DNA from: Bacteroidaceae bacterium
GTDB lineage: Bacteria; Bacteroidota; Bacteroidia; Bacteroidales; Bacteroidaceae
Assembly: GCA_017520935.1 (NCBI GenBank)
Contig: JAFXEF010000013.1
Coordinates: 62,001-126,000 of the forward strand
Direction: 5' to 3'
Length of the DNA: 64,000 bases
The position numbers and the translations under genes are program-made. Within the stretch, counting starts at the first letter, position 1. Every line of letters begins with the position of its first letter. The notes beneath the pieces were generated by a model. That model searched no databases. It was not told the origin of the DNA and saw only the letters and a list, made by a program, of their open reading frames with translations. Below are positions 1-64,000 of the stretch, piece by piece.

Positions 1-3000
1 TACGGCAAGCTGCTCGAGATGACCCGCTACAAGAACTTCTGCTGGCTGCTCTTCGACAGCGGCACGCTCGTGTGCCTCGACTATGTATCGGGCGAAGCGG
101 TGACCGAAGAGACACACCTCACCGGCAGATTGCCGATGGACGCTACACAGCAGTCGGAGATGCGTGTGGGGCTACACCCCGACAGCAACGGGAACCTGTG
201 GGTAGCCATCGGACAGTACATATACCACTATGACCGATTGGAACGCACATGGGAGGAAGTATGTGCCATCAACGGAAAGGATAATTTCTTTACCTGCATG
301 GACATAGACCGTCAGGGCAGCGTATGGGCAGGCACCTCGAAGAGCGGTATCGTGACCATCGACCACGACACCTATGCAACAAGAGAGATACCCCGGTTCA
401 GCATCCCCGGATATGGACAGATATGCAATGACACGCAGAGCATCTACTGCGATGATGCCGGAGGCGTATGGGTGGGTACCCTCTTCATGGGACTGTGCTA
501 TCACCACCCGATGATGAACCGCTTCGGGTATGCCAGCACCACGAACTCGACACAGCAGATCACCAATGAGAACGTGCGCTGCTTCCTGCCCTGTCCCGAC
601 GGCACGGTACTCGTGGGGAGCAGCCTGGGGCTGTTTCGCTTCGATCCACGGACAGGAGACATGAGCCGCCTGTTCGAGGTGGCCGAGAACGACATCGTCA
701 TCTCACTCTACCACGACAGTCAAGGGCGCACGTGGGCAGGTACCTTCCTCAACAGCTACTACCTCATCGAAGACAACGGTATCAGGAGCAGTCGCCTGAG
801 CACGCAGCCCAACGCCAATGTGGGACGCACCATGTGCGAGGATGCTGAAGGCAGGCTGTGGATAAGCACCAATGCCGGCATAGCTCTGTATGACGGAAAC
901 ACGCTCTCCATCAAGCACCTGCTCACCGACAAGCATCCCGAGCTGAGCCAGCACAAATCCATCCAGACACTCTACCTTGACAGCGACGGACACGGATTCA
1001 CCGCCTTAGGCCCTACAGGCATATTTCACTACGCCACCCACACCGACAAGGTGAGCATCCCCGCATGGGCCGAGGAGTTGGGCATACAGCACGGCAGTGC
1101 CTACTGCATGTTGCGCGACGGACGCGGCATCCTGTGGATAGGCACCGCACAAGGCCTCATCCTGTACGACACGAAGCAGATGAGGGAGCTGGAGCGGCTC
1201 ACCACCTACAAGGGCCTCAACAACAACAACGTATTCTCCATCGCAACAACCCCGGAGGGTGACATCTGGGTAGGCACGGACAACGGGGTAAGCCGCATCG
1301 TAGTGTCGGAAGAGGACAACACATACCATTTCCACATACAGTCGTACGACCAGAACGACGGAGTACAGCCCGGAAAGTTCTACGAGAATGCCATCTGCTG
1401 CACCCCCGACGGTGGGGTACTTTTCGGAGGTGTCAACGGCATCAACTACATCGACGCCACCACAATGAATAACATCGCCCTGCCCCAGCGACAACCCGTA
1501 TTCACCTCGCTGCAGCTCTTCGGGCAGGAGATAGCCACCGGCAGGGAGCATGATGGGCGCATCGTTCTGCCCGGTAACATCTGCTACACTCGCGAACTCA
1601 CCTTCAGACACAACCAGAACAACATCAGTCTCAGCTTCTCACCGCTCAGCTACACAGGCAACAAGCACCTGCACTACCGCTACAAGCTGCATGGCAACGA
1701 CAAGGACTGGAGCGAGGGACGCGCCAATGGATTGGGACAGATTACCTACACCGACTTGCGCCCCGGAAACTACACCCTCGAGGTATGCTGCCGCACCGCC
1801 ACAGGCGAGTGGAGTGCCCAAAGCGCCACGATAGACATCAAGGTGAGTCCACCCTTCTGGAACACCTGGTGGGCACGCCTTATCTACCTATTGCTGCTCG
1901 CTGCTCTCTCCTATTATGCCTACCGCATGGGACAGCGCCGCCGTAGAGCCACGCTGCTGCAGGAGGCCAAGGCACAACGCCAGCAACAACAGGAGGAACT
2001 TAACCAGATGAAGTTCCGCTTCTTCACCAACGTGAGCCACGAGTTCCGCACACCACTCACGCTCATCATCACCCCGCTCGAAGCCCTGCTACACCGCAAC
2101 ACCGATACACGACTGCAAGGACAGCTGAAGCCGATATACGCCAATGCCCAACGGCTGCTGCAATTAGTGAACCAATTGCTCGATTTCCGCCGTCTCGAGA
2201 TGGGAGGCGAACACCTGACACTGAAGAACGGTGAACTCGTGCGCTTCGTCGAGGAACTGTGCCGCAACTTCAAGGACACTGCCGAGGAGAAGCAGATAAC
2301 GCTCACCTTCGACAGCCGGATAGAACACCTCTACATTGCCTTCGACAGCGATAAGGTATATAAGATTATCGCCAATCTGCTCAGCAACGCCTTCAAGTAT
2401 ACCCCCGCGGGGGGCAAGGTGAACGTACTGATCGATACGGGCGAGGATGGGCAGCATGCCCGCATCACCGTGAGCGACACGGGACAAGGCATCGATCCCG
2501 AAGAGCTACACCACATCTGGGAGCGGTTCTACCAAGCCGAGGCACAGGAGAAGTCGCCCTCCCTCAAAGGCAGCGGCATAGGGCTCCACATGGTGAAGGA
2601 GTACACCGAGATGCACCAAGGACACATCGACGTACAGAGCCAGCCCGGACAGGGCACTACCTTCACCGTCAGCCTGCCCACCACACTGCACCCCACACAG
2701 GAACATGCCGAAGAGACCACAGCAGAATCCCAAGAGAACGCAGGCAGTGAGGAAGCCGGCAAGCACAGCATCCTCGTGGTGGACGACAACGACGAGTTCC
2801 GCCACTTCATGACCAGCCAGCTCAAGGCCGAAGGCTACACCGTGTTGGAGGCAGCCGACGGCATAGAGGCCGAGACGATGGCTATCGCCCACAATCCCTC
2901 CATCGTGGTCACCGACCTCATGATGCCCCGCCGCGATGGCATAGAACTCACCCAGGTGCTCAAGGCCAATATCGCCATCAGCCACATCCCTGTGGTACTG

Positions 3001-3525
3001 CTCACCGCCAAGGCAGGCGATGATGCCAAGATCGATGCCTACCGCGCAGGAGCCGATGACTACATTGCCAAACCCTTCAACTACGAACTGTTGTTGCTCC
3101 GCATACACCAGCTCATCGAGCGCCAGCAGCAGCGTCAGCAGCAGTTCAGGACGAGCGTCGACATCACGCCCAGCGAGATAGCCGTCACCTCGCTCGATGA
3201 GGAGCTCATTCGCCGCGCCATGGAGGCCATCGAGAAGCACATCTCCGATGGCGAGTTCGGCATCGAGCAGCTGGCAGCCGAGGTGGCTATGAGCAAAACC
3301 CACCTCAACCGCAAGATACAGGGCATCGTGGGCATGACCCCACTACAGTTCATACGCAGCATACGCCTCAAGCGTGCCGCCCAGCTTCTACGCGACAGCC
3401 AGTACAACATCAGCGAGATTGCCTACATGGCCGGCTTCAACACGCTCAAGTACTTCAACAAACACTTCAAGGATGAATTCAACATGACCCCTACGCAATA
3501 TCGCGACGAACATGGTGCAAAATAA
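1..3525 (+). CDS. Hybrid two-component system sensor/regulator (HTCS), 5'-truncated
   Basis: The reading frame is open to the first base, so the N-terminus lies outside the window; 1174 codons are visible. Residue numbers count from the first in-window Met (base 19). In order there are Reg_prop-type propeller blades (repeated GxxWxGT motifs, about 60-480), a Y_Y_Y domain (about 536-591), one membrane helix (about 617-639), a HisKA domain with H674 in NVSHEFRTP, a HATPase domain with an N box (about 785) and GSGIGL (about 852), a receiver domain with VVDDND (about 918) and acceptor D966, and a C-terminal AraC-type helix-turn-helix (about 1075-1165). Such proteins sense a ligand in the periplasm and activate a neighbouring Sus-like locus. 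I infer that it controls the genes from 3649 to 22990. All catalytic boxes seen are intact. Confidence 0.95.
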   Translation, partial: YGKLLEMTRYKNFCWLLFDSGTLVCLDYVSGEAVTEETHLTGRLPMDATQQSEMRVGLHPDSNGNLWVAIGQYIYHYDRLERTWEEVCAINGKDNFFTCMDIDRQGSVWAGTSKSGIVTIDHDTYATREIPRFSIPGYGQICNDTQSIYCDDAGGVWVGTLFMGLCYHHPMMNRFGYASTTNSTQQITNENVRCFLPCPDGTVLVGSSLGLFRFDPRTGDMSRLFEVAENDIVISLYHDSQGRTWAGTFLNSYYLIEDNGIRSSRLSTQPNANVGRTMCEDAEGRLWISTNAGIALYDGNTLSIKHLLTDKHPELSQHKSIQTLYLDSDGHGFTALGPTGIFHYATHTDKVSIPAWAEELGIQHGSAYCMLRDGRGILWIGTAQGLILYDTKQMRELERLTTYKGLNNNNVFSIATTPEGDIWVGTDNGVSRIVVSEEDNTYHFHIQSYDQNDGVQPGKFYENAICCTPDGGVLFGGVNGINYIDATTMNNIALPQRQPVFTSLQLFGQEIATGREHDGRIVLPGNICYTRELTFRHNQNNISLSFSPLSYTGNKHLHYRYKLHGNDKDWSEGRANGLGQITYTDLRPGNYTLEVCCRTATGEWSAQSATIDIKVSPPFWNTWWARLIYLLLLAALSYYAYRMGQRRRRATLLQEAKAQRQQQQEELNQMKFRFFTNVSHEFRTPLTLIITPLEALLHRNTDTRLQGQLKPIYANAQRLLQLVNQLLDFRRLEMGGEHLTLKNGELVRFVEELCRNFKDTAEEKQITLTFDSRIEHLYIAFDSDKVYKIIANLLSNAFKYTPAGGKVNVLIDTGEDGQHARITVSDTGQGIDPEELHHIWERFYQAEAQEKSPSLKGSGIGLHMVKEYTEMHQGHIDVQSQPGQGTTFTVSLPTTLHPTQEHAEETTAESQENAGSEEAGKHSILVVDDNDEFRHFMTSQLKAEGYTVLEAADGIEAETMAIAHNPSIVVTDLMMPRRDGIELTQVLKANIAISHIPVVLLTAKAGDDAKIDAYRAGADDYIAKPFNYELLLLRIHQLIERQQQRQQQFRTSVDITPSEIAVTSLDEELIRRAMEAIEKHISDGEFGIEQLAAEVAMSKTHLNRKIQGIVGMTPLQFIRSIRLKRAAQLLRDSQYNISEIAYMAGFNTLKYFNKHFKDEFNMTPTQYRDEHGAK

Positions 3526-3572
3526 CCCATCATAAGGTCTTTTTTGTCTCATAGGCATTCGCCTTTATTCTT

Positions 3573-3580
3573 TATTTTTG
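3573..3580 (+). promoter_or_regulatory. Putative -7 box upstream of the three-module secreted protein
   Basis: TATTTTTG fits the Bacteroides -7 consensus TAnnTTTG and lies 68 bp before the next start codon. No clear TTTG is seen at the expected -33 position, which would suit a promoter needing an activator such as the upstream HTCS. A small GGGTG/CACCC hairpin (3583-3597) follows at the expected 5' end of the transcript. Confidence 0.5.
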
Positions 3581-3648
3581 CAGGGTGAACAACACCCGAG
3601 AGCAAAAAAGAAAAGAACTAAAGTAATAACCCCAAAAAACAAGAGTCT

Positions 3649-6600
3649 ATGAGAAAACAAATCACTACTCTACTCCGACGCGGAATGGCTCTGTGCCTCA
3701 CCACCGCGCTTACTGCAGGTGCCATAGCCCAGTCATGGGTCGATGTCACCGACACCTACATCGTGAACCCCAGTTACGAAAATGGTACGACGGGATGGAC
3801 TGATGGAACAGCCGAGCCTGTAGTCAATGCAACTTACCAGAATGCCGAGTTCTATAACAAGAAAAACTCAGCCTTGCAAACCATCAGCGGATTGCAGGCT
3901 GGCAAGTATAAGCTCACCGTGCAGGCCTTCTTCCGCCCGCAGGGAAACAATCAAGCTGAAATCGACAGACACAACAACGGAACAGAAGTCATTGAAGGCT
4001 ACGTCGTGGCAGGTGACAGTGCCGTGAAGATCAAGTCGCTCTTCAGTGAGCCCAACAACGCCACGGTGAACGCCCTCAATGGCTATCCCAACGGAATGGA
4101 GGGTGCCAATGCATACTTTACGGTATACCCCGAAAGCTACATGAACGAGGTGTACTTCACCATCACCGACCAGACCACCATCAAAATAGGTATCGACGTG
4201 CGTGCCGGCAGCGGTAACCGCTGGGCATGTTGGGACAACTTCCGCCTCTACGTGGAGGGCAGCGAATTCGATGCCTTCGCTGTAAAGCAGACCAAGATGC
4301 AGATCCTCACCGACTCGCTCAAAAGCCTCGGAGTAGCAGCCTACACCGAAATGCAGGCTATCGTGGACCAATATAGCGGCTACAATGCCGACACCCCTGC
4401 AGCCGACATACAGGCTGCCGAGGCTGTCATCGCAGAGAAGATGGGCTACCTCAACACCTTGATAGCCCAGGCAGCCAAGCTCAGAAGCGCTATTGACGCA
4501 GCGACAGAGGCCGACAACAAATATGGTGCTACATTGCCCACAGCCGTACGCGAAGTACTCACCGAAGGTATCACCGCTGCCGAAGCCGTGATGCAGCTCG
4601 CCACACTGGCCGAGTTTACCACCGCTGCCGACCAGGCTGTCACCGACATGCAGAATGCGACCAAGAAGATTACCGACTTCGTAGCACTCTCCTATCCGCT
4701 CAACAAGGCCAAGGAGCTGGCCGACCGCATCGGAGGACTCGGTGACACTGAAGCCTATGCCGCCGTGGTGGCATCGCTCGCCAATGCCGAACTTGGCTTC
4801 GACGAGATGGCACTCAACGTGGCACAGCTCAATGCCGTGATGCGTGAGAAGATGACCGTAGCCTTCCTCAGCAGCGCTACCGACGAGAACCCCATCGACA
4901 TGACCTCATTCATTGTCAACCCCAACATCTACCAGAACGGCCCGATGACCGCAAACCCCGGTGGATGGATTTGCGTACGCGACAATCGTGACGGCAATGC
5001 ACGCACCACCAGCGAATATGGCGAATCAGACCTCTATACCTACCACTGGACAGGCTCGCTCATCGCAAACTCACACTACCACCAGAAGATAGGCGGCAAC
5101 GAAGAGGGTGCCGTGAAGCTCCCTGCCGGACTCTACAACTTGAAAGCCACCACCTTCTGCAACAATGGTCCTGCCAACAGTCACTTATGGGCTACACCCG
5201 ACAGCGTGAACTTCAAGACCGTGGACTTCTCGGCCAGCACCGAAGCCGAATATGAGGCTCTGCGCGAACAGATGGAAACCAACACCCTCATCGAGGGCAT
5301 CGAGGTGGGTTCCGACGGTACACTCTACATCGGTATGCACGCCACAGCAGGCAGCGGCAACGGACGCTACTTCCGTGCCGACAACTTCCGTCTCTACTAC
5401 GTGAACGCCGATGTTATCAAGGCTTACCAAGACCGCTTGGCCTCACGCCTCGAGACCGCACAGCCCCTCCATGAGAAACTGACCGAGTATGGCATCGACG
5501 ATGCCGACTACCTGGGTATCGCACTCGATGAAGAGGAGGGCTACAAGGCATTCATCGAGGAGGGCACAGTAGAGGAGTTACAACAAGCCATCGAGGATAT
5601 GGATGTGTTGATTGCTGCCGCTGAACAGATTATCGCCAACTACGATGCCCTAAGTCCCCTGCTTGAGGGATGCACCGCCGTAGCTACTCAGCTCGATGAG
5701 GGACTCATCTTCGCACAGCCCGGTATTATCGGCACCTTCAAGGATGCGTTGGAGACCGCAGCAGCCAATGCCGAGAACCTGACATGGGATAACTACCTGA
5801 CCGAGAAGCTTGTGGCAGACACCGAGGCGCTCGCAGCCGAGTCGGCCAAGATCAATGCCTCCATCGCCCTCTGCTTCACCATGGGCAAGGCCAAGCTGCT
5901 TGCCGACCGCATCGGTGGGCTCAGCACCGACCCCGCCTACACCGCAGTAGCCGAGGCACTCATCAACGACAACCTGGAAAAGATTGATGCCGAGCTCAAC
6001 ACTGCAGCGCTCAACGCACTTATCGCCGAAGCACTGGCCACAGCACAAATCAGCGACATCGCCACCAACCCGCTCGACATGACCTCATTCATCGTCAACC
6101 CCAACATCTACCAGGATCACCTCGAGGCCGAGCAGCCCAGCGCCATCGTACTTCCTGGATGGGAGACCACAACCAATGCGGACAAGCCCGAACGCACAGG
6201 CAGCGCCAGTGGCGACACCTGGATGTACTGCTACAGCTGGTCGGGACATGAGGGACACAACATCGCCTCAGCCACCGACTACCGTCAGACCATCGGCAAC
6301 CTCGGCGATGAAGAGGGCAAGGTAGCACTCCCCAAGGGATACTACCAAGCCACAGCAGCCACCTACGCCTCGGCCGGTGCCGGCAACCTGCGCCTCTACA
6401 CCATGAGCCGCAATGCCGAGAAGCAGACACTGACAGATGTCAGCGGCAACGACAGCATCGTATACACCTACTCTGACACGCTGTATGTAGACAGCACCTT
6501 CAACGCCGACCTCGACGTATGGAACATCGCACAACGCGAGCTGGGTACCACCACCGAAACTGGTGTGATACTCATCGAGAAAGGTCACATGGTGATAGGC

Positions 6601-6843
6601 ATACGCGGTACGGGTATCGTGGGCGGCAACGGACGCTTCTGGCATGCCGACAACTTCCGCCTCTTCTACTACGGTACCACCAAACCCGAAGACGCAGAAC
6701 CTCAGCCCGGCGGCATACAAACTGCCGAGAAAGAGAACAGCCCTGCAGGTATCTACGACCTCATGGGACGCCACTACACAAGCAAGAACCAGCTCGCACG
6801 CGGCATCTATCTTGTCAATGGCAAGAAAGTCATCATCAGATAA
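3649..6843 (+). CDS. Large secreted protein with three related beta-type modules and a sorting-domain-like C-terminus
   Basis: 1064 aa with a signal peptide (about 1-28, cleavage after AIAQ). Three modules of about 170-190 residues are visible. Each starts near a TSFIVNPNIYQ-like or YIVNPSYENG sequence and ends in a conserved DNFRLY motif (about 195-205, 575-585, 1000-1010). This layout resembles carbohydrate-binding or jelly-roll modules. They are joined by helical linkers that are themselves repeated (KAKELADRIGGL and GKAKLLADRIGGL). The last 35 residues contain GIYDLMGR and RGIYLVNGKKVIIR, like a type A C-terminal sorting or Bacteroidales IYDLxGR tail. No catalytic motif is recognised. As first gene after the HTCS it probably binds the locus's ligand at the cell surface; that role is inferred. 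Confidence 0.75.
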   Translation: MRKQITTLLRRGMALCLTTALTAGAIAQSWVDVTDTYIVNPSYENGTTGWTDGTAEPVVNATYQNAEFYNKKNSALQTISGLQAGKYKLTVQAFFRPQGNNQAEIDRHNNGTEVIEGYVVAGDSAVKIKSLFSEPNNATVNALNGYPNGMEGANAYFTVYPESYMNEVYFTITDQTTIKIGIDVRAGSGNRWACWDNFRLYVEGSEFDAFAVKQTKMQILTDSLKSLGVAAYTEMQAIVDQYSGYNADTPAADIQAAEAVIAEKMGYLNTLIAQAAKLRSAIDAATEADNKYGATLPTAVREVLTEGITAAEAVMQLATLAEFTTAADQAVTDMQNATKKITDFVALSYPLNKAKELADRIGGLGDTEAYAAVVASLANAELGFDEMALNVAQLNAVMREKMTVAFLSSATDENPIDMTSFIVNPNIYQNGPMTANPGGWICVRDNRDGNARTTSEYGESDLYTYHWTGSLIANSHYHQKIGGNEEGAVKLPAGLYNLKATTFCNNGPANSHLWATPDSVNFKTVDFSASTEAEYEALREQMETNTLIEGIEVGSDGTLYIGMHATAGSGNGRYFRADNFRLYYVNADVIKAYQDRLASRLETAQPLHEKLTEYGIDDADYLGIALDEEEGYKAFIEEGTVEELQQAIEDMDVLIAAAEQIIANYDALSPLLEGCTAVATQLDEGLIFAQPGIIGTFKDALETAAANAENLTWDNYLTEKLVADTEALAAESAKINASIALCFTMGKAKLLADRIGGLSTDPAYTAVAEALINDNLEKIDAELNTAALNALIAEALATAQISDIATNPLDMTSFIVNPNIYQDHLEAEQPSAIVLPGWETTTNADKPERTGSASGDTWMYCYSWSGHEGHNIASATDYRQTIGNLGDEEGKVALPKGYYQATAATYASAGAGNLRLYTMSRNAEKQTLTDVSGNDSIVYTYSDTLYVDSTFNADLDVWNIAQRELGTTTETGVILIEKGHMVIGIRGTGIVGGNGRFWHADNFRLFYYGTTKPEDAEPQPGGIQTAEKENSPAGIYDLMGRHYTSKNQLARGIYLVNGKKVIIR

Positions 6844-6858
6844 TCCTATTTATTCACC

Positions 6859-6897
6859 ATCAGCATACCTTGCGACCAGTACGCGAGGTATGCTGAT
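6859..6897 (+). terminator. Stem-loop between the secreted protein and the first fasciclin gene
   Basis: A 16-bp stem (ATCAGCATACCT arm, one G-U pair) with a 7-nt loop lies 15 bp after the stop codon and is followed by a pyrimidine stretch TCTTCTTC rather than a T-run. It could terminate partially, stabilise the 3' end, or be a processing site. Its last three bases are shared with a second hairpin (6895-6919, GATTCTT/AAGAATC) that ends at the next ATG. Confidence 0.55.
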
Positions 6898-6919
6898 TCT
6901 TCTTCAAAATTAAAGAATC

Positions 6920-9577
6920 ATGCGAAGAGTCATCAGTAAGGTACGCCTGGCACTCTATGCCACAGCAGTGCTCATGGGCATCTCCGTCACCGGATGCAAG
7001 GACGGCTACGAGTGGGCTGAAGAGAAGCCCTCATGGTTAGGCGAAAGTATATACGACGAATTGCAACGCCGTGGCGAATTCAGCATTTTCCTGCAGATGG
7101 CCACCGACCTGGGACGCGACGAGTTTCTCAAGAAGACCGGTAGTGTCACCATATTTGCAGCTACTGATGACGCTTATCGCACCTACTTTGCCCAGCATGG
7201 CATCGACGGCAACAACCTCACTCCGGCACAGAAGAAGTATCTGGTCAATAGTGCCATGCTCGAGAATGCCTATGTGCTGGATCTTCTCACCAACCAATCC
7301 ATTGCCGACGGCATCGCCAAAGGACAGGTGATGCGCCGTACCAACACCCAGTGGGCCGTATACGACTCGATTACTACAATACCAACGGCCTCTCTCCCCA
7401 CAGCCACACCCCTCCACGACTGGTGGAAGAGGCTGCGAACCATGAACCAACCCACATACAACATCATCGCCCAAGGCACCCAGCCTATGGTACACTTCCT
7501 TTGGCGTCAGATGATGACCAAAGGCATCACTCCTACCGACTTTTCCTACCTCTTCGGGGGCACGCCCTTCAACGAAGAGGATGTATATATCAACAATGTA
7601 AAGGTGCGCGAGGGCAACATTACCTGCCAGAACGGTTACATCCACATCATGGACGACGTGCCAACTCCGCTACCCTCCATGGCCATCTACATGTCCGAGA
7701 ACGGACACACCGACCTCTTTGCTCGCCTCATCGACCGCTTCAGCATCCCCCTCTCTGCTACCAAGGTAGCCGAGCAGTATGCCTACCTCTACGACTACTA
7801 TCAGGGACAAGACCTCTACTCCCCGCTGTGGGGAGGCGACTCCATCTATTATAAAAGTTACCTGTGGCGCGATGCCGAGGGCAACGGCATCACCTCCGTT
7901 GGCAATGAAAAGGCCACCGGATGGCTCAAGCTCGACCCCGGATGTCTCGACTACGTGGAGAGCGGCATTGACGAAGGAGTTGACATGGGTGCTATTTTCG
8001 CCCCTACCGATGAAGCGCTCAAAGCCTGGTGGGAGGGTGATGACGGACAGTTCCTGCGTCAGCGCTACCCCAGCGACACGCCCTTCGACAGTGTACCCGA
8101 CAATGTGCTGGCCGAGTTTCTCAACAATCACATCCACCCCTCATTCCTCAGCAGCATTCCCAGTCGCTTCGGCAGCGTGCTCGACGATGCCAAAGATCCC
8201 ATAGGACTCACCACCGACGCTATCGTACCGGGTGCCACAGCTACCTGCTGCAACGGAGCACTCTATGTCATGAACGAAGTATACGCCCCCTCATCGTTCC
8301 GTTCCGTGATAGCTCCCACCCTGGTGGAGGACAACATGAAGATCATGGACTGGGCTATACGTAATCTCGAGTTCAAGCCCTACCTGCTCTCCATGGTGAG
8401 CTACTACAATTACATCATCCTCACCGACGAGGCCCTACGCCGCTACATCGACCCCGTGACCTACAACACCGACGACCCCCGCTGGTTTGAATTCGTGTAC
8501 AACGATGTGCAGCAGACCGTGGATGCCTACACCTACAGCTACGACAAGACCGCAGAAGGCGACGCAGCCTTTACCAACAAGAACATGCGTCCCCTCACCG
8601 CTTCCGAGGGCGTGGCCCATGCCGCCGTGCGCAACCGTCTCACCGACCTGCTCAACTTCACCATCATCCCACGCGACATCTACGGCACCAACATCGTCGG
8701 GCCGCAGACACCCTACCTCATCACCAAGGACAACGGAATCATGGAGATTGTTGACAAGGGAAACGATCTACAAATAAAAGACCAAGTATCAGGAAACTAT
8801 GTCACCATCAAGGAGCGCGTAGAGAAAGATAACGGCTACTACCTCGTGGCCGACCGTATGATACAGCCTACCATGCAGTCGCTACAGATGCTGCTTGAGG
8901 GGCATGAGGAGTACAGCGAGTTTTATGAGCTCCTGCTCGGTAATCCCGAATGGATGCCCGCCGAGCGCAACCTCTATGCCATCATGAAGCGTTCGAGCAG
9001 CAAGACCTACTCCATGAACAGGGACAACACCACCGTGAAGACCTTCAACTCATACCAATACACCGTATACGTACCCGACAACGAAGCCATGCTCAAAGCC
9101 TATGAGCACGGGCTGCCACGCTGGAGCGACATCAACGACCTGACGGAGAAATATGCCGGGCGCGACGACATTGACATCGCACAGTTGAAACACGACTACA
9201 CCATGCGCCTGCTCAACTTCATCAAATATCACTTACAGGATCGTAGCATATACATCGGAGGCGACATCGCCAACGGCACCTACGAGACAGCCGCCTACGT
9301 GCTTGAAGGGGCTCAGGAAGGACTGAGCTATAGCCTGCAGGTAAGCAGCACACCCAACGACATCACCGTCACCGGCAACTATATCCCCTCATGGACGACA
9401 CCCGCTATCGTGAAAGCCACCGAAGCGACAACCGACTATAACCAATCCGTACGTGAATACACCTTTGATGGAGAAAGCTACTCCAACCTCATCAGCACAT
9501 CGAGCTATGCAGTAGTGCACCGCATCAGCGAGCCCCTACTCTACGACGAAGAGTGCCTATGCATTGAGAAGGAATAA
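6920..9577 (+). CDS. Fasciclin (FAS1) lipoprotein with four FAS1-like repeats
   Basis: 885 aa. A lipoprotein signal peptide ends at C26 (VTGC), and the following KDGYEWAEE is acidic, as in Bacteroides surface-export signals. Four FAS1-like units can be traced: about 45-255 (VTIFAATDDAY), 260-470 (GAIFAPTDEAL), 470-680 (YIILTDEAL, degenerate) and 680-885 (YTVYVPDNEAM). Each ends near an NGxxHIMD or NGALYVMNE-type strand. FAS1 domains act in adhesion and ligand binding; no enzymatic function is implied. It lies 42 bp upstream of the chosen SusC start (9620) and is probably co-transcribed. I infer a surface-exposed accessory binding protein of the SusCD complex. Confidence 0.85.
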   Translation: MRRVISKVRLALYATAVLMGISVTGCKDGYEWAEEKPSWLGESIYDELQRRGEFSIFLQMATDLGRDEFLKKTGSVTIFAATDDAYRTYFAQHGIDGNNLTPAQKKYLVNSAMLENAYVLDLLTNQSIADGIAKGQVMRRTNTQWAVYDSITTIPTASLPTATPLHDWWKRLRTMNQPTYNIIAQGTQPMVHFLWRQMMTKGITPTDFSYLFGGTPFNEEDVYINNVKVREGNITCQNGYIHIMDDVPTPLPSMAIYMSENGHTDLFARLIDRFSIPLSATKVAEQYAYLYDYYQGQDLYSPLWGGDSIYYKSYLWRDAEGNGITSVGNEKATGWLKLDPGCLDYVESGIDEGVDMGAIFAPTDEALKAWWEGDDGQFLRQRYPSDTPFDSVPDNVLAEFLNNHIHPSFLSSIPSRFGSVLDDAKDPIGLTTDAIVPGATATCCNGALYVMNEVYAPSSFRSVIAPTLVEDNMKIMDWAIRNLEFKPYLLSMVSYYNYIILTDEALRRYIDPVTYNTDDPRWFEFVYNDVQQTVDAYTYSYDKTAEGDAAFTNKNMRPLTASEGVAHAAVRNRLTDLLNFTIIPRDIYGTNIVGPQTPYLITKDNGIMEIVDKGNDLQIKDQVSGNYVTIKERVEKDNGYYLVADRMIQPTMQSLQMLLEGHEEYSEFYELLLGNPEWMPAERNLYAIMKRSSSKTYSMNRDNTTVKTFNSYQYTVYVPDNEAMLKAYEHGLPRWSDINDLTEKYAGRDDIDIAQLKHDYTMRLLNFIKYHLQDRSIYIGGDIANGTYETAAYVLEGAQEGLSYSLQVSSTPNDITVTGNYIPSWTTPAIVKATEATTDYNQSVREYTFDGESYSNLISTSSYAVVHRISEPLLYDEECLCIEKE

Positions 9578-9619
9578 AAATGACACATGCCTCACATAAG
9601 ACAACCACACCCACGAATT

Positions 9620-12600
9620 ATGAAACACAGAACCATACATCAGCTGCTCACTCTACTATGCTGCATGCTGCCTTTAACGATACAGGCACAAAGCAGCACC
9701 ACCATCAGCGGTACCGTATCCGATGACTTCGGCCCAGTATTTGGGGCTCACGTGGTAGAGGTCGATGAGGGACAACGTATCATAGAGTCAGCCGTAACCG
9801 ACATGAACGGCAACTTCGCACTGAAAGTACGCGACACGCGACACAAGGTAAGAATCAGCTACGTAGGCTGCAAGACACAGTTCCTGTCCATCGGAGAAAA
9901 ACGGCAGTTTGAGATATTCCTGAAGAGCGATACGCAGATTGAAGAGGTAGTGGTGACGGCAACAACCCGCGTTGCTACCGGCGGACTCGACATCCCCGAA
10001 CGCGAGCAATCATTCTCCCAGCAGACCATGAGCATGAGCAAGCTCGAAGGCCTCTCGTTCACCTCCGTCGACGAGGCACTACAAGGGCAGATTGCCGGAC
10101 TCGACATCGTAAACAACAGCGGAAACTTGGGTAGTGGCACCAGCATGCGTCTGCGCGGTGTATCATCCATCTTCTCCAGTTCAGAGCCACTCATCGTTGT
10201 AGACGGCAACATATTCGAGACGGATGCCAACAACGACATCGACTATAGCAGCATCACAGAGGACAGGTTTGCCGAACTGCTGAGCATCAACGTGGAGGAC
10301 ATCGCCAGCATCACCGTACTGAAGGATGCAGCAGCCACGGCCATCTGGGGAAGTCAGGGCAGCAACGGTGTCATCAGCATCGTCACTAAACGAGGTTCGA
10401 GCGGAAAGCCCCGCGTCAGCTATTCACTACGCTTACGCGGGACCTACCAACCGGAAGGATACACCATGCTCAATGGCGACCAATATACCATGCTGCTGAA
10501 AGAGGAGTTCTTCAATGCTTCTCAGAACCCGGAACGGCTGGAGGAGCTCAGCTACAACCAGAACTACCCTCAATACGAGCAATACAACAACAACACCAAC
10601 TGGCAGAATGCAGTGAAGCAATTCGGACTGTTCCAGAGCCATCACTTGTCTATCGCCGGTGGAGGTGAGAAAGCCAACTACCGCATATCTGCAGGCTATG
10701 ACCATCAGGAGGGAAGCATCATCGCCCAACAACTCGACCGCTTCTCTACCCGTATGGCCCTTGACTATTTCGTGAGCGACCGCATCAGAATCAGTAGTTC
10801 ATTTGCCCTCACCTACACAGACAACAAACAGAACAGCGACGGGTTGCTGGGTATAGCCATCGTGAAGATGCCCAACATGGCTATCTACGACGAGGATGCC
10901 TTAGGCAACAGTCTGGGTACCTACTTCCGGATGGACGAATTTACCGAAACATACTCTGGCGATAGAGACGAGTTGTCGGCACAACGCTCGCTGGTGAACC
11001 CCGTGGCATCGGCATGGCTGGCACAAAAGGGAAACCGCTCATACAACGTGGTTCCAACATTTGACATCAACTACAAGCTGCTGGGGGTGGACGAGGAGCG
11101 TACACAGCTCAACTATACGGGTAGTGTGGCACTGTCTATACTCAATGGGTATAACGACAGCTATTATCCCTTCGAACTGAAAAGTGTGAAATGGACCGAG
11201 ACGCAGGGAGCAGTGAACTCCGCGTCATCGAGTTTCAACAAGAGTTTCGGATTCACCACCACACACCGTCTGACTTTCATCCCCGCACTGGCCAACAAGG
11301 ATCACTCGATACGTACCATGCTGCAAGGACAAATGGTCACCGGAAATTCCAACAGCCAGTCACTGAGCAGCTATATGCTCCCCGGAGCGAACATCACGAT
11401 GGCGGCCACAGGTGGCCACCTGAGCAATACGAACACCGGATCAGGACAATGGCGCAGTGCCAACTGGGTGCTACAGGCACACTACTCATACAAGTCGAAG
11501 TACTCGCTCGACTGGTCAATGCGTGCCGATGGCAGCACACGCTTCGGTCCCTCGCACCGCTGGGGCTACTTCTACGCAGCCTCGGGACGTTGGAACGTAA
11601 TCGACGAGACGTTCATGGATGGAGCACGCGAATGGATGTCGATGCTTTCGGTACGCGCGGGATGGGGTATCACCGGTACACAGCCAGGTGCCAATGACCT
11701 GCACTACTCAATATACCAGTCTGACGGCAAGTACATCAATACGCCCGGTATGCGCCCCGTTAACATACGCCTTACCGACCTTCGTTGGGAAAAGCAGAAC
11801 TCGTGGAATGCGGGTATCGACCTCGGACTGATGGACAACCTGTTGACAGCATCGGTGAATCTCTATGCCCAGTACAAGAGCGACCTGCTGACCAAGAATC
11901 CATCAATACCGACGACGAGCGGGTTTGCCACACTGAACTACGAGAACAATGGAAAGATGAAGAACCAAGGTTACGAAATCAATCTTAACGTCAACCGTTT
12001 CAGACTGGCAGGTGATGTGCAGGCATCGACCTATCTCAACTTTGCCAACAACCGCAACACCATCACCGAAATGGACGAGATACGCCTCAATGCCATCAAT
12101 GGTACAGGCGTGAAGCTACCAACCAACGGGAACTATGTGACGCGCGTGCAACTCAACAACCCTTTCGGAGCCATCTACGGACTCCGTTACAAAGGGGTAT
12201 ATGCCTACAGCTACGACCACTACAACAAAGCAGTTGCCGAAGGAGCATCATGCCCCGTGGCACGCGACAAGGACGGCAAGGTCATCTATGGAGCCAACAA
12301 CAAGCCGATGCAACTGTACTATGACTACCACAACACCAAATATGCCTTCACGGGAGGTGATGCCATCTACGAGGACATCAACTATGATGGAAACATCAAC
12401 GAACTGGATCTGGTGTACCTGGGTTCATCGTTGCCGAAGTTGACGGGCGGATTCGGATTCAACCTCTACTACAAGGCATGGACTCTGAAAGCGATGTTCA
12501 ATTACCGCTACGGCAATAAGGTGGTGAATAGGGCGCGTATGCTGGCCGAAAACATGTATGGCACCAATAACCAGACAACAACTGTCAACTACCGCTGGCG

Positions 12601-12934
12601 CAAGGAGGGCGACGGAGCCGACGGGGCACACATCGTACCGAGAGCACTCTATGCCAAAGGCTACAACTGGCTGGGATCGGACCGCTACGTGGAGGACGCA
12701 TCATTTATCCGCCTCAACAACCTGCAGATATCCTACGAAGTGGACAGGGACTTCAGCAAGCGACTGGGGATGAGCCGCATAGCACTATTTGCCAGTGCCG
12801 ACAACCTATTCTTGCTCACCCGATATAGCGGAGTAGACCCTGAAGTAGGCTATGGAGGCATGGGAGTGACCACCGACAATGCTGCCACGCCAAGAGCCAA
12901 GTCATTCACCTTAGGTGCCACCATTAACTTCTGA
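9620..12934 (+). CDS. SusC-like TonB-dependent outer-membrane transporter (first pair)
   Basis: 1104 aa from the ATG at 9620. An ATG at 9587 in the same frame would add 11 residues ahead of a clear signal peptide (MKHRTIHQLL to TIQAQ) and is not preferred. Domains: carboxypeptidase-regulatory-like beta-sandwich (about 25-100), TonB-box-like EEVVVTATT (about 108), plug domain with PLIVVDGNIF (about 190) and the SusC signature WGSQGSNGVISIVTKRG (about 245-260), then a barrel ending in TLGATINF. It should import a glycan or peptide ligand together with the SusD encoded 6 bp downstream. Confidence 0.95.
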   Translation: MKHRTIHQLLTLLCCMLPLTIQAQSSTTISGTVSDDFGPVFGAHVVEVDEGQRIIESAVTDMNGNFALKVRDTRHKVRISYVGCKTQFLSIGEKRQFEIFLKSDTQIEEVVVTATTRVATGGLDIPEREQSFSQQTMSMSKLEGLSFTSVDEALQGQIAGLDIVNNSGNLGSGTSMRLRGVSSIFSSSEPLIVVDGNIFETDANNDIDYSSITEDRFAELLSINVEDIASITVLKDAAATAIWGSQGSNGVISIVTKRGSSGKPRVSYSLRLRGTYQPEGYTMLNGDQYTMLLKEEFFNASQNPERLEELSYNQNYPQYEQYNNNTNWQNAVKQFGLFQSHHLSIAGGGEKANYRISAGYDHQEGSIIAQQLDRFSTRMALDYFVSDRIRISSSFALTYTDNKQNSDGLLGIAIVKMPNMAIYDEDALGNSLGTYFRMDEFTETYSGDRDELSAQRSLVNPVASAWLAQKGNRSYNVVPTFDINYKLLGVDEERTQLNYTGSVALSILNGYNDSYYPFELKSVKWTETQGAVNSASSSFNKSFGFTTTHRLTFIPALANKDHSIRTMLQGQMVTGNSNSQSLSSYMLPGANITMAATGGHLSNTNTGSGQWRSANWVLQAHYSYKSKYSLDWSMRADGSTRFGPSHRWGYFYAASGRWNVIDETFMDGAREWMSMLSVRAGWGITGTQPGANDLHYSIYQSDGKYINTPGMRPVNIRLTDLRWEKQNSWNAGIDLGLMDNLLTASVNLYAQYKSDLLTKNPSIPTTSGFATLNYENNGKMKNQGYEINLNVNRFRLAGDVQASTYLNFANNRNTITEMDEIRLNAINGTGVKLPTNGNYVTRVQLNNPFGAIYGLRYKGVYAYSYDHYNKAVAEGASCPVARDKDGKVIYGANNKPMQLYYDYHNTKYAFTGGDAIYEDINYDGNINELDLVYLGSSLPKLTGGFGFNLYYKAWTLKAMFNYRYGNKVVNRARMLAENMYGTNNQTTTVNYRWRKEGDGADGAHIVPRALYAKGYNWLGSDRYVEDASFIRLNNLQISYEVDRDFSKRLGMSRIALFASADNLFLLTRYSGVDPEVGYGGMGVTTDNAATPRAKSFTLGATINF

Positions 12935-12940
12935 TGCATT

Positions 12941-14569
12941 ATGAAAAAGAAAATGATAGCGGCAATAGCCACAACACTGATGTTGACCTCGTGTAATGAC
13001 TTCCTGGCCGACTTCCTCACACTGAAACCGCTCAACGCCGTCAGTGTAGAGAACTATTGGGAGAAGAAGAGCGAGGTGGAAAGTTGCATCGCCTCGTGCT
13101 ACTACGCCATGCAAGATGCCAACTTTGCCAAACGCGTCATCGCCTGGGGCGAGATGCGAGCCGACAACATCACTGACAACGCAGCACTGCAAAATAGCGA
13201 GAACGACTACAACTACTACGTCAACAACATTACCTCACAAAACACATGGTGCTCATGGGCAGCAGTGTACAACGTCATCAACCTATGCAACACCGTACTG
13301 TACTATGCCCCGGGAGCTCAAGAGAAAGACGGCAACTTCACCGAAGAGGAGTTGCTGAGCTACAGTGCCGAGGTACGGAGCATCAGGGCATTGTGCTACT
13401 TTTATCTGATACGCACCTTTAAGAAGGTGCCGCTCGTGACCATAGCCACGATTGGAGACGATGAAGACTTCAAGGTAGCAGCCTCGAACGAAGAGGAGGT
13501 GCTGGCACAGATCATCGAAGACTTGGAATGGGCCAAAGAACATATTTGGGGAGAGCGTTTCTTCGACACTCCCGCCGAGCGAAAGGGACGATTCAACAAA
13601 CTCAGCGTAAAAGCCATGCTGGCCGATGTGCACCTATGGGCAGGCAACTATGCACTATGCGCAGAATATGCAGATGAAGTGATAGCAGCCAAACAGGCTG
13701 AGTACGCCCTGCAACAACAGCAGGTGGCGCAAGGTGACAATGAACTGTACTATGCCAACGGAACCTTGAGCCTATATGCAGGGTATCCCCTCATTGACGG
13801 CACCACCCTGCACTATGCCAACCAGCAAATCTTCATTACCGGCAACAGCTTCGAGAGCCTCCTTGAGCTGCAATACGACTTCGACATCAGGGACAACAGT
13901 GGCGTTACCTCACTATACGGTTCCACCCGCACCCTCACGGGAGGCATGCTCTCGGCAGCCAACTACATCATCGACAAGCAGGCCGGGTCACTGTTCGAAG
14001 ATGTCAACGATGGACGCCTCACCGACAATGTCAACTATGACGGATTCACCACCTCAAACAGCTACTCCATACTGAAGTACAGAGCTGCCAAGGACGACAA
14101 TGAGCAGATTCAGATGAGTGGGAAAGCAGCCAATTGGATCATCTACCGCCTCACCGACGTGATGCTCATGCGGGCTGAAGCGCTCGCCTACCTGGGCGGC
14201 GAGGAAAACCTGCAAGAGGCATTCCTGCTCGTCAAGGCGGTGAACGAACGCGCCTGTGGAGGCACGAGCAGGCTACTGACCATGCCCGATGACATGAAAC
14301 GGCTGGTGCTCGATGAACGGCAGCGCGAACTGATGTTCGAGGGCAAGCGATGGTATGACCTCATGCGCATGGTGCGACATGCCGACGAACCAGCCAAGAT
14401 GATGTCGACCCTGCGCAACACCTATCTGTTACGCAAGTACCAGACTGGAGGAAGAGATGCCGTCACCCGACTGGCCAGCATCGATAACCTGTATCTGCCC
14501 TTCTACCAACCAGAGATAGATGTCAACCCCCTATTGGAGGTAGACCAGAACCCAGCCTATCAGTATTGA
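12941..14569 (+). CDS. SusD/RagB-like surface lipoprotein (first pair)
   Basis: 542 aa; lipobox LTSC with C18, followed by NDF. The N-terminal helical segment (KPLNAVSVENYWEKKSEVESCIASCYYAM), the TPR-like region with AEVRSIRALCYFYLIRTF, and the C-terminal DERQRELMFEGKRWYDLMRM signature are all typical of SusD. Such proteins form a lid over the SusC barrel and capture substrate. The gene starts 6 bp after the susC-like stop, so the two are translated from one message. Confidence 0.95.
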   Translation: MKKKMIAAIATTLMLTSCNDFLADFLTLKPLNAVSVENYWEKKSEVESCIASCYYAMQDANFAKRVIAWGEMRADNITDNAALQNSENDYNYYVNNITSQNTWCSWAAVYNVINLCNTVLYYAPGAQEKDGNFTEEELLSYSAEVRSIRALCYFYLIRTFKKVPLVTIATIGDDEDFKVAASNEEEVLAQIIEDLEWAKEHIWGERFFDTPAERKGRFNKLSVKAMLADVHLWAGNYALCAEYADEVIAAKQAEYALQQQQVAQGDNELYYANGTLSLYAGYPLIDGTTLHYANQQIFITGNSFESLLELQYDFDIRDNSGVTSLYGSTRTLTGGMLSAANYIIDKQAGSLFEDVNDGRLTDNVNYDGFTTSNSYSILKYRAAKDDNEQIQMSGKAANWIIYRLTDVMLMRAEALAYLGGEENLQEAFLLVKAVNERACGGTSRLLTMPDDMKRLVLDERQRELMFEGKRWYDLMRMVRHADEPAKMMSTLRNTYLLRKYQTGGRDAVTRLASIDNLYLPFYQPEIDVNPLLEVDQNPAYQY

Positions 14570-14590
14570 GAAACCACAAAAGACCCGTAT

Positions 14591-16633
14591 ATGAAAGCCA
14601 AGAACAAAATATGGATAGTGGTCATGGCCATGACCTTGACAATGACAGGATGCTATGACGATGGTGTCGAAGGCGACAGCTTCTATGTGAGCCAGCAGCA
14701 AACCATAGGAGACTTTCTGGAGGCCGGTGAACAGTACTCCGCCTTCAATCAGATACTCGCACGTGCCGGCATAAAAGGTCTGATGACAACCTATGGACAA
14801 TACACCTGTCTGGCACCGACCAACGAAGCCATAGAGCAATACATTACAGAGCACCATCCCGGCATGGAACTCGGGACACTGCCCGACAGCACAGTCACCG
14901 CCATAGCCAAAAGCCATATCATTGGAGAGGCATTGCTCACACACGACATGCACACCGGATACCTTCCCCGGGCCAATATGTATGAAAGGAAGATACAGGT
15001 GACCATCACACAAGAGTATGACTCTACACGGGGTGACTCGGTCACGGTGTACCGCCTCAACACTAAATCACGCATCATCGCTGCCAACGACACAGTGACC
15101 AATGGTGTGATACACACCCTCGACCACGTGTTGGAGCAGTCGAGCTATGTACTGCCCGACTACATGCAGTCGCGGTGCGAGGCACTGGGATTCACCCTGT
15201 TTATGGCAGCACTGCAAAAGACACAACTCACCGACCTCCTTCTGGAAGAGAAGGACGAGAGCGAAGCGATGGTGCAGAAACTGGCACAATATGCAGCCAA
15301 GTACACTGGTACAGGAGAAAAGGTGCCCGCATCGAGACGACTGGGCTACACCGTGTTCGTAGAGAAAGACGAAGTGTACGCTACACTCACCGACCCGCTG
15401 AATGACAATAAACCCATCTACACGGGAGACCTCGAAAGCGATATCGCATCGCTGGCCAACTATGCCAAGGTGATGATGGACGAGGTGTATCCTGGCGATG
15501 CCGGCCTCTACGATGACAACCCTGCACACCGAAAGAATCCGCTCAACAGGTACATGGCCTATCACATCCTCGACAGAAACGTAGGATACAACAATCTGGT
15601 GAATGCCACCCGCGACTGGAGTGTCAACGAAGGTGGCGACTACACCGAATACTATGAAACTCTGGAAGGCAATCTACTGCGTCTGCAGACCGTATCGGGT
15701 AAAGGCAACGCGGTATATCTCAACCGTTTCATGCGCTCCAACAATGCTGTCGAAGGGGTGGAAGTCAAGAGCACGGAAGGAGAGTCCACCATCAACGGCA
15801 ACTTCCAGTTTGTGAACGGCATACTTAAATTCGATGCAGAAGTGGTAAGTATGTTCAAGAACACCCGTATCCGCATCGACACAGGGTCGTTGCTCAAGGA
15901 GCTGACCAACAACGACATCCGCCTTGACAAGGACGATGAGATGCTGTGGTGGTATTTCCCCACAGGCTACTTCGACGGGCTGGACTATGATGACAACAGC
16001 GAATGCAAGTATAACCGTTGGCCTGCAGGCAAGAGCGCCGGCAACGGCACACACAAGGATCTGGCAGCACATCAGACCGATAACCTCAACTTCGACGGAG
16101 AATACGATGTCACCATACGCTTCCCGGCTGTCCCCGCAGGACAGTATGAGATACGCTTGGGTTACTGCTGCAACGCCTTGATGAGCATCTCGCAAATCTA
16201 CTTCGGCTACGACAAGCAGCTGATGATGCCCGTAGGCATCCCCCTCGACATGAACCTCACAGGCATGGATCCCAAGGTGGGCATGATCCAGGACATCAAC
16301 CTCTTCGATGACATCACCTCGGACGCATCGGCCAACGTGGGAGGATTAGTCACCATCACCGAGAACGACAGAGCCATGCGCAACCTCGGATATATGAAGG
16401 GACCCGCAGCCATGTATCGCGTGGAGAATGACCGTGTGACCCAAAAATCACGGATGACCAACGACTGGTGGTACATGAGACGCATCATCACCACCCAACA
16501 GCTCGATGGCAGGCCTTTCTACTTGAGATTCAGAAAGGTGGATGAGCGCACAGGAAGATTGCTCAATCTTGACTTCATTGAGGTTTGCCCACGTAGCATA
16601 TACAACGGAGCGATACCCGAAGACAGATTCTAA
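14591..16633 (+). CDS. Fasciclin (FAS1) lipoprotein with a C-terminal beta-sandwich-like domain
   Basis: 680 aa; lipobox TMTGC with C21 followed by the acidic YDDGVEGD. A clear FAS1 domain (about 30-180) contains YTCLAPTNEAIEQY and ends with NGVIHTLDHVLE. A second, divergent one (about 185-420) contains YTVFVEKDEVYATL. The remaining 250 residues are beta-rich (VTIRFPAVPAGQYEIRLGY) and resemble a ligand-binding sandwich more than FAS1; I cannot name this domain. The gene starts 21 bp after the first SusD gene. Probably a surface protein of the SusCD complex, with binding rather than catalytic function. Confidence 0.82.
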   Translation: MKAKNKIWIVVMAMTLTMTGCYDDGVEGDSFYVSQQQTIGDFLEAGEQYSAFNQILARAGIKGLMTTYGQYTCLAPTNEAIEQYITEHHPGMELGTLPDSTVTAIAKSHIIGEALLTHDMHTGYLPRANMYERKIQVTITQEYDSTRGDSVTVYRLNTKSRIIAANDTVTNGVIHTLDHVLEQSSYVLPDYMQSRCEALGFTLFMAALQKTQLTDLLLEEKDESEAMVQKLAQYAAKYTGTGEKVPASRRLGYTVFVEKDEVYATLTDPLNDNKPIYTGDLESDIASLANYAKVMMDEVYPGDAGLYDDNPAHRKNPLNRYMAYHILDRNVGYNNLVNATRDWSVNEGGDYTEYYETLEGNLLRLQTVSGKGNAVYLNRFMRSNNAVEGVEVKSTEGESTINGNFQFVNGILKFDAEVVSMFKNTRIRIDTGSLLKELTNNDIRLDKDDEMLWWYFPTGYFDGLDYDDNSECKYNRWPAGKSAGNGTHKDLAAHQTDNLNFDGEYDVTIRFPAVPAGQYEIRLGYCCNALMSISQIYFGYDKQLMMPVGIPLDMNLTGMDPKVGMIQDINLFDDITSDASANVGGLVTITENDRAMRNLGYMKGPAAMYRVENDRVTQKSRMTNDWWYMRRIITTQQLDGRPFYLRFRKVDERTGRLLNLDFIEVCPRSIYNGAIPEDRF

Positions 16634-16674
16634 GAGGAGTATCCACGAAGTGTGACCAAGAAAAAGAGTAGAGT

Positions 16675-18162
16675 ATGAAGAACAAGCATTTTATATTAAG
16701 CGTAATGGTTGCCGCTACCACACTGTCGTGTACCGACAGCTGGGAGGAGCATTACGCTGTGCCCGCCCAGTCGACAACAACGCTGTGGCAACAGATCTCC
16801 GATAACGTCGAACTGGACGACTTTGCCCGCCTATTGCAGTCGAGAGGTTACGACAAACTGCTCGACAGTGACCAGCGGTTCACCGTATGGGCTCCCAAAG
16901 GCAAGATTGACACCTCCTTAGTTACAGGCGGCATGATGTCGGATGAGGAAATCACAACACAGGTAATCGAGAACCACATAGCTCGCTCGCTCATCTCGGT
17001 GTCGGCAGCAAAGGCAGACTCGATAAAAACGCTCAATGGTAAGCTGATGCGCCTTATCGGTGACGGCATTCACGTGGCATTCAACGGAGTGCGCATCGAG
17101 AGTCCCAACATGGAATGTAGCAATGGACTACTCCACATCGTTGAACAGCAAGTCAGATTCAACAACAACATCTGGACCTATCTGCGCCAGGACAACGACC
17201 TGCAACAACTATGCGACTACCTGTACGGATTCAACCGTCAGGAGTTTGACCCCAATGCCAGCACTTTGGGCGGTGTCGTAGGTGGCGAGAAGGTATATAG
17301 CGACTCCGTATTCATCACAACCAACGAACTATGGTCAAGGATGGGACAACTCAATGCAGAGAACACGTCGTACGTGATGACGGCTCCCACCAACCAAGCA
17401 TGGGAAGAAACGGTAGAGGAGTTCAAGGCCTTCTACCGCTACCCGGAAGGCATCTATAAGCACATGGGCGACTCCGTAGCCAAACGACGCATCACGGAGT
17501 ATTTAGTGCGCCGGACTGACAGCGAAGAACCGCTACCCTATGAGGCACTCATCACCGACACGGTGGATTGCAGCAACGGAACACTGCTGAAAGCCGAAGC
17601 TCTGAACATCGACCCCTACGAGACATTCGTGCAGGACATCGTCATCGAAGCCGAAGCCGAGGCATACATGACCAAGGAGCCCAGCAACTGCGAAGCCACA
17701 AGCGTGTTTGTTGTAACAGGGAAGAACGAACTGAGCAAAAACCGCTACATGAAGTTAGTGGCAACATCGCCTCTGTTGAAACCCACAGTAACCTACGTGC
17801 TGCCCAATGTACTGTCGTGCAAATATGACATCGGCGTAGTGTTCGTGCCCATGAACCTGACCAAGAACGGGTATTCCTCCGTCATCGACCCGAAGGACGG
17901 AAGAGTCGATGTGGAGCTGTACGATGACTACCTCGGCGAAGTGTACAAGAGCACAGGTCTTGACATTGACGGCACAACGATCGATACGGTGTGGGTGCGC
18001 GAGGAGCATCAGTTTGAGTACTGCGACTATTACCCCAACAGAGAGAAGCTGACGGACTCTAAGCTCACACTGAAGATAACGGGAACAGCCAAGCGAACCG
18101 AAACTACCCTAAGCCGCGACATGTACATTGACTGCATCGTATTGCGCCCACGAAGATACTAA
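16675..18162 (+). CDS. Fasciclin (FAS1) lipoprotein, shorter
   Basis: 495 aa; lipobox TTLSC with C19 followed by TDSWEEHY. FAS1 unit one (about 28-165) has FTVWAPKGKID and ends NGLLHIVEQQV. Unit two (about 166-325) has YVMTAPTNQAWEE and ends NGTLLKAEALN. The C-terminal 170 residues are beta-rich (YVLPNVLSCKYDIGVVFVPMNL) and share general shape, not obvious sequence, with the end of the preceding fasciclin protein. It sits 20 bp before the second susC-like gene. The arrangement suggests one fasciclin protein dedicated to each SusCD pair plus one shared. Confidence 0.82.
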   Translation: MKNKHFILSVMVAATTLSCTDSWEEHYAVPAQSTTTLWQQISDNVELDDFARLLQSRGYDKLLDSDQRFTVWAPKGKIDTSLVTGGMMSDEEITTQVIENHIARSLISVSAAKADSIKTLNGKLMRLIGDGIHVAFNGVRIESPNMECSNGLLHIVEQQVRFNNNIWTYLRQDNDLQQLCDYLYGFNRQEFDPNASTLGGVVGGEKVYSDSVFITTNELWSRMGQLNAENTSYVMTAPTNQAWEETVEEFKAFYRYPEGIYKHMGDSVAKRRITEYLVRRTDSEEPLPYEALITDTVDCSNGTLLKAEALNIDPYETFVQDIVIEAEAEAYMTKEPSNCEATSVFVVTGKNELSKNRYMKLVATSPLLKPTVTYVLPNVLSCKYDIGVVFVPMNLTKNGYSSVIDPKDGRVDVELYDDYLGEVYKSTGLDIDGTTIDTVWVREEHQFEYCDYYPNREKLTDSKLTLKITGTAKRTETTLSRDMYIDCIVLRPRRY

Positions 18163-18181
18163 CCGATAACATTGAACATCT

Positions 18182-21100
18182 ATGAGACACATACTCCTAC
18201 TGTTAACAACCATCCTGTGGGCAGCACAGCCTGCCATGCCACAAGAGACGGTGTGGAAAGGCTCCGTCGTGAGCCATGCCACGGGAATGCCCATCGCGGG
18301 TGCCATAGTCACGGCAGAGAGTGATGCACGATACAGCGCAATGAGCGATACGAAGGGCACGTTTGAGATTACATTGCCACCACACATCGGCACGTTGACC
18401 GTAGAGGCCACCGACCACAAGAGCGTCACCCTACACCTTCCCGCGGAAGGAACAGCCATCAAGGTACTGATGCACCCGGCCATCGTCCCCTCGGCAGCAG
18501 CTACCGCACTCACCATCGAGGATAACTTGGCCACGAAGCAAGCCGAAGGACTGAGAACGATAAGAGGGAGCTCCAACCCTGCACAAGGAGCCATGCTCAT
18601 GCTCGGAGGATGGCATTCGCTCAACAGCAACGCCACACCGCTAATCGTAGTCGACGGTGTAGTATTGGATCAGCAGAACGACCGCCCCCTGCTACATCAA
18701 GGGTACCTGAACAATGTGCTCAGTGCCATAAGCCCTGACGACATAGAGAAGGTGAGCATCCTACACGACGCCACAGCACTGTATGGAGCCAAAGGCGGAG
18801 GAGGTGTCATACTGATAGAGACGAAACGCGCCAAGTCAATGGCAACGCGCATCGACGTGAACCTCCGCAGCGGCATGGAGTGGATGCCACGCCTGCCACA
18901 GATGATGAACGCAGCACAATATAGAAGTTACGCGGCAGACATATTGGGCAATGCGACCACAACACCCGAATTCCTGAGCAATCAGACTGCCGACAAGCAA
19001 CTCTATGCCATGTACCACAACGACACCGACTGGAGCCGAGCAGTGTATCAGAAAGCACTGACCCAGTACTACGGCATAAACGTACAAGGAGGCGACGAAA
19101 TTGCAAAGTATAACCTCGGCATCAACTACAGCAATGCCGAGAGCACACTCAAGGGAAATGATTTTGACCGCTTGTCGCTGCGTTTCAACACGGATGTCAA
19201 CATCGTGGATCCACTAACCGTGCAGCTCGACGTGGCCTATAGCAATACGGGGCGCAACCTGCGCGATGATGGTATACATAGTGGAGACAACTTTGCCCCA
19301 TCGGCTTTGGCACTCATCAAATCGCCCTTGCTCAATAGCCACATGGCCGACAAGAGCGGAAACTTCACAGCCTCACTGGCCGACTACGACGTATTCGGCA
19401 TCAGCAACCCATTGGCAATCATCGAAGGAGGAGATGCCAGCAACAAGAACTCATTGTCCTACAACCTGTTTTTCATGAACATACGCCCCGAATGGCGATT
19501 AGGGAAGCACCTGACGATAAGCGAGCAGGTGAGCTACGTGCTCAACAACGTCACCGAACGCTACTTCATGCCCGATGAGGGAGTGCCCACCATTGTGAAC
19601 GGAACAGATGCCGCCATCAACAATCAGTCGAGAGCCTATTCCTCGAAACAAACGTCACTGATGAGCGATACCCGATTGACATGGAGCGCAAGGCATGGCC
19701 TTCACCGGATGAAAACGGTAGGAGGGATGCGCTACATGAGCGACACCTATAACAACGACGGTATATCAGCAAGCAACACTGTGAGCGACAAGATGCCCAA
19801 CATCACTGCTACCATGGACAATCGGCAGGTTACCGGATGCTACGAACAATGGAAATCGGCAGCACTGTACCTGCATGCCGACTACAGCTACACTGACCGC
19901 TACGACCTGACAGCATCGCTCACTGGAGAGACCTCTACACGCTACGGACGCAACGCACAGGGAGGTATCACTGTGGGCGACTATGTATGGGCGATGTTCC
20001 CATCATTGCAGGCAAGGTGGAACGTATCGGCCGAGCCCTTCTTCCGCAAGACCAAAGCCATCAGCCAGTTGGCAATCACGGCAGGTATCGACCAAAGCGG
20101 CAACGACCGTATCCCCCCCTATGCCTCACGCAGCTACTTCACCACCACCCCATTCATCAATGGCACTGCAGGCATCAGCCTCGGCCATATCGGCAACGAC
20201 AAACTGCGATGGGAGACCACCACACGCCTGCACGTAGGAGCACAGATGCGCGCCTTCGAGGAGCGGTGGGGAATAGCCGTCAAGGCCACCAAGAGCTACA
20301 CAGACAACCTGCTGGTGTGGAAACCTCTCGATGGCATCAGCGGACTCAGCCGCTACCTGTGCAACGAAGGCCAGTTGGAGAACATCAGCTATAGCCTGCA
20401 CACCGATATCCGACTGCTGAGCCGGCGCAACCTATCATGGGACATCTACGGGACAGCCAATAGCTATGCCAACAGACTGACCGCGCTGCCCGAAGGAAAC
20501 AAAAGCTTCACGACCGACTATATGGAGGGGCAGTTGCTGACTGCCATCGACAACCCGATTGCTGTGTTCTACGGATACCGCACGAACGGAGTATTCGCCA
20601 CCACAGAAGCTGCACAGGAGGCCGCTATCCGGATGGGCTCAGAAAGAGGATACCAACTGCAGGCCGGCGACCCCGTATACATTGACACCAACGATGACCA
20701 CATAATCAATGAGGAAGATCGCCAGATTATCGGAGACCCCAATCCCGACCTCTTCGGCTCGTTCGGCACCACACTGACATGGCGAGGGTTCACCTTCGAT
20801 GCATCCTTTACATACAACATCGGAGGCGACATCTACAACTATGCCCGGCGAGTGCTCGAGCAGGGAGGCAGCTACCATAACCAAACAACAGCCATGTTGC
20901 GCAGATGGGTACGAGAAGGGCAACAGACCGACGTGCCACGTGCCAACTCAGCCAGCAAGACCTCGGGGTATGGGTTCACCGACCGGTGGATTGAGGACGG
21001 CAGTTACATGAAGCTCAGAAGCGTATCGGTGAGCTACCATAAGCCACTCGCCCTCTCCTTCATGCAAGGATTTACCGTATGGGTAGCGGCCAACAACATG

Positions 21101-21232
21101 TTCACCCTGACACGCTATCTCGGTGCCGACCCCGAAGTGAGCTGTTCGCGCAATGCCCTCTACCAAGGTATCGACTGTGGCCTGCTGGGTGAGGGACGTA
21201 GCGTAACGGCAGGAATAAAAATCAATCTATAA
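18182..21232 (+). CDS. SusC-like TonB-dependent outer-membrane protein (second pair), atypical N-terminus
   Basis: 1016 aa; signal peptide ends about TMPQ (residue 21), followed by a carboxypeptidase-regulatory-like domain (about 23-95). The plug has TPLIVVDGVV (about 152) and YGAKGGGGVILIETK (about 201), and the barrel ends in VTAGIKINL. The usual EEVVVxG/TonB-box motif between regulatory domain and plug is not visible; the region reads instead VPSAAATALTIEDNLATKQ. The plug is also shorter than in the first SusC-like protein. It may couple poorly to TonB or use a divergent box. It pairs with the SusD-like gene 24 bp downstream. Confidence 0.88.
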   Translation: MRHILLLLTTILWAAQPAMPQETVWKGSVVSHATGMPIAGAIVTAESDARYSAMSDTKGTFEITLPPHIGTLTVEATDHKSVTLHLPAEGTAIKVLMHPAIVPSAAATALTIEDNLATKQAEGLRTIRGSSNPAQGAMLMLGGWHSLNSNATPLIVVDGVVLDQQNDRPLLHQGYLNNVLSAISPDDIEKVSILHDATALYGAKGGGGVILIETKRAKSMATRIDVNLRSGMEWMPRLPQMMNAAQYRSYAADILGNATTTPEFLSNQTADKQLYAMYHNDTDWSRAVYQKALTQYYGINVQGGDEIAKYNLGINYSNAESTLKGNDFDRLSLRFNTDVNIVDPLTVQLDVAYSNTGRNLRDDGIHSGDNFAPSALALIKSPLLNSHMADKSGNFTASLADYDVFGISNPLAIIEGGDASNKNSLSYNLFFMNIRPEWRLGKHLTISEQVSYVLNNVTERYFMPDEGVPTIVNGTDAAINNQSRAYSSKQTSLMSDTRLTWSARHGLHRMKTVGGMRYMSDTYNNDGISASNTVSDKMPNITATMDNRQVTGCYEQWKSAALYLHADYSYTDRYDLTASLTGETSTRYGRNAQGGITVGDYVWAMFPSLQARWNVSAEPFFRKTKAISQLAITAGIDQSGNDRIPPYASRSYFTTTPFINGTAGISLGHIGNDKLRWETTTRLHVGAQMRAFEERWGIAVKATKSYTDNLLVWKPLDGISGLSRYLCNEGQLENISYSLHTDIRLLSRRNLSWDIYGTANSYANRLTALPEGNKSFTTDYMEGQLLTAIDNPIAVFYGYRTNGVFATTEAAQEAAIRMGSERGYQLQAGDPVYIDTNDDHIINEEDRQIIGDPNPDLFGSFGTTLTWRGFTFDASFTYNIGGDIYNYARRVLEQGGSYHNQTTAMLRRWVREGQQTDVPRANSASKTSGYGFTDRWIEDGSYMKLRSVSVSYHKPLALSFMQGFTVWVAANNMFTLTRYLGADPEVSCSRNALYQGIDCGLLGEGRSVTAGIKINL

Positions 21233-21256
21233 CACACATATATCATATATAGCTCT

Positions 21257-22990
21257 ATGAAAAAGTTTTTCTTGAGTATTTTCACCCTATCACTGCTATT
21301 CACCTCGTGCGATGTGGAGACCATAGATGTTGCATTCACAGAGGATCATCAGATAGACACCCCCTCCGATACCGTATTCAGCGTATTGGGGATATTGGCT
21401 CATGTCCAAAGAGTCGCCGACCAGACGGTCATCCTGGGTGAGGTAAGAGGAGACCTGGTGCAACTGCGACCCGACATTACCGACGAAGACCTCACCGTAT
21501 TGGGTAACTTCGAGACAGACTCGCCCAACAAATACAACCCCTATCGCGAGCTCTATGCCATTGTCAATAATTGCAACTACTACCTTCACGAGGCACCTGA
21601 CGACATGTACCGTGAAGGCGAAAACATTTTCGCCCGTGAGCGTGCCGCAGTGAGTGCCATACGATGCTGGAGCTACCTGCAGCTGGCAATGAACTTCGAG
21701 AGAGTACCTTATTATACTACCCCGCTCCTATCGTTCAGCGATATTGAGAAAGTGGCCGGCGACACATCCAATCGCAAGAGCATCGACGAGCTGTGCGACC
21801 TCCTCATCCCCGAGCTGGAGAGTCACCTCAACGTAGGATACCCCACATACGGCAACTTCACCTACGGGCAGGACTACACTGTCAACAGCCGCAAGTTCTT
21901 CTTCCCCATACCTCTTCTATTGGCCGACATGCACCTATGGAGAGCATCCATAAGAGGGCAGGAAGAGGACTACATAAAAGCGGCACAGTACTACCACGAT
22001 TATCTCGTGGAGGAGCAATATAGCGTATGGTCCCAACACACCAACAGCTACACTGACACCGAGTTCATCACGACAACATTGTCATGGAACCAACTATACA
22101 CGGGCGACCGCTATTGGGACACCGAACGCATCAGCATCATCCCCATGGCTACCCATGCCAACTATGGGCAGACCTCCAATCTGCAGCAGGTGATGGGCAA
22201 GCTGCAAGGAAGCGAAGCCTTGAAGGAACTGGCCGGCAACCAGTTCTATTGCCACGTAGGCATCACCGACGAGGTGGACGAAGACCCCGACCTCATTCCG
22301 TCAAGATACCAGTTGCTCATTGATGACTCCATATACGGCACCAAGGCACACCCCGAACTGCTCCACTATATACACGTGGCTGGCGAACCGAGCTATGCCC
22401 GTGGCGACCTCCGCATCTACAAGCCACAGGAGCAGGAGGGCGAATACACAATAAGCATCGATAAGTTCCCGGCACGTTACCCCCACATCAGCACCTACCG
22501 TTCCAACCACATATACCTGCGACTGGCCGAGGCCATCTGCCGGGCAGGATACCCCGAAACGGCATTCTGCATGCTCAAGTACGGACTCAGCAGAGGCAAT
22601 ATGCTAATGTACAACCAGAAGGAACTGCCCCAATTGCTCCTGTCGGGACACACATTCTACGACTTCGGCAACAACAAGAACCAAATAGGGATACACGCCC
22701 GGGGATGCGGCAACATTGAGATGGACACCATCTTCTACCAACTTCCCCTTGAGCTGTCGGCCGACGAGAAGATCGAGTATGTAGAAGATCTCATCTGCGA
22801 CGAACTGGCACTCGACTGCAGTTTCGAAGGATTGCGCTACTTTGACCTCATGCGCTTTGCCCATCGCCGGGGCACCGACTACTTAGCCTCACGCATTGCA
22901 CGGCGTGTTACCCCACAGACGCCCGATGAGAGCCTTCGGCTGAAGCTACAGGACAAAGCAAACTGGTATCTCAAGCCCGTCAGCGAATAA
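21257..22990 (+). CDS. SusD/RagB-like surface lipoprotein (second pair)
   Basis: 577 aa; lipobox FTSC with C18, then DVETID. The SusD layout is present: RERAAVSAIRCWSYLQLAMNF (about 128-148), FFFPIPLLLADMHLW, and the C-terminal ELALDCSFEGLRYFDLMRF motif. Last gene of the plus-strand locus; a stem-loop follows immediately. Substrate is unknown; sequence identity with the first SusD appears low outside the family motifs, so the two pairs may bind different ligands. Confidence 0.92.
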   Translation: MKKFFLSIFTLSLLFTSCDVETIDVAFTEDHQIDTPSDTVFSVLGILAHVQRVADQTVILGEVRGDLVQLRPDITDEDLTVLGNFETDSPNKYNPYRELYAIVNNCNYYLHEAPDDMYREGENIFARERAAVSAIRCWSYLQLAMNFERVPYYTTPLLSFSDIEKVAGDTSNRKSIDELCDLLIPELESHLNVGYPTYGNFTYGQDYTVNSRKFFFPIPLLLADMHLWRASIRGQEEDYIKAAQYYHDYLVEEQYSVWSQHTNSYTDTEFITTTLSWNQLYTGDRYWDTERISIIPMATHANYGQTSNLQQVMGKLQGSEALKELAGNQFYCHVGITDEVDEDPDLIPSRYQLLIDDSIYGTKAHPELLHYIHVAGEPSYARGDLRIYKPQEQEGEYTISIDKFPARYPHISTYRSNHIYLRLAEAICRAGYPETAFCMLKYGLSRGNMLMYNQKELPQLLLSGHTFYDFGNNKNQIGIHARGCGNIEMDTIFYQLPLELSADEKIEYVEDLICDELALDCSFEGLRYFDLMRFAHRRGTDYLASRIARRVTPQTPDESLRLKLQDKANWYLKPVSE

Positions 22991-22993
22991 GAG

Positions 22994-23033
22994 AGAGACC
23001 GACCCAAAAGTGTGTGACTTCTGGTCGGCCTCT
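22994..23033 (+). terminator. Stem-loop ending the SusCD/fasciclin locus
   Basis: AGAGACCGACC pairs with GGTCGGCCTCT (10 of 11) around an 18-nt loop, starting 4 bp after the stop codon. There is no strong T-run. The gene on the other side converges on it, so it may act in both directions. Confidence 0.5.
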
Positions 23034-23095
23034 ATCCTCAAAGAAACGGCGGCCTTGCACTTGGCCGGACATCTATAATCTGTAACTGAAAACTC

Positions 23096-23839
23096 TTAGA
23101 ACAGATAAGCCACCGATAGCTGTATGGTACCGGCCTTGATGTTGGCAGCCGCTTGCTCTGCCTTGTCAACGGTACCGTTTAGTTTCTCAAAAGCGCCAAG
23201 CGTAATGTTCTGGCCATTTGCCAGATCCTGCGCGTTATCTATCTCATCGGCATCGATGGACTGGAAGTCGGCAGTCTTTCCCCAAGGCATATTGTAGTTG
23301 ACGGCAACCTGCAGGTGATTCAGCAGTGTGGCACCTACCCCAACATTGATGCTCAAGGTTGATTTCTCAAGTATATAGGCCTGTACACTTCCTGTCGTCG
23401 TGCTTCCTGTGGTCACAAGGTTATTGATTACCTTTGCCGTTTCGCCTACATTGAATCCGAACTCAGGACCTGCCGCAATGAACACATTGGCGATATTGCC
23501 CAACCCTAAGGTATATTTGATGTTCAAGGGAATCTGGAAGCTGTTCATCTTGAACGTCTCATTATTGCCGATGCTCATCCCTTTCTGTGAATATAGTGCT
23601 GCAGCCTCGACACCGAATCCAAGGAGAGGGATACGCACTTCCGCTTTGGGACCAATGAAGAAACCGGTGTAATTGTCCTTGTTCAGTATCTGATCCTTGG
23701 TGATAGTACCACTCAGATCGGAGAAGTTGTTGCTCACAAGATTGACACCCCCCTTGATACCCCAGCTGAACTGGGCGTGTGCCGGGACTGCCAACAGCAG
23801 AGCCATAGCGGTCACTGCCATACATACGATTCTTTTCAT
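23096..23839 (-). CDS. PorT-family-like outer-membrane beta-barrel protein
   Basis: 247 aa with a signal peptide ending AHAQ (residue 23). Alternating hydrophobic strands with FSWGIKGGVNL at the start and a terminal IQLSVAYLF strand with C-terminal Phe indicate a small eight-strand-type barrel of the outer-membrane beta-barrel (OMP_b-brl) family. Role unknown. It has its own promoter-like box upstream and follows the aminopeptidase gene by 62 bp on the same strand. Confidence 0.8.
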   Translation of the reverse strand: MKRIVCMAVTAMALLLAVPAHAQFSWGIKGGVNLVSNNFSDLSGTITKDQILNKDNYTGFFIGPKAEVRIPLLGFGVEAAALYSQKGMSIGNNETFKMNSFQIPLNIKYTLGLGNIANVFIAAGPEFGFNVGETAKVINNLVTTGSTTTGSVQAYILEKSTLSINVGVGATLLNHLQVAVNYNMPWGKTADFQSIDADEIDNAQDLANGQNITLGAFEKLNGTVDKAEQAAANIKAGTIQLSVAYLF

Positions 23840-23867
23840 AATTCCTTACTTTTAATATTAAACATTG

Positions 23868-23875
23868 CAAATGTA
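23868..23875 (-). promoter_or_regulatory. Putative -7 box for the small barrel gene
   Basis: Reads TACATTTG on the minus strand (CAAATGTA as printed), 28 bp before the ATG. It fits TAnnTTTG; no good TTTG at -33 is seen. It suggests the barrel gene can be transcribed apart from the upstream aminopeptidase. Confidence 0.5.
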
Positions 23876-23901
23876 CGTATAATATAGGAATGTGAGTCCG
23901 A

Positions 23902-25287
23902 TTACCGGCTACACTCGGCCTCAATCTCCTCGGTAGAGCAGGGTTTGTGTTCACCGAGGTGACGCGAGCCATCAGCGGTGATGAGGTAGTCTTCCTCGTT
24001 GCGGATGCCACCGAAATCTTTCCATGCATCAAGCTTGTCGTAGCAGATAAAGTCGGTGAACTGCTTCTCGGCACGCCACTTGTCGATGAGCTCGGGGATG
24101 AAATAGATACCCGGCTCGATGGTGAAGACGAAGCCTGGCTCAAGGGTACGGGCAAGGCGCAATGACTTGAAGCCGAACTGGGTACTCTTGGGCTGGCCGT
24201 CGTAACCCACATAGACCTCTCCAAGGTTCTCCATATCGTGCACGTCAAGTCCCATCATGTGACCGAGACCATGAGGCATGAAGAGCGCGTATGCACCCAC
24301 ATTGGCCGCCTCGGCAGGGTCGCCCTTGAGGAGTCCGAGCTCTTTCATCCCCTTACATATCTCGGTCACGGCCATCATGTGTACCTCGCGGTAAGTGATA
24401 CCGGGACGGAGAGCCGCTACAGCGGTACGGTAGGCACGCAGGTTGATGTCGTATACGGTCTTCTGACGCTCGGTGAAGCGCCCCGACACAGGCATGGTAG
24501 AGGTGAGGTCACCGGCATAGTGCATGGTGTTCTCGGCACCGGCATCGAGCAGAAAGAGTTGGCCATCATGCAACACATTGCTGTGGCAGTGATTGTGGAG
24601 CGTCTGCCCGTTGATGGTGGCGATGACAGGGAACGAGAGGTTACCCCCTTGGCGCATGGCTACCTCGGTGACGGCTGCTGCAATCTCGCTCTCCTTGATT
24701 CCGGGACGTACCATGCGCATGGCTGTCTTGTGCATCTCTACACTGGTATTGATAGCCTCCTCTATCTGTGCTATCTCCTCAGCGCTCTTGTAATTACGTT
24801 GGTTCACTATGGCACGGATGAACGGCACCGACGAGCCTGCTGCCAGCTCGGCCGGCTGCTTGCCCAGAAGCTCGGCAAGCCACAGCTTATGGTCGCCACG
24901 ATAAGGGGGAAGATAATGTATGGGCTGGCTCTTGGCAGCTGCACGGTCGAGATAGCTCTTAAGCTCGCTCATGGGTAAGGTCTCGCGGATGCCTACGCGC
25001 TCGCTCTTCTCGCTGATGGTGGGTTGTGTGCCCATCCATACGATGTCGTCGATAGTGAGTTCGTTGCCAAAGATGATTTCGCGGTCTTCATCGATATCGA
25101 TTACGGCGGCCAAGCCGGCATAGTCGGAACCGAAGAAGTAGAGGAATGTAGAGTCCTGACGATAGTGATAGGTATTGTCGGCATAGTTCATGCCACACTC
25201 ATCGTTGCCGAGAAACAGCAACAAGCCGCTCTTGAGCGTCGATTTCAGTTGCTGACGACGGCGGATGTAAGTCTCTTTTGCAAACAT
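23902..25287 (-). CDS. Xaa-Pro aminopeptidase (M24 family, PepP-like)
   Basis: 461 aa. Cleaves N-terminal residues preceding proline; probably cytoplasmic, as no signal peptide is seen. The N-terminal creatinase-like domain spans about 1-165. The catalytic pita-bread fold follows with the five metal ligands visible: D248 (LLDAGAEN), D260 (AGDLTST), H343 (GLGHMMG), E391 (EPGIYF) and E431 (RNEEDYL). The gene begins 21 bp after the end of the upstream glycosyltransferase gene and is probably in its operon, though function is unlikely to be linked. Confidence 0.93.
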   Translation of the reverse strand: MFAKETYIRRRQQLKSTLKSGLLLFLGNDECGMNYADNTYHYRQDSTFLYFFGSDYAGLAAVIDIDEDREIIFGNELTIDDIVWMGTQPTISEKSERVGIRETLPMSELKSYLDRAAAKSQPIHYLPPYRGDHKLWLAELLGKQPAELAAGSSVPFIRAIVNQRNYKSAEEIAQIEEAINTSVEMHKTAMRMVRPGIKESEIAAAVTEVAMRQGGNLSFPVIATINGQTLHNHCHSNVLHDGQLFLLDAGAENTMHYAGDLTSTMPVSGRFTERQKTVYDINLRAYRTAVAALRPGITYREVHMMAVTEICKGMKELGLLKGDPAEAANVGAYALFMPHGLGHMMGLDVHDMENLGEVYVGYDGQPKSTQFGFKSLRLARTLEPGFVFTIEPGIYFIPELIDKWRAEKQFTDFICYDKLDAWKDFGGIRNEEDYLITADGSRHLGEHKPCSTEEIEAECSR

Positions 25288-25308
25288 AGTCTTAAGCTTT
25301 TATTGTTA

Positions 25309-26574
25309 TTATTCGTTTCTTCCGGTCATTCGGTTGTATATACTTATATATTTCATTGCCACGTTGCTTTCGCCATACGCGCTGGCGGCCTTGCGGGCGG
25401 CCTCACGGCTCAGCACGTCGTAGTCGCCTTCGGTAAGCAGCCAGTGGATGCCTGCCGCCAGGTCGGCCACATTCTTATAGTCGGCCACGTAGCCGTTGTG
25501 CAAGTGGTCTATCATCTCGGGGATGCCGCCTACATTGAACCCGATGCAGGGTACGCCACAGGCCATAGCCTCAACGATGGTGTTGGGCAGGTTGTCTTGC
25601 AGCGAGGGGATGGCAAAGAGGTCTACGGCATTGTATACCTCTACCAGGCGCTTCTCGTCGGCGATATAGCTCAGGGGATATACGTCGAAGGGGATGTCGT
25701 GGTACATGGCAGGCACGATGTCTTTGCCTATGAGCACGATGCCGAGCTTGTCTGTCCATTCGGGGTGCTCGGCGGCAAGCACCTTGGCAGCTTCCTTGAG
25801 ATAGTGGAATCCCTTGCGCTCATCGGTGAGCGTATGTGAGCTGAAGAGCACCAGCCGCTTGCCTGCAGGAAGGCCCAAGGTCTCGCGTGCCAGTGCCTTG
25901 TTGCGTGGGCGGAAGAGGTTGGTGTTGATGGCATTGGGCACACATAGTATCTTGTTGTCACGCAACAGACGGCTGTTGGTAGCCATATTGCCAAGCCAGC
26001 GGCTACAGGCCACAAACTGTATGCGGGCACCTTGCAGCATCTGTGCCTTGCGGTCGAAGATGCGGTAGGCCATATCCCGATGCTTGCGGCTGTTGAGCTG
26101 CGGACAGTCGTGGCAATGCTCCGTATAGTGGTCGCAGTCGTGGGCATAGTGGCACACTCCCGTAAAGGGCCACATGTCGTGCAGGGTCCACACGAGGGGT
26201 TTACCCGAAGCGATAATCTTCTCTATGGACGAGAGTGAGAGCATGCCTCCATTGGTCCAGTGCAGATGTATCACATCGGCCTGCTTGAACTCGGGGAGCT
26301 CGGTAATATCGGTACCCGAATGGCCGAAATCAATGGCATAGATGCGGTTGTGGCGCAAGTGCGTGTGTAGCGCCACCGACAGTCGTTCCCACACCCTGCT
26401 CAGGCGGTCGGCCAGGGAGTATTCGGCCAGCACGGTAGTTACCTGCTGGGTGCTCTTCCGACGCACCAGCATCTTGGCCTTGATGCCATTGCTCTTCAAA
26501 GCCTCGGTAAGGCGATAGGCAGCAATGGCGGGTCCGCCCTGGCGCTCGGTTGTATTTATGATGAGTACTCTCAC
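25309..26574 (-). CDS. GT4-family glycosyltransferase
   Basis: 421 aa, starting at a GTG (26572-26574) because no in-frame ATG precedes RVLIINTTERQGG. GT-B fold features are the N-terminal acceptor-side motif GGPAIAAYRL, the central LVLFSSHTLTDERKGFHYL, and the donor-side E-x7-E region PSLQDNLPNTIVEAMACGVPCIGFNVGGIPEMI. A cysteine/histidine-rich segment (CHYAHDCDHYTEHCHDC, about 158-174) is typical of some Bacteroidales GT4 enzymes. It probably adds a sugar to a surface glycan or protein-linked glycan. It lies 30 bp after another glycosyltransferase gene. Confidence 0.88.
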   Translation of the reverse strand: MRVLIINTTERQGGPAIAAYRLTEALKSNGIKAKMLVRRKSTQQVTTVLAEYSLADRLSRVWERLSVALHTHLRHNRIYAIDFGHSGTDITELPEFKQADVIHLHWTNGGMLSLSSIEKIIASGKPLVWTLHDMWPFTGVCHYAHDCDHYTEHCHDCPQLNSRKHRDMAYRIFDRKAQMLQGARIQFVACSRWLGNMATNSRLLRDNKILCVPNAINTNLFRPRNKALARETLGLPAGKRLVLFSSHTLTDERKGFHYLKEAAKVLAAEHPEWTDKLGIVLIGKDIVPAMYHDIPFDVYPLSYIADEKRLVEVYNAVDLFAIPSLQDNLPNTIVEAMACGVPCIGFNVGGIPEMIDHLHNGYVADYKNVADLAAGIHWLLTEGDYDVLSREAARKAASAYGESNVAMKYISIYNRMTGRNE

Positions 26575-26604
26575 GATGGATGTTCCGTTTTTATCTGTGG
26601 TCCA

Positions 26605-27744
26605 TTACAACTTGCCTGCTACATCGAGCAGTGATGTGGTCATATTGCTCCAGGCATACTTTGCCTTCTCCTCCACGATACCGTCGTGGAAGTCGCTCTC
26701 GCTGCGGTTGCCAACAAAGTCGACCAGTGCATCGGCAATGTCGGCCACATCGGGCTTTGTCACATATCCCACCTTGCCGTGGGGGACAATCTCAGCCAGC
26801 CCGCCCACATCGGTGACCAGCATGGGCCGCTCAAAGTGATAGGCTATCTGGGTGATGCCACTCTGTGTAGCCGTCTTGTAAGGTTGGGCCACGAGGTCGG
26901 CCGCGGCAAAGAAGTAGCGCACCTGGTCGGCAGGGACAAACTCCTTATACCACACGATGTGCTCGGCAAGATTCAGCTCCTTCTCCAACTGCTCATATCG
27001 CTCGGCATTACTATAGAACTCACCAGCCACGATGAGCTTCACCTTTGTGCCACGCAAGCGGTCGTCGGCAAAAGCACGGAGCAGGAGATCCAGTCCTTTG
27101 TAGTCACGTATCAGCCCAAAGAAAAGGATATAGCGGGTATTGGAGTCGAGTCCGAGGTGGGCAATGGCCTCATCGCGAGATACCTTGGAGCCAAAGTTGT
27201 CGTAGAGCGGATGAGGGGTGAGGGCGAACGGCTTAGTATCGTCGAAGCTCTTGGCATCGCGCAACACCGACTCTGACATGGCCACGTAGCCACCCACAGA
27301 ATGTATCATATAGCGGGCAAACAGACGGTCACCTATACGGTGCTCGTGAGGTATCACATTATCAAGCAATGCCACCACCTTGATGCCCTTGTCCCGACGG
27401 ACGATGCGGGCTACCGTACCCAGGCAGGGAGCCAGGAAGGGGAGCCAAAAACGTATCATCACCACGTCGGGGCGGGCACGGCGTATCTCACGGCCTACCT
27501 TAATCCAGTTGAAGGGGTTGATGGAGTTGAGCCTGCGCACTATCGAGAGACCCTCAGGTGCTGTTCCGGCCGCATACTGTGTGGTGCCCGGGAACAGAAA
27601 ACCGGGATACTGCAGCGTGAACGTATAGATGAGCACCTCGTGGCCCTCGCGTTGGAACTCATAGGCCAGGCGCTCATTGAAATCGGCGATACCTCCTCTA
27701 TAGGGATAGGCCGGGCCGACAATCATTATCCGTTTCTTCTCCAT
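26605..27744 (-). CDS. GT4-family glycosyltransferase
   Basis: 379 aa from the ATG at 27742-27744 (MEKKRIMIVGPAYPYRGGIADF). A longer frame to 27831 exists, but a -7 box at 27766-27773 lies inside that extension, which supports the internal start. The N-terminal GGIADFNERLAYEF loop, DYKGLDLLLRAF and QSGITQIAYHFERPMLVTDVGGLAEIV identify the GT-B fold with a retaining mechanism. It heads a minus-strand set with another GT4 and the M24 aminopeptidase. Acceptor unknown. Confidence 0.88.
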   Translation of the reverse strand: MEKKRIMIVGPAYPYRGGIADFNERLAYEFQREGHEVLIYTFTLQYPGFLFPGTTQYAAGTAPEGLSIVRRLNSINPFNWIKVGREIRRARPDVVMIRFWLPFLAPCLGTVARIVRRDKGIKVVALLDNVIPHEHRIGDRLFARYMIHSVGGYVAMSESVLRDAKSFDDTKPFALTPHPLYDNFGSKVSRDEAIAHLGLDSNTRYILFFGLIRDYKGLDLLLRAFADDRLRGTKVKLIVAGEFYSNAERYEQLEKELNLAEHIVWYKEFVPADQVRYFFAAADLVAQPYKTATQSGITQIAYHFERPMLVTDVGGLAEIVPHGKVGYVTKPDVADIADALVDFVGNRSESDFHDGIVEEKAKYAWSNMTTSLLDVAGKL

Positions 27745-27765
27745 AAAAATCCACTTAAACTCATA

Positions 27766-27773
27766 CAAAAGTA
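27766..27773 (-). promoter_or_regulatory. Putative -7 box for the glycosyltransferase operon
   Basis: TACTTTTG on the minus strand (printed CAAAAGTA), 21 bp before the chosen ATG. Divergent from the box at 27816-27823 on the other strand, about 42 bp away. Confidence 0.55.
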
Positions 27774-27789
27774 CAAAAAAGGAGAACAG

Positions 27790-27823
27790 TTGCCATGAAT
27801 TATCTAAAAAAACTGTACTTTTG
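27790..27823 (+). promoter_or_regulatory. Promoter of the YfhO-like gene
   Basis: TTG at 27790-27792 and TACTTTTG at 27816-27823, spaced close to the 19-21 bp seen in Bacteroides promoters. Leader of about 30 nt to the ATG at 27859. Confidence 0.6.
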
Positions 27824-27858
27824 CACGTCAATAAGTTACTTAAACGAACTATCAGAGT

Positions 27859-30321
27859 ATGAAAAAAGAGAATTTCCTACAAAAATATGGAGCCTACGCA
27901 GCAGCATTGGTGCTTTTCGTTGCCATTGCCTGCATCTATTGTTCGCCAGCCTTGGAGGGTAAGGTAATACGCTCCGGTGACAGCACGAGTGCGGCTGCTG
28001 CCGTACACGAGTCTACGGAATATACGAGAACTACCGGCGACTACTCGTTCTGGACAGGCTCGATGTTTAGCGGTATGCCCAATTACCAGATTGGCGGCGG
28101 GCACTACGAGGCCAACGACTGGCTGAAACCCTTCCGCAAGATAATGCTCAAGGGACATTGGAGCACTCCGTGGGTGTTTATCATCTTCTTCGTGTGCTTC
28201 TACATCCTGATGCGGGCCTTCAACATCAACAAGTGGCTGAGCATCGTGGGTGCCTTGGCTACGGGATTCTCGTCATACTTCTTCATCATCGTGCAGGCCG
28301 GGCACAACTCGAAGACCTCGTCCATCGCTCTCATTTCGGTGGCGGCGGCAGGCTTCTACCTCATCTTCCGTAAGCGCTACGGGTGGGGTGTAGTGCTCAC
28401 CATGCTATTTACGGCCATCGGGTTTGGCAACCACCCCCAGATGTCGTACTACCTGTTCATGATGATCGGGCTCTTCTTCTTTGCCGAACTATATATCCAT
28501 ATCAAAGAGAAACGCTACAAGGACCTCGCCATAGGTAGTGTCCTCTTCTTCGGTTCGCTGTTCATAGGCTTGGGTACAGGTAGCTCTACCATCTTCGTCA
28601 ATCAGGAATATGCCGAACAGACAATGCGTGGCGGGCACTCTGACCTGCAGAAGGTTTCCGATGCTGAGAACAAGACCAAGGGACTCGACCTCGACTATGC
28701 CACCCAGTGGAGTTATGGCATCGACGAGTCGCTGTCGTTCCTTATACCCGGTGTGATGGGTGGTGCATCGACCTACGATGTGGGCACCGACTCGGAGCTG
28801 TATAAGTCCTTGGTGAAGAATGGCGTACCGCGCAACTCAGCAGCCCAGTTCTGTGCCAACGTGCCGCTCTACTGGGGCGACCAGCCCTTCACAGCAGGTA
28901 ACGTATACATGGGTGCTATCGTATGCTTCCTCTTCGTGTTGGGCTTACTCATCGTGAAGGGTCCCTACAAATGGGCCATACTGGCAGCCACGCTGTTCTC
29001 CGTATTCTTGGCTTGGGGACACAACTTCATGCCGCTCACGGAATTCTTCTTCAAGTACTTCCCCATGTACAATAAGTTCCGCGCTGTATCCTCTATCCTC
29101 ATCGTGGCCGAGGTGGCTATGCCGCTCTTGGGATTCCTTGCCATCAAGGAACTGATGGACGGCACTATTGCCCGTGAGAAAGCAATGAAAAGCATCTACA
29201 TCGCAACGGGCGTGACAGCAGGAATCTGCCTTTTCATCGCACTTTTTGGTGGTGTGATGTTCGATTTCAAGGCTCCCGTAGATGCCGGATTCGCCTCAAG
29301 CCTCCCTGACTTCGCCTACCAGGGCATCCTTGCCGAGCGCGAGGCACTGATGAAGGGTGATGCATGGCGTTCGTTCCTTTTCATCGTATTGGCAGCCGCT
29401 ACCTTGTGGGTATATGCCAAAGGGTGGCTCAAGTGGGGCTATATGGTAGCCATATTGGGCGTATTGGTGATGGCCGACATGTGGCCCGTCAACAAACGCT
29501 ACCTCAACGATGAGCACTTCGTCACAAAGAGAGACAACAAGGCTGCCTTCCAGATGTACCCCTACGAACAGCAGATACTGCAGGACAAGGATCCGCACTT
29601 CCGTGTGATGAACCTTACCACAAACACCTTCAACGATGCGCGTACCTCCTATTATCTGAAGTCCATCGGCGGGTACAGTGCTGCCAAACTACGCCGTTAT
29701 CAAGACTTGATAGACCAGCACATATCGAAGATGAATATGGGTGTTATCGGTATGCTCAACGCCAAATACTTCATCGTACCTGACCAGAAAGGAGGGCAGC
29801 CGGCCGTACAGCGCAACCCCTTTGCCATGGGCAATGCCTGGTTTGTAGACACCCTGCAGGTGGTAGACACGCCCAATGAGGAGAGCGATGCACTCAACCA
29901 CATTGACCTGCACACCACTGCCGTGCTCGACAAGGAGTTTGCACCCTACGTAAGCAACTTCACCCCGGACACCGACTCTACGGCCACCGTACGCCTCACC
30001 AAGTATACCCCCCGCTATCTCGACTACGAATACACCACGGACAAACCCGGCACCATCGTCTTCTCAGAGATCTACTACCCTTATGGTTGGAAAGCGACCA
30101 TCGATGGTGAGCCAGCCGACATTTACCGTGTCAACTACATGCTGCGTGCCATCAACGTGCCCGCCGGCAAGCACACCATACACATGGAGTTCGCCCCCGA
30201 CAGTGCCAAGCGTGGCGACACCATTGCACTCATCTGCATCGGTATCATGTATGCCACCATCCTGTTTGTGATAGCATTCTCCATATTCCGTGCTGTGCGC
30301 AAGCGCAAGGTGCAGGCATAG
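27859..30321 (+). CDS. YfhO-family polytopic membrane protein
   Basis: 820 aa. About a dozen hydrophobic segments lie between residues 13 and 540 and again at the C-terminus (about 785-810). A periplasmic loop near the N-terminus (about 30-85) contains SGDSTSA and FWTGSMFSGMPNYQ, matching the family. The long extracytoplasmic C-terminal part ends in GWKATIDGEPADIYRVNYMLRAINVPAGKHTI, a beta-sandwich seen in YfhO proteins. Family members resemble GT-C glycosyltransferases and are linked to glycosylation of cell-envelope polymers. The divergent GT4 pair next door fits an envelope-glycan role; the exact reaction is not known. Confidence 0.85.
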   Translation: MKKENFLQKYGAYAAALVLFVAIACIYCSPALEGKVIRSGDSTSAAAAVHESTEYTRTTGDYSFWTGSMFSGMPNYQIGGGHYEANDWLKPFRKIMLKGHWSTPWVFIIFFVCFYILMRAFNINKWLSIVGALATGFSSYFFIIVQAGHNSKTSSIALISVAAAGFYLIFRKRYGWGVVLTMLFTAIGFGNHPQMSYYLFMMIGLFFFAELYIHIKEKRYKDLAIGSVLFFGSLFIGLGTGSSTIFVNQEYAEQTMRGGHSDLQKVSDAENKTKGLDLDYATQWSYGIDESLSFLIPGVMGGASTYDVGTDSELYKSLVKNGVPRNSAAQFCANVPLYWGDQPFTAGNVYMGAIVCFLFVLGLLIVKGPYKWAILAATLFSVFLAWGHNFMPLTEFFFKYFPMYNKFRAVSSILIVAEVAMPLLGFLAIKELMDGTIAREKAMKSIYIATGVTAGICLFIALFGGVMFDFKAPVDAGFASSLPDFAYQGILAEREALMKGDAWRSFLFIVLAAATLWVYAKGWLKWGYMVAILGVLVMADMWPVNKRYLNDEHFVTKRDNKAAFQMYPYEQQILQDKDPHFRVMNLTTNTFNDARTSYYLKSIGGYSAAKLRRYQDLIDQHISKMNMGVIGMLNAKYFIVPDQKGGQPAVQRNPFAMGNAWFVDTLQVVDTPNEESDALNHIDLHTTAVLDKEFAPYVSNFTPDTDSTATVRLTKYTPRYLDYEYTTDKPGTIVFSEIYYPYGWKATIDGEPADIYRVNYMLRAINVPAGKHTIHMEFAPDSAKRGDTIALICIGIMYATILFVIAFSIFRAVRKRKVQA

Positions 30322-30374
30322 ATTCCTATACACTCTCCATCGAACAAACAGTATTATAGACGTTACATAGCAAG

Positions 30375-31130
30375 ATGAAAATAGCATTGATAGGCTACGG
30401 CAAAATGGGCCGTATGATAGAACAGATAGCCCTGCAACGGGGACATGAGATAGTGAGCATCATCGACATTGACAATCAGGATGACTTCGCCTCTGAGGCG
30501 TTCCGCAGTGCTGATGTGGCCATTGAGTTCACCAACCCCATGGTAGCCTACGACAACTACATGAAAGCCTTTGCGGCCGGTGTCAAGGTAGTCTCGGGCA
30601 GCACGGGTTGGCTCGAAGAGCATGGCGATGAGGTGCGCCAACTGTGCAAGGAGGGTGGCAAGACACTCTTCTGGTCATCCAACTTCAGTCTCGGTGTAGC
30701 CATATTCGCTGCCGTAAACAAGTACTTGGCCAAGATCATGAACCGCTTCGACGAATACGATGTCAGCATGAGCGAGACACATCACGTACACAAATTGGAT
30801 GCCCCCAGCGGCACAGCCATTACCCTTGCCGAGGGTATCCTTGAGAACCTCGACCGCAAGCACTCCTGGGTGCCGGGCACACTGCTCGCTGCCGACGGCA
30901 CACTCACCGGCACCACAGCATGCGCTCCCGACGAATTGCCCGTAAGCTCCATCCGCGAAGGCGAAGTACCGGGCATACACACCATCCGCTACGACTCTGA
31001 GGCCGACAGCATCACCATCACCCACGATGCCAAGAGCCGCCGCGGCTTTGCCCTCGGTGCCGTACTTGCCGCCGAGTACACCGTTTCCCATGAGGGTCTG
31101 CTCGGCATGAGCGATTTGTTTGATTTTTAG
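30375..31130 (+). CDS. dapB: 4-hydroxy-tetrahydrodipicolinate reductase
   Basis: 251 aa. Reduces the cyclic intermediate of the diaminopimelate/lysine pathway with NAD(P)H in the cytoplasm. The dinucleotide-binding GYGKMGRMIE loop is at residues 7-16, GSTGW at about 76, and the catalytic/substrate motif SETHHVHKLDAPSGTA at about 134-149. Length is normal for Bacteroidetes. It starts 53 bp after the YfhO-like gene and 20 bp before lepB, so it is probably in the same transcript. Confidence 0.95.
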   Translation: MKIALIGYGKMGRMIEQIALQRGHEIVSIIDIDNQDDFASEAFRSADVAIEFTNPMVAYDNYMKAFAAGVKVVSGSTGWLEEHGDEVRQLCKEGGKTLFWSSNFSLGVAIFAAVNKYLAKIMNRFDEYDVSMSETHHVHKLDAPSGTAITLAEGILENLDRKHSWVPGTLLAADGTLTGTTACAPDELPVSSIREGEVPGIHTIRYDSEADSITITHDAKSRRGFALGAVLAAEYTVSHEGLLGMSDLFDF

Positions 31131-31150
31131 TATATCTGATACAACAACTT

Positions 31151-32602
31151 ATGAGTAAATCCAAGAAAGCCAAGCCCACTGCCAAGCAGTGGATAAAGTT
31201 TGCCATAGTGCTTGCACTGTACCTGCTGTTCCTCGTGTGGATCAAGAGCTGGTGGGGACTTATCGTAGTGCCCTTCCTCTTCGACGCCTACATCACCAAG
31301 TTCATCCCCTGGACATGGTGGAAGGAGGCCAAGAGCAGCCTTGTGCGCAATGTGATGAGCTGGGTCGATGCCATCGTGTTTGCCCTCGTGGCGGTATACT
31401 TCGTGCACATATACTTCTTCCAGAACTACACCATCCCCACCTCGTCATTAGAGAAGTCGCTGCTCGTGGGCGACTACCTTTTCGTGAGCAAAGTGTCGTA
31501 CGGCCCGCGCAAGCCCAACACACCACTCACCATGCCCCTCACACAGCATACCATGCCCGTTACAGGCGGCAAGAGCTACATCGAATGGCCACAGTGGCCT
31601 TACGAACGTGTGAAGGGACTGGGCAACGTGGAGCTGAACGACATCGTGGTGTTCAACTACCCCACAGGCGACACCATCGTTAGCAATCCGCAGTTTGCCG
31701 CCAACGATTTCTACAAGATGGTGAGCGACATCAGCGTTGAGCTTAACCATGGGCAATACCCCGACGTAGACAGTCTCACGGCTGCCGATGAGCGCCAGGC
31801 ATACGAGCAGTTCCTCGCCAAGGGACGCAAGTATATCGCCAGCCATCCCGAGGTGTTCGGCAAGGTAGACTGGCGCCCTGTAGACCGCCGCGAGAACTAT
31901 GTGAAGCGTTGTGTGGGTATGCCCGGACAGACACTTGAGATCAAGGACAAGGTCATCTACCTCGATGGCGTGGCCAATAAGGAACCCGACAACGTGCAGT
32001 ACAGCTACTACGTCACTACGAAGAAACCCATCGGTGAGAAGCTGCGCCGCGAGCTGGGCATCAGCAAGGAGGATCTTGCCAACCACAATGCCAACGGCAC
32101 CTATTACTACCTGCCTCTGACACAGAAAGCCTACGAGACACTGTCGCAACGCACCGATATCGTGACCCAGATAACTCCCGTAGTGGAGGAGCACGGAGAG
32201 GGACTCTACCCTGTGAACAAGCATACGGGATGGAGCATCGACAACTACGGCCCGCTGTGGATACCCAAGCGTGGCGAAACGATATCGCTCACACTCGACA
32301 ACCTCCCCTTCTACGAACGCCCCATCGCCGTATACGAGGGCAACGACCTGCAAGTACGTGACGGCAAGATATACATCAATGGCAAGGAGGCTACGGAGTA
32401 TACCTTCACCATGGACTACTACTGGATGCAGGGCGACAACCGCCACAACAGCCTCGACTCACGCTTCTGGGGCTTCGTGCCCGAAGACCACATCGTGGGC
32501 AAGCCCATCCTCATCTGGCTCTCGCTTGACAAGGACCGTGGATGGCTGGACGGCAAGATTCGCTGGAACCGCATGTTCCGTATGGTAGAAAACTACAAAT
32601 AA
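31151..32602 (+). CDS. lepB: Signal peptidase I (long Bacteroidetes form)
   Basis: 483 aa, against about 320 for E. coli LepB. Two or three N-terminal hydrophobic segments (about 15-45, 70-90) anchor it, with the active site facing the periplasm. The nucleophile is S99 in YTIPTSSLEKSL (Leu instead of the usual Met after Ser). The general base is K252 in NYVKRCVGMPGQ. The conserved MQGDNRHNSLDSRFWGFVP box is near 424-444. The serine and lysine are 153 residues apart because of a large insertion, and a second insertion lies between about 290 and 370. Confidence 0.93.
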   Translation: MSKSKKAKPTAKQWIKFAIVLALYLLFLVWIKSWWGLIVVPFLFDAYITKFIPWTWWKEAKSSLVRNVMSWVDAIVFALVAVYFVHIYFFQNYTIPTSSLEKSLLVGDYLFVSKVSYGPRKPNTPLTMPLTQHTMPVTGGKSYIEWPQWPYERVKGLGNVELNDIVVFNYPTGDTIVSNPQFAANDFYKMVSDISVELNHGQYPDVDSLTAADERQAYEQFLAKGRKYIASHPEVFGKVDWRPVDRRENYVKRCVGMPGQTLEIKDKVIYLDGVANKEPDNVQYSYYVTTKKPIGEKLRRELGISKEDLANHNANGTYYYLPLTQKAYETLSQRTDIVTQITPVVEEHGEGLYPVNKHTGWSIDNYGPLWIPKRGETISLTLDNLPFYERPIAVYEGNDLQVRDGKIYINGKEATEYTFTMDYYWMQGDNRHNSLDSRFWGFVPEDHIVGKPILIWLSLDKDRGWLDGKIRWNRMFRMVENYK

Positions 32603-32626
32603 AACGGTATTGGCAGAAACCATAAT

Positions 32627-32654
32627 CCCGAATGTGCTTCACAGCACATTCGGG
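32627..32654 (+). terminator. Stem-loop between lepB and the convergent peptidase gene
   Basis: A perfect 11-bp stem (CCCGAATGTGC / GCACATTCGGG) with a 6-nt loop, 24 bp after lepB. No T-run on either side, so it may be a bidirectional weak terminator or an RNA-stabilising hairpin. Confidence 0.5.
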
Positions 32655-32686
32655 AGGGACTGAATAACTAAATTACTTCATTGGTC

Positions 32687-34270
32687 TTAACGCTTTGCCA
32701 TATAAGGGGTGTTTCGGGCTGTGTATGTATTGTCCATGACAAGAATGTTCAGCTTGCAACCAGGATAGAACATCTCGTCAATCCAAGCTTGGCATAGGGA
32801 GCCATCCTCAAATATCGCACGAATGCGGCCTTTTATCGGTTTATCAAGCTGAGTCTCGTAGGAGAATTTGCCATCCTTAACGTATACGGTGCTTTCTGTC
32901 GTTTGCCCATTATCATCCATCAATGTGATTTGATAGGCCACATCCTTTATATCGGAAGAGACATGCCCCTCAATTATAAAGTCGTTTGTACCAGAAGAGA
33001 AAGATGGTATAGGAAGTTGGTTTTGCAGAATCAACACTCCTTTCTTCGCCTTTTTCTCCTTTGTACGAGTATATAGCTCATGCATATCCTCCTCTGGCAT
33101 CCATATTATATGCGGTACAAGAAGCTTACGCACATCTTTATGCAATTTCTTATATGGAGCAGCATACAACACATCATTGGGCGTTCTGCTGGAGTTCAGT
33201 AGTTCCAAGAAACGGTCAGCATCCACTTCTTCTTCATTGTAAATAAGTAGCATCTTGTCAAGCTTTCTGTAGAATCGCTTGTCAACATTCTTTACAGGAT
33301 ATGATTCAACGGGATTAGCTGCCCCCGGTGAAGCAAAAACACTGAGCAACACGACTGCCAAGGGCAGGATATAGAGCGCCTTGCAGCGCATCCACGGATT
33401 GGATTCTTTGTTTTTCATCATAACGATACGGTTTTTGATTAGTGAATGATTGAAATTATTTGCAAAAGCATAGACACTGTCGCTTACGGCCGTTTTGAGC
33501 AGTAGTGTCTGATACTCACTTGCGGTGACGCCTTGACGTAATACATAGTCGTCGGCTTCGTATTCATGTATGTCGCGGAGACTGGCACCAAGCATATAAA
33601 CGAAAGGGTTGAACCATTGGATGGTCTGCACCAAGCTGAGCAGTATGATGTCCCATGAGTGGAGACTGCACACGTGACCACGTTCGTGGAGCAATATCTC
33701 GTGGCGATGATGGTCGTAGTCGTGCTGGCTGATGACGATATGGCGCATCCAGCTACAAGGAGCCACATCATCGGCGTGGCAGTGGATGATGATGCCGTTC
33801 TCCTTGTCGCACCACAGACAACCCTTACGGATGAAGCGATGCATACGGACAAACTGCCATAGACGGATGGCAAGCACTATGAGGAGACCTATTATATATA
33901 GGTGACACAGCCAAGGCCAAAGGCCATGCGGACGGCTATACGGCTCGAGAAATGCTACGGATTCGGAGGGTGCTGAAGCATCAAACTCTGTGGGGATTGT
34001 CGATAATTGCGTTTCGATGACAGTGGCATCTGGAGTGAGCCGCTCCATAATACCGCCTGAATAGAGTGCGTGCACATCACAGAAGGGCAACACTATGGAG
34101 AGTACCAGGATGGCAAGTAGCGTAAGGCGATTCTGACGGAAGAAGTGCTCCTTGCGTAAGAGTAGCGTATAAGGAGCATAGAGAAAGATGAGCACCAAGG
34201 TAGTGGCAAATAGATAGGTAGCGAGGTCGCCCATGTGCATCATCCAGAGATCAAACAGATTACTCCACAT
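32687..34270 (-). CDS. BlaR1/MecR1-like M56 membrane metallopeptidase
   Basis: 527 aa. Hydrophobic segments near 16-36, 50-66, 120-140 and 308-325 flank a cytoplasmic zinc-protease domain with HERGH at 195-199 and a downstream glutamate in DIHEYEADDY. The C-terminal 200 residues after the last helix do not look like a penicillin-binding sensor domain; they include a beta-rich part (about 405-500, FIIEGHVSSDIKDVAYQITLMDD). In BlaR1 systems signal binding activates cleavage of the BlaI repressor. Here the signal is unknown. The distal part uses more A/T-ending codons than neighbours. The gene starts 3 bp after the repressor gene. Confidence 0.88.
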   Translation of the reverse strand: MWSNLFDLWMMHMGDLATYLFATTLVLIFLYAPYTLLLRKEHFFRQNRLTLLAILVLSIVLPFCDVHALYSGGIMERLTPDATVIETQLSTIPTEFDASAPSESVAFLEPYSRPHGLWPWLCHLYIIGLLIVLAIRLWQFVRMHRFIRKGCLWCDKENGIIIHCHADDVAPCSWMRHIVISQHDYDHHRHEILLHERGHVCSLHSWDIILLSLVQTIQWFNPFVYMLGASLRDIHEYEADDYVLRQGVTASEYQTLLLKTAVSDSVYAFANNFNHSLIKNRIVMMKNKESNPWMRCKALYILPLAVVLLSVFASPGAANPVESYPVKNVDKRFYRKLDKMLLIYNEEEVDADRFLELLNSSRTPNDVLYAAPYKKLHKDVRKLLVPHIIWMPEEDMHELYTRTKEKKAKKGVLILQNQLPIPSFSSGTNDFIIEGHVSSDIKDVAYQITLMDDNGQTTESTVYVKDGKFSYETQLDKPIKGRIRAIFEDGSLCQAWIDEMFYPGCKLNILVMDNTYTARNTPYMAKR

Positions 34271-34273
34271 GGC

Positions 34274-34657
34274 TTAGTCCTCCTGAGCTATCAAGTCCAA
34301 CAAGTCTTTGATTTCTTCTACCGTGAGGTTCTCCTCCTTGACGAAGAAGCTGAGCATCGACTTCAGGCTGCCACCGAAAAGTCTCTTCTTGGCTTCCTGC
34401 ATCGTCTGACGGGCATATTCGGCACGAGTCACCTTGGCGACATACAGGTGGGTCTTACCCTTCTCCTCGTTCTTGAAGTAGTCCACATAGCCCTTCTCAT
34501 AGAGAATCTTCATGTAAGTGGCGATGGTGGTATAGGCTGGCTTGGGTTCTTCGCATCGTTCAAGGATATCCCAAGCGCAGGCCGAGTGGTTGATGTCCCA
34601 AAGGATGGACATGATCTGGAATTCCATCTTGGTCAGCGTGTTGTCTTTCTTTCCCAT
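34274..34657 (-). CDS. BlaI/MecI/CopY-family repressor
   Basis: 127 aa winged-helix protein: LTKMEFQIMSILWD, then the recognition helix region AYTTIATYMKILYEKGYVDYFK, a wing (EEKGKTHLYVAKV), and a C-terminal dimerisation region. It probably represses its own operon until cleaved by the M56 peptidase encoded 3 bp downstream. The AT-rich gap upstream presumably contains its operator; I could not pick a convincing dyad. Confidence 0.92.
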   Translation of the reverse strand: MGKKDNTLTKMEFQIMSILWDINHSACAWDILERCEEPKPAYTTIATYMKILYEKGYVDYFKNEEKGKTHLYVAKVTRAEYARQTMQEAKKRLFGGSLKSMLSFFVKEENLTVEEIKDLLDLIAQED

Positions 34658-34868
34658 TTTGTCCTGTGTGTTTGTTTTGACTGGGACAAAATAAATGACA
34701 ATGCACGAAATCGAAAAAGTTAAATATCGAAAACTTTAGTTTTTCTTCCGTTTTTAACATTTATTCTTAGAAATAGTAGGGTAAGGGAGGGAAGGAGATT
34801 CCCCTTTAGCGGTCTACTACCCTCTTTCCGCCCACATTGAAATGTTGTTTCTACACGACATATTTTAT

Positions 34869-34952
34869 ATCCCAAGGCTTGGTATGTATATACCAAGCCT
34901 TGGGATGTACGTACCAAACCTTGGGATATACATACCAAAGCTTGGGATATAA
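34869..34952. repeat. Array of four 21-bp palindromic units (CCAAG/CTTGG type)
   Basis: Units are at 34869-34889, 34890-34910, 34911-34931 and 34932-34952 with no spacers. Each centres on CCAAgcCTTGG or a close variant, so each unit is itself a near palindrome. The first is in the opposite orientation to the other three. Unit junctions read TAC-GTA or TAT-ATA. Outside the array, AAATGTTGTTTCTACAC (34840-34856) is an imperfect inverted copy of GTGCAGAAAAAACAATTT (34961-34978). Function unknown; compare the array at 49301-49384. Confidence 0.9.
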
Positions 34953-35060
34953 AAGAACTGGTGCAGAAAAAACAATTTCCTCCCGTGAAACATTCATACT
35001 TGTATTGTTTAACAGAAAGGGTTGCCTCAGACAAGGAATACACTATCTTTGCAATATATT

Positions 35061-35205
35061 GCGAAGATAGGATGCGCTCGTTGAAAATAAAGCAAGCTTT
35101 ATTCACTCGCTTTCACTATCTTTGCAACAATAAAAGCGAAGATAGGATGCGCTCGTTGAAAATAAAGCAAGCTTTATTCACTCGCTTTCACTATCTTTGC
35201 AACAA
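35061..35205 (+). repeat. Exact 70-bp tandem repeat containing promoter-like boxes
   Basis: Bases 35061-35130 and 35136-35205 are identical and separated by 5 bp. Each copy is an imperfect long palindrome: GCGAAGATAG at the start against CTATCTTTGC near the end, and AATAAAGC/GCTTTATT at the centre. Each carries TATCTTTG (35117-35124, 35192-35199), a -7 box pointing to the gene at 35217. A partial third copy of that box, TATCTTTGCAA, lies at 35044-35054. The last box is 17 bp before the ATG. Confidence 0.92.
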
Positions 35206-35216
35206 GAACACACATA

Positions 35217-37304
35217 ATGGCAAAGATACACACTTCGCTTAGGCACACAGTGCTCCTATGTATACTGATGCTCTGCTCACTACCCACCACAGCGCAGTTT
35301 CTCTCGTGGGACGACTTCGTGGAACAACTCTTCGTGGAGGCAGAGAGCGAGGGTGAGGAGGCGGCAGCGATGGCCGAGAATCTCTACGATGACTACGCCT
35401 ACCTGCACGCCCACCCCATCAATATCAACCGCGCCGACAGCACGGAACTGCAACGGCTGGGATTCCTCACTGACCGCCAGATAGAGGGCATACACTATTA
35501 TATATATAGGTATGGGACACTGCGCAGTGTGGGCGAACTGATGCTTATCCCCGAACTCGACTACCATACACGGCAGTTGTTGTCGTACTTTGTCACCTTC
35601 GGCGAGCCCGAAGAGAAAAGAGAGGATGCCCGCGACACGTGGCACCGCATGCTCACTGGAGGACGCAGCGAGCTCTCCTCACGACTCGACGTGCCTCTCT
35701 ACCGCCGCGCCGGCTATGCACCCCGCACACAAAGCCAACTCGAGACATCGCCCTCACGCTACTATATGGGCAACGCACTCTATCACAACCTACGCTACAC
35801 CTACCGCTACGACACACGCCTCTCGTGGGGTGTCAGCGCAGAAAAAGATGCAGGCGAACCCATCTTCACCCCCTCCGTGCCCCTACCCGACTACCTATCG
35901 GGCTACATACAATTGGGCGATATGGGCATACTCAAGAACCTTGTCGTGGGCAACTACCGCCTGCGCCTCGGGCAGGGACTGATACTCAACTCCGACTTTG
36001 CCCTCGGGAAAACGATGCTGCTGCAGGGACTGGGACGGCAAACGGCATCCATCAAGCCCCATCGCGGCACGGGCGAGGGCGACTACTACACCGGAGCTGC
36101 AGCCACCTTGGCATGGCATTCGTGGCAATTCACGGCCTTTGCCTCATACCGACGGCTCGATGCTACACTGGACGGAGCAGCCATCAGCACCCTGAAGACC
36201 GACGGCTATCACCGCACACCTACCGAACTGACACGACGCGGCAACACACGCGGTAACCTCTTCGGTGCTCACCTCGGACACAGTGCCCACGGGCTGCACG
36301 TGGGGCTGACAGTACTATATCAGTCATTCAACCGCCGCTTCGCCCCACCTACCCAAGCCTACAAGCGCTATGCTCCGCAAGGACACAGCTTCTTCAACGC
36401 CTCGGCCGACTATGCCTGGCACCACCATCGCCTGAGCATTACAGGCGAGACAGCGGTGGATGGCAAGGGCTCTATAGCCACTCTCAACATGATTCGCCTG
36501 AAAGCGACGGACGGTCTATACCTCACGCTACTGCAGCGCCACTACGCCCATGACTTCTGGGCATTGGAGGGAAAGAGTTTCTCCACCTCATCGGAAATCC
36601 GGGGTGAGCAGGGCATCTACCTCGGTACCGAGTGGCAACCCCATCGCCGTTTCGTGCTCACGGCATACGCCGACGCCTACCACTATCCCTACCTACGTTA
36701 CCGTGTAGCAGCGCCTTCGTACGGAACTGACGGTGTGGTCAATGCACGCTATACGATAAGCAATGGCCATACCCTGCAACTGCGCTACCGATTCCGTCTG
36801 AAGCAACGCGACGTGGTTGAAGGCTACCGCCTACTTGATGGTGCGCTGTTCAACGAGTGGACACACCGCTTGCGATTGCAATGGAACAGTACACTCACTC
36901 CCCTACTGACCTGCCAGGCACTGATTGAAGGATGCTTCGTACAGGCCGAAACACTCTCCATAGGCACGATGGCCAGCGCACAAGCCACCTACTCCCCCAC
37001 TCTCGGGCACCACGCCCTACGCCTCTCAGCCGGACTTACCGCCTTCCGTGCCGACTATGCTGCCCGTCTCTACGGCTACGAACGCGGCCTACTCTATGCC
37101 TATAACTACCAGATGTACTACGGCACTGGCCTGCGCGGCTACCTGTTGATACAATACAGCCACAAGGAAACCCCACGCCTCACCGCCACCGCCAAAGTCG
37201 GTGCTACACACTACCTTGACCGCAACACCATCGGTAGCGGAGCCACCATGATTGATGCCTGCCACCGCGAAGATGTGCAGCTACAGGTGCGCTACACGTT
37301 TTAG
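35217..37304 (+). CDS. Outer-membrane barrel-like protein with N-terminal helix-hairpin-helix domain
   Basis: 695 aa with a signal peptide (about 1-27, TTAQ). An acidic helical stretch (FVEQLFVEAESEGEEAAAMA) is followed by a ComEA-like helix-hairpin-helix region (about 66-125: ININRADSTELQRLGFL, then YGTLRSVGELMLIPEL). The remaining 550 residues are a run of amphipathic strands (for example LRYTYRYDTRLSWGVSAEKDAG) ending in VQLQVRYTF, as in an outer-membrane barrel. HhH domains usually bind DNA, so their presence in an exported protein is unusual. DNA handling at the cell surface is conceivable but unproven. Confidence 0.8.
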   Translation: MAKIHTSLRHTVLLCILMLCSLPTTAQFLSWDDFVEQLFVEAESEGEEAAAMAENLYDDYAYLHAHPININRADSTELQRLGFLTDRQIEGIHYYIYRYGTLRSVGELMLIPELDYHTRQLLSYFVTFGEPEEKREDARDTWHRMLTGGRSELSSRLDVPLYRRAGYAPRTQSQLETSPSRYYMGNALYHNLRYTYRYDTRLSWGVSAEKDAGEPIFTPSVPLPDYLSGYIQLGDMGILKNLVVGNYRLRLGQGLILNSDFALGKTMLLQGLGRQTASIKPHRGTGEGDYYTGAAATLAWHSWQFTAFASYRRLDATLDGAAISTLKTDGYHRTPTELTRRGNTRGNLFGAHLGHSAHGLHVGLTVLYQSFNRRFAPPTQAYKRYAPQGHSFFNASADYAWHHHRLSITGETAVDGKGSIATLNMIRLKATDGLYLTLLQRHYAHDFWALEGKSFSTSSEIRGEQGIYLGTEWQPHRRFVLTAYADAYHYPYLRYRVAAPSYGTDGVVNARYTISNGHTLQLRYRFRLKQRDVVEGYRLLDGALFNEWTHRLRLQWNSTLTPLLTCQALIEGCFVQAETLSIGTMASAQATYSPTLGHHALRLSAGLTAFRADYAARLYGYERGLLYAYNYQMYYGTGLRGYLLIQYSHKETPRLTATAKVGATHYLDRNTIGSGATMIDACHREDVQLQVRYTF

Positions 37305-37324
37305 AATATACTACGCTCGCTACA

Positions 37325-37371
37325 AAAAGCTCAAGCAAGCTTGGCTTTTCGCTCGCTTAATCGTATATTTG
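37325..37371 (+). promoter_or_regulatory. Palindrome-embedded promoter of the tyrosine phosphatase gene
   Basis: A palindrome, AAAAGCTCAAGC-AA-GCTTGGCTTTT (37325-37349, one bulge), carries the -33 TTG in its 3' arm (37341-37343). After 20 bp that include CGCTCGCTTAATC comes TATATTTG (37364-37371). Same plan as the elements before mdh, rpsU and dGTPase. Leader of about 25 nt to the ATG at 37400. Confidence 0.75.
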
Positions 37372-37399
37372 CAGTTTAATAATACAGCGAAAGAACGAT

Positions 37400-37870
37400 A
37401 TGAAGCGAATACTTTTTGTCTGCCTCGGCAATATCTGCCGTTCCTGTACGGCCGAGGAGATTATGCGCACTATACTACAGCGTGAGGGGTTGGACAAAGC
37501 GATTGAGGTAGACTCGGCCGGACTCATCAGCTATCACCAAGGCGAACAGGCCGACCCGCGGATGCGTTCTCACGCATTGCGCCGTGGATATCACATAACG
37601 CATCTGTCACGCCCTGTACGTATGACGGACTTCTATGATTTTGACCTCATCATCGGTATGGATGATAGCAACATCAGTCGCCTGCACGACCTGGCTCCAA
37701 GCCTCGATGCAGAAGCCAAGATACACCGCATGACGGAGTATTGCAGCCGCATGGTGGCCGACCATGTGCCCGACCCTTACTACGGTGGTGCACAAGGATT
37801 CGAAAATGTGATTGATATCTTGGAAGATGCGTGTGAAGGGCTACTGAAAGAGCTGAGAGCAGAGAGTTGA
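37400..37870 (+). CDS. Low-molecular-weight protein-tyrosine phosphatase
   Basis: 156 aa. The P-loop CLGNICRS has nucleophile C8 and R14; the general acid is D125 in PDPYYGG. Dephosphorylates protein or small-molecule phosphotyrosine-type substrates in the cytoplasm. No capsule or kinase genes are adjacent, so the substrate cannot be guessed from context. Converges with the serine dehydratase gene 24 bp away. Confidence 0.95.
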   Translation: MKRILFVCLGNICRSCTAEEIMRTILQREGLDKAIEVDSAGLISYHQGEQADPRMRSHALRRGYHITHLSRPVRMTDFYDFDLIIGMDDSNISRLHDLAPSLDAEAKIHRMTEYCSRMVADHVPDPYYGGAQGFENVIDILEDACEGLLKELRAES

Positions 37871-37894
37871 AGAATCAATCTCTACCCTCCTTTC

Positions 37895-39127
37895 TCAAAG
37901 TTGCATCCCGGCATCGTTGCTTCCCCACATCTGCTTGTAATCTTCTGCCAGTCCGCCTTCGGCTGTCTCCTTATACAGTGAGGGCAGGTCGTGGCCGGTC
38001 TTCTTCATGACCTCCACTACCTTATCGAACGAAACGCGGTGTACACCATCGGTAAACATGGCGTATGAGTTGGCATCCATGGCGCGGGCTGCAGCGTAGG
38101 CGTTACGCTCGATGCAGGGAATCTGCACCAGTCCACATACAGGGTCGCAGGTGAGCCCAAGATGATGCTCGAGTCCCATCTCGGCGGCATATTCAATCTG
38201 CGAGGGCAGTCCACCGAAAAGCTGTGCCGCCGCAGCGGCCGCCATGGCACAAGCCACACCCACCTCGCCTTGGCATCCCACCTCGGCACCCGAGATGGAG
38301 GCGTTGGTCTTGACGATATTGCCAAAGAGTCCGGCCGTAGCCAAGGCACGTACTATACGTTGCTCCGAGAAGTTGCGCGACCTGTACAGGTGATACAGCA
38401 CAGCAGGCAATACTCCACACGAGCCGCAGGTAGGAGCCGTCACAATCTTGCCTCCGGCAGCATTCTCCTCACTCACAGCCAGGGCATAGGCAAAGAGCAG
38501 TCCGCGCGTACGCATCGACTGCTGGTAGCCCTCGGCACGTACATGATAGAGAGCAGCCTTGCGACGTAAGGCGAGCGGACCAGGCAGTACTCCCTCCTGT
38601 TCCAAACCGCGCTGAACAGCACTCTTCATCGTTTCCCATACCTCACGCAGGTAGTCCCATATCTCGGGACCTTCGCACTCCTCCACATATTCCCAGTAGC
38701 TCTTACCGGTACTGATACACCACGAGAGTATCTCCGTGGCGGTATTCATCGTATAGATATGCTTGTGTTCCACGGCTTTTTGCCCCTCCTCGGCCAAGGC
38801 ACCACCGCCTACACTGAAGACGGTCCACTCTGCCGCAGGCCTGTCATTGGCATCGAACGCCACGAACTTCATACCGTTGGGGTGGAAAGGGAGAAACACC
38901 TTCGGTTCCCATACGATGGTAGTGCGCTCCTCGCCCAACACATCAAGGATAGCCTGGTCGGTCATGTGTCCCTTGCCTGTGGCGGCCAAGCTGCCATAGA
39001 GCGTAACTTCAAAATGCGCGGCCTCGGCATTGCGCCCGAGAAATTGGGTGGCTGCATTGCGCGGCCCCATCGTATGACTACTCGATGGGCCGTGTCCTAT
39101 ACGGTAGAGTTCTTTCAATGTAAACAT
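37895..39127 (-). CDS. sdaA: L-serine ammonia-lyase (iron-sulfur type, single chain)
   Basis: 410 aa from the ATG at 39125-39127 ([22 protein letters not shown]). A longer open frame to 39340 is rejected because it has no family sequence and contains the gene's own promoter box. Converts L-serine to pyruvate and ammonia. The beta domain with GPSSSHT comes first. The catalytic domain has the cluster cysteines in [27 protein letters not shown] and [12 protein letters not shown]. Both domains are fused in one chain. Confidence 0.95.
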
Positions 39128-39152
39128 GAGACTGTTTTTGCTAAATTTGGAG

Positions 39153-39160
39153 CAAAGATA
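39153..39160 (-). promoter_or_regulatory. Putative -7 box for the serine dehydratase gene
   Basis: TATCTTTG on the minus strand (printed CAAAGATA), 25 bp before the ATG. It lies only 21 bp from an identical box on the opposite strand (39182-39189), so the two promoters overlap. Confidence 0.6.
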
Positions 39161-39181
39161 AGGCAATTCCGTAAAATACAC

Positions 39182-39189
39182 TATCTTTG
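39182..39189 (+). promoter_or_regulatory. Putative -7 box for the PAP2 gene
   Basis: TATCTTTG, 29 bp before the ATG at 39219. Back-to-back with the serine dehydratase promoter. Confidence 0.6.
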
Positions 39190-39218
39190 CAGGTGAATAA
39201 TTAGTTTTTTTGTATCCG

Positions 39219-39953
39219 ATGCACAGACTACTATCGCTTTTATTGAGCCTATCACTTGTTTTACCCCTATCGGCCGGTGTGAATGACAGCCTTGCCGTAA
39301 AGCCTGATTTCAAGGCTGGCGAGCTTATCATGCCCCTCACATTGATTGGAGCGGGTACACTGGGCTTCGTGGAGCCTTTGAAGAATGCACGCTTCGAAGT
39401 GCGCGACTACCTCAACGAGTGGCGTGGCGACCATCGTATCACCACGGATGACTATCTCCAATACGTCCCTCTCGGTGCTGTGTACGGACTCAGTATACTC
39501 GGTGCCGATGCCAAGCATGGTTATGTAGATCGCACCCTCGAACTGGCAACCTCATACGTAGCCCTCGGCCTTATGGTCAACGCCATCAAATATACCGTGC
39601 GTGAGCCTCGCCCAGATGGGTCGGCACACAACTCTTTCCCTTCGGGCCATACCGCTACCACGTTTATGGGAGCCGAGCTGGTGCGCATCGAGTATGGTGA
39701 CGACTCGCCGTGGTACTCTGTAGGAGCCTACACCATAGCTGCTGCGGTAGGTGTGTTGCGTGTATATAACGAACGGCATTGGTTCACCGATGTGTTTGCT
39801 GGTGCCGGTATTGGCATTCTCAGCGCCCGCATCGGCTACTGGCTGCTCCCCTATACACGAAAGGCCATGCATCGCCTCACTGGTTGCGATGCTTTCGTAT
39901 ATCCTTCCGTAAATCGTGAAGGAGCTACATTGGGTATGGCCATGCGTTTCTGA
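39219..39953 (+). CDS. PAP2-family phosphatase
   Basis: 244 aa from the ATG at 39219; a TTG three codons upstream is less likely. Signal peptide ends near LSAG. The three phosphatase motifs are K124-x6-RP (KYTVREPRP), PSGHT with H144, and R186-H187-x3-D191 (NERHWFTD). Removes phosphate from lipid or sugar-phosphate substrates (undecaprenyl or lipid A phosphates are typical) on the periplasmic side. Only weakly hydrophobic helices are present, so it may be a periplasmic or outer-membrane-associated member. Confidence 0.88.
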   Translation: MHRLLSLLLSLSLVLPLSAGVNDSLAVKPDFKAGELIMPLTLIGAGTLGFVEPLKNARFEVRDYLNEWRGDHRITTDDYLQYVPLGAVYGLSILGADAKHGYVDRTLELATSYVALGLMVNAIKYTVREPRPDGSAHNSFPSGHTATTFMGAELVRIEYGDDSPWYSVGAYTIAAAVGVLRVYNERHWFTDVFAGAGIGILSARIGYWLLPYTRKAMHRLTGCDAFVYPSVNREGATLGMAMRF

Positions 39954-39954
39954 G

Positions 39955-40091
39955 CAGAAATGCCCAAATAAATTTGGCATTTCATTCGGTTTGCACTATC
40001 TTTAGTATCCGCTTTGCGTATACAGAAATTAGGCGGCACCTCAGAAATGCCCAAATAAATTTGGCATTTCATTCGGTTTGCACTAATTTTG
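39955..40091 (+). repeat. Duplicated palindromic promoter element upstream of mdh
   Basis: A 44-bp sequence is repeated exactly at 39955-39998 and 40042-40085. Each copy contains a palindrome, AAATGCCcAAATaaATTTGGCATTT, whose 3' arm supplies the -33 TTTG, followed by TTCGGTTTGCACTA and a -7 box. In the first copy the -7 reads TATCTTTA (39997-40004, final G lost); in the second it is a perfect TAATTTTG (40084-40091). AGAAATTAGGCGGCACCTC (40024-40042) joins them and recurs before rpsU. Confidence 0.92.
40060..40091 (+). promoter_or_regulatory. mdh promoter
   Basis: TTTG (40060-40063), 20 bp, TAATTTTG (40084-40091): an exact match to the Bacteroides promoter plan. Leader of about 45 nt to the ATG at 40142. 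Confidence 0.85.
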
Positions 40092-40141
40092 TGGCGAGAA
40101 GGAAGACAAGATTTGTTTTACTAATATAAAAGAAAGAGATT

Positions 40142-41131
40142 ATGAAGTTTTTGACTGACGAGAAACTCGTGATTGTAGGTGCCGGCGGTATGATCGGTTC
40201 TAACATGGCTCAGACAGCCTTGATGTTGGGTCTCACTCCCAATATTTGTCTTTACGACATCTATGGCCCCGGTGTACACGGTGTAGCTGAGGAGATGGCT
40301 CATTGCGCTTTTGAGGGTGCAAACATCACTTGGACAATCGACCCCGAAGAGGCTTTCACTGGTGCCAAGTATATCATCTCTTCTGGTGGTGCTCCCCGTA
40401 AGGAGGGTATGACCCGTGAGGATTTGCTCAAGGGCAACTGCCAGATTGCAGCAGAGTTCGGTGACAACATCAAGAAGTATTGCCCCGATGTGAAGCACGT
40501 AGTGGTAATCTTCAACCCTGCCGATGTAACAGCCCTTACAGCACTCATCCGTTCAGGTTTGAAGCCTAACCAGCTCACTTCACTCGCTGCACTCGACTCT
40601 ACACGTCTGCAGGAGGCTATCGCCGAGGCTGTAGGTGTTCCCCAATACAAGGTTGAGAATGCCCGCACCTATGGTGGTCACGGTGAGGCTATGGCAGTAT
40701 TTGCTTCAAAGATTACTGTGGATGGCAAGCCTCTCTCAGAATATGAGATTTCTGACGAGAAGTGGGCCGAGATCAAGCATAACACCATCCAGGGTGGCTC
40801 ACGCATCATCAAGCTCCGTGGCCGTTCATCATTCCAAAGCCCCGCTTACCAGTCTGTAAAGATGATTGAAGCTGCTATGGGCGGCGCTGAGTTTACATGG
40901 CCTGCAGGTTGCTACGTAAACAACGAGAAGTACAAGAACGTGCTCATGGCTATGCCTACCGTTATCGACGCCACAGGCGTACATTTCGGTGAAGTGACAG
41001 GAACCGCTGAGGAGATTGCAGCTCTCGATGCATCATACGCTCACCTCCAGGTGATGCGCGACGAGATTATCGAGCTCGGCATCATTCCTCCTGTAAGCGA
41101 GTGGGCTACTGTAAACCCCAACTTGGCATAA
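40142..41131 (+). CDS. mdh: Malate dehydrogenase (NAD)
   Basis: 329 aa. Interconverts malate and oxaloacetate, here probably in the reductive branch to fumarate and succinate. NAD-binding GAGGMIGSN at residues 13-21, substrate-loop GGAPRKEGMTREDLL at about 82-96, FNPADVTA at about 123, and the catalytic histidine in YGGHGEAMAVF at about 180. Codon use (GGT, GCT, CGT) is like a highly expressed gene, unlike the C-ending codons around it. Own promoter and terminator, so monocistronic. Confidence 0.95.
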   Translation: MKFLTDEKLVIVGAGGMIGSNMAQTALMLGLTPNICLYDIYGPGVHGVAEEMAHCAFEGANITWTIDPEEAFTGAKYIISSGGAPRKEGMTREDLLKGNCQIAAEFGDNIKKYCPDVKHVVVIFNPADVTALTALIRSGLKPNQLTSLAALDSTRLQEAIAEAVGVPQYKVENARTYGGHGEAMAVFASKITVDGKPLSEYEISDEKWAEIKHNTIQGGSRIIKLRGRSSFQSPAYQSVKMIEAAMGGAEFTWPAGCYVNNEKYKNVLMAMPTVIDATGVHFGEVTGTAEEIAALDASYAHLQVMRDEIIELGIIPPVSEWATVNPNLA

Positions 41132-41154
41132 TAGCATATTTGTCTGTTATATTG

Positions 41155-41190
41155 GCGGAGGCTTAGGAAACCCTATAGCCTCCGCTTGCT
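41155..41190 (+). terminator. mdh terminator
   Basis: GCGGAGGCT (41155-41163) pairs with AGCCTCCGC (41177-41185) around a 13-nt loop, followed by TTGCTTTT. Located 24 bp after the mdh stop. Confidence 0.75.
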
Positions 41191-41195
41191 TTTGC

Positions 41196-41299
41196 TCGGT
41201 TTGCACTACCTTTAACTTGCTTTGCAAGTAGAAATTAGGCGGCACCTCGGAAAAAATCAAATAAATATTTGTTTTTTCGCTCGGCTTGCACTAATTTTG
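41196..41299 (+). repeat. Second copy of the compound promoter repeat, upstream of rpsU
   Basis: Matches 39986-40091 in order: TCGGTTTGCACTA, a decayed -7 (TACCTTTA, 41207-41214), GCTTTGC, AGAAATTAGGCGGCACCTC (41230-41248), an AAATAAAT-centred palindrome of different arm sequence (GAAAAAATCAAATA/TATTTGTTTTTTC), CTCGGCTTGCACTA and an intact TAATTTTG. The palindrome arms differ between loci while their position is kept, which suggests selection for the fold. Confidence 0.88.
41268..41299 (+). promoter_or_regulatory. rpsU promoter
   Basis: TTTG (41268-41271) in the 3' arm of the palindrome, 20 bp, TAATTTTG (41292-41299). It gives a leader of about 127 nt before the rpsU ATG. Confidence 0.83.
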
Positions 41300-41315
41300 C
41301 AGCCGCTAAAAGTGT

Positions 41316-41324
41316 AAAGGAGGT
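41316..41324 (+). promoter_or_regulatory. Perfect Shine-Dalgarno sequence in the rpsU leader, far from the start codon
   Basis: AAAGGAGGT is a 9-nt perfect complement of the 16S rRNA 3' end, in a window where other genes show no such sequence. It is 106 nt upstream of the rpsU ATG. No ATG, GTG or TTG lies at a usable distance after it. TATATAC (41340-41346) and GTATATA (41382-41388) could pair and shorten the path, but not enough to place it at the start. A regulatory ribosome-binding or anti-SD-sensing site is likely. Confidence 0.65.
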
Positions 41325-41430
41325 AAATACAAGTAGAAATATATACTGACACACAAACCTAAAGAACTGCGTGCAAGGCGCGTATATAAGAAAGAAAAAG
41401 AGTAATAACAAAATAATAAAAAACAACAAA

Positions 41431-41622
41431 ATGATTGTAGTACCCGTAAAAGAGGGCGAGAACATCGAAAGAGCCCTCAAGAAATTCAAGAGAAAATTTG
41501 AGAAGACAGGCGTAGTGAAGGAGCTCCGTCGCCGTCAGCAGTTCAACAAGCCTTCTGAAGTTAAGCGCCTCAAGATGGAGCGTGCCGTATACGTTCAGAG
41601 CTTGCGTCAGAACGAAGAGTAA
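41431..41622 (+). CDS. rpsU: 30S ribosomal protein bS21
   Basis: 63 aa from the ATG at 41431 (MIVVPVKEGENIERALKKF). A GTG at 41371 in frame would add a lysine/asparagine-rich tail not found in the family and is rejected. The basic helical protein with FKRKFEKTGVVKELRRRQQF matches bS21. In Bacteroidetes bS21 helps hide the anti-Shine-Dalgarno end of 16S rRNA. Own promoter and strong terminator. Confidence 0.95.
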   Translation: MIVVPVKEGENIERALKKFKRKFEKTGVVKELRRRQQFNKPSEVKRLKMERAVYVQSLRQNEE

Positions 41623-41640
41623 TCCCGTATAACTCATACA

Positions 41641-41679
41641 GATGTGGGCAGACCCGACTGGTCTGCCCACATCTTTTTT
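41641..41679 (+). terminator. rpsU rho-independent terminator
   Basis: A perfect 14-bp stem (GATGTGGGCAGACC / GGTCTGCCCACATC) with a 5-nt loop, then six T residues. Begins 18 bp after the rpsU stop. Confidence 0.95.
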
Positions 41680-41723
41680 GTCATACAATATGCAGAGTCT
41701 CCAGAGTCAGATGGCTGTAATCT

Positions 41724-42341
41724 CTACCGTACATTGAATGCCAATACGCGCTCGCCTTCGAGGAAGCCCTCGACGTGTTGGCCTATCTGCAAGGGACCTA
41801 CACCCACGGGAGTGCCCGTAAAGATGAGGTCGCCCGTCTTGAGCATGAAGAACTGGCTCACATAGCTCACCAGCTCGTCCACACCAAAAAGCATATCTAC
41901 GGTGTGACCACGCTGCACGGTGTGCCCGTCAATGTCGAGATTGAAATGAATGTTCTGTATATGAGCAAAGCGCTCTACAGGGACGAAGTCACCCAAGACA
42001 GCCGAGCCGTCGAAGCCCTTGCAAAGTTCCCATGGCAGTCCCTCACGGCGGAAACGCTCCTGAAGGTCGCGAGCGGTGATATCGACCCCTACGGTGACGG
42101 CATCGTAGTAGCGATGAGCAAAGCGCGGAGCAATGTTCTTACCCAACTTGCTGATACGCACTACCAGTTCGGTCTCATAATCGAACCGCTCGGCAAAATC
42201 GGGAATAAAGAAGGGCTTGCCGCCTTTGAGAATGGCCGAGTCGGGTTTCATAAATATCACGGGAGATTCCGGTAATACTGCAGCTCCGTTGAGTTCCTTA
42301 TGATGCTCGGCATAGTTCATGCCTACGCAGATAATCTTCAT
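41724..42341 (-). CDS. Fumarylacetoacetate hydrolase (FAH) family protein
   Basis: 205 aa from the ATG at 42339-42341 (MKIICVGMNYAEH). An upstream in-frame start at 42398 is rejected since a -7 box lies inside that extension. Metal-binding residues are in ERFDYETELVV (about 61-71) and VGVDITARD (about 94-102); the loop KGFDGSAVLGDF and the end TGTPVGVGPLQIGQHVEGFLEG are typical of acylpyruvase/FAHD1-like enzymes that hydrolyse or decarboxylate beta-keto acids such as oxaloacetate. Substrate not determinable here. Confidence 0.92.
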   Translation of the reverse strand: MKIICVGMNYAEHHKELNGAAVLPESPVIFMKPDSAILKGGKPFFIPDFAERFDYETELVVRISKLGKNIAPRFAHRYYDAVTVGVDITARDLQERFRREGLPWELCKGFDGSAVLGDFVPVERFAHIQNIHFNLDIDGHTVQRGHTVDMLFGVDELVSYVSQFFMLKTGDLIFTGTPVGVGPLQIGQHVEGFLEGERVLAFNVR

Positions 42342-42371
42342 CTGTTGTGAATTTTTAGGTTTGTAACTCTG

Positions 42372-42379
42372 CAAAAGTA
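42372..42379 (-). promoter_or_regulatory. Putative -7 box for the FAH-family gene
   Basis: TACTTTTG on the minus strand (printed CAAAAGTA), 30 bp before the chosen ATG. Supports the shorter protein. Confidence 0.55.
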
Positions 42380-42423
42380 GTATTTTTTCTCTTATCAATA
42401 TCGCAAACCCCGAAAAACTTCAC

Positions 42424-42431
42424 TATATTTG
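42424..42431 (+). promoter_or_regulatory. Putative -7 box for the SUI1 gene
   Basis: TATATTTG preceded by TTCAC, 27 bp before the ATG at 42459. Confidence 0.5.
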
Positions 42432-42458
42432 TCTTCCATTTACTACTTAGAATAAAAT

Positions 42459-42800
42459 ATGGCTAAAGATAACGACTGGAAGAGCCGCCTACAGGTGGTA
42501 TACTCTACCAACCCTGACTTCAATTACGTGACTGACGATGAACCCGAGGTGGAGACGCTCCCCAAACAGCAACAGAAATTACGTGTGCAGATGGAAAAGA
42601 ACCATCGTGGAGGCAAGACGGTGACCATCGTACGTGGCTTCATCGGCACAGATGACGACCTCAAGGCACTGGCCAAACTGCTCAAGACACGCTGTGGCGT
42701 AGGTGGCTCTGCCAAGGAGGGTGAGATCATCATCCAAGGCGACTTCAGGCCCAAGGTTGTGGAACTGTTGCTCAAGGAGGGCTATACGAACACGAAATAA
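42459..42800 (+). CDS. SUI1/eIF1-like translation factor (YciH family)
   Basis: 113 aa. The C-terminal SUI1 fold is clear: KNHRGGKTVTIVRGFIGTDDDLKALAKLLKTRCGVGGSAKEGEIIIQGDF. Bacterial members resemble eukaryotic eIF1 and may influence start-codon selection, which is of interest in an organism that rarely uses Shine-Dalgarno pairing. Ends 9 bp from the convergent methyltransferase gene; a 6-bp hairpin (TAAGGA/TCCTTA) overlaps both stop codons. Confidence 0.92.
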   Translation: MAKDNDWKSRLQVVYSTNPDFNYVTDDEPEVETLPKQQQKLRVQMEKNHRGGKTVTIVRGFIGTDDDLKALAKLLKTRCGVGGSAKEGEIIIQGDFRPKVVELLLKEGYTNTK

Positions 42801-42809
42801 GGAATCTCC

Positions 42810-43529
42810 TTACATCTTCAGATAAAAGTCCTTGACAAGACGGACGTACTCAGGGGTATATTGCCGTCGGCTATCCTGAATGCAAAGAATCTCGGGTGTA
42901 TGAGACACTCCTTGGCGCGAGAAAGCCATCAGCATGCGTTTAGGTCTGCCGCCCTCAACGGGGCATACAATGGTTTGCCTCGTAGCAAAAAGGCCATAGC
43001 AAGCTGCACTTACAGTCATGTCGGCAGCACGCTCGTAAGGGATGATCACGGAGAGTTCGCCTTCAAGGCTGAGTAGGCGAGTGGCACTGCGAGCCAATTC
43101 GTCGAAAGTGAGCGTATCGGTATGACGAGCCATAGTGCGTGCGGCATCGGGGCTTTTCAACGAATTCTCGAAATAGGGAGGATTGCAGAGAATGGCATCG
43201 AACAACGGGCAATTGTCTGCCTCCATCCCTAACCGCTCACGACTCACGGTTCTCACATCCATCTCCATTACCCGTATGCGATGCCCCCAGGGCGAGGATG
43301 CAGCATTCCCTGAAGCTTGCAGCACGGCATCGGCATCAAGATCAATACCCACAATATGGGCTTCGCTACGTTGGGCAGCCATCAGGGCTATGAGCCCCGT
43401 GCCAGTACCCACATCAAGGATATGTGAACAATGCTCCACTCGCGCCCAGGCACCAAGCAATACGCCATCGGTACCAACCTTCATGGCGCATTGGTCTTGC
43501 CGGACAGTAAATCGTTTGAATGCAAACAT
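42810..43529 (-). CDS. trmN6: tRNA1(Val) adenine-N6 methyltransferase-like protein
   Basis: 239 aa class I SAM methyltransferase. Motif I is LDVGTGTGLIALMAAQ (about 39-54), motif II GIDLD, and the N6-adenine catalytic motif NPPY is in AILCNPPYFEN (about 112-122). The N-terminal FKRFTVRQDQCAMKVGTDGVLLGAW is characteristic of the TrmN6/YfiC group, which methylates A37 of tRNA1(Val). Confidence 0.9.
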   Translation of the reverse strand: MFAFKRFTVRQDQCAMKVGTDGVLLGAWARVEHCSHILDVGTGTGLIALMAAQRSEAHIVGIDLDADAVLQASGNAASSPWGHRIRVMEMDVRTVSRERLGMEADNCPLFDAILCNPPYFENSLKSPDAARTMARHTDTLTFDELARSATRLLSLEGELSVIIPYERAADMTVSAACYGLFATRQTIVCPVEGGRPKRMLMAFSRQGVSHTPEILCIQDSRRQYTPEYVRLVKDFYLKM

Positions 43530-43567
43530 AGCGACAAAGTTTGTGTATCATTTCACATGCAGCAAGT

Positions 43568-43601
43568 AAAAAGAGTCGCCCTCGCGAGGACGACTCTTTT
43601 T
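43568..43601 (-). terminator. Terminator of the GH2 gene
   Basis: A 17-base arm on each side (AAAAAGAGTCG... with one mismatch) forms a long stem with almost no loop, with A-run and T-run ends, so it can work in both directions. Lies 16 bp past the GH2 stop and 38 bp upstream of the methyltransferase start. Confidence 0.9.
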
Positions 43602-43616
43602 ACTTACAGGAGAGTA

Positions 43617-46600
43617 TCACTCGGCCAGGATACCCAACTCGGCACCTGAAGCGAAGTCATTGCCTGCCTGTGAGCTGAGGGCAGTGAAGCGGATGTAGCG
43701 TGCACGGACAGGCTTGTCGAGCATCACACGCTTCAGTTTGCTGTCGTTGGCGAAGGTACCTTCGGCTACAGGGTCGCTCCAAGTCTTGGCATCGTCAGAC
43801 ACCTGCAGGCGATAATCCTTGATGTTACCGTTGGTACCATCCTGACGAGGCAGGTAGGTGAAGCCAGTGATGGTCTTCACTTCACCGGCATCGAGGTCCA
43901 CCCAGTGAGGATACTTGGCTACTGTCACCGAATACATGGTGTGCCAGATGGTGTTGGCATCGTTGTCCACGAGGTGGCGTGCATTGCCCTCGCCCGACTC
44001 TTCGCTACTGGTGAAGATAACCTCGGTATTGATCTTCTCAATCTTGGCGAAGGTCATGGTCACCTTGAGCTCAGGCTTCTCTTTATAGTAGGCGGTAATG
44101 GTACCTCCATCGCGGAAGGGGATGGGCTCAGTGTACTTCATGGCCTTGGCTCTACGCGAAGTGCCAATCTTGTACATCACGGTAGCCCCCTCAATACCGC
44201 TCTCGATGGCGATGTCGCCGTTCTTCTGCTGGGTCATGAGCAGGGGCTTGTCACCAGCAGTAGCCACATTGACACCACGCTTGGCACCCGCGGGACGGAT
44301 GATGAAGGCCATGCGTGTGGGAGCACCGAAGGCACGGTCGTGTGCGAGCGGACCACCTTGACCGCACGAGTTACCACCCAGACCTGTCACCACTGCGTCT
44401 ACGGTGAGGTAGGTGACATCGCTCTTGGGCAGGTGGTGAGGATGAGTAGCCATGGTGAGATCCATAGCACTGTTGCTTGTTACTCCTACAGCATAGGGGT
44501 TCTCGTTCACTACGAGCATACCATGGCCAGCCTTATTGGTGAGCGATGCCCAGCGAGTCTCCTCGTGGTTGCCCATCTGCTGAGGCTTGGGCCAGTTGGT
44601 GAACTGCTCAGCTACGGTAGATGAGAACTGCTCGATGAACTGACCTGTCTTTCGGTCGTTGTAGTTGTCAATGGGGCCGCGGCCATAGTAGCTGAACTGC
44701 TCATACTCGGCAGGCACCTGCATCTCGTAGCCGAGGCGTGCAAGCACGAGCGACGGATTGTTTGATGTGATAGCCGATTGCAGCTCGATGGAGCCGTCGG
44801 GGTATACGGTCCATACCTGATTGGTGGTAAACTTAAAGTCATTGTCACCGAAGGGGAGTTGAGTCTGCTCCACAAGCTCGTGGATGCCGCTGTCGTAGCG
44901 GCCGTTCTTGCTGTTGAGGCGTGCACCATTGGGAGCTTGCGACACTACGGTGAAGGTGAGCGCCACTGAGCCGTCCTTATTGAGAATCGTATTGGCATCT
45001 ACCGCCTTGTGCTGGAGGTTGTGCAGACCATTCTGGAACCAGGGCTGATAGCACCAGTTGTCGTTGCTCACGAAGGCACGGAAGGCATTGAGACGAGGAC
45101 CGCCACCGGCAGCGATAACTACATCGCCACCATAGGTGAGCTGGTGGATGGTACCCTGAGCCATATCGAACTGCACCTCGAAGCCGTTACCCTTGATGGT
45201 TCTGATATTATTCTCGTTCATTTCGCCCTGCAACTTGTCGCCTGTAGCAACTTCACTAATCTCAGGCATTTCCATATCGGGGCTTGCCACGAGGAGCTGC
45301 TCCTCAAACTGAGGATAGCCCTGCTTTGCCCAAGGCATATCCTTACCGAGGAGGAACTGCACTTTCACAAAGTATTCTGCCTGTGGTGCAAAAGAGCCCC
45401 AGTCATAGGGCAAACGATAGGTAGCCTTCTGGCGAGGTTGGAGTGCCATGCGCGGACCCTGTACGGGTTGGTTCTCAAGGATGCACTTACCATCCTCCCA
45501 GAGCGACCATACGATTTCGTAGTCATTAAGCGGTGTATAGTAGTTCTTGTTGAAGATTTCCACAAGCCCCTTCTTGGCATCGACCATCTTCACGCCTACA
45601 TACTGGTACACTTTCTTCACCTCATAGTACTGGGGTTTGGGCTCTCGGTCACCGAAGATGATGCCGTTCATCACGAACTGGCCATCGTTGGGCGTGTCGC
45701 CGAAGTTACCACCGTATGCAAGGTAGCGTGTGCCATCCTTCTCGTAGTTATACATGGATTGGTCTACCCAGTCCCAGATAGCGCCACCGCAGAAGAAGTT
45801 GGTGCTCTCGATAGCCTCCCAATAGTCGATAAGGTTACCTACGGCATTACCCATCGAGTGGGCATACTCAGAGATGTGGAACGGATACTTGATGCCATAC
45901 TTACCGGTCACGGCACCCTGTGTCCAACCGATTGAGGGGTACTGGTTTGAACCCATATCCACGATATCATTGTTGCGCTCATACTGCACGGGGCGTGTAG
46001 CATCGAATGCCTTGAGGGCATCGTAGGCAGCCACGAAGTTGTTGCCGGGGCCAGCCTCATTACCGAGCGACCATATCACCACGCAGGCATTGTTCACGGT
46101 AGCGTGAGCCATCTCCATCACGCGGGCAACGTGGGCCTTTTTCCACTCTTCGGGGTGAGAGAGCGAAGCATCGCCGTAGTAGTACTCGTGGCTCTCGATG
46201 TTGGCCTCATCCTCGAGGTAGATACCATACTTGTCGCAGAGGAAGTACCAGTAGGGGTCGCAGGGATAGTGTGAGTTGCGCACATGGTTGATGTTGGCGC
46301 GCTTCATCAGCATCACCTCTTCCTCCTGCATCTCACGAGTGATAGCGTGACCCACTGCGGGATGGCTCTCGTGACGGTTCACACCTTTGAGTTTCACGTT
46401 CTTGCCGTTGATGAAGTAGTAACGACCAGCCAGGCCAAACTCATCATCCTCGGCCTTGGTGTCCTTGATCTCCACCTCGCGGAAACCTACGATGGTTGAT
46501 ACGGTCTCGAGCACCTTACCCTTCTTGTTGAGCAACTCAGCTACGAGGGTGTATCGGTAGGGAGCCTCAGCGGTCCACAAGTTGGGCTCGCTCACTGAGA

Positions 46601-47654
46601 ATGAAGCAGAGAGTACGCCCTTACCGCCCAATTTTGCCAAATCGGCAGTGCGGTTGATGCTATATGTCGCAGCCAAAGTATTGTTGTCATCGTAAAGTTC
46701 GTGACGATAGAGCGAGTAACGCATCTGCAAGCCTTTCACGTTCTTCTTTGAAGCATTGGTAAGCTCTGCAGTAATGTTAAGCATACCATCACGGTAGTTC
46801 TCGTCGAGGTCAGGCTTCACCACGAGGTCGCGGATGCGCACCTGGGGACGGCTATGCAGTGCCACGGTGCGGAAGATACCGGGGAGGCGGAACATATCCT
46901 GAGCCTCGAGGAACGAACCGTCATTGGAGCGGTATACCTCTACGGCTACGGTGTTGGGGCCATCGTGCAGGTACTTGGTAATGTTAAACTCGGCAGCGTT
47001 GCGTGAGTTCTTCGAGAAACCTACGTACTGACCGTTGATCCAGAGGTAGAAGAATGAGTCTACACCATCGAAGGTGATGAACACCTCGCGGCCCTCCCAG
47101 TCGGCAGGCACCTCAAATGTGCGGAGATACGAGCCCACCTCGTTACGGTGGTTATAGGTGGTCCAGTGTGTGGGCGGAGTACGCATCACGCCACCCTTCC
47201 AATCGCCCACAGCTACGCGGTGCTGGAAGATAACGGGCTGGTTTACATAGATGGGCACGCCATACTTCTGCGAGCCATCCTTCTGGATACCGGCAATGTT
47301 CCATGATGAGGGTACGGCGAGATCGTCCCAAGCGGTGGCATCGAAGCCAGGCTGGAAGAAGTCCTTCGGACGCTCATCGGGGTTGGGTGCCCAGTGGAAC
47401 TTCCATGTACCGTTCAGTGACTGCCAGTACTTGCTGTTCTCGGGGAGGAATTTGCGGGCGCTCTCCACACTCTCAAATGAGAAGAAATAGGCATGAGGCT
47501 GCTCCTTGTTGAGCGATAGCTCCTCTACTGACTCCCACTCCTTGCCGGTGGGTGCGGCTTGATCTCCATAAAGGAAACCTTCGAGGGCGGGCGACTGTGC
47601 CGCCAAGTGCATGCAGGCACATCCTGCTGCGATTACGGAAAGAAATCTTTTCAT
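43617..47654 (-). CDS. GH2 beta-galactosidase-type glycoside hydrolase with C-terminal discoidin domain
   Basis: 1345 aa with a signal peptide ending HLAAQ (about 20). GH2 sugar-binding domain (about 55-270), immunoglobulin-like domain, and TIM barrel with acid/base E533 (WSLGNEAG) and nucleophile E596 (FHISEYAHSMGNA). A DUF4981-like linker and a Bgal_small_N domain (about 800-1070) follow as in LacZ. The C-terminus adds a Fn3-associated segment and an F5/8 type C (CBM32-like) domain (about 1205-1345; HWVDLDAGEVKTITGFTYLPR). It removes terminal galactose from glycans, probably in the periplasm or at the surface. No SusCD genes are adjacent. Confidence 0.94.
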   Translation of the reverse strand: MKRFLSVIAAGCACMHLAAQSPALEGFLYGDQAAPTGKEWESVEELSLNKEQPHAYFFSFESVESARKFLPENSKYWQSLNGTWKFHWAPNPDERPKDFFQPGFDATAWDDLAVPSSWNIAGIQKDGSQKYGVPIYVNQPVIFQHRVAVGDWKGGVMRTPPTHWTTYNHRNEVGSYLRTFEVPADWEGREVFITFDGVDSFFYLWINGQYVGFSKNSRNAAEFNITKYLHDGPNTVAVEVYRSNDGSFLEAQDMFRLPGIFRTVALHSRPQVRIRDLVVKPDLDENYRDGMLNITAELTNASKKNVKGLQMRYSLYRHELYDDNNTLAATYSINRTADLAKLGGKGVLSASFSVSEPNLWTAEAPYRYTLVAELLNKKGKVLETVSTIVGFREVEIKDTKAEDDEFGLAGRYYFINGKNVKLKGVNRHESHPAVGHAITREMQEEEVMLMKRANINHVRNSHYPCDPYWYFLCDKYGIYLEDEANIESHEYYYGDASLSHPEEWKKAHVARVMEMAHATVNNACVVIWSLGNEAGPGNNFVAAYDALKAFDATRPVQYERNNDIVDMGSNQYPSIGWTQGAVTGKYGIKYPFHISEYAHSMGNAVGNLIDYWEAIESTNFFCGGAIWDWVDQSMYNYEKDGTRYLAYGGNFGDTPNDGQFVMNGIIFGDREPKPQYYEVKKVYQYVGVKMVDAKKGLVEIFNKNYYTPLNDYEIVWSLWEDGKCILENQPVQGPRMALQPRQKATYRLPYDWGSFAPQAEYFVKVQFLLGKDMPWAKQGYPQFEEQLLVASPDMEMPEISEVATGDKLQGEMNENNIRTIKGNGFEVQFDMAQGTIHQLTYGGDVVIAAGGGPRLNAFRAFVSNDNWCYQPWFQNGLHNLQHKAVDANTILNKDGSVALTFTVVSQAPNGARLNSKNGRYDSGIHELVEQTQLPFGDNDFKFTTNQVWTVYPDGSIELQSAITSNNPSLVLARLGYEMQVPAEYEQFSYYGRGPIDNYNDRKTGQFIEQFSSTVAEQFTNWPKPQQMGNHEETRWASLTNKAGHGMLVVNENPYAVGVTSNSAMDLTMATHPHHLPKSDVTYLTVDAVVTGLGGNSCGQGGPLAHDRAFGAPTRMAFIIRPAGAKRGVNVATAGDKPLLMTQQKNGDIAIESGIEGATVMYKIGTSRRAKAMKYTEPIPFRDGGTITAYYKEKPELKVTMTFAKIEKINTEVIFTSSEESGEGNARHLVDNDANTIWHTMYSVTVAKYPHWVDLDAGEVKTITGFTYLPRQDGTNGNIKDYRLQVSDDAKTWSDPVAEGTFANDSKLKRVMLDKPVRARYIRFTALSSQAGNDFASGAELGILAE

Positions 47655-47702
47655 GATATATAATTAATAGTTTGCATTTATCGTGTCACACCAATTATTT
47701 GA

Positions 47703-47710
47703 CAAAGATA
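47703..47710 (-). promoter_or_regulatory. Putative -7 box for the GH2 gene
   Basis: TATCTTTG on the minus strand (printed CAAAGATA), 48 bp before the ATG. Confidence 0.55.
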
Positions 47711-47798
47711 CGACAAATATGTGATTTTTCCTTTCTTTCTATGGTTATTTCAGAAACTCATCTAATAATTCCCGTATTTTCTCGTTCGATGGCATATA

Positions 47799-49055
47799 TT
47801 ACTTCTGGCGACCAAAGATTACCTCATAGAGGTCAGCAGGGAGTTTCTTACGAATGCGCTCCTTACGCTTGCGGATAGTCGCCGTTGTGGTATTACCGAG
47901 ATGGGCAATGATAACATTGGAATAGCCGAGATAGACACCCAGTGCACAGATGAGCTCCTGATCATTAAATTCGCATTGCTCAATCAGCAGGCAACAGGCA
48001 CTGTTGAATGATTCGAGTAGGGCATGTTCCATCTCTTGAACAACCTCGTAAGTAATATCGGGGAGTACCCTCTCATTAACCTGCATGGTGAGGATGTCTG
48101 CATATACCGTGGTATGCTCAAAGACTTGACGCCCCTCAACCAGCATGCGGCAGAGCATCGGGGCCTTTGCTTCAGGAGCAGATTTATTATCGGTAGATCC
48201 CATAGCAGCGAGTGCCGCATTAGGTTCCTTAATCCGTTGTAGACGACGTTTCATCAAACTATAGATAAAGATACAGGCAACAAGCAATAGCAGGATAGTT
48301 ACAGTAGCATAGAGATGGCGATCCTGCATTCGGTTCTTGTGCTCGGCCTCTTCACGTATACGGTTTGCACGAATCTCCGCAAATGCACCGAACGCTTCTG
48401 CACCAGCCTGTATGTCGGGCGTGATGACATTCGTTTCCAACTTGCTTTTCAACTCATCCATCGTCATGGGTTCAAACATCCGGCTATCGCGTATGGCTAT
48501 GTGCTGCGATTTGTGCCGTTCGGCAGAGTCGGACATCTCGCGAACCTCGTAAATCTGCCACAACACATAATGACATACATACTCCACACCATCGTATCGT
48601 TCATGGGGAGCAGCCAACGCTTTGTAAGCATAATGCATAGCCGAGTCCAGCGCACCGAAGTGCCACAAGTCGTCAGCCTTATAGGCCAGACACATAGGGT
48701 AGCTGCTATGCTCGGGACCTACGAGTGCCATATATTGGTTAAGATATTGCAGAGCCAACTCATAGTTATGCTTCTCGTATGCCTCAATCCAGCGGAGAGT
48801 ATAGAGCGCATCGGCCCGTAGGGTGTCGTCAGCATCGGGGCGTACCACAATATTGGCAAAGTGGTATATGGCTCGGTCAAACATGGCTGTGCGATCTTTG
48901 CCGTCATCCGTATCGGTGCGACAAGCCTGTACGAAATGGCCGTGTGCCACACGTTGTTCCTCCACAGGAGAATACTGGGGCTTATTGCCCGAGGAGCTGC
49001 ATGCAACCAAGAAGCAGATGCAGGAGGTCAGTAGGAGAGATTGGACGGTTTTCAT
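47799..49055 (-). CDS. TPR lipoprotein-type membrane regulator with C-terminal HTH-like segment
   Basis: 418 aa from the ATG at 49053-49055; an upstream frame to 49211 is rejected because the lipoprotein signal (LVACSSSGN, C19) begins here. TPR-like helices occupy about 40-230. A single membrane helix (about 250-272, ATVTILLLLVACIFIYSL) is followed by basic residues (MKRRLQR) that keep the C-terminus in the cytoplasm. The end reads ELICALGVYLGYSNVIIAHLGNTTTATIRKRKERIRKKLP, which resembles a sigma-4 or LuxR-type helix-turn-helix with a basic recognition helix. It may sense something outside and bind DNA inside without a phosphorelay. Both a lipobox and a later membrane helix are present. Confidence 0.75.
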   Translation of the reverse strand: MKTVQSLLLTSCICFLVACSSSGNKPQYSPVEEQRVAHGHFVQACRTDTDDGKDRTAMFDRAIYHFANIVVRPDADDTLRADALYTLRWIEAYEKHNYELALQYLNQYMALVGPEHSSYPMCLAYKADDLWHFGALDSAMHYAYKALAAPHERYDGVEYVCHYVLWQIYEVREMSDSAERHKSQHIAIRDSRMFEPMTMDELKSKLETNVITPDIQAGAEAFGAFAEIRANRIREEAEHKNRMQDRHLYATVTILLLLVACIFIYSLMKRRLQRIKEPNAALAAMGSTDNKSAPEAKAPMLCRMLVEGRQVFEHTTVYADILTMQVNERVLPDITYEVVQEMEHALLESFNSACCLLIEQCEFNDQELICALGVYLGYSNVIIAHLGNTTTATIRKRKERIRKKLPADLYEVIFGRQK

Positions 49056-49078
49056 AGTCTCATGCAATAGTATGGCGG

Positions 49079-49109
49079 CAAAATTAGCAATCTTATCGTT
49101 CTCTCCAAA
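49079..49109 (-). promoter_or_regulatory. Promoter of the TPR/HTH membrane protein gene
   Basis: On the minus strand TTTG (49106-49109), 19 bp, TAATTTTG (49079-49086). Leader about 20 nt to the ATG at 49055, which confirms the chosen start. Confidence 0.75.
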
Positions 49110-49300
49110 AAATTGCGTGTGACAAATATGTGACAAAAGTGTGACATCGCCAAAGTAACATAAATAAGCGAAATAGAAAAAACGGTTGAAGCACGTAATC
49201 ATCATCAACAATCCCCATAGAAAGAAATAATTTATATCCTCTATTAGGTAAAAGTTCTTGCATCTGTCTTATAAACCCCCTGTCTTCTGTTACATAAAGA

Positions 49301-49384
49301 TTAATCATAAGTTGTGATTAGGTAATCATAAGTTCTGATTACGTAATCATAAGTTGTAATTACCTAATCACAAGTTATGATTTG
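49301..49384. repeat. Array of four 21-bp palindromic units (GTAATCA/TGATTAC type)
   Basis: Units are at 49301-49321, 49322-49342, 49343-49363 and 49364-49384 without spacers. Unit 2 has perfect 7-bp arms, GTAATCA and TGATTAC, around TAAGTTC; the others have one mismatch per arm pair and a 7-bp centre of the same type. Same unit length, unit number and palindromic design as 34869-34952 but unrelated sequence. Confidence 0.9.
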
Positions 49385-49526
49385 ACTTTATATGATAGTC
49401 CTTGCATCTTTTCCCTAAGAGAAGATTCCTTTTTTATCTAACAGGCGTTAAAATAAATAAACAGCAGCATACTGTGGCTACTACGCGAGTAAAAAGTAAA
49501 GATCTGCTGGATTTTTACCGCTAATG

Positions 49527-49558
49527 TTTGGTAATGCTGTACGAATCTTGTACTTTTG
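49527..49558 (+). promoter_or_regulatory. Promoter of the DNA methyltransferase gene
   Basis: TTTG (49527-49530), 20 bp, TACTTTTG (49551-49558). The ATG follows 19 bp later, giving a short leader. Confidence 0.82.
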
Positions 49559-49577
49559 AGGTCAATTTACTTATCAC

Positions 49578-50534
49578 ATGGACAAACAGCGAGCAGGCCG
49601 TAACCGGACAATAACCATTACTGCGGAGGAACGCAGTGAACTGAAGAAGGGGATTGCAACCGCGCAGTCTTTCGATACCGTTCGGTGGAAAGATACCATC
49701 GTATGTGCCGACCTGCTCAGCATCATCGACCGCATTCCCGACGGCGTGGCCGACCTCATCATCATTGACCCGCCATACAATCTTTCGAAAGACTTTAACG
49801 GACTGGCTTTTTCGGCCATTTCATCGGAGAAATATGCCGATTATCTGCGTTCGTGGTTCCATAAGGTATGCGACAAGCTGAAACCTAACGGTTCGCTCTA
49901 TATGTGTGGCGACTGGAAGTGCACATCAACCCTGCAAGCAGTAATTGAGGAGCGGCTCACCATCATCAACCGCATCACATGGCAGCGCGAGAAGGGACGC
50001 GGTGCACGGGCAAATTGGAAGAACTGTATGGAGGATATCTGGTTTGCTGTGAACAATCCCCACGACTACTATTTCGATGTGGAAAGCGTCAAGATAAAGC
50101 GTCATGTACGGGCACCCTATAAGGTGGGTGGCCAGCCGAAGGATTGGGAGGCCACAGAAGAGGGCAACTACCGCCTCACCTACCCGTCGAACTTCTGGGA
50201 CGATATCAGCATCCCCTTTTGGTCAATGCCCGAGAACACCGACCACCCCACACAGAAACCCGAGAAACTGTATGCCAAGCTTATCTTGGCCTCGTCATGC
50301 GAAGGCGATGTTGTCCTCGACCCCTTTATGGGCAGCGGAACAGCTGCTGTAGTAGCCAAGAAACTTAGGCGCAAGTATCTGGGCATCGAGATCAACGAAG
50401 AGTACTGCCTATGGGCTGCCAAACGTCTGAGGATGGCCGATGAAAACGCCGAAATTCAAGGCTACACCGATGGTGTCTTCTGGGAGCGTAACAGCCAAAA
50501 TAAGCAGATAAAGGGGCATAAGAATTCAGGCTGA
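49578..50534 (+). CDS. Orphan beta-class DNA methyltransferase (N6-adenine or N4-cytosine)
   Basis: 318 aa. Catalytic motif IV is DPPYNLSKDF (D64-Y67). The target-recognition region lies between about 110 and 215. The SAM-binding motif DPFMGSGT (D248 onward) comes last, so the order is IV-TRD-I, the beta class. The DPPY motif favours N6-adenine methylation. The basic N-terminus (MDKQRAGRNRTITITAEER) could contact DNA. No restriction endonuclease or specificity subunit is encoded nearby, so it is a solitary regulator or host-protection enzyme. Its stop codon is 2 bp from that of the convergent rhamnose mutarotase gene. Confidence 0.9.
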   Translation: MDKQRAGRNRTITITAEERSELKKGIATAQSFDTVRWKDTIVCADLLSIIDRIPDGVADLIIIDPPYNLSKDFNGLAFSAISSEKYADYLRSWFHKVCDKLKPNGSLYMCGDWKCTSTLQAVIEERLTIINRITWQREKGRGARANWKNCMEDIWFAVNNPHDYYFDVESVKIKRHVRAPYKVGGQPKDWEATEEGNYRLTYPSNFWDDISIPFWSMPENTDHPTQKPEKLYAKLILASSCEGDVVLDPFMGSGTAAVVAKKLRRKYLGIEINEEYCLWAAKRLRMADENAEIQGYTDGVFWERNSQNKQIKGHKNSG

Positions 50535-50536
50535 CC

Positions 50537-50851
50537 TTATTCCATATAGAAGAGTTCGGGCAGCGGGATTGACACGGGCGAATTATCGGGGTTGGTCTCC
50601 ATGATATCGGCCATATAATCCCACCATTTCTGCACGATGGGATTGTCGCCCATATCCTGTGAACCTCCCTCGCCCTTCACCTTCTGGCAAGCAAAAAGGA
50701 TGTTGGTATCTTTGTCCCAATATATGGAGTAGTCATACACTCCATTGTCAGACAGCAGTTTCTTCAACTCGGGCCAGATAGCAGCGTGACGGCGTTCGTA
50801 CTCCTCTTCGCATCCAGGTTTGAGGAACATCTTAAAAGCTTCTCTTCTCAT
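50537..50851 (-). CDS. rhaM: L-rhamnose mutarotase
   Basis: 104 aa. Interconverts the alpha and beta anomers of L-rhamnose before isomerisation. The dimeric alpha/beta-barrel family pattern is seen: FKMFLKPGCEEEYERRHAAIWPELKKLL (the histidine in RRHAAIWPE is catalytic), YSIYWDKDTNILFACQKV, and the tryptophan pair QKWWDYMADIM. Lies 37 bp after the rhamnogalacturonan lyase gene, whose products contain rhamnose. Confidence 0.95.
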   Translation of the reverse strand: MRREAFKMFLKPGCEEEYERRHAAIWPELKKLLSDNGVYDYSIYWDKDTNILFACQKVKGEGGSQDMGDNPIVQKWWDYMADIMETNPDNSPVSIPLPELFYME

Positions 50852-50888
50852 TTGGCGTCAGATATTATGGTTAGAGATAAAGTTCATA

Positions 50889-52883
50889 TTATGGGATATA
50901 GGTGCCCCGGAACTCTCCGTGCACCTCACTGCCAATGTAGAATCCCGTATGAGTGGGTTGGTTATAGGCCACGTTCTGTGTAGCTATGCTGATACGGTAA
51001 ATAGGATCGTGCAGAAAGGTATGCAAGCGATAGTTCGTGGGGATAGTGGAAATGTAGAGACGCAGGGCATTGTTGTCCTGAGTACGCACGAGCACCTCCT
51101 CGCGCCAATCGCCCAAAATATCAGCGTGAACACAAGGATTAGATTTGGAACCATTGATACGTGCACAGCCGTCGAACCGGGCAAGCACGCGACACGAGTC
51201 TGCCTCCCATTCATACTTGCTCACCTGAGTGCCATCAAGCAACTCACGCAGCAAGTCACCATCCCACCATACGGCCATATTCGTAGACAAGCCCTTCACG
51301 CGTGCGGCAGTGACCTCTCCTGCCAGGTTGCGTATGCCTCCCGAGGCAAGGCTCCACATTTCCACTCCAGGGTATCGGGGGTCAATATCGGCCGCCATGC
51401 AGCGCCCCACATCTTCCCCACTCGGATACTGGTGGACGATGCGGCCAGTACGGGCATCACGTAGCGTAGAGCCATCGCGCCTGTTCTCGTGGCATGCCCA
51501 TACCTGGAGCGATGCACTATCGGGGTAGAAAGCGGTCATATGGAGGGCATCGCCATGGCCGAGGCCTGTAGAGTAGAGCCCGTTGCCATCGTTGTCGATA
51601 GTACACGAGCCATATATAATCTCGTCGCACCCGTCGCCATCCACATCACCTACGCGGAGATTATGGTTCCCTTGCCCTGAATAGGCCTTCCACTCAGGTT
51701 GATAGGAGTCGAACACCCAGCGCTGGCGCAAGCTATCACCGTCCCAGTCAAAAGCAGCCAACACGGCACGAGTGTAGTAACCTCGGCACATCACCACGGA
51801 GGGATGCACTCCATCAAGATAGGCCACACAAGCCAGGAAACGGTCGCTGCGATTGGCTTTATCATCTCCCCAGTCTCTCACATTGCCACGTGAGGGTACA
51901 TAGTCGATAGTGTGGAGCGCCTCGCCTGTGAGTCCGGAGAATACGGTGAGGTATTCATTACCGCTGACAATGCGACCCTGCATGACAGGAGTAGGCACTC
52001 GTCTGCGGCGGGCATTTTGGGGAGGTTGCCGGTGCAGCACAGTGTCAGGCAGCGAATGGCGCTCAAATCGGTCACGATTGTCAACCCGCCACATATATGC
52101 CTGATCCTGACGGTGACGAGAGGATGCTGTATCACCTACAAGACGATAATCAGCAAAAGCATCACCGATGACTTTTCCTATACCGTCTACCGTACCGTCA
52201 GAGGTACGCATCACCACTTCAGCTTTGTTGTCGCCATCGAGGTCAAATACCATGAACTGCGTATAGTGTGCTCCAGCGCGGATATTGGGTCCTAAATCTA
52301 TACGCCATAGGCGTTCGCCTGTAAGGCGGTAACAATCGAAGAGTACGTTGCCCGTGTAGCCATCGTGCGCATTGTCGTGCGCATTTGAAGGATCCCATTT
52401 CAACACAATCTCATACTCTCCGTCGCCATCCACATCGCCAATGCTGGCATCGCCAGCCGAGTAGGTGTAATTGCGCCCATCAGGAGTTTTGCCTCCTTGC
52501 GGGTAATAGAGCGGAATCTCGATATACCCGACCGGAGCCTGAGCTGCCATCACAAAGTTTCCCGAAGGAGCATCCTCACCGCCTTGCACTGGGCGCACTT
52601 CATACAGCACATCACCTTCAGGGACTGAGGAGTCTACATACCACGTCCTGTCAGTGATAGGGCGTGGGGTAATCTTCTTGCCATCACGATACACCTCGAA
52701 AGCAATCCCCTTGGGATCCGTGTCAAGATAACGCCACGTCACAAATGCCTCGCTCATGTCCTGCTTCACTACAGCCACTCCTCTACCGAGGCGCTCTCTG
52801 ACAAGTGAGTCGGCATACTGGGGTTGTGCAGCCAGCAGCGTGACCCACACCACTCCACATATCATCAGACCTGTTCTTTTCAT
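50889..52883 (-). CDS. Rhamnogalacturonan lyase (PL11 family)
   Basis: 664 aa with a signal peptide ending about LLAAQ. Cleaves the rhamnose-galacturonate backbone of rhamnogalacturonan I by beta-elimination. The N-terminal fibronectin-like domain (about 25-120) is followed by the eight-bladed propeller rich in calcium-binding D-x-D-x-D loops (GDVDGDGEYEIVLKWD, FDLDGDNKAEVVMRTSDGT, GDVDGDGCDEIIYGS, ILGDWREEVLVR). The C-terminal TNYRLHTFLHDPIYRISIATQNVAYNQPTHTGFYIG is diagnostic. The gene starts 21 bp after the EnvC-like gene, with no promoter seen between them. Confidence 0.95.
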   Translation of the reverse strand: MKRTGLMICGVVWVTLLAAQPQYADSLVRERLGRGVAVVKQDMSEAFVTWRYLDTDPKGIAFEVYRDGKKITPRPITDRTWYVDSSVPEGDVLYEVRPVQGGEDAPSGNFVMAAQAPVGYIEIPLYYPQGGKTPDGRNYTYSAGDASIGDVDGDGEYEIVLKWDPSNAHDNAHDGYTGNVLFDCYRLTGERLWRIDLGPNIRAGAHYTQFMVFDLDGDNKAEVVMRTSDGTVDGIGKVIGDAFADYRLVGDTASSRHRQDQAYMWRVDNRDRFERHSLPDTVLHRQPPQNARRRRVPTPVMQGRIVSGNEYLTVFSGLTGEALHTIDYVPSRGNVRDWGDDKANRSDRFLACVAYLDGVHPSVVMCRGYYTRAVLAAFDWDGDSLRQRWVFDSYQPEWKAYSGQGNHNLRVGDVDGDGCDEIIYGSCTIDNDGNGLYSTGLGHGDALHMTAFYPDSASLQVWACHENRRDGSTLRDARTGRIVHQYPSGEDVGRCMAADIDPRYPGVEMWSLASGGIRNLAGEVTAARVKGLSTNMAVWWDGDLLRELLDGTQVSKYEWEADSCRVLARFDGCARINGSKSNPCVHADILGDWREEVLVRTQDNNALRLYISTIPTNYRLHTFLHDPIYRISIATQNVAYNQPTHTGFYIGSEVHGEFRGTYIP

Positions 52884-52904
52884 CTCTCTATCCTTGCATA
52901 CATA

Positions 52905-54161
52905 TTAAAATGTCACCCATTGTTCCGGGTTTAAACTTTGCTTATCTTTTCTCAGTTGGAATTGCATAGTACAGTTTCCCGCCGCATCAGCTATGACGAG
53001 TCCGAGCGGTTCGTTTATCTTCACTTTATCACCCTTCTTTACCTTCAGTGCCGTGAGATTGAAGTAAGCCGATATGTATTGTCCGTGGCGCACCATCACG
53101 ATGAATGAGCCGGGTACTTGCGGATGCTCGAACACAAATGATACGGTTCCGTCGAATACGGCACGGGCTGAGCAACCCTCCTGTCCGCGCACATCCACAC
53201 CGTGATTGTTGAATTTCACATTCTTGAGCCCCTCTACATAGTTCACGCCATAGCGCGAGGTGAGCAGATAAGGACCGGTAACGGGTACAGGTAGCTTGCC
53301 TCTATTGCTCTCGAAAGAGCCTGAGAGCTTTCTGTCTGCCGCACTTGCCTTATATGCCGGCATTGCCTTGCCATCCTTGGTGGTGGCAGGCTCTTCGCCT
53401 TTGCCTTCCTGCCTGCGCTGCTCGGCTTCCTGCGCCCGTAATTCCTCTTCTATGATGCGCTCTATCTCGCGATTCAGTTTGTCGTGCTCGCGCTGCTGTG
53501 CAGCCATGCGGTTGCGTATCTCCTTCTGTTTCTTCTTCAGTCCGGCCACGAGTTTATTCTGCTCTGCCTGCTGCTTGGCGAGCTGTTTCTGCTCCTCTAC
53601 ACGCTTGGCAAGCAACGCCTTCTTGGCCTCGCGCGTCTGTTCCAATTCGATACGTTTGTTCTCTAAATCCTGCTGCTGTGCCATAAGCAGCTCGCCTTGC
53701 TTCTGTTGGAAATTCGAGTATTCGCGCAGGTAACGCATACGGCGTACCATCTGATTGAACGACTCGGCCGAGAGGAGAAACATCAACTTGTTCTCAAACG
53801 TATTTTTGTTCGTCATCATCTGCAAGGCTTTGGCATAATGCTCGCGTCGGCGTTCAAGCTCTGTTTGCAGGGTTTGCATCTGCTCCTCTATGCTTCTCAA
53901 CTCGCGGTCTATAGCCTTCACGTCGGCATCAAGGCGAGCCACAAACTGCTTCTGCTTTTTTATCTGTGCGGTCAGTGCCGACAGTTGTGCCAACTGTCCA
54001 TCAACGTCCTTCTGTGCCGCCGATAACAACTTACGCGACTCGGCGAGTTGCTGCTCCAGTTTGTTGCGCTGGCTTTCCATTTCTTTCACCTTCGGATTGG
54101 TTTGTGCGTAGGCGAAGTTCAAGGCCACAAAGGCTATGATATAACAGAGCAGACGTTTCAT
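52905..54161 (-). CDS. EnvC-like murein hydrolase activator with degenerate LytM domain
   Basis: 418 aa from the ATG at 54159-54161, which overlaps the TGA of the preceding gene (ATGA); a longer frame to 54239 is rejected. Signal peptide ends NFAYAQ. A long coiled coil (about 25-250) is followed by a basic/acidic linker and a LytM/M23 domain (about 320-418). Zinc ligands are largely lost: the HxGxD site reads NHGVD, the late HxH site reads TMQ, and the middle His reads AYFNL. It should therefore regulate amidases at the septum rather than cut peptidoglycan itself, as E. coli EnvC does. Confidence 0.9.
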   Translation of the reverse strand: MKRLLCYIIAFVALNFAYAQTNPKVKEMESQRNKLEQQLAESRKLLSAAQKDVDGQLAQLSALTAQIKKQKQFVARLDADVKAIDRELRSIEEQMQTLQTELERRREHYAKALQMMTNKNTFENKLMFLLSAESFNQMVRRMRYLREYSNFQQKQGELLMAQQQDLENKRIELEQTREAKKALLAKRVEEQKQLAKQQAEQNKLVAGLKKKQKEIRNRMAAQQREHDKLNREIERIIEEELRAQEAEQRRQEGKGEEPATTKDGKAMPAYKASAADRKLSGSFESNRGKLPVPVTGPYLLTSRYGVNYVEGLKNVKFNNHGVDVRGQEGCSARAVFDGTVSFVFEHPQVPGSFIVMVRHGQYISAYFNLTALKVKKGDKVKINEPLGLVIADAAGNCTMQFQLRKDKQSLNPEQWVTF

Positions 54162-54994
54162 TTCAGAATATTTAAGATTGACATCAACTCTTCCAGTTCC
54201 ACCTTCTCGTAGCGCGACAGGTCGATACCGCTCTTCCACGTCGTATCGGCACAGGAGATACTACTCAGGGCTATATTGGCAGCTACGGTGCGCGATGAAC
54301 CAGAGAACGACACATCGAACGTAGTGGGAAAACTGTGATTACCGAGAGGTTCAAACATGTCGTATCGCCAAGTAACTTCATAGTGGCTCAGCTTGAGGTG
54401 CGTCTGTTGCAGCTGCTTATACTCTTCATCGGTGTAGAAATAGCATTTGAGCATACGTTGGCGGGCTGGCTCCACGCATTGCCGTGTGCTTGTTGGTATA
54501 ATCTCAAAGTCCTCGGATTGCTTCCACGAGTCATCCTTACCAGGGATGAAAAGACGATTCCAGAACAGCGCCTGTACTGTGGCGAAGTTAGCTCCCACGC
54601 TCTTGAGCATCCCTTCTGAGTAATCTATCCGGGTATAACGCTTGCCTACACGATCCACGATGTAGGCTGCCTTGGGAGTAAACTCCACAAAGGCGACTTC
54701 CATCAATCCCAATGCCGTGAAGGTTATCTGCACTGCCTCGTCACGTCGCATCTTGAGCTTTCCCTTCACTCTTATCGAATGCCCATTGTAGCTTACACTG
54801 ACGTTGGTACGTGCGGTAATGTCGGTCAAACCCTGCTGCGGCTTGGCCAACTCGACCAGCCGTTCATATTGCTGTTGCTTTTTTATGCGTGCCGCCTTGT
54901 CTTCGGCATTACGTCCTGTGCGGCATCCTGCCAGTACGATCAATAATACCAATGGCACAAGAATCAGCAACTGCCTACTGTTCGTTCGTTTCAT
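54158..54994 (-). CDS. DUF4292 lipoprotein
   Basis: 278 aa; lipobox VLAGC with C24. The rest is a mostly beta structure (TDITARTNVSVSYNGHSIRVKGKLKMRRDEAVQI and VTWRYDMFEPLGNHSFPTTFDVSFSGS) resembling LolA/LolB-like lipid-handling folds, a similarity I infer only from strand pattern. Start and stop both overlap neighbours by 4 bp (ATGA), so it is translationally coupled between the TPR lipoprotein and the EnvC-like gene. Function unknown; the setting suggests envelope assembly. Confidence 0.88.
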   Translation of the reverse strand: MKRTNSRQLLILVPLVLLIVLAGCRTGRNAEDKAARIKKQQQYERLVELAKPQQGLTDITARTNVSVSYNGHSIRVKGKLKMRRDEAVQITFTALGLMEVAFVEFTPKAAYIVDRVGKRYTRIDYSEGMLKSVGANFATVQALFWNRLFIPGKDDSWKQSEDFEIIPTSTRQCVEPARQRMLKCYFYTDEEYKQLQQTHLKLSHYEVTWRYDMFEPLGNHSFPTTFDVSFSGSSRTVAANIALSSISCADTTWKSGIDLSRYEKVELEELMSILNILK

Positions 54995-56736
54995 TCTGTC
55001 AGTTTCCTTAGTTTCACTTTCTTTTTCAACCTCTCCTCCACGGCCTCAGCCTTACGCTGCAACTCCAATGCCTGTTTCCAGTAGTCGAGCGCTCGCTGCA
55101 CGTCACCCAATCGGTAATGTATGTCGCCTGCGTGTTCATAGAGTACATCGCTCGGCACCGAGTCGGCAGCCAATGCCTGCTCTATATAGCCGAGCGCCTC
55201 TTCATAGCGCTGTTGTTTGTATAATATCCACGCATATGTGTCGAGGTAGGTGGCATTCTGCGGCTCGGCCTTGATGGTCCGATAACTCATCAGTTCGGCC
55301 TTGTCGAGCTGTTTACCCTCTTCGGAGAGAAAGTAGGCATAGTTATTGAGCACCAATAAGTTCGATGGATTATACACAAGTGCCGAGTCGTAGCACAGAT
55401 AGGCCTCCTCAAGTCGGCCAGTCTGCTGGTACAGGTCACCCATCGCTGTGAATATGTCCGACACTAACTCTGTGTTGCTCTCTTGGGTAATCTGTGCCGT
55501 AGCCTTGCGGTAGGTATCAAGCGCCTCCTCGTGACGATTGGTCTGATAGAGCCCTATCGCTTTATAGTAATAGAAATCCAACACCTCGGGAGTGTAGTCG
55601 ATAGCCTTGGAGCAGATGTCGATAATCTCTTCCAAATCGTTGCGCTTGGCTGCATAGGACAATAATTGTAGATGTGCCTGCACATGGTCAGGCTCGGTTT
55701 CGAGCATACGCAACAACACGGGGCGTACCCTCTCTTCGGACTGATGAAGCATGAGCATGTACTGCACGCAGATATGGCCGAGCTTGGCCGATCGCTGCGG
55801 CTGCTGCAAGGCCCGGTCGAAAAGCTGCAGCACGTAGGTGCTATCGGTCTTTTCGTTGATAAGCTGCAACATCATCTTCACCTTCGTATCATCGTCTACG
55901 GTAGAGGCCATCATCACCGAATCCACCATGGCATGATAGCCAACCGTGTCGGCCACCTGCTTGTGATACTGCACCATGGCAATCTTGGCAGCACCGTTAT
56001 CAGGTTCTTCGTGCAGTATCTCCTGCAACACAGGCAGTGCGTCGGCTTCGCGTCCATTCTCCATATATATACTCGCTAATACCACACGGTAGTAGCTATT
56101 GTCAGGATACTCGGCCGCCAACGCCTCCATCTCCCCGAAAGCGCCCTCTTGGTTACCCATAAGTAGATAGTTGCGTGACTTTTCCATGCTGATGGCCTCG
56201 GTCTTGCCAATCAGTGTTTCCAGACGCGACAGAGCATCTATCACCTTGTCGTACTGCTGTGTCTGACTATATAACCCCACGAGTGCCGACAGCAGTTCGC
56301 CATTGCGCTTGGGGAATCGCTGTTGCATTTCTTCCAACACGGCTATAGCATTGTCGTACTCGCGGTTTGTCTGATAATACGAGGCCAACGTCTGACGATA
56401 CCAATAGTTGTCAGGTTCTCCCTTTACGGCACGAAGCAGCGCGTCGAGCGCCTTATCCTTTTGGTTAAGGAAGAAATAATAAGTCGCCATCTTATACAAT
56501 GCCGATGGAGCCTCGGGACAAATGTCGAGGCAATGCACGAGCATGCCGAACGCCTCATCGTAGCATCCCTGCTGCTCCAGCCTCACCGCCTCCAAGTAGT
56601 AGTACTCATATCTGCGTTGACCCTCTATAGAGAGCGTTACACCCTCCTCTGGCGCTTCGGCTACCTTGCGTGTCGCACCGCATGCCGCCATCAGCAGCAC
56701 AATCAACATCATGCATATATGTCGGAAATAACACAC
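54991..56736 (-). CDS. TPR lipoprotein of the dut-envC operon
   Basis: 581 aa from a GTG at 56734-56736, which gives the signal (M)CYFRHICMMLIVLLMAAC with C19 in the lipobox. A longer frame to 56841 would overlap dut by 70 bp and add an unrelated basic tail; an ATG at 56712 would leave a signal without positive charge. About a dozen TPR units fill the rest (for example AMGDLYQQTGRLEEAYLCYDSALVYNPSN, then YLDTYAWILYKQQRYEEALGYIEQAL). The C-terminus ends in a basic coiled segment (EERLKKKVKLRKL). Probably a periplasmic scaffold on the outer membrane. Confidence 0.88.
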   Translation of the reverse strand: MCYFRHICMMLIVLLMAACGATRKVAEAPEEGVTLSIEGQRRYEYYYLEAVRLEQQGCYDEAFGMLVHCLDICPEAPSALYKMATYYFFLNQKDKALDALLRAVKGEPDNYWYRQTLASYYQTNREYDNAIAVLEEMQQRFPKRNGELLSALVGLYSQTQQYDKVIDALSRLETLIGKTEAISMEKSRNYLLMGNQEGAFGEMEALAAEYPDNSYYRVVLASIYMENGREADALPVLQEILHEEPDNGAAKIAMVQYHKQVADTVGYHAMVDSVMMASTVDDDTKVKMMLQLINEKTDSTYVLQLFDRALQQPQRSAKLGHICVQYMLMLHQSEERVRPVLLRMLETEPDHVQAHLQLLSYAAKRNDLEEIIDICSKAIDYTPEVLDFYYYKAIGLYQTNRHEEALDTYRKATAQITQESNTELVSDIFTAMGDLYQQTGRLEEAYLCYDSALVYNPSNLLVLNNYAYFLSEEGKQLDKAELMSYRTIKAEPQNATYLDTYAWILYKQQRYEEALGYIEQALAADSVPSDVLYEHAGDIHYRLGDVQRALDYWKQALELQRKAEAVEERLKKKVKLRKLTE

Positions 56737-56771
56737 GAGCTCTCGATTCCTTTTTGTTTTTATTATCCGGA

Positions 56772-57212
56772 CTACACTCCTGTATGCCCGAATCCTCCAG
56801 CGCCACGTTCCGTTTCCGAGAGCACTTCTACAGTCTCCCACTGCACCTGTTCGTGACGGGCAAGCACCATTTGTGCTATGCGCTCACCATCCTCAATGAC
56901 AAAATCCTCGGCCGAAAGGTTCACCAGTATCACACCTATTTCGCCACGATAATCGGCATCAATGGTGCCCGGCGAGTTGAGTACCGTGACACCCCTCTTC
57001 AATGCCAATCCACTACGCGGACGCACCTGTGCCTCATACCCTTCGGGAAGTGCCATATACAATCCTGTTGGCACCAGACAACGTTGTAGGGGTTTCAGCA
57101 CGACAGGCTCGATCAAATTTGCCCGAAGATCCATTCCTGCCGACAGCTCTGTTGCGTATGCGGGTAAAGCATGATGTCCGCGATTTATTATCTGCACTTT
57201 CAGCGTATTCAT
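56772..57212 (-). CDS. dut: dUTP diphosphatase
   Basis: 146 aa. Hydrolyses dUTP to dUMP and pyrophosphate, preventing uracil incorporation and feeding dTMP synthesis. All five family motifs are present: [39 protein letters not shown] and the C-terminal [10 protein letters not shown]. First gene of a minus-strand operon with the TPR lipoprotein, DUF4292 and EnvC-like genes. Confidence 0.97.
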
Positions 57213-57235
57213 TTCTTTCGTTGTTTGTTATGATG

Positions 57236-57267
57236 CAAATTTACAACGATTGCCGTGCATACGCAAA
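57236..57267 (-). promoter_or_regulatory. Promoter of the dut operon
   Basis: On the minus strand TTTG (57264-57267), 20 bp, TAAATTTG (57236-57243). The ATG follows 23 bp later. Confidence 0.85.
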
Positions 57268-57297
57268 TGTTCCAAAGTTTTTTTGGGGCTTGCTGAA

Positions 57298-57428
57298 AAA
57301 TATTAAAACAAGTTTTATATTTCGCCCGTTTATCTGTATCATTATGGGAAACCAAGAAGATTGTTGGCACTCGCTTTGAAAAAACCAAAGTAAACTTTGT
57401 TTTTCTCGTTCGTTTGTCTGTATCTTTG
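57298..57428 (+). repeat. Two palindromic promoter elements upstream of dGTPase
   Basis: Copy one (57298-57344) has the palindrome AAATATTAAAAC-AA-GTTTTATATTT, then TTCGCCCGTTTATCTG and a decayed -7 box (TATCATTA, 57337-57344). Copy two (57381-57428) has AAAACCAAAGT-AA-ACTTTGTTTT, then CTCGTTCGTTTGTCTG and an intact TATCTTTG. Plan and order (decayed first, intact second) match those before mdh and rpsU. Confidence 0.82.
57396..57428 (+). promoter_or_regulatory. dGTPase promoter, 4 bp from the start codon
   Basis: TTTG (57396-57399) in the palindrome's 3' arm, 21 bp, TATCTTTG (57421-57428). The ATG begins at 57433, so the expected transcription start falls on or beside the start codon. Confidence 0.78.
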
Positions 57429-57432
57429 CATT

Positions 57433-58764
57433 ATGAACTGGAAGAAACTTATATCAGCACAGCGCCTGGGTATGGAGGCGCAACACAGAGTAGGCAGCGA
57501 CGAGCGCTCGGAGTTTCTGCGCGACTATGACCGACTGGTATTCTCGGCTCCTTTCCGTCGCTTGCAAAACAAAACGCAGGTATTTCCTCTACCAGGCAGT
57601 GTATTTGTTCACAACCGCCTCACACACAGCCTTGAAGTGTCATGTGTAGGACGTTCGCTGGGCAACCGCGTGAGCCACATGCTCACCGCCAAGCACCCCG
57701 AATTGTACGAAACAGCAGTGGAGGAGATAGGCAATATTGTATCGGCCGCTTGTCTGGCTCACGACTTAGGGAACCCACCCTTCGGGCATTCGGGCGAACG
57801 GGCCATATCGACCTACTTCTCCGAAGGCAAAGGTGCCGAGCTGCACTCACTACTATCCGATGTGGAGTGGAACGACATCGTACACTTCGAAGGCAATGCC
57901 AATGCCTTCCGACTGCTCACCCACCAGTTCAACGGCCGTAGACAAGGAGGTTTTGCCCTCACCTACTCCACTCTTGCCGCCATTGTGAAGTACCCGTACG
58001 CATCGTGCTATGCAGACGGAAAGCCCAAGTTCGGGTTCTTCCACACTGAAGCCGACACCTTCGCCCGCATCGCTGACGAATTAGGTCTCATTCGCTTGAG
58101 CGGTGAGGGCGAACCGCTCAAATATAGCCGTCACCCTCTGGTATACCTTGTGGAGGCAGCCGATGACATCTGCTACCAACTGATGGATCTCGAGGATGCC
58201 TACAAACTGAAGTTGCTCACGCGCGATGAGACGGTAGGCCTCATGCTGCCCTTCATAGAAGAGGAGCGTCATGCCCGCGTGGCCGACACTTTTGCCCTCG
58301 TCACCGACAGCAACGAACAGATAGCCTATCTGCGTTCCAAGGTGATAGGCATACTCATCGAGACCTGTGCCGAAGCCTTCGTCAATCACGAAGATGAGAT
58401 ACTGGCCGGCACCTTCAGCGGCAGTCTCATGAAGCACACGAACCCACGTTGCCGCGAAGCCTATGCCAAATGCTCCGATGTAGCCGTAAAGCGCATATAC
58501 CGCTCACGCGACGTGTTGGACATAGAATTGGCCGGTTTCCGAATCATCAACACACTGATAGAACTGATGGTAGATGCCGTAACACACCCTAACAAAGCTT
58601 ACTCGCGCCTGCTCATCGACCGTGTGAGCGAACAATATGCCATCAAAGCTCCTACGTTATACGGCAAGGTGCAGGCCGTACTCGACTACCTCTCAGGGAT
58701 GACCGATGTATATGCCCTTGACTTATACCGCAAAATCAACGGCAACAGCCTGCCAGCTGTATGA
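57433..58764 (+). CDS. dgt: Deoxyguanosinetriphosphate triphosphohydrolase-type HD protein
   Basis: 443 aa from the ATG at 57433 (MNWKKLISAQRLG, a family-like N-terminus); a further upstream frame would start inside the promoter. Releases triphosphate from dGTP or other dNTPs. HD-domain metal ligands: H65 in NRLTHSLEVS and H110-D111 in CLAHDLGNPPFGHSGE, with VYLVEAADDICYQLMDLEDA further on. It lies divergent from dut, another dNTP-pool enzyme, within 220 bp. Confidence 0.93.
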   Translation: MNWKKLISAQRLGMEAQHRVGSDERSEFLRDYDRLVFSAPFRRLQNKTQVFPLPGSVFVHNRLTHSLEVSCVGRSLGNRVSHMLTAKHPELYETAVEEIGNIVSAACLAHDLGNPPFGHSGERAISTYFSEGKGAELHSLLSDVEWNDIVHFEGNANAFRLLTHQFNGRRQGGFALTYSTLAAIVKYPYASCYADGKPKFGFFHTEADTFARIADELGLIRLSGEGEPLKYSRHPLVYLVEAADDICYQLMDLEDAYKLKLLTRDETVGLMLPFIEEERHARVADTFALVTDSNEQIAYLRSKVIGILIETCAEAFVNHEDEILAGTFSGSLMKHTNPRCREAYAKCSDVAVKRIYRSRDVLDIELAGFRIINTLIELMVDAVTHPNKAYSRLLIDRVSEQYAIKAPTLYGKVQAVLDYLSGMTDVYALDLYRKINGNSLPAV

Positions 58765-58816
58765 CCAGTGGAGAAACATAATGACTATACTATACCCGAG
58801 AATCCCAACTTTTAGC

Positions 58817-58824
58817 TACCTTTG
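58817..58824 (+). promoter_or_regulatory. Putative -7 box for the TPR/barrel pair
   Basis: TACCTTTG, 31 bp before the ATG at 58856. No clear -33 element. Confidence 0.5.
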
Positions 58825-58855
58825 TACCCAATAATAACAACCAAGACTAAGCGCA

Positions 58856-61800
58856 ATGAAAAAGTACATCATACTAATTATACTATGCGGTGCTATCACG
58901 GCACAGGCACAAGACATCGGTACTGCCTACAGCCACTACACCCGCTCCGACATCCCCGAGCTACAGCTGCAACAGGCACGCCTACTCTACAATGAACACT
59001 GCTACGATATTGCAGAGACGCTACTGCGCGAAGTACTGGCAACGTCGCCCACAGCCACACAAGAACGCGAGGCGGCTGCCCTGCTCACTCTCATCGCCTA
59101 CCACCGCAATGCCGCTACAGCAAGTGAAGCCATAGAGCAATACCTGCACCGCTATCCCGATGCTCCGGAGCCCAACCGCATGAAAGCATTGGCTCTACTG
59201 AGCCACTATGCCCAAGGCAACTACACGGCCGTGATACGCGGTATGAAAGACGTTGACCCCGACATGCTAAACGATACCGAACGCGATGATCTCATATTGG
59301 CCTACGCCCTTGCAATGATACAGGAAAAGCACTACGAAGAGGCCGCCGCACAGCTCGACATACTCGATGTCATCAGCGACAACTATACCGACGAAATCAC
59401 CTTCTACTCAGCCTACACCGACTATGCCACCCACCGCTACGAAGAGGCAGCCGAGGGATTTTCCCGCATGAAAAAGTCGCCCGTCTATAGTCGCCAGGCA
59501 CGCTACTACACTGCAGCCACTGCCCTTGAGATAAAAGACTACACTTTGGCCGAGGCCGAAGCCACCGCCTTCCTCGAAGAGATGCCCGATGATAAACTCG
59601 CACTCGAAATGAAGCGAATACAGGGTGAGGCTCTCTATGCACAGCAACGCTACCTTACCGCAGCAATCGTGCTCGAAGAGTACCTTGCTATAGCCGACAG
59701 TCCCAACCGCGAAGCGCTATATCAGCTGGGTATGGCACACTTCAACTCAGGCGAGCATCTACGTGCCCCAGAGGTGTTGGCAATGGTGACCGATGGCGAC
59801 GATACCATAGCACAGAGCGCACAACTGCACGCAGGTCTCTCGTTCCTCAACCTGGGTGACAAGAACAAGGCACGCCTCTGCTTTGAGCAGGCAGCAGCCC
59901 TCACCGCCGAACCGAAACTGCGCGAGCGAGCCATGTACAACTACACAGTATGCGTACACGAAACAGCCTATACTGGCTTCGGAGAGTCAGTGAATGTACT
60001 CGAGCGCTTTCTCAACGAGTTCCCCACATCAATATATGCCGACCGCGTAAACAGCTACCTCGTGGAGACCTACATGAACACCAAAAACTACGATGCCGCA
60101 CTAACATCAATAGCCAAGATACAGCGTCCCAGCAACGTGGTGCTCGAAGCCAAGCAGAAGCTCCTCTACAAAGCTGGCACAGAAGCCTTCGCTAATGGCA
60201 ATATAGACAAAGCCATAATCAAACTCAACGAATCACTCAAAGTGGGCAGCTACGACAAGCAGACCAATGCAGATGCCCTCTTTTGGCGCGGTGAGGCCTA
60301 TTACCGAGATGGCAACTACCGCCAAGCTGCCCGCGACTATACCCAATACCTGAACCTCACAGGAGAACGTCGTGGACGCACCTACGCCCTAGCACTCTAC
60401 GGATTGGGCTACACACAGTTCATCCAAAAGAACTATCAGGATGCCTTCAAACTGTTTACCCAACTACAACAATCCCATGCCACCTTATCGGGAGATATCG
60501 ACAAGACTACCCTGGCCGATGCCCAGATGCGTATAGGTGACTGCTACTACCAGTCGCGCCAATACAGCGCTGCCGAAGAGGCCTATCAGAAGGCGGTGAC
60601 CATAGAGTCCTCGGTAGCCGACTATGCCGTATATCAGAAGGCATTTGCCCAAGGTATCACCGGACGCTATACTGACAAGATAGGGACTCTCACCTACCTT
60701 ATCGAAAATTATCCGCAGTCTGACTACCTTGACGATGCCCTTTACGAGAAGGGAAGGGCCTACATACAACTCGACAAGGGCAACCAAGCCATCCATATAT
60801 TCGAGCAGCTTATCACCCAATTTCCCCAAAGCCAATATGCACCCAGAGCAGGTAACGAAATAGCACTCATTTACTATCAGAACGACCAAATCAACTCAGC
60901 CATCAAAGCCTACAAGGCGGTCATTCTCAACTACCCAGGAAGCGAGCAGGCCAACGTAGCCATGCGCGACCTCAAGAACCTGTACGTGGAGGAAAATATG
61001 GTAGACAACTACATCGACTTCGCCTCACAGGCACAGAGCATGGTAAAAGTCGACGTGAGCGAACATGACTCACTCGCCTACAAGGCAGCCGAATTGGCCT
61101 ATACACGTGGTGACAGCAAAGCGGCCATCGAGGGATTCAGCAAGTATATCACCCAATTCGACAACGGAGCCTACATCATCGATGCACAATACTACCTCGG
61201 TTGCACATATTACAAGCAGAACAACTACGACCAAGCACGCATATACCTGCAGCGTGTAGCCGAGCAACGCAACAGCAAATATTGCGAGGAGGCTACACGC
61301 ATGGTGGCCGACCTCGCCTACAACCATAAAGACTACAGCTTGGCCATGAAGTCGTATGGCGACCTCATTGGAATCACCAACAATCCACAAAACAAGCTGC
61401 ACGCACAGATACACCGCCTGCGTGCAGCACAAGCCTTGAACAACCAAGGCGTTATTATAGAGGAGACCACTGCCGCGCTCGCCAACGCCAAGCTGGCTCC
61501 TGAGACCGCTATCGAACTACGTTACTACCGCGCCAAAGCCTACCTCGCCAAGAAAAAAAACGAAGCAGCTGTGGAAGACCTCATCAAGCTCGCAAACGAC
61601 ACACGTAACGTATATGGTGCCGAGGCCAAGTACCTGTTGGCACAGTTCTACTATGATATCCACCGTTACGACAAAGCCGAGCAGGAAGTACTCGACTACA
61701 TCAACGTGAGCACCCCACACAGCTATTGGTTGGCACGTAGTTTCATACTCCTATCCGATGTGTACGTGAAGAAGGAGATGCCCATCGAAGCCAAGCAATA

Positions 61801-61891
61801 CCTCCTGTCGCTTAAGCAAAGCTACAAAGCCAATGATGACATCGCCAATATGATAGAGAGCCGTCTACAAACTCTCGCACCTGCTCAATAA
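58856..61891 (+). CDS. Large exported TPR-repeat protein
   Basis: 1011 aa with a signal peptide ending AQAQ (about 19). Nearly the whole protein is TPR or TPR-like helical pairs, for example LFWRGEAYYRDGNYRQAARDYTQYLNL, MRIGDCYYQSRQYSAAEEAYQKAV, YLDDALYEKGRAYIQLDKGNQAIHIFEQLI and YYLGCTYYKQNNYDQARIYLQRVAEQ. No lipobox and no membrane helix, so it should be periplasmic. It is 36 bp upstream of an outer-membrane barrel gene and probably works with it, for example as an assembly platform or a chaperone. Not a named protein to me. Confidence 0.88.
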   Translation: MKKYIILIILCGAITAQAQDIGTAYSHYTRSDIPELQLQQARLLYNEHCYDIAETLLREVLATSPTATQEREAAALLTLIAYHRNAATASEAIEQYLHRYPDAPEPNRMKALALLSHYAQGNYTAVIRGMKDVDPDMLNDTERDDLILAYALAMIQEKHYEEAAAQLDILDVISDNYTDEITFYSAYTDYATHRYEEAAEGFSRMKKSPVYSRQARYYTAATALEIKDYTLAEAEATAFLEEMPDDKLALEMKRIQGEALYAQQRYLTAAIVLEEYLAIADSPNREALYQLGMAHFNSGEHLRAPEVLAMVTDGDDTIAQSAQLHAGLSFLNLGDKNKARLCFEQAAALTAEPKLRERAMYNYTVCVHETAYTGFGESVNVLERFLNEFPTSIYADRVNSYLVETYMNTKNYDAALTSIAKIQRPSNVVLEAKQKLLYKAGTEAFANGNIDKAIIKLNESLKVGSYDKQTNADALFWRGEAYYRDGNYRQAARDYTQYLNLTGERRGRTYALALYGLGYTQFIQKNYQDAFKLFTQLQQSHATLSGDIDKTTLADAQMRIGDCYYQSRQYSAAEEAYQKAVTIESSVADYAVYQKAFAQGITGRYTDKIGTLTYLIENYPQSDYLDDALYEKGRAYIQLDKGNQAIHIFEQLITQFPQSQYAPRAGNEIALIYYQNDQINSAIKAYKAVILNYPGSEQANVAMRDLKNLYVEENMVDNYIDFASQAQSMVKVDVSEHDSLAYKAAELAYTRGDSKAAIEGFSKYITQFDNGAYIIDAQYYLGCTYYKQNNYDQARIYLQRVAEQRNSKYCEEATRMVADLAYNHKDYSLAMKSYGDLIGITNNPQNKLHAQIHRLRAAQALNNQGVIIEETTAALANAKLAPETAIELRYYRAKAYLAKKKNEAAVEDLIKLANDTRNVYGAEAKYLLAQFYYDIHRYDKAEQEVLDYINVSTPHSYWLARSFILLSDVYVKKEMPIEAKQYLLSLKQSYKANDDIANMIESRLQTLAPAQ

Positions 61892-61927
61892 CCCCTCATA
61901 TAAGAAACACCAAAAGCAAGAGACGCA

Positions 61928-63556
61928 ATGAAAAAACATATCACCCTACTCTCTACCGTGCTGCTCATAGCTATGGGAACAGCTGCACAGACAAACACCA
62001 ACGACTCAATCAACCGGATGGTACTCGTAGAGAGCACCTACAACCCCATTATTGCAGGAGCCGTGAAGCGCAACTTCATCCCCGAAGAGATGGAACCATC
62101 AATGAAGAAGGAGACCATCGTATATGCCGATGAAAGTATGCCCATCAACCGCTTCACACGTACACCGCGCATGGCTGAGAGCAGCACGATAGCACACAAC
62201 ACCAACTACCCTGGCTACCTGCATCTCGGATTCGGGAACTACAGTAACCTTGACGGACTGGCTACCTACAGTTTGCGTCTCAAAGAACGCCATGCCCTCA
62301 CATTAGGAGCCCACGTCAATGGTTGGAATGGTAACATCAGCACTGGCGACAATAGCAAATGGCACTCGAACCTTCACGATATGGGATTCAAGGCCGACTA
62401 CCGCCTGCTCATGGGTAGAACCGAGCTCACCGCTGGAGTTAATGGTGCATATTACAGCTACAACTACCTGAAAGATCCCCTTTCCATCGATGTTTTTGAT
62501 TGGCAGCAGGGCATGCGCCTCGAAGCCAACATAGGTATCAAAGGCAGCATCAAGGAGCACTACCGCTACCATGCAGCTGCTGAGTACAACCATTTTGGAC
62601 GTAATGCCTACTTTGACAATGAACAGCAACATAGCCAAGGGCACCTCCATACCGAAGCCTCCCTCGGTATCGATTTTTATGAATACGGTATCGCCTCCTT
62701 GCTCATACATAGTGATTTGCTCTTACACCAAGGTATCGACTATCACAACTATCTCTCATTGGGTATTACTCCTACATGGGAGTACAGCCATGAAGACCTT
62801 CATTTTACAGCCGGAGCCAATCTTGACTTCCAGGGAAAAAGCCACGGCCCACTCATACAGATGTCGCCCGCTTGCAAAGTAAGCTACATACCATCAAAAC
62901 TCTTCTCGGCCGACCTCATCCTTGACGGAGGCCGTCAGATACATAGTTTCGGCTCCTCCTACGCCCTCTCTCCCTATTGGGCCAGCCGCCATCAGCTCAC
63001 CAACAGCTACACCTTCCTCAATGCCTGTCTACAGGGCAATCTTCGCATTATGGAAGGCCTGCATCTACACCTCGGCGGAGGCTATCGCATCACCAATAAT
63101 GCCCTCTTCGAAAACACACTTGACACCTTGAACATAGTATACACCGGCCTAACAACACACGATGCACAAGTAGCTTACGGCAATGCCCGCATAAACTACA
63201 CCTATAAAGATCGGGTCAGCGCCACCGCTGAAGGCACCTACAACCATTGGATGGTAAGTGGCAACCGTAGTATACTGACTCGTACGCCCCAATTCGATGC
63301 CAACTTTGGCACTCGTGTTCGCATCATTAACGGTCTATACATCCACACTGATTGCCACTTCGTAATGTTCAATGCTGTAAATGGTGAGCGTGAACGCGCC
63401 ATCATAGACTGGAGCCTCGGTGCCCACTATGCCATGAACGACAAACTTTCGTTCTTCCTTGACGGACACAACCTGCTCAACCGCCACTACCAACGCTATG
63501 CAGGCTACCCCGTTCAAGGAATCAATGCCATGTTAGGTGCAGCTTTCAAGTTCTAA
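61928..63556 (+). CDS. Outer-membrane beta-barrel protein (TonB-receptor-like barrel without plug)
   Basis: 542 aa with a signal peptide ending GTAAQ (about 21). After a linker (about 25-85, with ESTYNPIIAGAVKRNFIPEE) come amphipathic strands to the end: NYPGYLHLGFGNYSNLDGLATYSLRL, LTAGVNGAYYSY, VSATAEGTYNHWM, and DKLSFFLDGHNLLNRHYQRYAGYPVQGINAMLGAAFKF, whose end is like the last strands of TonB-dependent receptors. No plug domain or TonB box is visible. Partner of the TPR protein encoded just upstream; function unknown. Confidence 0.82.
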   Translation: MKKHITLLSTVLLIAMGTAAQTNTNDSINRMVLVESTYNPIIAGAVKRNFIPEEMEPSMKKETIVYADESMPINRFTRTPRMAESSTIAHNTNYPGYLHLGFGNYSNLDGLATYSLRLKERHALTLGAHVNGWNGNISTGDNSKWHSNLHDMGFKADYRLLMGRTELTAGVNGAYYSYNYLKDPLSIDVFDWQQGMRLEANIGIKGSIKEHYRYHAAAEYNHFGRNAYFDNEQQHSQGHLHTEASLGIDFYEYGIASLLIHSDLLLHQGIDYHNYLSLGITPTWEYSHEDLHFTAGANLDFQGKSHGPLIQMSPACKVSYIPSKLFSADLILDGGRQIHSFGSSYALSPYWASRHQLTNSYTFLNACLQGNLRIMEGLHLHLGGGYRITNNALFENTLDTLNIVYTGLTTHDAQVAYGNARINYTYKDRVSATAEGTYNHWMVSGNRSILTRTPQFDANFGTRVRIINGLYIHTDCHFVMFNAVNGERERAIIDWSLGAHYAMNDKLSFFLDGHNLLNRHYQRYAGYPVQGINAMLGAAFKF

Positions 63557-63580
63557 ACATCTATACTCTTGTGTTTGAGA

Positions 63581-63609
63581 AGGAATCTATCATGTAGATT
63601 CCTCTATTT
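63581..63609 (+). terminator. Terminator of the TPR/barrel operon
   Basis: AGGAATCTA pairs with TAGATTCCT around a 5-nt loop, followed by CTATTT. Begins 25 bp after the stop. Confidence 0.7.
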
Positions 63610-63844
63610 GATATGCTTTAAGATATATATGTAGAATTTGTCCAGGACGTAGGGAATTCTATCATAATACTATTGTGGGACTCACCAAAGAAGATGTTAC
63701 AGAAGTATGACCGGCAATAGGAATTGCTAACTCGGATTGCCACTTTTGCGGAGAGGATTCAACATGAAACATGTTATTAAACATTTTTAGCCCCTTTTGC
63801 CCTATAAATTCAAAATTGAGTTTTTGATAAAACAAAAATCAGTG

Positions 63845-63852
63845 TAAATTTG
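63845..63852 (+). promoter_or_regulatory. Putative pckA -7 box
   Basis: TAAATTTG, with TTTG at 63823-63826 giving a spacing of 18 bp, slightly short. Leader of about 85 nt to the ATG. Confidence 0.6.
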
Positions 63853-63942
63853 TATGCGGTTTGGAAGGGATGTTTCCCTACAGACACATAAACATGTGAA
63901 ACAACAAGAGTATTTAACCATAAATTTACAAACTTAATTAAA

Positions 63943-64000
63943 ATGGCAAACATTGATTTGAGCAAGTACGGAATCACCGGTGCAGTAGAGGTTTTGCACA
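63943..64000 (+). CDS. pckA: Phosphoenolpyruvate carboxykinase (ATP), first 19 codons only
   Basis: The visible residues MANIDLSKYGITGAVEVLH match the N-terminus I recall for Bacteroidales ATP-dependent PEP carboxykinase (MANLDLSKYGITG...). The gene runs off the window end. In these bacteria it mainly carboxylates PEP to oxaloacetate, feeding malate dehydrogenase and succinate formation. The call rests on a short stretch. Confidence 0.7.
   Translation, partial: MANIDLSKYGITGAVEVLH

Follow-up and report, generated by a model that had tools for sequence, protein, structure and literature searches.

What does a Sus-like locus import when it encodes two SusCD pairs and three fasciclin (FAS1) lipoproteins and, according to the original prediction, no degrading enzyme? 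Such a locus lies in the window analyzed here, a stretch of 64,000 nucleotides corresponding to positions 62001-126000 of contig C49 in a Bacteroidaceae genome of 2.89 Mb (64 contigs, 87% complete). To define its proteins, its surroundings and its relatives, we combined profile searches, comparisons with solved structures and surveys of gene neighborhoods.

Gene content of the locus

Profile searches with Pfam and NCBIfam bore out the predicted organization of eight consecutive same-strand genes (3649-22990, plus strand) behind a hybrid two-component regulator (HTCS), three of them encoding FAS1 proteins, two SusC and two SusD. The window begins inside the HTCS gene, which starts about 525 bases further left (position 19446 of locus L009); the 3′ part at 19-3525 (plus strand) carries Reg_prop, Y_Y_Y, HisKA, HATPase_c, Response_reg and HTH_18 domains. 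The first of the eight genes (3649-6843, plus strand) encodes a secreted leader protein of 1064 residues, in which self-comparison revealed three related modules with helical linkers (module 2 against module 3, E 1.5e-17) and whose C-terminal tail, GIYLVNGKKVIIR, resembles those of type IX secretion substrates. A SprA fragment is present in the same genome, which therefore has at least part of a type IX secretion system. The leader matched nothing in Pfam, NCBIfam or PDB sequence searches, and the gene beside the closest relative, L017, was rejected as a homologue, the two showing no similarity (22% over 444 residues). The gene directly preceding the cassette varies between copies; a type IX-like tail occurs in 16 of 37 such genes and in 18 of 302 other open reading frames, by a tail pattern set post hoc on sequences already seen. 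The 76-bp gap between the leader and FAS1a contains a hairpin with a perfect 16-bp stem (6859-6897, plus strand; -26.9 kcal/mol, z -8.2), which may act in attenuation or processing.

The remaining seven genes (6920-22990) form a cassette in the order FAS1a-SusC1-SusD1-FAS1b-FAS1c-SusC2-SusD2, all on the plus strand, and the 6-41 bp that separate neighboring genes, from FAS1a through SusD2, point to a single transcription unit. The FAS1 proteins score 54.9 (FAS1a), 59.7 (FAS1b) and 46.7 bits (FAS1c) against a curated PF02469 cut-off of 22, and their FAS1-like segments were delimited by profile comparison. FAS1a (6920-9577; 885 residues; E 1.3e-14; lipobox TGC) contains several such segments, while FAS1b (14591-16633; 680 residues; E 4.2e-16) and FAS1c (16675-18162; 495 residues; E 4.5e-12) each contain two, followed by a C-terminal domain that in FAS1b spans about 280 residues and is conserved across copies. 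The MiXBM (E 0.09) and CGTase (E 0.08) matches of this FAS1b domain in PDB and Pfam are weak and unreliable, and we claim no fold for it. The closest solved structures to the FAS1 proteins are TGFBI and periostin (E 1.6e-43 over four repeats), which belong to the same domain family by profile; unlike them, the cassette proteins are bacterial lipoproteins encoded in an uptake operon, and FAS1b has its extra C-terminal domain. Across copies, almost every FAS1 and SusD member carries a lipobox, and the FAS1 lipoproteins are probably surface-exposed, judging from their family.

Each SusC gene is adjoined by a SusD gene, as in Sus-like loci. SusC1 (9587-12934) and SusC2 (18182-21232) are TonB-linked outer-membrane transporters (TIGR04056, 651 and 486 bits); SusC2 represents a separate conserved lineage, with 31% identity to SusC1, and in PDB sequence searches both match RagA and glycan SusC chains alike. 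Among the SusD lipoproteins, SusD1 (12941-14569) matches PF07980 (E 1.1e-26) and PF14322 (E 1.6e-13), while SusD2 (21257-22990) is divergent, its PF07980 match (E 2.7e-4) lying below the cut-off; its family and position are conserved in other copies, and a PDB sequence search returned nothing useful for it. Open reading frames at 58856-63556, considered by size as a second SusCD, matched no SusC or SusD profile and were discarded. A PL11-type rhamnogalacturonan lyase (50889-52883, minus strand; PF21348, E 1.6e-216) lies 28 kb from the cassette and is taken as context, not as part of it.

Enzymes around the locus and recurrence of the cassette

Neither the leader nor any of the seven cassette proteins contains a hydrolase, lyase, esterase, sulfatase or peptidase domain detectable with Pfam and NCBIfam, as the original prediction had stated for all eight proteins. 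The broader claim, that the Sus-like locus has no degrading enzyme, did not hold. Upstream of the HTCS, on the same contig and strand, lie GH43, PF05426 (alginate-lyase), GH31 and weak GH43-like genes (L009 11038-19068), the PF05426 protein having 894 residues, and this run ends 377 bases before the HTCS. Further left, a divergent cluster encodes GH43, GH51, another PF05426 protein, two GH28, GH88/105 and GH97. With CAZyme genes immediately in front of the HTCS, the apparent lack of an enzyme at the window copy is an effect of the window edge, and an enzyme-free locus is ruled out for this genome. CAZyme genes are absent from many other copies of the cassette; the absence of enzymes thus characterizes the seven-gene cassette rather than the locus. 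From strand and adjacency, the HTCS, the enzymes and the cassette may constitute one regulon. Of the genes near the window copy, those of the alginate-lyase fold, GH31 and GH97 do not point specifically to rhamnogalacturonan, and the L-rhamnose transporter model RhaT has no match in this genome.

A search for the same gene order, which had been proposed as a check, was productive. The genome itself contains three cassette copies of identical order (the window copy on C49 and others on C44 and C23), whose members correspond one to one at 32-55% identity. The C44 copy is preceded by a PL11 rhamnogalacturonan lyase of 1522 residues; the C23 copy has a PD40 lipoprotein gene before it, amidase, MlaD-like and dnaA-like genes after it, and no CAZyme neighbor. 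A FAS1b alignment, used to scan the species genomes of GTDB, yielded 79 loci, which were examined with seven family profiles built from the three copies of this genome: 47 other loci hold all seven families in order, FAS1b being doubled in six, and further copies are cut by contig ends. In genome G098, the gene order is permuted and the seven-family composition is kept. Recurrence twice more in the same genome and 47 times elsewhere places the arrangement beyond chance. FAS1b alone occurs at 20 loci elsewhere, and two further FAS1b genes of this genome stand singly, adjoining DPP-IV/S9 peptidase genes.

The carriers, mostly metagenome-assembled genomes, are mainly rumen and hindgut Bacteroidales, including Prevotella, together with Breznakibacter xylanolyticus and the marine genera Mariniflexile and Jejuia. 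By our own count, a strong FAS1a match (at least 126 bits) is found in about 21 of 247 sampled Bacteroidales genomes; strong FAS1a matches also occur in six genomes of the same class outside Bacteroidales, and the cassette is complete in all six. Over 39 cassettes, comparing the pairwise distance matrices between any two of the seven families gives correlations of r 0.86-0.95, as expected if the families were inherited together; this correlation also mirrors shared species history and is supportive of interaction without proving it. The idea that the FAS1 proteins are working parts of the system gains support from their co-occurrence, near-fixed order and co-divergence with both SusCD pairs. 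Moreover, many copies sit among housekeeping genes (amidase, MlaD, dnaA, tRNA synthetase), so the cassette, itself enzyme-free, can stand without a linked degrader. In the literature searched, which took in few subscription journals, no description of FAS1 genes and SusCD pairs as a unit was found.

Neighboring genes and the candidate ligand

The genes surrounding the cassette were counted in 27 cassette genomes, within 25 kb unless stated otherwise, and compared with a uniform expectation. With P values that are nominal, because PL11 had already drawn attention when the families were picked and several families were tested, enrichment was found for PL11 (10 genes against 1.9 expected, in 5 genomes, P 0.019), for GH106 (6 genomes against 1.8 expected, P 0.005, gene numbers de-duplicated by hand) and for RhaT within 10 kb (3 genomes against 0.3 expected, P 0.004), while GH28 (8 against 4.4, P 0.13) and GH78 (4 against 2.9) were not significantly enriched and the control GH13 was not enriched (2 against 4.9). 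PL11 genes adjoin the cassette, or lie two genes away, at L019, L021, L040, L080, and L098/L099 and L100 (G128, G025). Among the sampled Bacteroidales genomes, PL11 is present in 13 of the 21 that match FAS1a strongly and in 19 of the remaining 226, by a hand count uncorrected for phylogeny.

Genes of L-rhamnose catabolism form another recurrent neighborhood. In genome G497 (locus L133), the cassette adjoins genes matching curated models for RhaT (539 bits) and rhamnulose-1-phosphate aldolase/dehydrogenase (1415 bits), as well as genes for an L-rhamnose isomerase-type protein and an FGGY kinase; G279 carries the same set by appearance, with RhaT matched. The end of an L-rhamnose isomerase gene and an FGGY kinase gene precede the cassette in G128 (L098), a lactaldehyde reductase gene lies downstream of it at L019, and a BT4145-type alpha-L-rhamnosidase and a rhamnogalacturonase-like GH28 are encoded nearby in G253 (L121). 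A subset of copies is thus linked to rhamnogalacturonan enzymes or L-rhamnose catabolism, and the PL11, GH106 and L-rhamnose neighbors make rhamnogalacturonan I, or rhamnose-rich glycans related to it, the favored ligand for at least this subset. A universal pectin context is ruled out by the many copies among housekeeping genes, and the ligand may differ between copies, since many, including the one on C23, have no CAZyme neighbor. In the case of three Bacteroidales genomes without FAS1a (G145, G120 and G202), the PL11 loci contain a single ordinary SusCD pair, from a different lineage, and lack FAS1 genes, and the cassette is therefore not required for rhamnogalacturonan use.

Proposed working and alternative readings

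We consider it fairly probable that the cassette encodes a dual-SusCD importer in which the FAS1 lipoproteins serve as surface glycan-binding or scaffold parts, that it takes up rhamnogalacturonan-I-type fragments, and that the copy in the window is part of a wider pectin-type PUL; the ligand, the position of the proteins at the surface, their assembly into a complex and control by the HTCS are all inferred here from sequence and gene context. The HTCS would sense a breakdown product of a pectic glycan, and the CAZymes whose genes lie immediately outside the left edge of the window would cut that glycan, to whose capture the secreted leader may contribute. The three FAS1 lipoproteins, probably seated on the SusC barrels, would take the place of surface glycan-binding or scaffold proteins and keep the glycan near the barrels, while the oligosaccharides would enter through the two different SusC barrels, each under its SusD lid. 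The likeliest ligands would be rhamnose-containing pectic fragments, namely rhamnogalacturonan I and its side chains. The cassette supplies no enzyme, and cutting would be left to enzymes encoded elsewhere.

A dual-SusCD importer for rhamnogalacturonan I is already known from the corresponding PUL of Bacteroides thetaiotaomicron (BT4145-BT4183), which has two SusCD pairs, BT4164/65 and BT4168/69, with the surface glycan-binding protein BT4167 between them and the lyase BT4170 next in number (PMC8002723). Compared through that description, its layout fits the SusC-SusD-X-Y-SusC-SusD core of the cassette, and the alpha-rhamnosidase beside one cassette is likewise of the BT4145 type; the B. thetaiotaomicron PUL includes its enzymes, whereas the cassette has none. 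In the levan and dextran utilisomes, SusC acts as a platform for extra lipoproteins, with one SusCD type, one glycan-binding protein and one surface hydrolase (PMC7618045). Their SusCD core with surface lipoproteins docked on the SusC lip is a likely architecture for the cassette. The cassette differs in that it combines two types of SusCD with three FAS1 lipoproteins and lacks a hydrolase. By analogy, we propose that the FAS1 lipoproteins are arrayed around the two SusCD importers like utilisome glycan-binding proteins. A bolder version, in which SusC1 would pair with SusC2 in a hetero-utilisome whose FAS1 domains bridge and load the barrels without any surface enzyme, defining an enzyme-free uptake class across Bacteroidota, is offered tentatively and seems rather unlikely.

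Import of peptides or glycopeptides, also anticipated in the original prediction, would make the cassette a relative in function of RagAB of Porphyromonas gingivalis, with FAS1 proteins binding proteinaceous ligands. RagAB is a SusCD-type importer and, like the cassette, has no CAZyme of its own; RagA is among the PDB matches of SusC1 and SusC2 as well as glycan SusC, and single FAS1b genes, including the two in this genome, neighbor DPP-IV/S9 peptidases. RagAB is, however, a single pair with no known FAS1 partners, and the cassette differs from it in having pectin genes as neighbors. Peptidases do not recur beside full cassettes, where the recurrent and over-represented specific neighbors are rhamnogalacturonan enzymes and L-rhamnose genes, and several copies adjoin HTCS genes (some recognized by eye), which usually sense glycan products; peptide import is accordingly not the best reading and appears improbable.

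A general role in the envelope or in housekeeping transport, conserved among Bacteroidales and only secondarily linked to pectin in some copies, would account for the C23-type neighborhood, which is fixed in several species (PD40 lipoprotein, cassette, amidase, MlaD, with dnaA next in the copy of this genome), and for the other Prevotella copies that adjoin tRNA synthetase genes. The strong FAS1a matches are nonetheless too patchy in Bacteroidales for a core function, and cassette copies duplicate and diverge inside genomes, leaving this explanation a slender chance. Adhesion to plant material by the FAS1 proteins, with the SusCD link reflecting co-regulation only, is suggested by the cell-adhesion role of eukaryotic FAS1 domains, by TGFBI and periostin as nearest structures and by the secreted, type IX-like-tailed proteins often encoded just before the cassette. 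Adhesion alone does not account for two conserved TonB-dependent importers, and a transport assembly better explains why three distinct FAS1 families hold set positions between two SusCD pairs and co-diverge with the transporters; we regard the adhesion reading as very improbable.

Read as a dual-SusCD importer with FAS1 partners, the cassette would assign a function in bacteria to FAS1 proteins, which annotation usually labels adhesins: they would probably belong to a machine for glycan import. The cassette is a portable seven-gene unit, and annotation misses it because CAZyme-based PUL finding requires enzymes. Testable predictions also follow as to why the two SusCD pairs stay linked and which substrates they import, rhamnogalacturonan being the first to try.

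Flanking elements of the cassettes

Between the leader gene and FAS1a, the window contains a hairpin with a 16-bp stem free of mismatches (positions 6859-6897; z -8.2), which could act as an attenuator, a terminator or a processing site. Cassettes resembling the C23 copy of the same genome are preceded in eight genomes by a gene of a PD40 beta-propeller lipoprotein family, located at 1657-3162 in stretch L015 and also present in L024, L030, L046, L048, L052, L053 and L077. In another Bacteroidales group, a cassette subtype (L112 and genomes G230, G065 and G216) has large recurring neighbours that match Por_Secre_tail and, weakly, a lamin-tail domain, encoded at 5818-9693 in L112 and by adjoining genes of 828-846 aa in the three genomes; no CAZyme was found among the genes neighbouring this subtype. 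On contig C7 of genome G098 (L105/L106), two cassettes of permuted gene order flank an HTCS-like gene on both sides.

Alginate-lyase-domain proteins of the pectin-type cluster

The pectin-type cluster encodes three proteins with a weak alginate-lyase domain (PF05426), at 583-3258 and 12800-15484 in L009 and 9888-12239 in L010. Two of the three, of ~890 aa, have similar N-termini, and these proteins possibly represent an enzyme type without earlier description.

FAS1b genes beside peptidases

The FAS1b family has a second repeated setting, directly behind DPP-IV/S9 peptidase genes. Within the window's own genome, lone paralogues occur in this arrangement on contigs C49 (L011, 4843-9192) and C8 (L014, 6366-10633), and a peptidase gene of this type also lies immediately 5′ of a single FAS1b paralogue in L034 and L074. 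The peptidase-adjoining paralogues may have a role tied to peptides.

Follow-up and report, generated by a model that had tools for sequence, protein, structure and literature searches.

In the Bacteroidia, the tail of the 16S rRNA is held by the proteins bS21, bS18 and bS6, and Flavobacterium johnsoniae ribosomes devoid of bS21 prefer the strong Shine-Dalgarno (SD) sequence of rpsU, and translate rpsU better (PMC9976891). According to McNutt et al. (2023), whose survey scanned the initiation region only, with a control window 25-40 nt upstream, no Bacteroidales fall within their criteria for such an rpsU SD (PMC9976891). In cry3A, a non-initiating SD near the 5' end of the -129 transcript binds the 30S subunit and protects the mRNA (Agaisse and Lereclus 1996, reviewed in PMC4113751), and in tisB a standby site is located about 100 nt upstream of the RBS (PMC7708055). 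A search of the open-access literature on rpsU and the anti-SD in Bacteroidetes and Bacteroidales retrieved general works and the papers on F. johnsoniae, in none of which a distal SD is described.

The window, i.e. the whole stretch of 64,000 nucleotides analysed here, comes from an incomplete, metagenome-type assembly of a Bacteroidaceae bacterium. The preliminary description had reported a perfect SD in the rpsU leader about 107 nt from the start codon, and this was confirmed: the 9-bp motif AAAGGAGGT is separated from the rpsU ATG (41431) by 106 nt, and the end of the 8-mer AAAGGAGG by 107 nt (the features of the locus are collected in the table). From the known promoter class, transcription of rpsU is predicted to start at about 41303-41307, which would put AAAGGAGGT some 9-13 nt behind the 5' terminus of a leader of about 127 nt. 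The terminator directly follows rpsU, which is thus probably transcribed alone. An attenuator was discarded, since the leader holds no terminator and the only one stands after the gene, and no Rfam family matched the leader at the gathering score. The A-rich stretch preceding the ATG contains no SD, its best duplex with the 16S tail reaching about +0.8 kcal/mol. The promoter regions of mdh and rpsU (39955-40092 and 41195-41299) have in common a spaced repeat of 85-87 nt (TCGGTTTGCACTA..TTT, AGAAATTAGGCGGCACCTC). In the SD-bearing clade the promoter of rpsU looks like this module; judging from this likeness, the new leader may have arrived through promoter replacement.

Table. Features of the rpsU locus, in window coordinates.
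Feature	Position	Strand	Description
Promoter of rpsU	41268..41299	+	Bacteroidetes type, predicted from sequence: TTTG (41268-41271), 20-nt spacer, TAATTTTG (41292-41299)
Distal SD, AAAGGAGGT	41316..41324	+	Exact complement of the anti-SD ACCUCCUUU of the canonical 16S 3' tail; conserved in ten species
Hairpin UGCGUGC-AAG-GCGCGUA	41368..41384	+	Between SD and start codon; predicted fold
A-rich, mostly unpaired stretch before the ATG	41390..41430	+	Usual Bacteroidetes initiation region
rpsU	41431..41622	+	bS21, 63 aa, Tyr54 present; stop included; from translation
Intrinsic terminator	41640..41674	+	15-bp stem and U tract; from sequence

Taken by itself, the lone copy of AAAGGAGGT in the window, which is that of the rpsU leader, is within chance and proves nothing, as dinucleotide shuffling gave 0.40 expected copies per window, with at least one copy in 30 of 100 shuffles; when the leader alone was shuffled, AAAGGAGG arose in 155 of 20000 cases. 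The genome as a whole holds 24 copies of AAAGGAGGT, many of them in or opposite reading frames and some serving as ordinary SDs within operons; a TAnnTTTG box within 120 nt upstream is found for the rpsU copy alone. One of these copies (L308, contig 29) stands at normal spacing before an RnfG-like gene within an operon (TTTTGCAAAGGAGGTAAAGAAATG), with similar sequences in other congeners. Since a single copy is unsurprising, the meaning of the motif derives from its conservation.

Among 19 genomes of the genus, those of the relatives being incomplete MAGs, rpsU was found in 17. Ten of the 17 leaders keep AAAGGAGG, at 102-109 nt from the ATG (genomes G000, G002, G004, G006, G007, G010, G011, G012, G014 and G018), and the seven leaders without it (G001, G003, G008, G013, G015, G016 and G017) are shorter. 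Throughout the ten SD-bearing leaders AAAGGAGG is the only run of at least five invariant bases: all eight columns of the motif are invariant, against 22 of 134 elsewhere. The leader of G004 (L003), which is about 45% identical to that of the window outside the motif, keeps the 8-mer intact; with L003 excluded, the conserved block widens to UGUAAAGGAGGUA plus CCGCUAA. The leader tree, again leaving L003 out, has a length of 3.8 substitutions per site, and eight unchanged sites would be expected under neutrality with p of about 6e-14, a rough value as the model ignores other constraints on the leader. When ten congeners were searched for near matches to the 16-nt block, most of what came up was background. 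In the G004 assembly, about 20 copies of AGTGTAAAGATGGTAA are present, many of them at contig ends, and the sequence is probably a mobile element that breaks the assembly.

The interval between the TAnnTTTG (-7) box and the SD is 24 nt in nine leaders and 25 nt in L003, so that across the ten it stays at 24-25 nt while the distance to the ATG varies. This steadier spacing speaks weakly for a function linked to the 5' end, the weight of the constant interval being limited by its shortness, which leaves little room for indels. When a tree of rpsU was computed, one branch (support 93/92) set apart the nine SD-bearing species whose gene is full-length, a grouping that requires one change and fits a single gain. 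The upstream neighbour gene differs among most SD-bearing species, so promoter, leader and rpsU move together as one unit. YVQ occupies residues 54-56 of bS21 in all full-length congeners, Tyr54 being the anti-SD-contacting residue shared with F. johnsoniae. Close to it, bS21 carries Asn39 and Ser57 in the SD-bearing species (L001-L009) and Asp39 and Gln/Lys57 in the SD-less congeners (L010-L017).

Beyond the genus, the comparison was extended to about 265 rpsU leaders of Bacteroidales, a few species being counted twice. None of the leaders read outside the genus carries a distal in-transcript AAAGGAGG, and the predicted distance from transcription start to ATG there has a median of 51 nt. A wider family of distal SDs was rejected: in a pattern search of 399 family genomes, the rpsU matches were the same ten genomes, with none outside the genus and three further matches at unrelated genes, and in 393 order genomes the window's own was the one match. 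The distal SD is thus not a general trait of Bacteroidales, seven congeners and the other sampled genera being without it. The preliminary description, which had called for rpsU leaders to be compared across the order, had taken absence of the motif from close relatives as the outcome that would speak against its proposal. That comparison has now been run, and the motif withstood it inside the ten-species clade, being absent from the seven congeners and from all other sampled genera. In the same survey, four leaders of Paludibacteraceae type (L107, L114, L116 and L117) and one from another family (L273, genome G245) presented an rpsU SD of 9-12 nt placed 6 nt before the ATG, with predicted duplexes of -18.6 to -20 kcal/mol, which is the Flavobacterium-type arrangement. 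Such strong, normally spaced rpsU SDs in some Paludibacteraceae contrast with the report by McNutt et al. of none in Bacteroidales.

The distal SD, with 8-9 bp, pairs less strongly than these normally spaced sequences. Its duplex with the tail was calculated with RNAduplex at -12.4 to -14.3 kcal/mol over the ten leaders, nine of them at -13.4 or lower, and it can be counted as a strong complement of the F. johnsoniae type (below about -13 kcal/mol, a limit set with a different program in that paper). The canonical tail was used for these calculations; a search for the 16S 3' end in the 19 genus assemblies left 18 without a match and provided a lone candidate match, GGTTCACCTCCTTT. No complement of the anti-SD was found in the last 25 nt before the ATG of the SD-bearing leaders. 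In addition, neither ATG nor GTG nor TTG occurs within 28 nt downstream of the motif in any of them, and the earlier claim that no usable start lies near the SD holds in all ten. A second, shorter SD-like sequence, AAGGAG, is present about 65 nt before the ATG in the leader of one species (L006). Established are thus the exact complementarity to the canonical anti-SD and its conservation, the constant position of the motif close to the promoter, the lack of any start codon within reach and the clustering of its carriers on the tree.

Regarding RNA structure, the motif is about half unpaired in the folded models (unpaired probability 0.51-0.71), and the start codon region is mostly unpaired in nine of ten. 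The hairpin predicted between them recurs in relatives as a short stem, mostly of 4-7 bp, with G-U/G-C/A-U exchanges at one pair; the shuffle p per species ranged from 0.004 to 0.25, below 0.05 in five of eight, which amounts to modest evidence for a recurring structure. The TATATAC/GTATATA stem, by which the preliminary description had proposed that the leader could be remodelled, was rejected: it is absent from the predicted fold and not conserved in relatives, its 5' arm containing two inserted bases that only the window's species has and its 3' arm lacking conservation.

With the rpsU autoregulation of F. johnsoniae, this locus shares the gene, a strong anti-SD complement in an otherwise SD-less leader and an occluding protein with Tyr54. 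The F. johnsoniae SD, by contrast, forms 9-13 bp at initiating distance, while the present one, of 8-9 bp, lies more than 100 nt off with no start codon. The position is rather that of the STAB-SD of cry3A and other Gram-positive mRNAs, where a leader of about 130 nt carries, close to its 5' end, an SD which is not used for initiation; here, the SD would follow the predicted transcription start by some 9-13 nt and is followed by 28 nt free of start codons. Nevertheless, Bacillus combines RNase J1 with ribosomes which read SDs freely, whereas the present genus belongs to a class with an occluded anti-SD and apparently has no RNase J, no such 5'-to-3' exonuclease being detected above the cut-off in 19 congeners (incomplete assemblies); RNase E/G is present in the genus.

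On these grounds we tentatively propose, with somewhat less than even confidence, that 30S subunits with a free anti-SD, i.e. deficient in bS21, use the motif to dock at the 5' terminus of the rpsU mRNA. Normal Bacteroidales 30S subunits, their anti-SD held by bS21, bS18 and bS6, would pass over the distal SD, whereas subunits lacking bS21 would base-pair there and occupy the 5' end, with no initiation taking place. As a docked subunit cannot initiate, its benefit would have to come through mRNA protection or standby. Of the two, protection is the more attractive, given that the motif lies near the 5' end and that the start region is open: the docked 30S would shield the 5' end from 5'-end-dependent decay in a STAB-SD-like manner, presumably against RNase E/G or another nuclease, since RNase J was not found, and the site might also keep subunits nearby. 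More bS21 would then be made from the ATG, which lies 106 nt downstream and has no SD, and a shortage of bS21 would lead to more bS21 synthesis, as in the Flavobacterium circuit, with sensing split from start-codon selection. Docking of the ribosome, its dependence on bS21, the ensuing protection or standby and the autoregulation are all inferred. Against this reading stand the apparent lack of the classical STAB-SD nuclease, the weaker pairing, the half-unpaired motif, a 16S 3' end not located in 18 of the 19 assemblies and a transcription start that is predicted rather than mapped. The suggestion in the preliminary description that a ribosome without bS21 binds the site and controls translation in another way survives in that a ribosome-sensing role which does not place the start fits best and the motif is conserved in the clade, its proposed stem being the part without support.

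A relay, in which the distal SD first receives a 30S subunit with free anti-SD, which then travels to the SD-less ATG or stays near it, raising initiation and not stability, is less likely. A bound subunit covers no start codon, tisB offers a precedent about 100 nt upstream of its RBS (PMC7708055), and a 30S-mRNA complex formed before the arrival of fMet-tRNA has been discussed by McNutt et al. (PMC9976891). The likeness to tisB, however, is limited to a landing site, putative here, about 100 nt upstream of the start: in tisB an unpaired region, a pseudoknot and S1 serve a sequestered RBS, whereas here the landing signal would be an SD and the RBS looks open, the ATG being mostly unpaired in nine of ten models. 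Besides, folding of the predicted hairpin still leaves the SD outside normal spacing, and the SD is placed more exactly relative to the 5' end than to the ATG, within an interval that allows few indels. The fixed 24-25 nt to the -7 box would also suit an element unrelated to the ribosome, either an initially transcribed sequence that influences pausing or promoter escape, or the target of a protein or small RNA, and so would the longer block seen without L003 (UGUAAAGGAGGUA plus CCGCUAA); we rate this slightly lower still, as what all ten leaders share is exactly the anti-SD complement and nothing more, in the gene of an anti-SD-occluding protein.

That the motif is a chance occurrence, a functionless inherited relic or the SD of a leader peptide seems improbable. 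A single copy is within chance and the ten species share ancestry, but conservation far above that of the rest of the leader strongly disfavours both chance and relic, and an upstream ORF behind the SD is very unlikely given no start within 28 nt and no conserved start codon or frame. Even less credit can be given to an intramolecular switch, in which the SD-region GGUA...UACAA pairs with rpsU codons 2-5 (UUGUA.UACC) and hides the start until a ribosome opens it. Such pairing is seen when the window and some relatives are folded to minimum energy, yet only GGUA:UACC recurs widely, and its two invariant sides carry no information; several species (L004, L009) have lost the second half, L003 breaks the first, and there is no excess stability (z -0.46), so that variation provides no support for pairing between the SD and the start region. 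Least credible is a decoy, where the SD-bound 30S blocks rpsU or is wasted: the site indeed cannot initiate, but the effect would be to cut bS21 when bS21 is short, a runaway circuit, and nothing favours it.

If the docking explanation is correct, the SD helix would here report on the composition of the ribosome without also positioning the start codon, two jobs thus separated in a class whose ribosomes normally ignore SDs. With the same tentativeness, short of an even chance, this lineage would have evolved a way to autoregulate bS21 at the mRNA 5' end, where bS21-free ribosomes are sensed by an SD physically separate from the start codon, the pairing being the signal and not the means of initiation. 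Autoregulation of bS21 would then also exist in an order reported to be without it, and 30S docking without initiation would have a natural test.

Follow-up and report, generated by a model that had tools for sequence, protein, structure and literature searches.

Tandem operators of the ArgR type consist of palindromic boxes centred ∼21 bp apart, which lie on one face of the helix and are bound cooperatively. Pneumococcal BOX elements have a modular layout, with a repeated internal unit flanked by distinct ends. BrickBuilt, a MITE of Porphyromonas gingivalis, relies on a 23-nt unit present in 1 to ∼23 copies and has ends that match the inverted repeats of an insertion sequence (IS); ∼19 copies of the element occur in the genome (PMC4596501). 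PINSR, found in Prevotella intermedia and P. nigrescens, is a 188-bp repeat without terminal inverted repeats that forms a single family of ∼180 copies (PMC4755523). Multi-family palindromic arrays with a spacing of two helical turns did not appear in a literature search that was thin on subscription journals, which is weak evidence of novelty.

Such an array occurs in the window, i.e. the whole stretch of 64,000 nt of DNA from a Bacteroidaceae bacterium that was analysed. Four 19-bp palindromes (49302-49320, 49323-49341, 49344-49362 and 49365-49383, plus strand) constitute an array at 49302..49383 with a period of exactly 21 bp, the consensus of the unit being TAATCANAASTTNTGATTA followed by a 2-bp linker. 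This array, the window copy of what is named here family A, had been noticed in a first-pass annotation, and it stands far above chance: its architecture score, which combines tandem similarity and dyad symmetry, reaches Z=12.2, against a maximum of 6.0 when the local 700 bp was Markov-shuffled 300 times. The GTAATCA/TGATTAC units do repeat four times, as described then, but are not exact in every unit, unit 1 starting with ATTAATCA and unit 4 ending with TGATTT. In alignments, the left flank (49257..49301, plus strand) shows degenerate similarity to other copies, with a mean identity of 57% over the nearest 30 bp and 37% further out, and the right flank (49384..49451, plus strand) is common to most copies, with 76% identity over the nearest 28 bp and 55% over the next 32.

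The array is located between two divergent genes, in agreement with the first-pass annotation. On its 5′ side, an ORF for a TPR/HTH-type membrane protein or lipoprotein covers 47799..49055 on the minus strand (its start is probably the ATG at 49055; the mechanical ORF extends to 49211) and has no match in a Pfam search. On the other side, a DNA methyltransferase-like ORF with a DPPYN motif covers 49578..50534 on the plus strand, with orthologues 78–86% identical in seven congeners. A promoter of the methyltransferase (TTTG, 20 bp, TACTTTTG; 49527..49558, plus strand), which we take to follow the Bacteroidetes consensus, was assigned from sequence and alignment. It lies ∼144 bp from the array and is conserved in aligned relatives devoid of the array; the array is thus not required by this promoter. 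A candidate promoter of the TPR ORF, also of Bacteroidetes type (TTTG, 19 bp, TAATTTTG; 49079..49109, minus strand) and read from the letters, lies ∼193 bp from the array.

The array sequences had been thought to be locus specific, an idea refuted by the genome itself, where each is common to 10–30 loci. In the 2.89 Mb (64 contigs) of this genome, the family A unit, with ≤3 mismatches, has 42 matches per strand (none for the reversed control), which group into ∼10 arrays. Four-unit arrays occur on contigs C5, C10, C25, C33, C34, C38, C49 (the window) and C54, two-unit arrays on C14 and C40, and a one-unit remnant at C38:34324, next to a Dus gene. In several copies, four distinguishable units follow one another in the same order at different loci, and similarity extends beyond the array over ∼45 bp on the left and ∼68 bp on the right. 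The preserved unit order and flanks indicate that whole elements were copied, with no separate origin per locus. Family A is therefore a short (∼195 bp) non-coding interspersed element with the array as its core.

The other array noticed in the window, at 34869..34948 (plus strand), indeed has the same 4 × 21 bp architecture with an unrelated sequence, and belongs to family B. Its four units of ATCCCAAGNCTTGGTAT, each followed by a 4-bp linker, are enclosed by inverted flanks (34844..34868 and 34949..34973, plus strand) that are ∼68% complementary. Mechanical ORF calls do not place it between divergent genes, as had been claimed, and divergent placement is not general among copies of the arrays. 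Family B occupies ∼15 loci of the genome, mostly with four units, and arrays lie at the ends of contigs C20, C28, C35, C46, C60 and C63; these repeats probably break the assembly, so that the count is a minimum. Directly 3′ of the window copy, at 35038-35230, a 75-bp unit is tandemly repeated (2.2 copies, 94% identical), with a promoter-like CACTATCTTTGCAA in each copy. Family C, its three units based on ATTCCAAGACTGGCAAT and ATTCCAAGNCTTGGAAT, occupies ∼30 loci; its ends are sharp (TTCTAT ... CTTTTATCGAGG) and the sequences outside are unrelated between copies. All three families (A, B and C) have a period of exactly 21 bp, and their arrays contain 2–4 units. The units abut with linkers of 2–4 bp and without unique spacers, which dismisses CRISPR arrays.

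Families A, B and C hardly occur outside this species. Among 18 congeneric genomes they are absent, except for one A locus and one C locus in genome G013. The two G013 contigs concerned (L088 = C129 and L264 = C6) are 97–98% identical to the genome studied here, compared with 80–89% for other G013 loci, and this unusual similarity probably reflects a recent transfer or a contaminated bin. When the pattern was sought in another genome collection, only the same G013 contig matched, from a goat-caecum Bacteroidaceae MAG. Viral contigs contain no exact match to the two-unit pattern, and a phage origin was rejected on this basis. At orthologous gaps of relatives, the family A array is absent; at the C14 locus, for example, relatives have no element and one gap measures ∼120 bp versus ∼510 bp, with flanks too diverged to define the junction.

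Further families of palindromic arrays, with a period of 22 or 23 bp, are present in this genome and its relatives. A 22-bp family of four to five units (ATCCRCGGATATTTCATTACGT) occurs in congeners G013 (L163:1193-1304) and G014 (L148:8600-8700). The five-unit G013 array comes after a gene whose orthologue in the present genome precedes the family A array of contig C10. Orthologous replacement by a different array was considered for this case and rejected: it is a single one and the background density in the scanned loci predicts ∼2 such matches, so that it is not counted. A 4 × 21 bp family with AAATCATAAGC half-sites, which resemble those of family A, is shared by this genome and congener G001 (L052:3960-4060 and L146:8990-9100). 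Another 22-bp family (TTTCATCGCGATGAAA) spans distant congeners, with copies at L119, L122, L123, L132 and L135 of this genome and at L239:2535-2622 of G008. A 23-bp family (GACCTATAGATGATAAAATTTA; L122:11216-11281 and L135:17990-18055) lies also downstream of many family C copies, often following these elements to give composite repeats. The flanks of family B resemble one unit of the TTTCATCGCGATGAAA family, so that the elements resemble modular mosaics. As in the REP/BIME type, they are dispersed extragenic palindromes that form mosaics.

The first-pass annotation had argued that architecture, rather than sequence, is what matters. This is supported by a sequence-blind scan, in which each position was scored for tandem similarity (periods 12–45) and dyad symmetry in 464 kb of this genome and 599 kb from six congeneric genomes. 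In this genome, 16 of the 17 non-coding matches have periods of 21–23 bp; they represent roughly nine or ten sequence families, one of which has a different period, and matches within one genome are not independent, since families repeat, which qualifies the nominal binomial values. In congeners, 9/16 non-coding matches fall at 21–22 bp and four more at 42 or 44, and in more distant Bacteroidales 9/13 fall at 21–23 bp (4/7 in other genera, 5/6 in other families), many of these order-level matches having weak dyads. No match was returned by 928 kb of Markov null sequence or by 200 kb of Escherichia coli. Planted arrays were detected equally well for periods from 19 to 40 bp; the peak at 21–23 bp is thus no artefact of detection. 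Unrelated non-coding palindromic arrays therefore cluster at one spacing, with periods of 21–23 bp and 2–5 units elsewhere, and the varied periods and unit counts that would have reduced the resemblance of the two window arrays to chance are largely not seen. Between species, a comparison proposed in the first-pass annotation, array sequences turn over and the clustering persists. That unrelated families keep a spacing of two helical turns suggests a requirement for this spacing as such, most probably imposed by protein binding. Family F and most order-level matches have a period of 23 bp or weak dyads, which loosens the argument from exact helical phase.

Within units, conservation is uneven. 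Between copies, the 12 core positions average 99% identity and the centre and linker positions 58%. Units thus consist of a symmetric invariant core with a variable centre and variable linkers, and the invariance of the core could partly reflect recent spread, the copies being few and related.

Collectively, these features are best accounted for by mosaic repeats of BIME/MITE type, copied whole, with phased dyads to which a dimeric protein would bind in duplex form, a reading to which we give about an even chance. Each family (A, B, C and others) is a modular repeat dispersed by whole-element copying, and active mobility of the elements is presumed. A dimeric protein would bind each dyad and, as 21–23 bp correspond to about two helical turns, may polymerize cooperatively along one face of the DNA. 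Reading by this protein would select the spacing and the core, with sequences replaced lineage by lineage. The reader, and the effect of its binding, may belong either to the mobilization of the element, through an enzyme of its own, or to the host, through a nucleoid or regulatory protein; since placement follows no single kind of gene, we lean slightly towards mobilization. Searches yielded neither a binding protein nor a transposase nor an autonomous partner, which counts against the reading. In particular, a Pfam survey of the genes beside A and B arrays, and the ORFs nearest to relatives' arrays, gave no candidate for a recurring reader or mobilizer, and a shared neighbour gene in this role is rejected, as no gene recurs.

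It is tempting to propose a broader system, in which phased palindromic arrays extend throughout the Bacteroidales as unrelated families, each with its own fast-evolving dimeric reader; the two-turn spacing would be conserved and the sequence replaced in a co-evolving selfish or chromosome-organizing system. This extension is tentative and of rather low probability. Should spacing be conserved despite sequence turnover, searches by architecture will reveal a class of elements that escape homology searches; a set of paired DNA-binding proteins is then to be expected, and helical phasing can be tested cleanly. For Bacteroidales of the rumen and gut, the arrays can also serve as species-specific markers, and the several B copies at contig ends give a reason for contig breaks in such genomes.

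The reading of phased dyads bound by a dimer has to be weighed against regulation of adjacent genes. According to this alternative, family A would mark a regulon, and tandem operators spaced by 21 bp would control the gene nearby. The symmetry of the conserved core is in favour of it, as is the position of several A arrays, 200–400 bp upstream of genes for secreted glycan- or mucin-active proteins (M60 peptidase, F5/8, Big_2). The full set of neighbours, with boundaries from mechanical ORFs and identities from Pfam, is more diverse. Family A adjoins genes that encode M60 peptidases, a sialidase-like protein and further secreted proteins, as well as the unrelated RecG, a PIF1-like helicase, the methyltransferase and metF; family B adjoins genes for MutS, a sulfatase, a GH84 enzyme and others. 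Neighbours, orientations and distances are thus mixed, where the operators of a regulon would show a fixed promoter position and related genes, and the candidate promoters in the window lie ∼144 and ∼193 bp from the array. About half of the family A copies are found between tandem genes and none between convergent ones, which would suit operators, but avoidance of convergent genes by A and B involves too few loci to carry weight, and family C copies can lie between convergent genes. The flanks common to copies are not needed by binding sites alone, and the array is missing from orthologous gaps. Control of a regulon is therefore unlikely.

Recognition as a single strand is more doubtful still. 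Here the array would fold into a long stem, as in REP, Correia or terminator-like elements, and function either within transcripts or as the end of a foldback transposon. The window array does fold to −46.5 kcal/mol (z = −8.95 as RNA, −8.0 as DNA) and the flanks of family B are inverted. However, such a stable fold is expected of any tandem of palindromes. Covariation is lacking in local and global pairs: the one variable within-unit pair, 7/13, is complementary in 6/36 cases versus 11.2 when shuffled, i.e. more rarely than by chance, and complementarity between arms is no higher within an array than between arrays, in family A (P = 0.68 and 0.97) or family B (P = 0.76 and 1.0). Compensatory pairing, by which the hairpin-maintained palindromes of REP/BIME elements are recognized, is thus absent. 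Six A, B and C loci have no match in Rfam at the gathering score, and an RNA or hairpin element was rejected on these two grounds. A search of the genome (G000, 86.8% complete) with PF01797 found no Y1 (RAYT) transposase, which dismisses REP sequences driven by RAYT. An invariant core without compensatory pairing suggests that duplex DNA is recognized, not RNA or a single-strand hairpin, in keeping with the preferred reading of phased dyads bound by a dimer.

As a further alternative, the elements could be classical MITEs that stem from a DDE insertion sequence with terminal repeats that are, by coincidence, tandem palindromes. Size, intergenic placement and copy number fit, and so do the degenerate inverted flanks (∼68% complementary in B, ∼55% over 16 bp in A). 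The ends of family C are unlike, visual inspection of its junctions showed no target-site duplication, and a non-exhaustive search revealed no parent IS; this origin is accordingly improbable. Least probable of all are neutral products of slippage or hairpin-primed replication that happen to favour 21–23 bp, a process suggested in the first-pass annotation: unit number varies slightly (2–5) and two-unit copies resemble internal deletions, but loci have unit order and flanks in common, change is concentrated in centres and linkers, and the narrow period peak is left unexplained, detection power being flat.

Whole-element copying of arrays read as duplex DNA thus remains the preferred account, and it sets these families beside several known systems. 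Like REP/BIME elements with RAYT (PMC2817692, PMC3733652), they are dispersed extragenic palindromes that form mosaics and change between species. They differ from them by the fixed two-turn spacing, by the lack of hairpin covariation and by a genome without Y1 transposase; the GTAG/CGTC tag is likewise absent from the A, B and C consensus sequences. Their internal repeated unit between distinct ends recalls pneumococcal BOX (PMC3049150), which, compared by layout, is one family with a longer unit. In contrast to ArgR-type operators, which serve one regulon, the families adjoin unrelated genes and share flanks. Like PINSR (PMC4755523), they are lineage specific, intergenic, non-coding and highly amplified, but PINSR is not described as a palindromic array. 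BrickBuilt (PMC4596501) is similar in being a dispersed intergenic Bacteroidales element with a short tandem unit, leader and tail flanks and a narrow host range. Families A, B and C are set apart from its description, with a period of 21 bp and 2–4 units in place of a 23-nt unit in variable number. Moreover, the units are palindromic, which those of BrickBuilt are not described to be, usually number four or three per array, and belong to several families of the same spacing in one genome.
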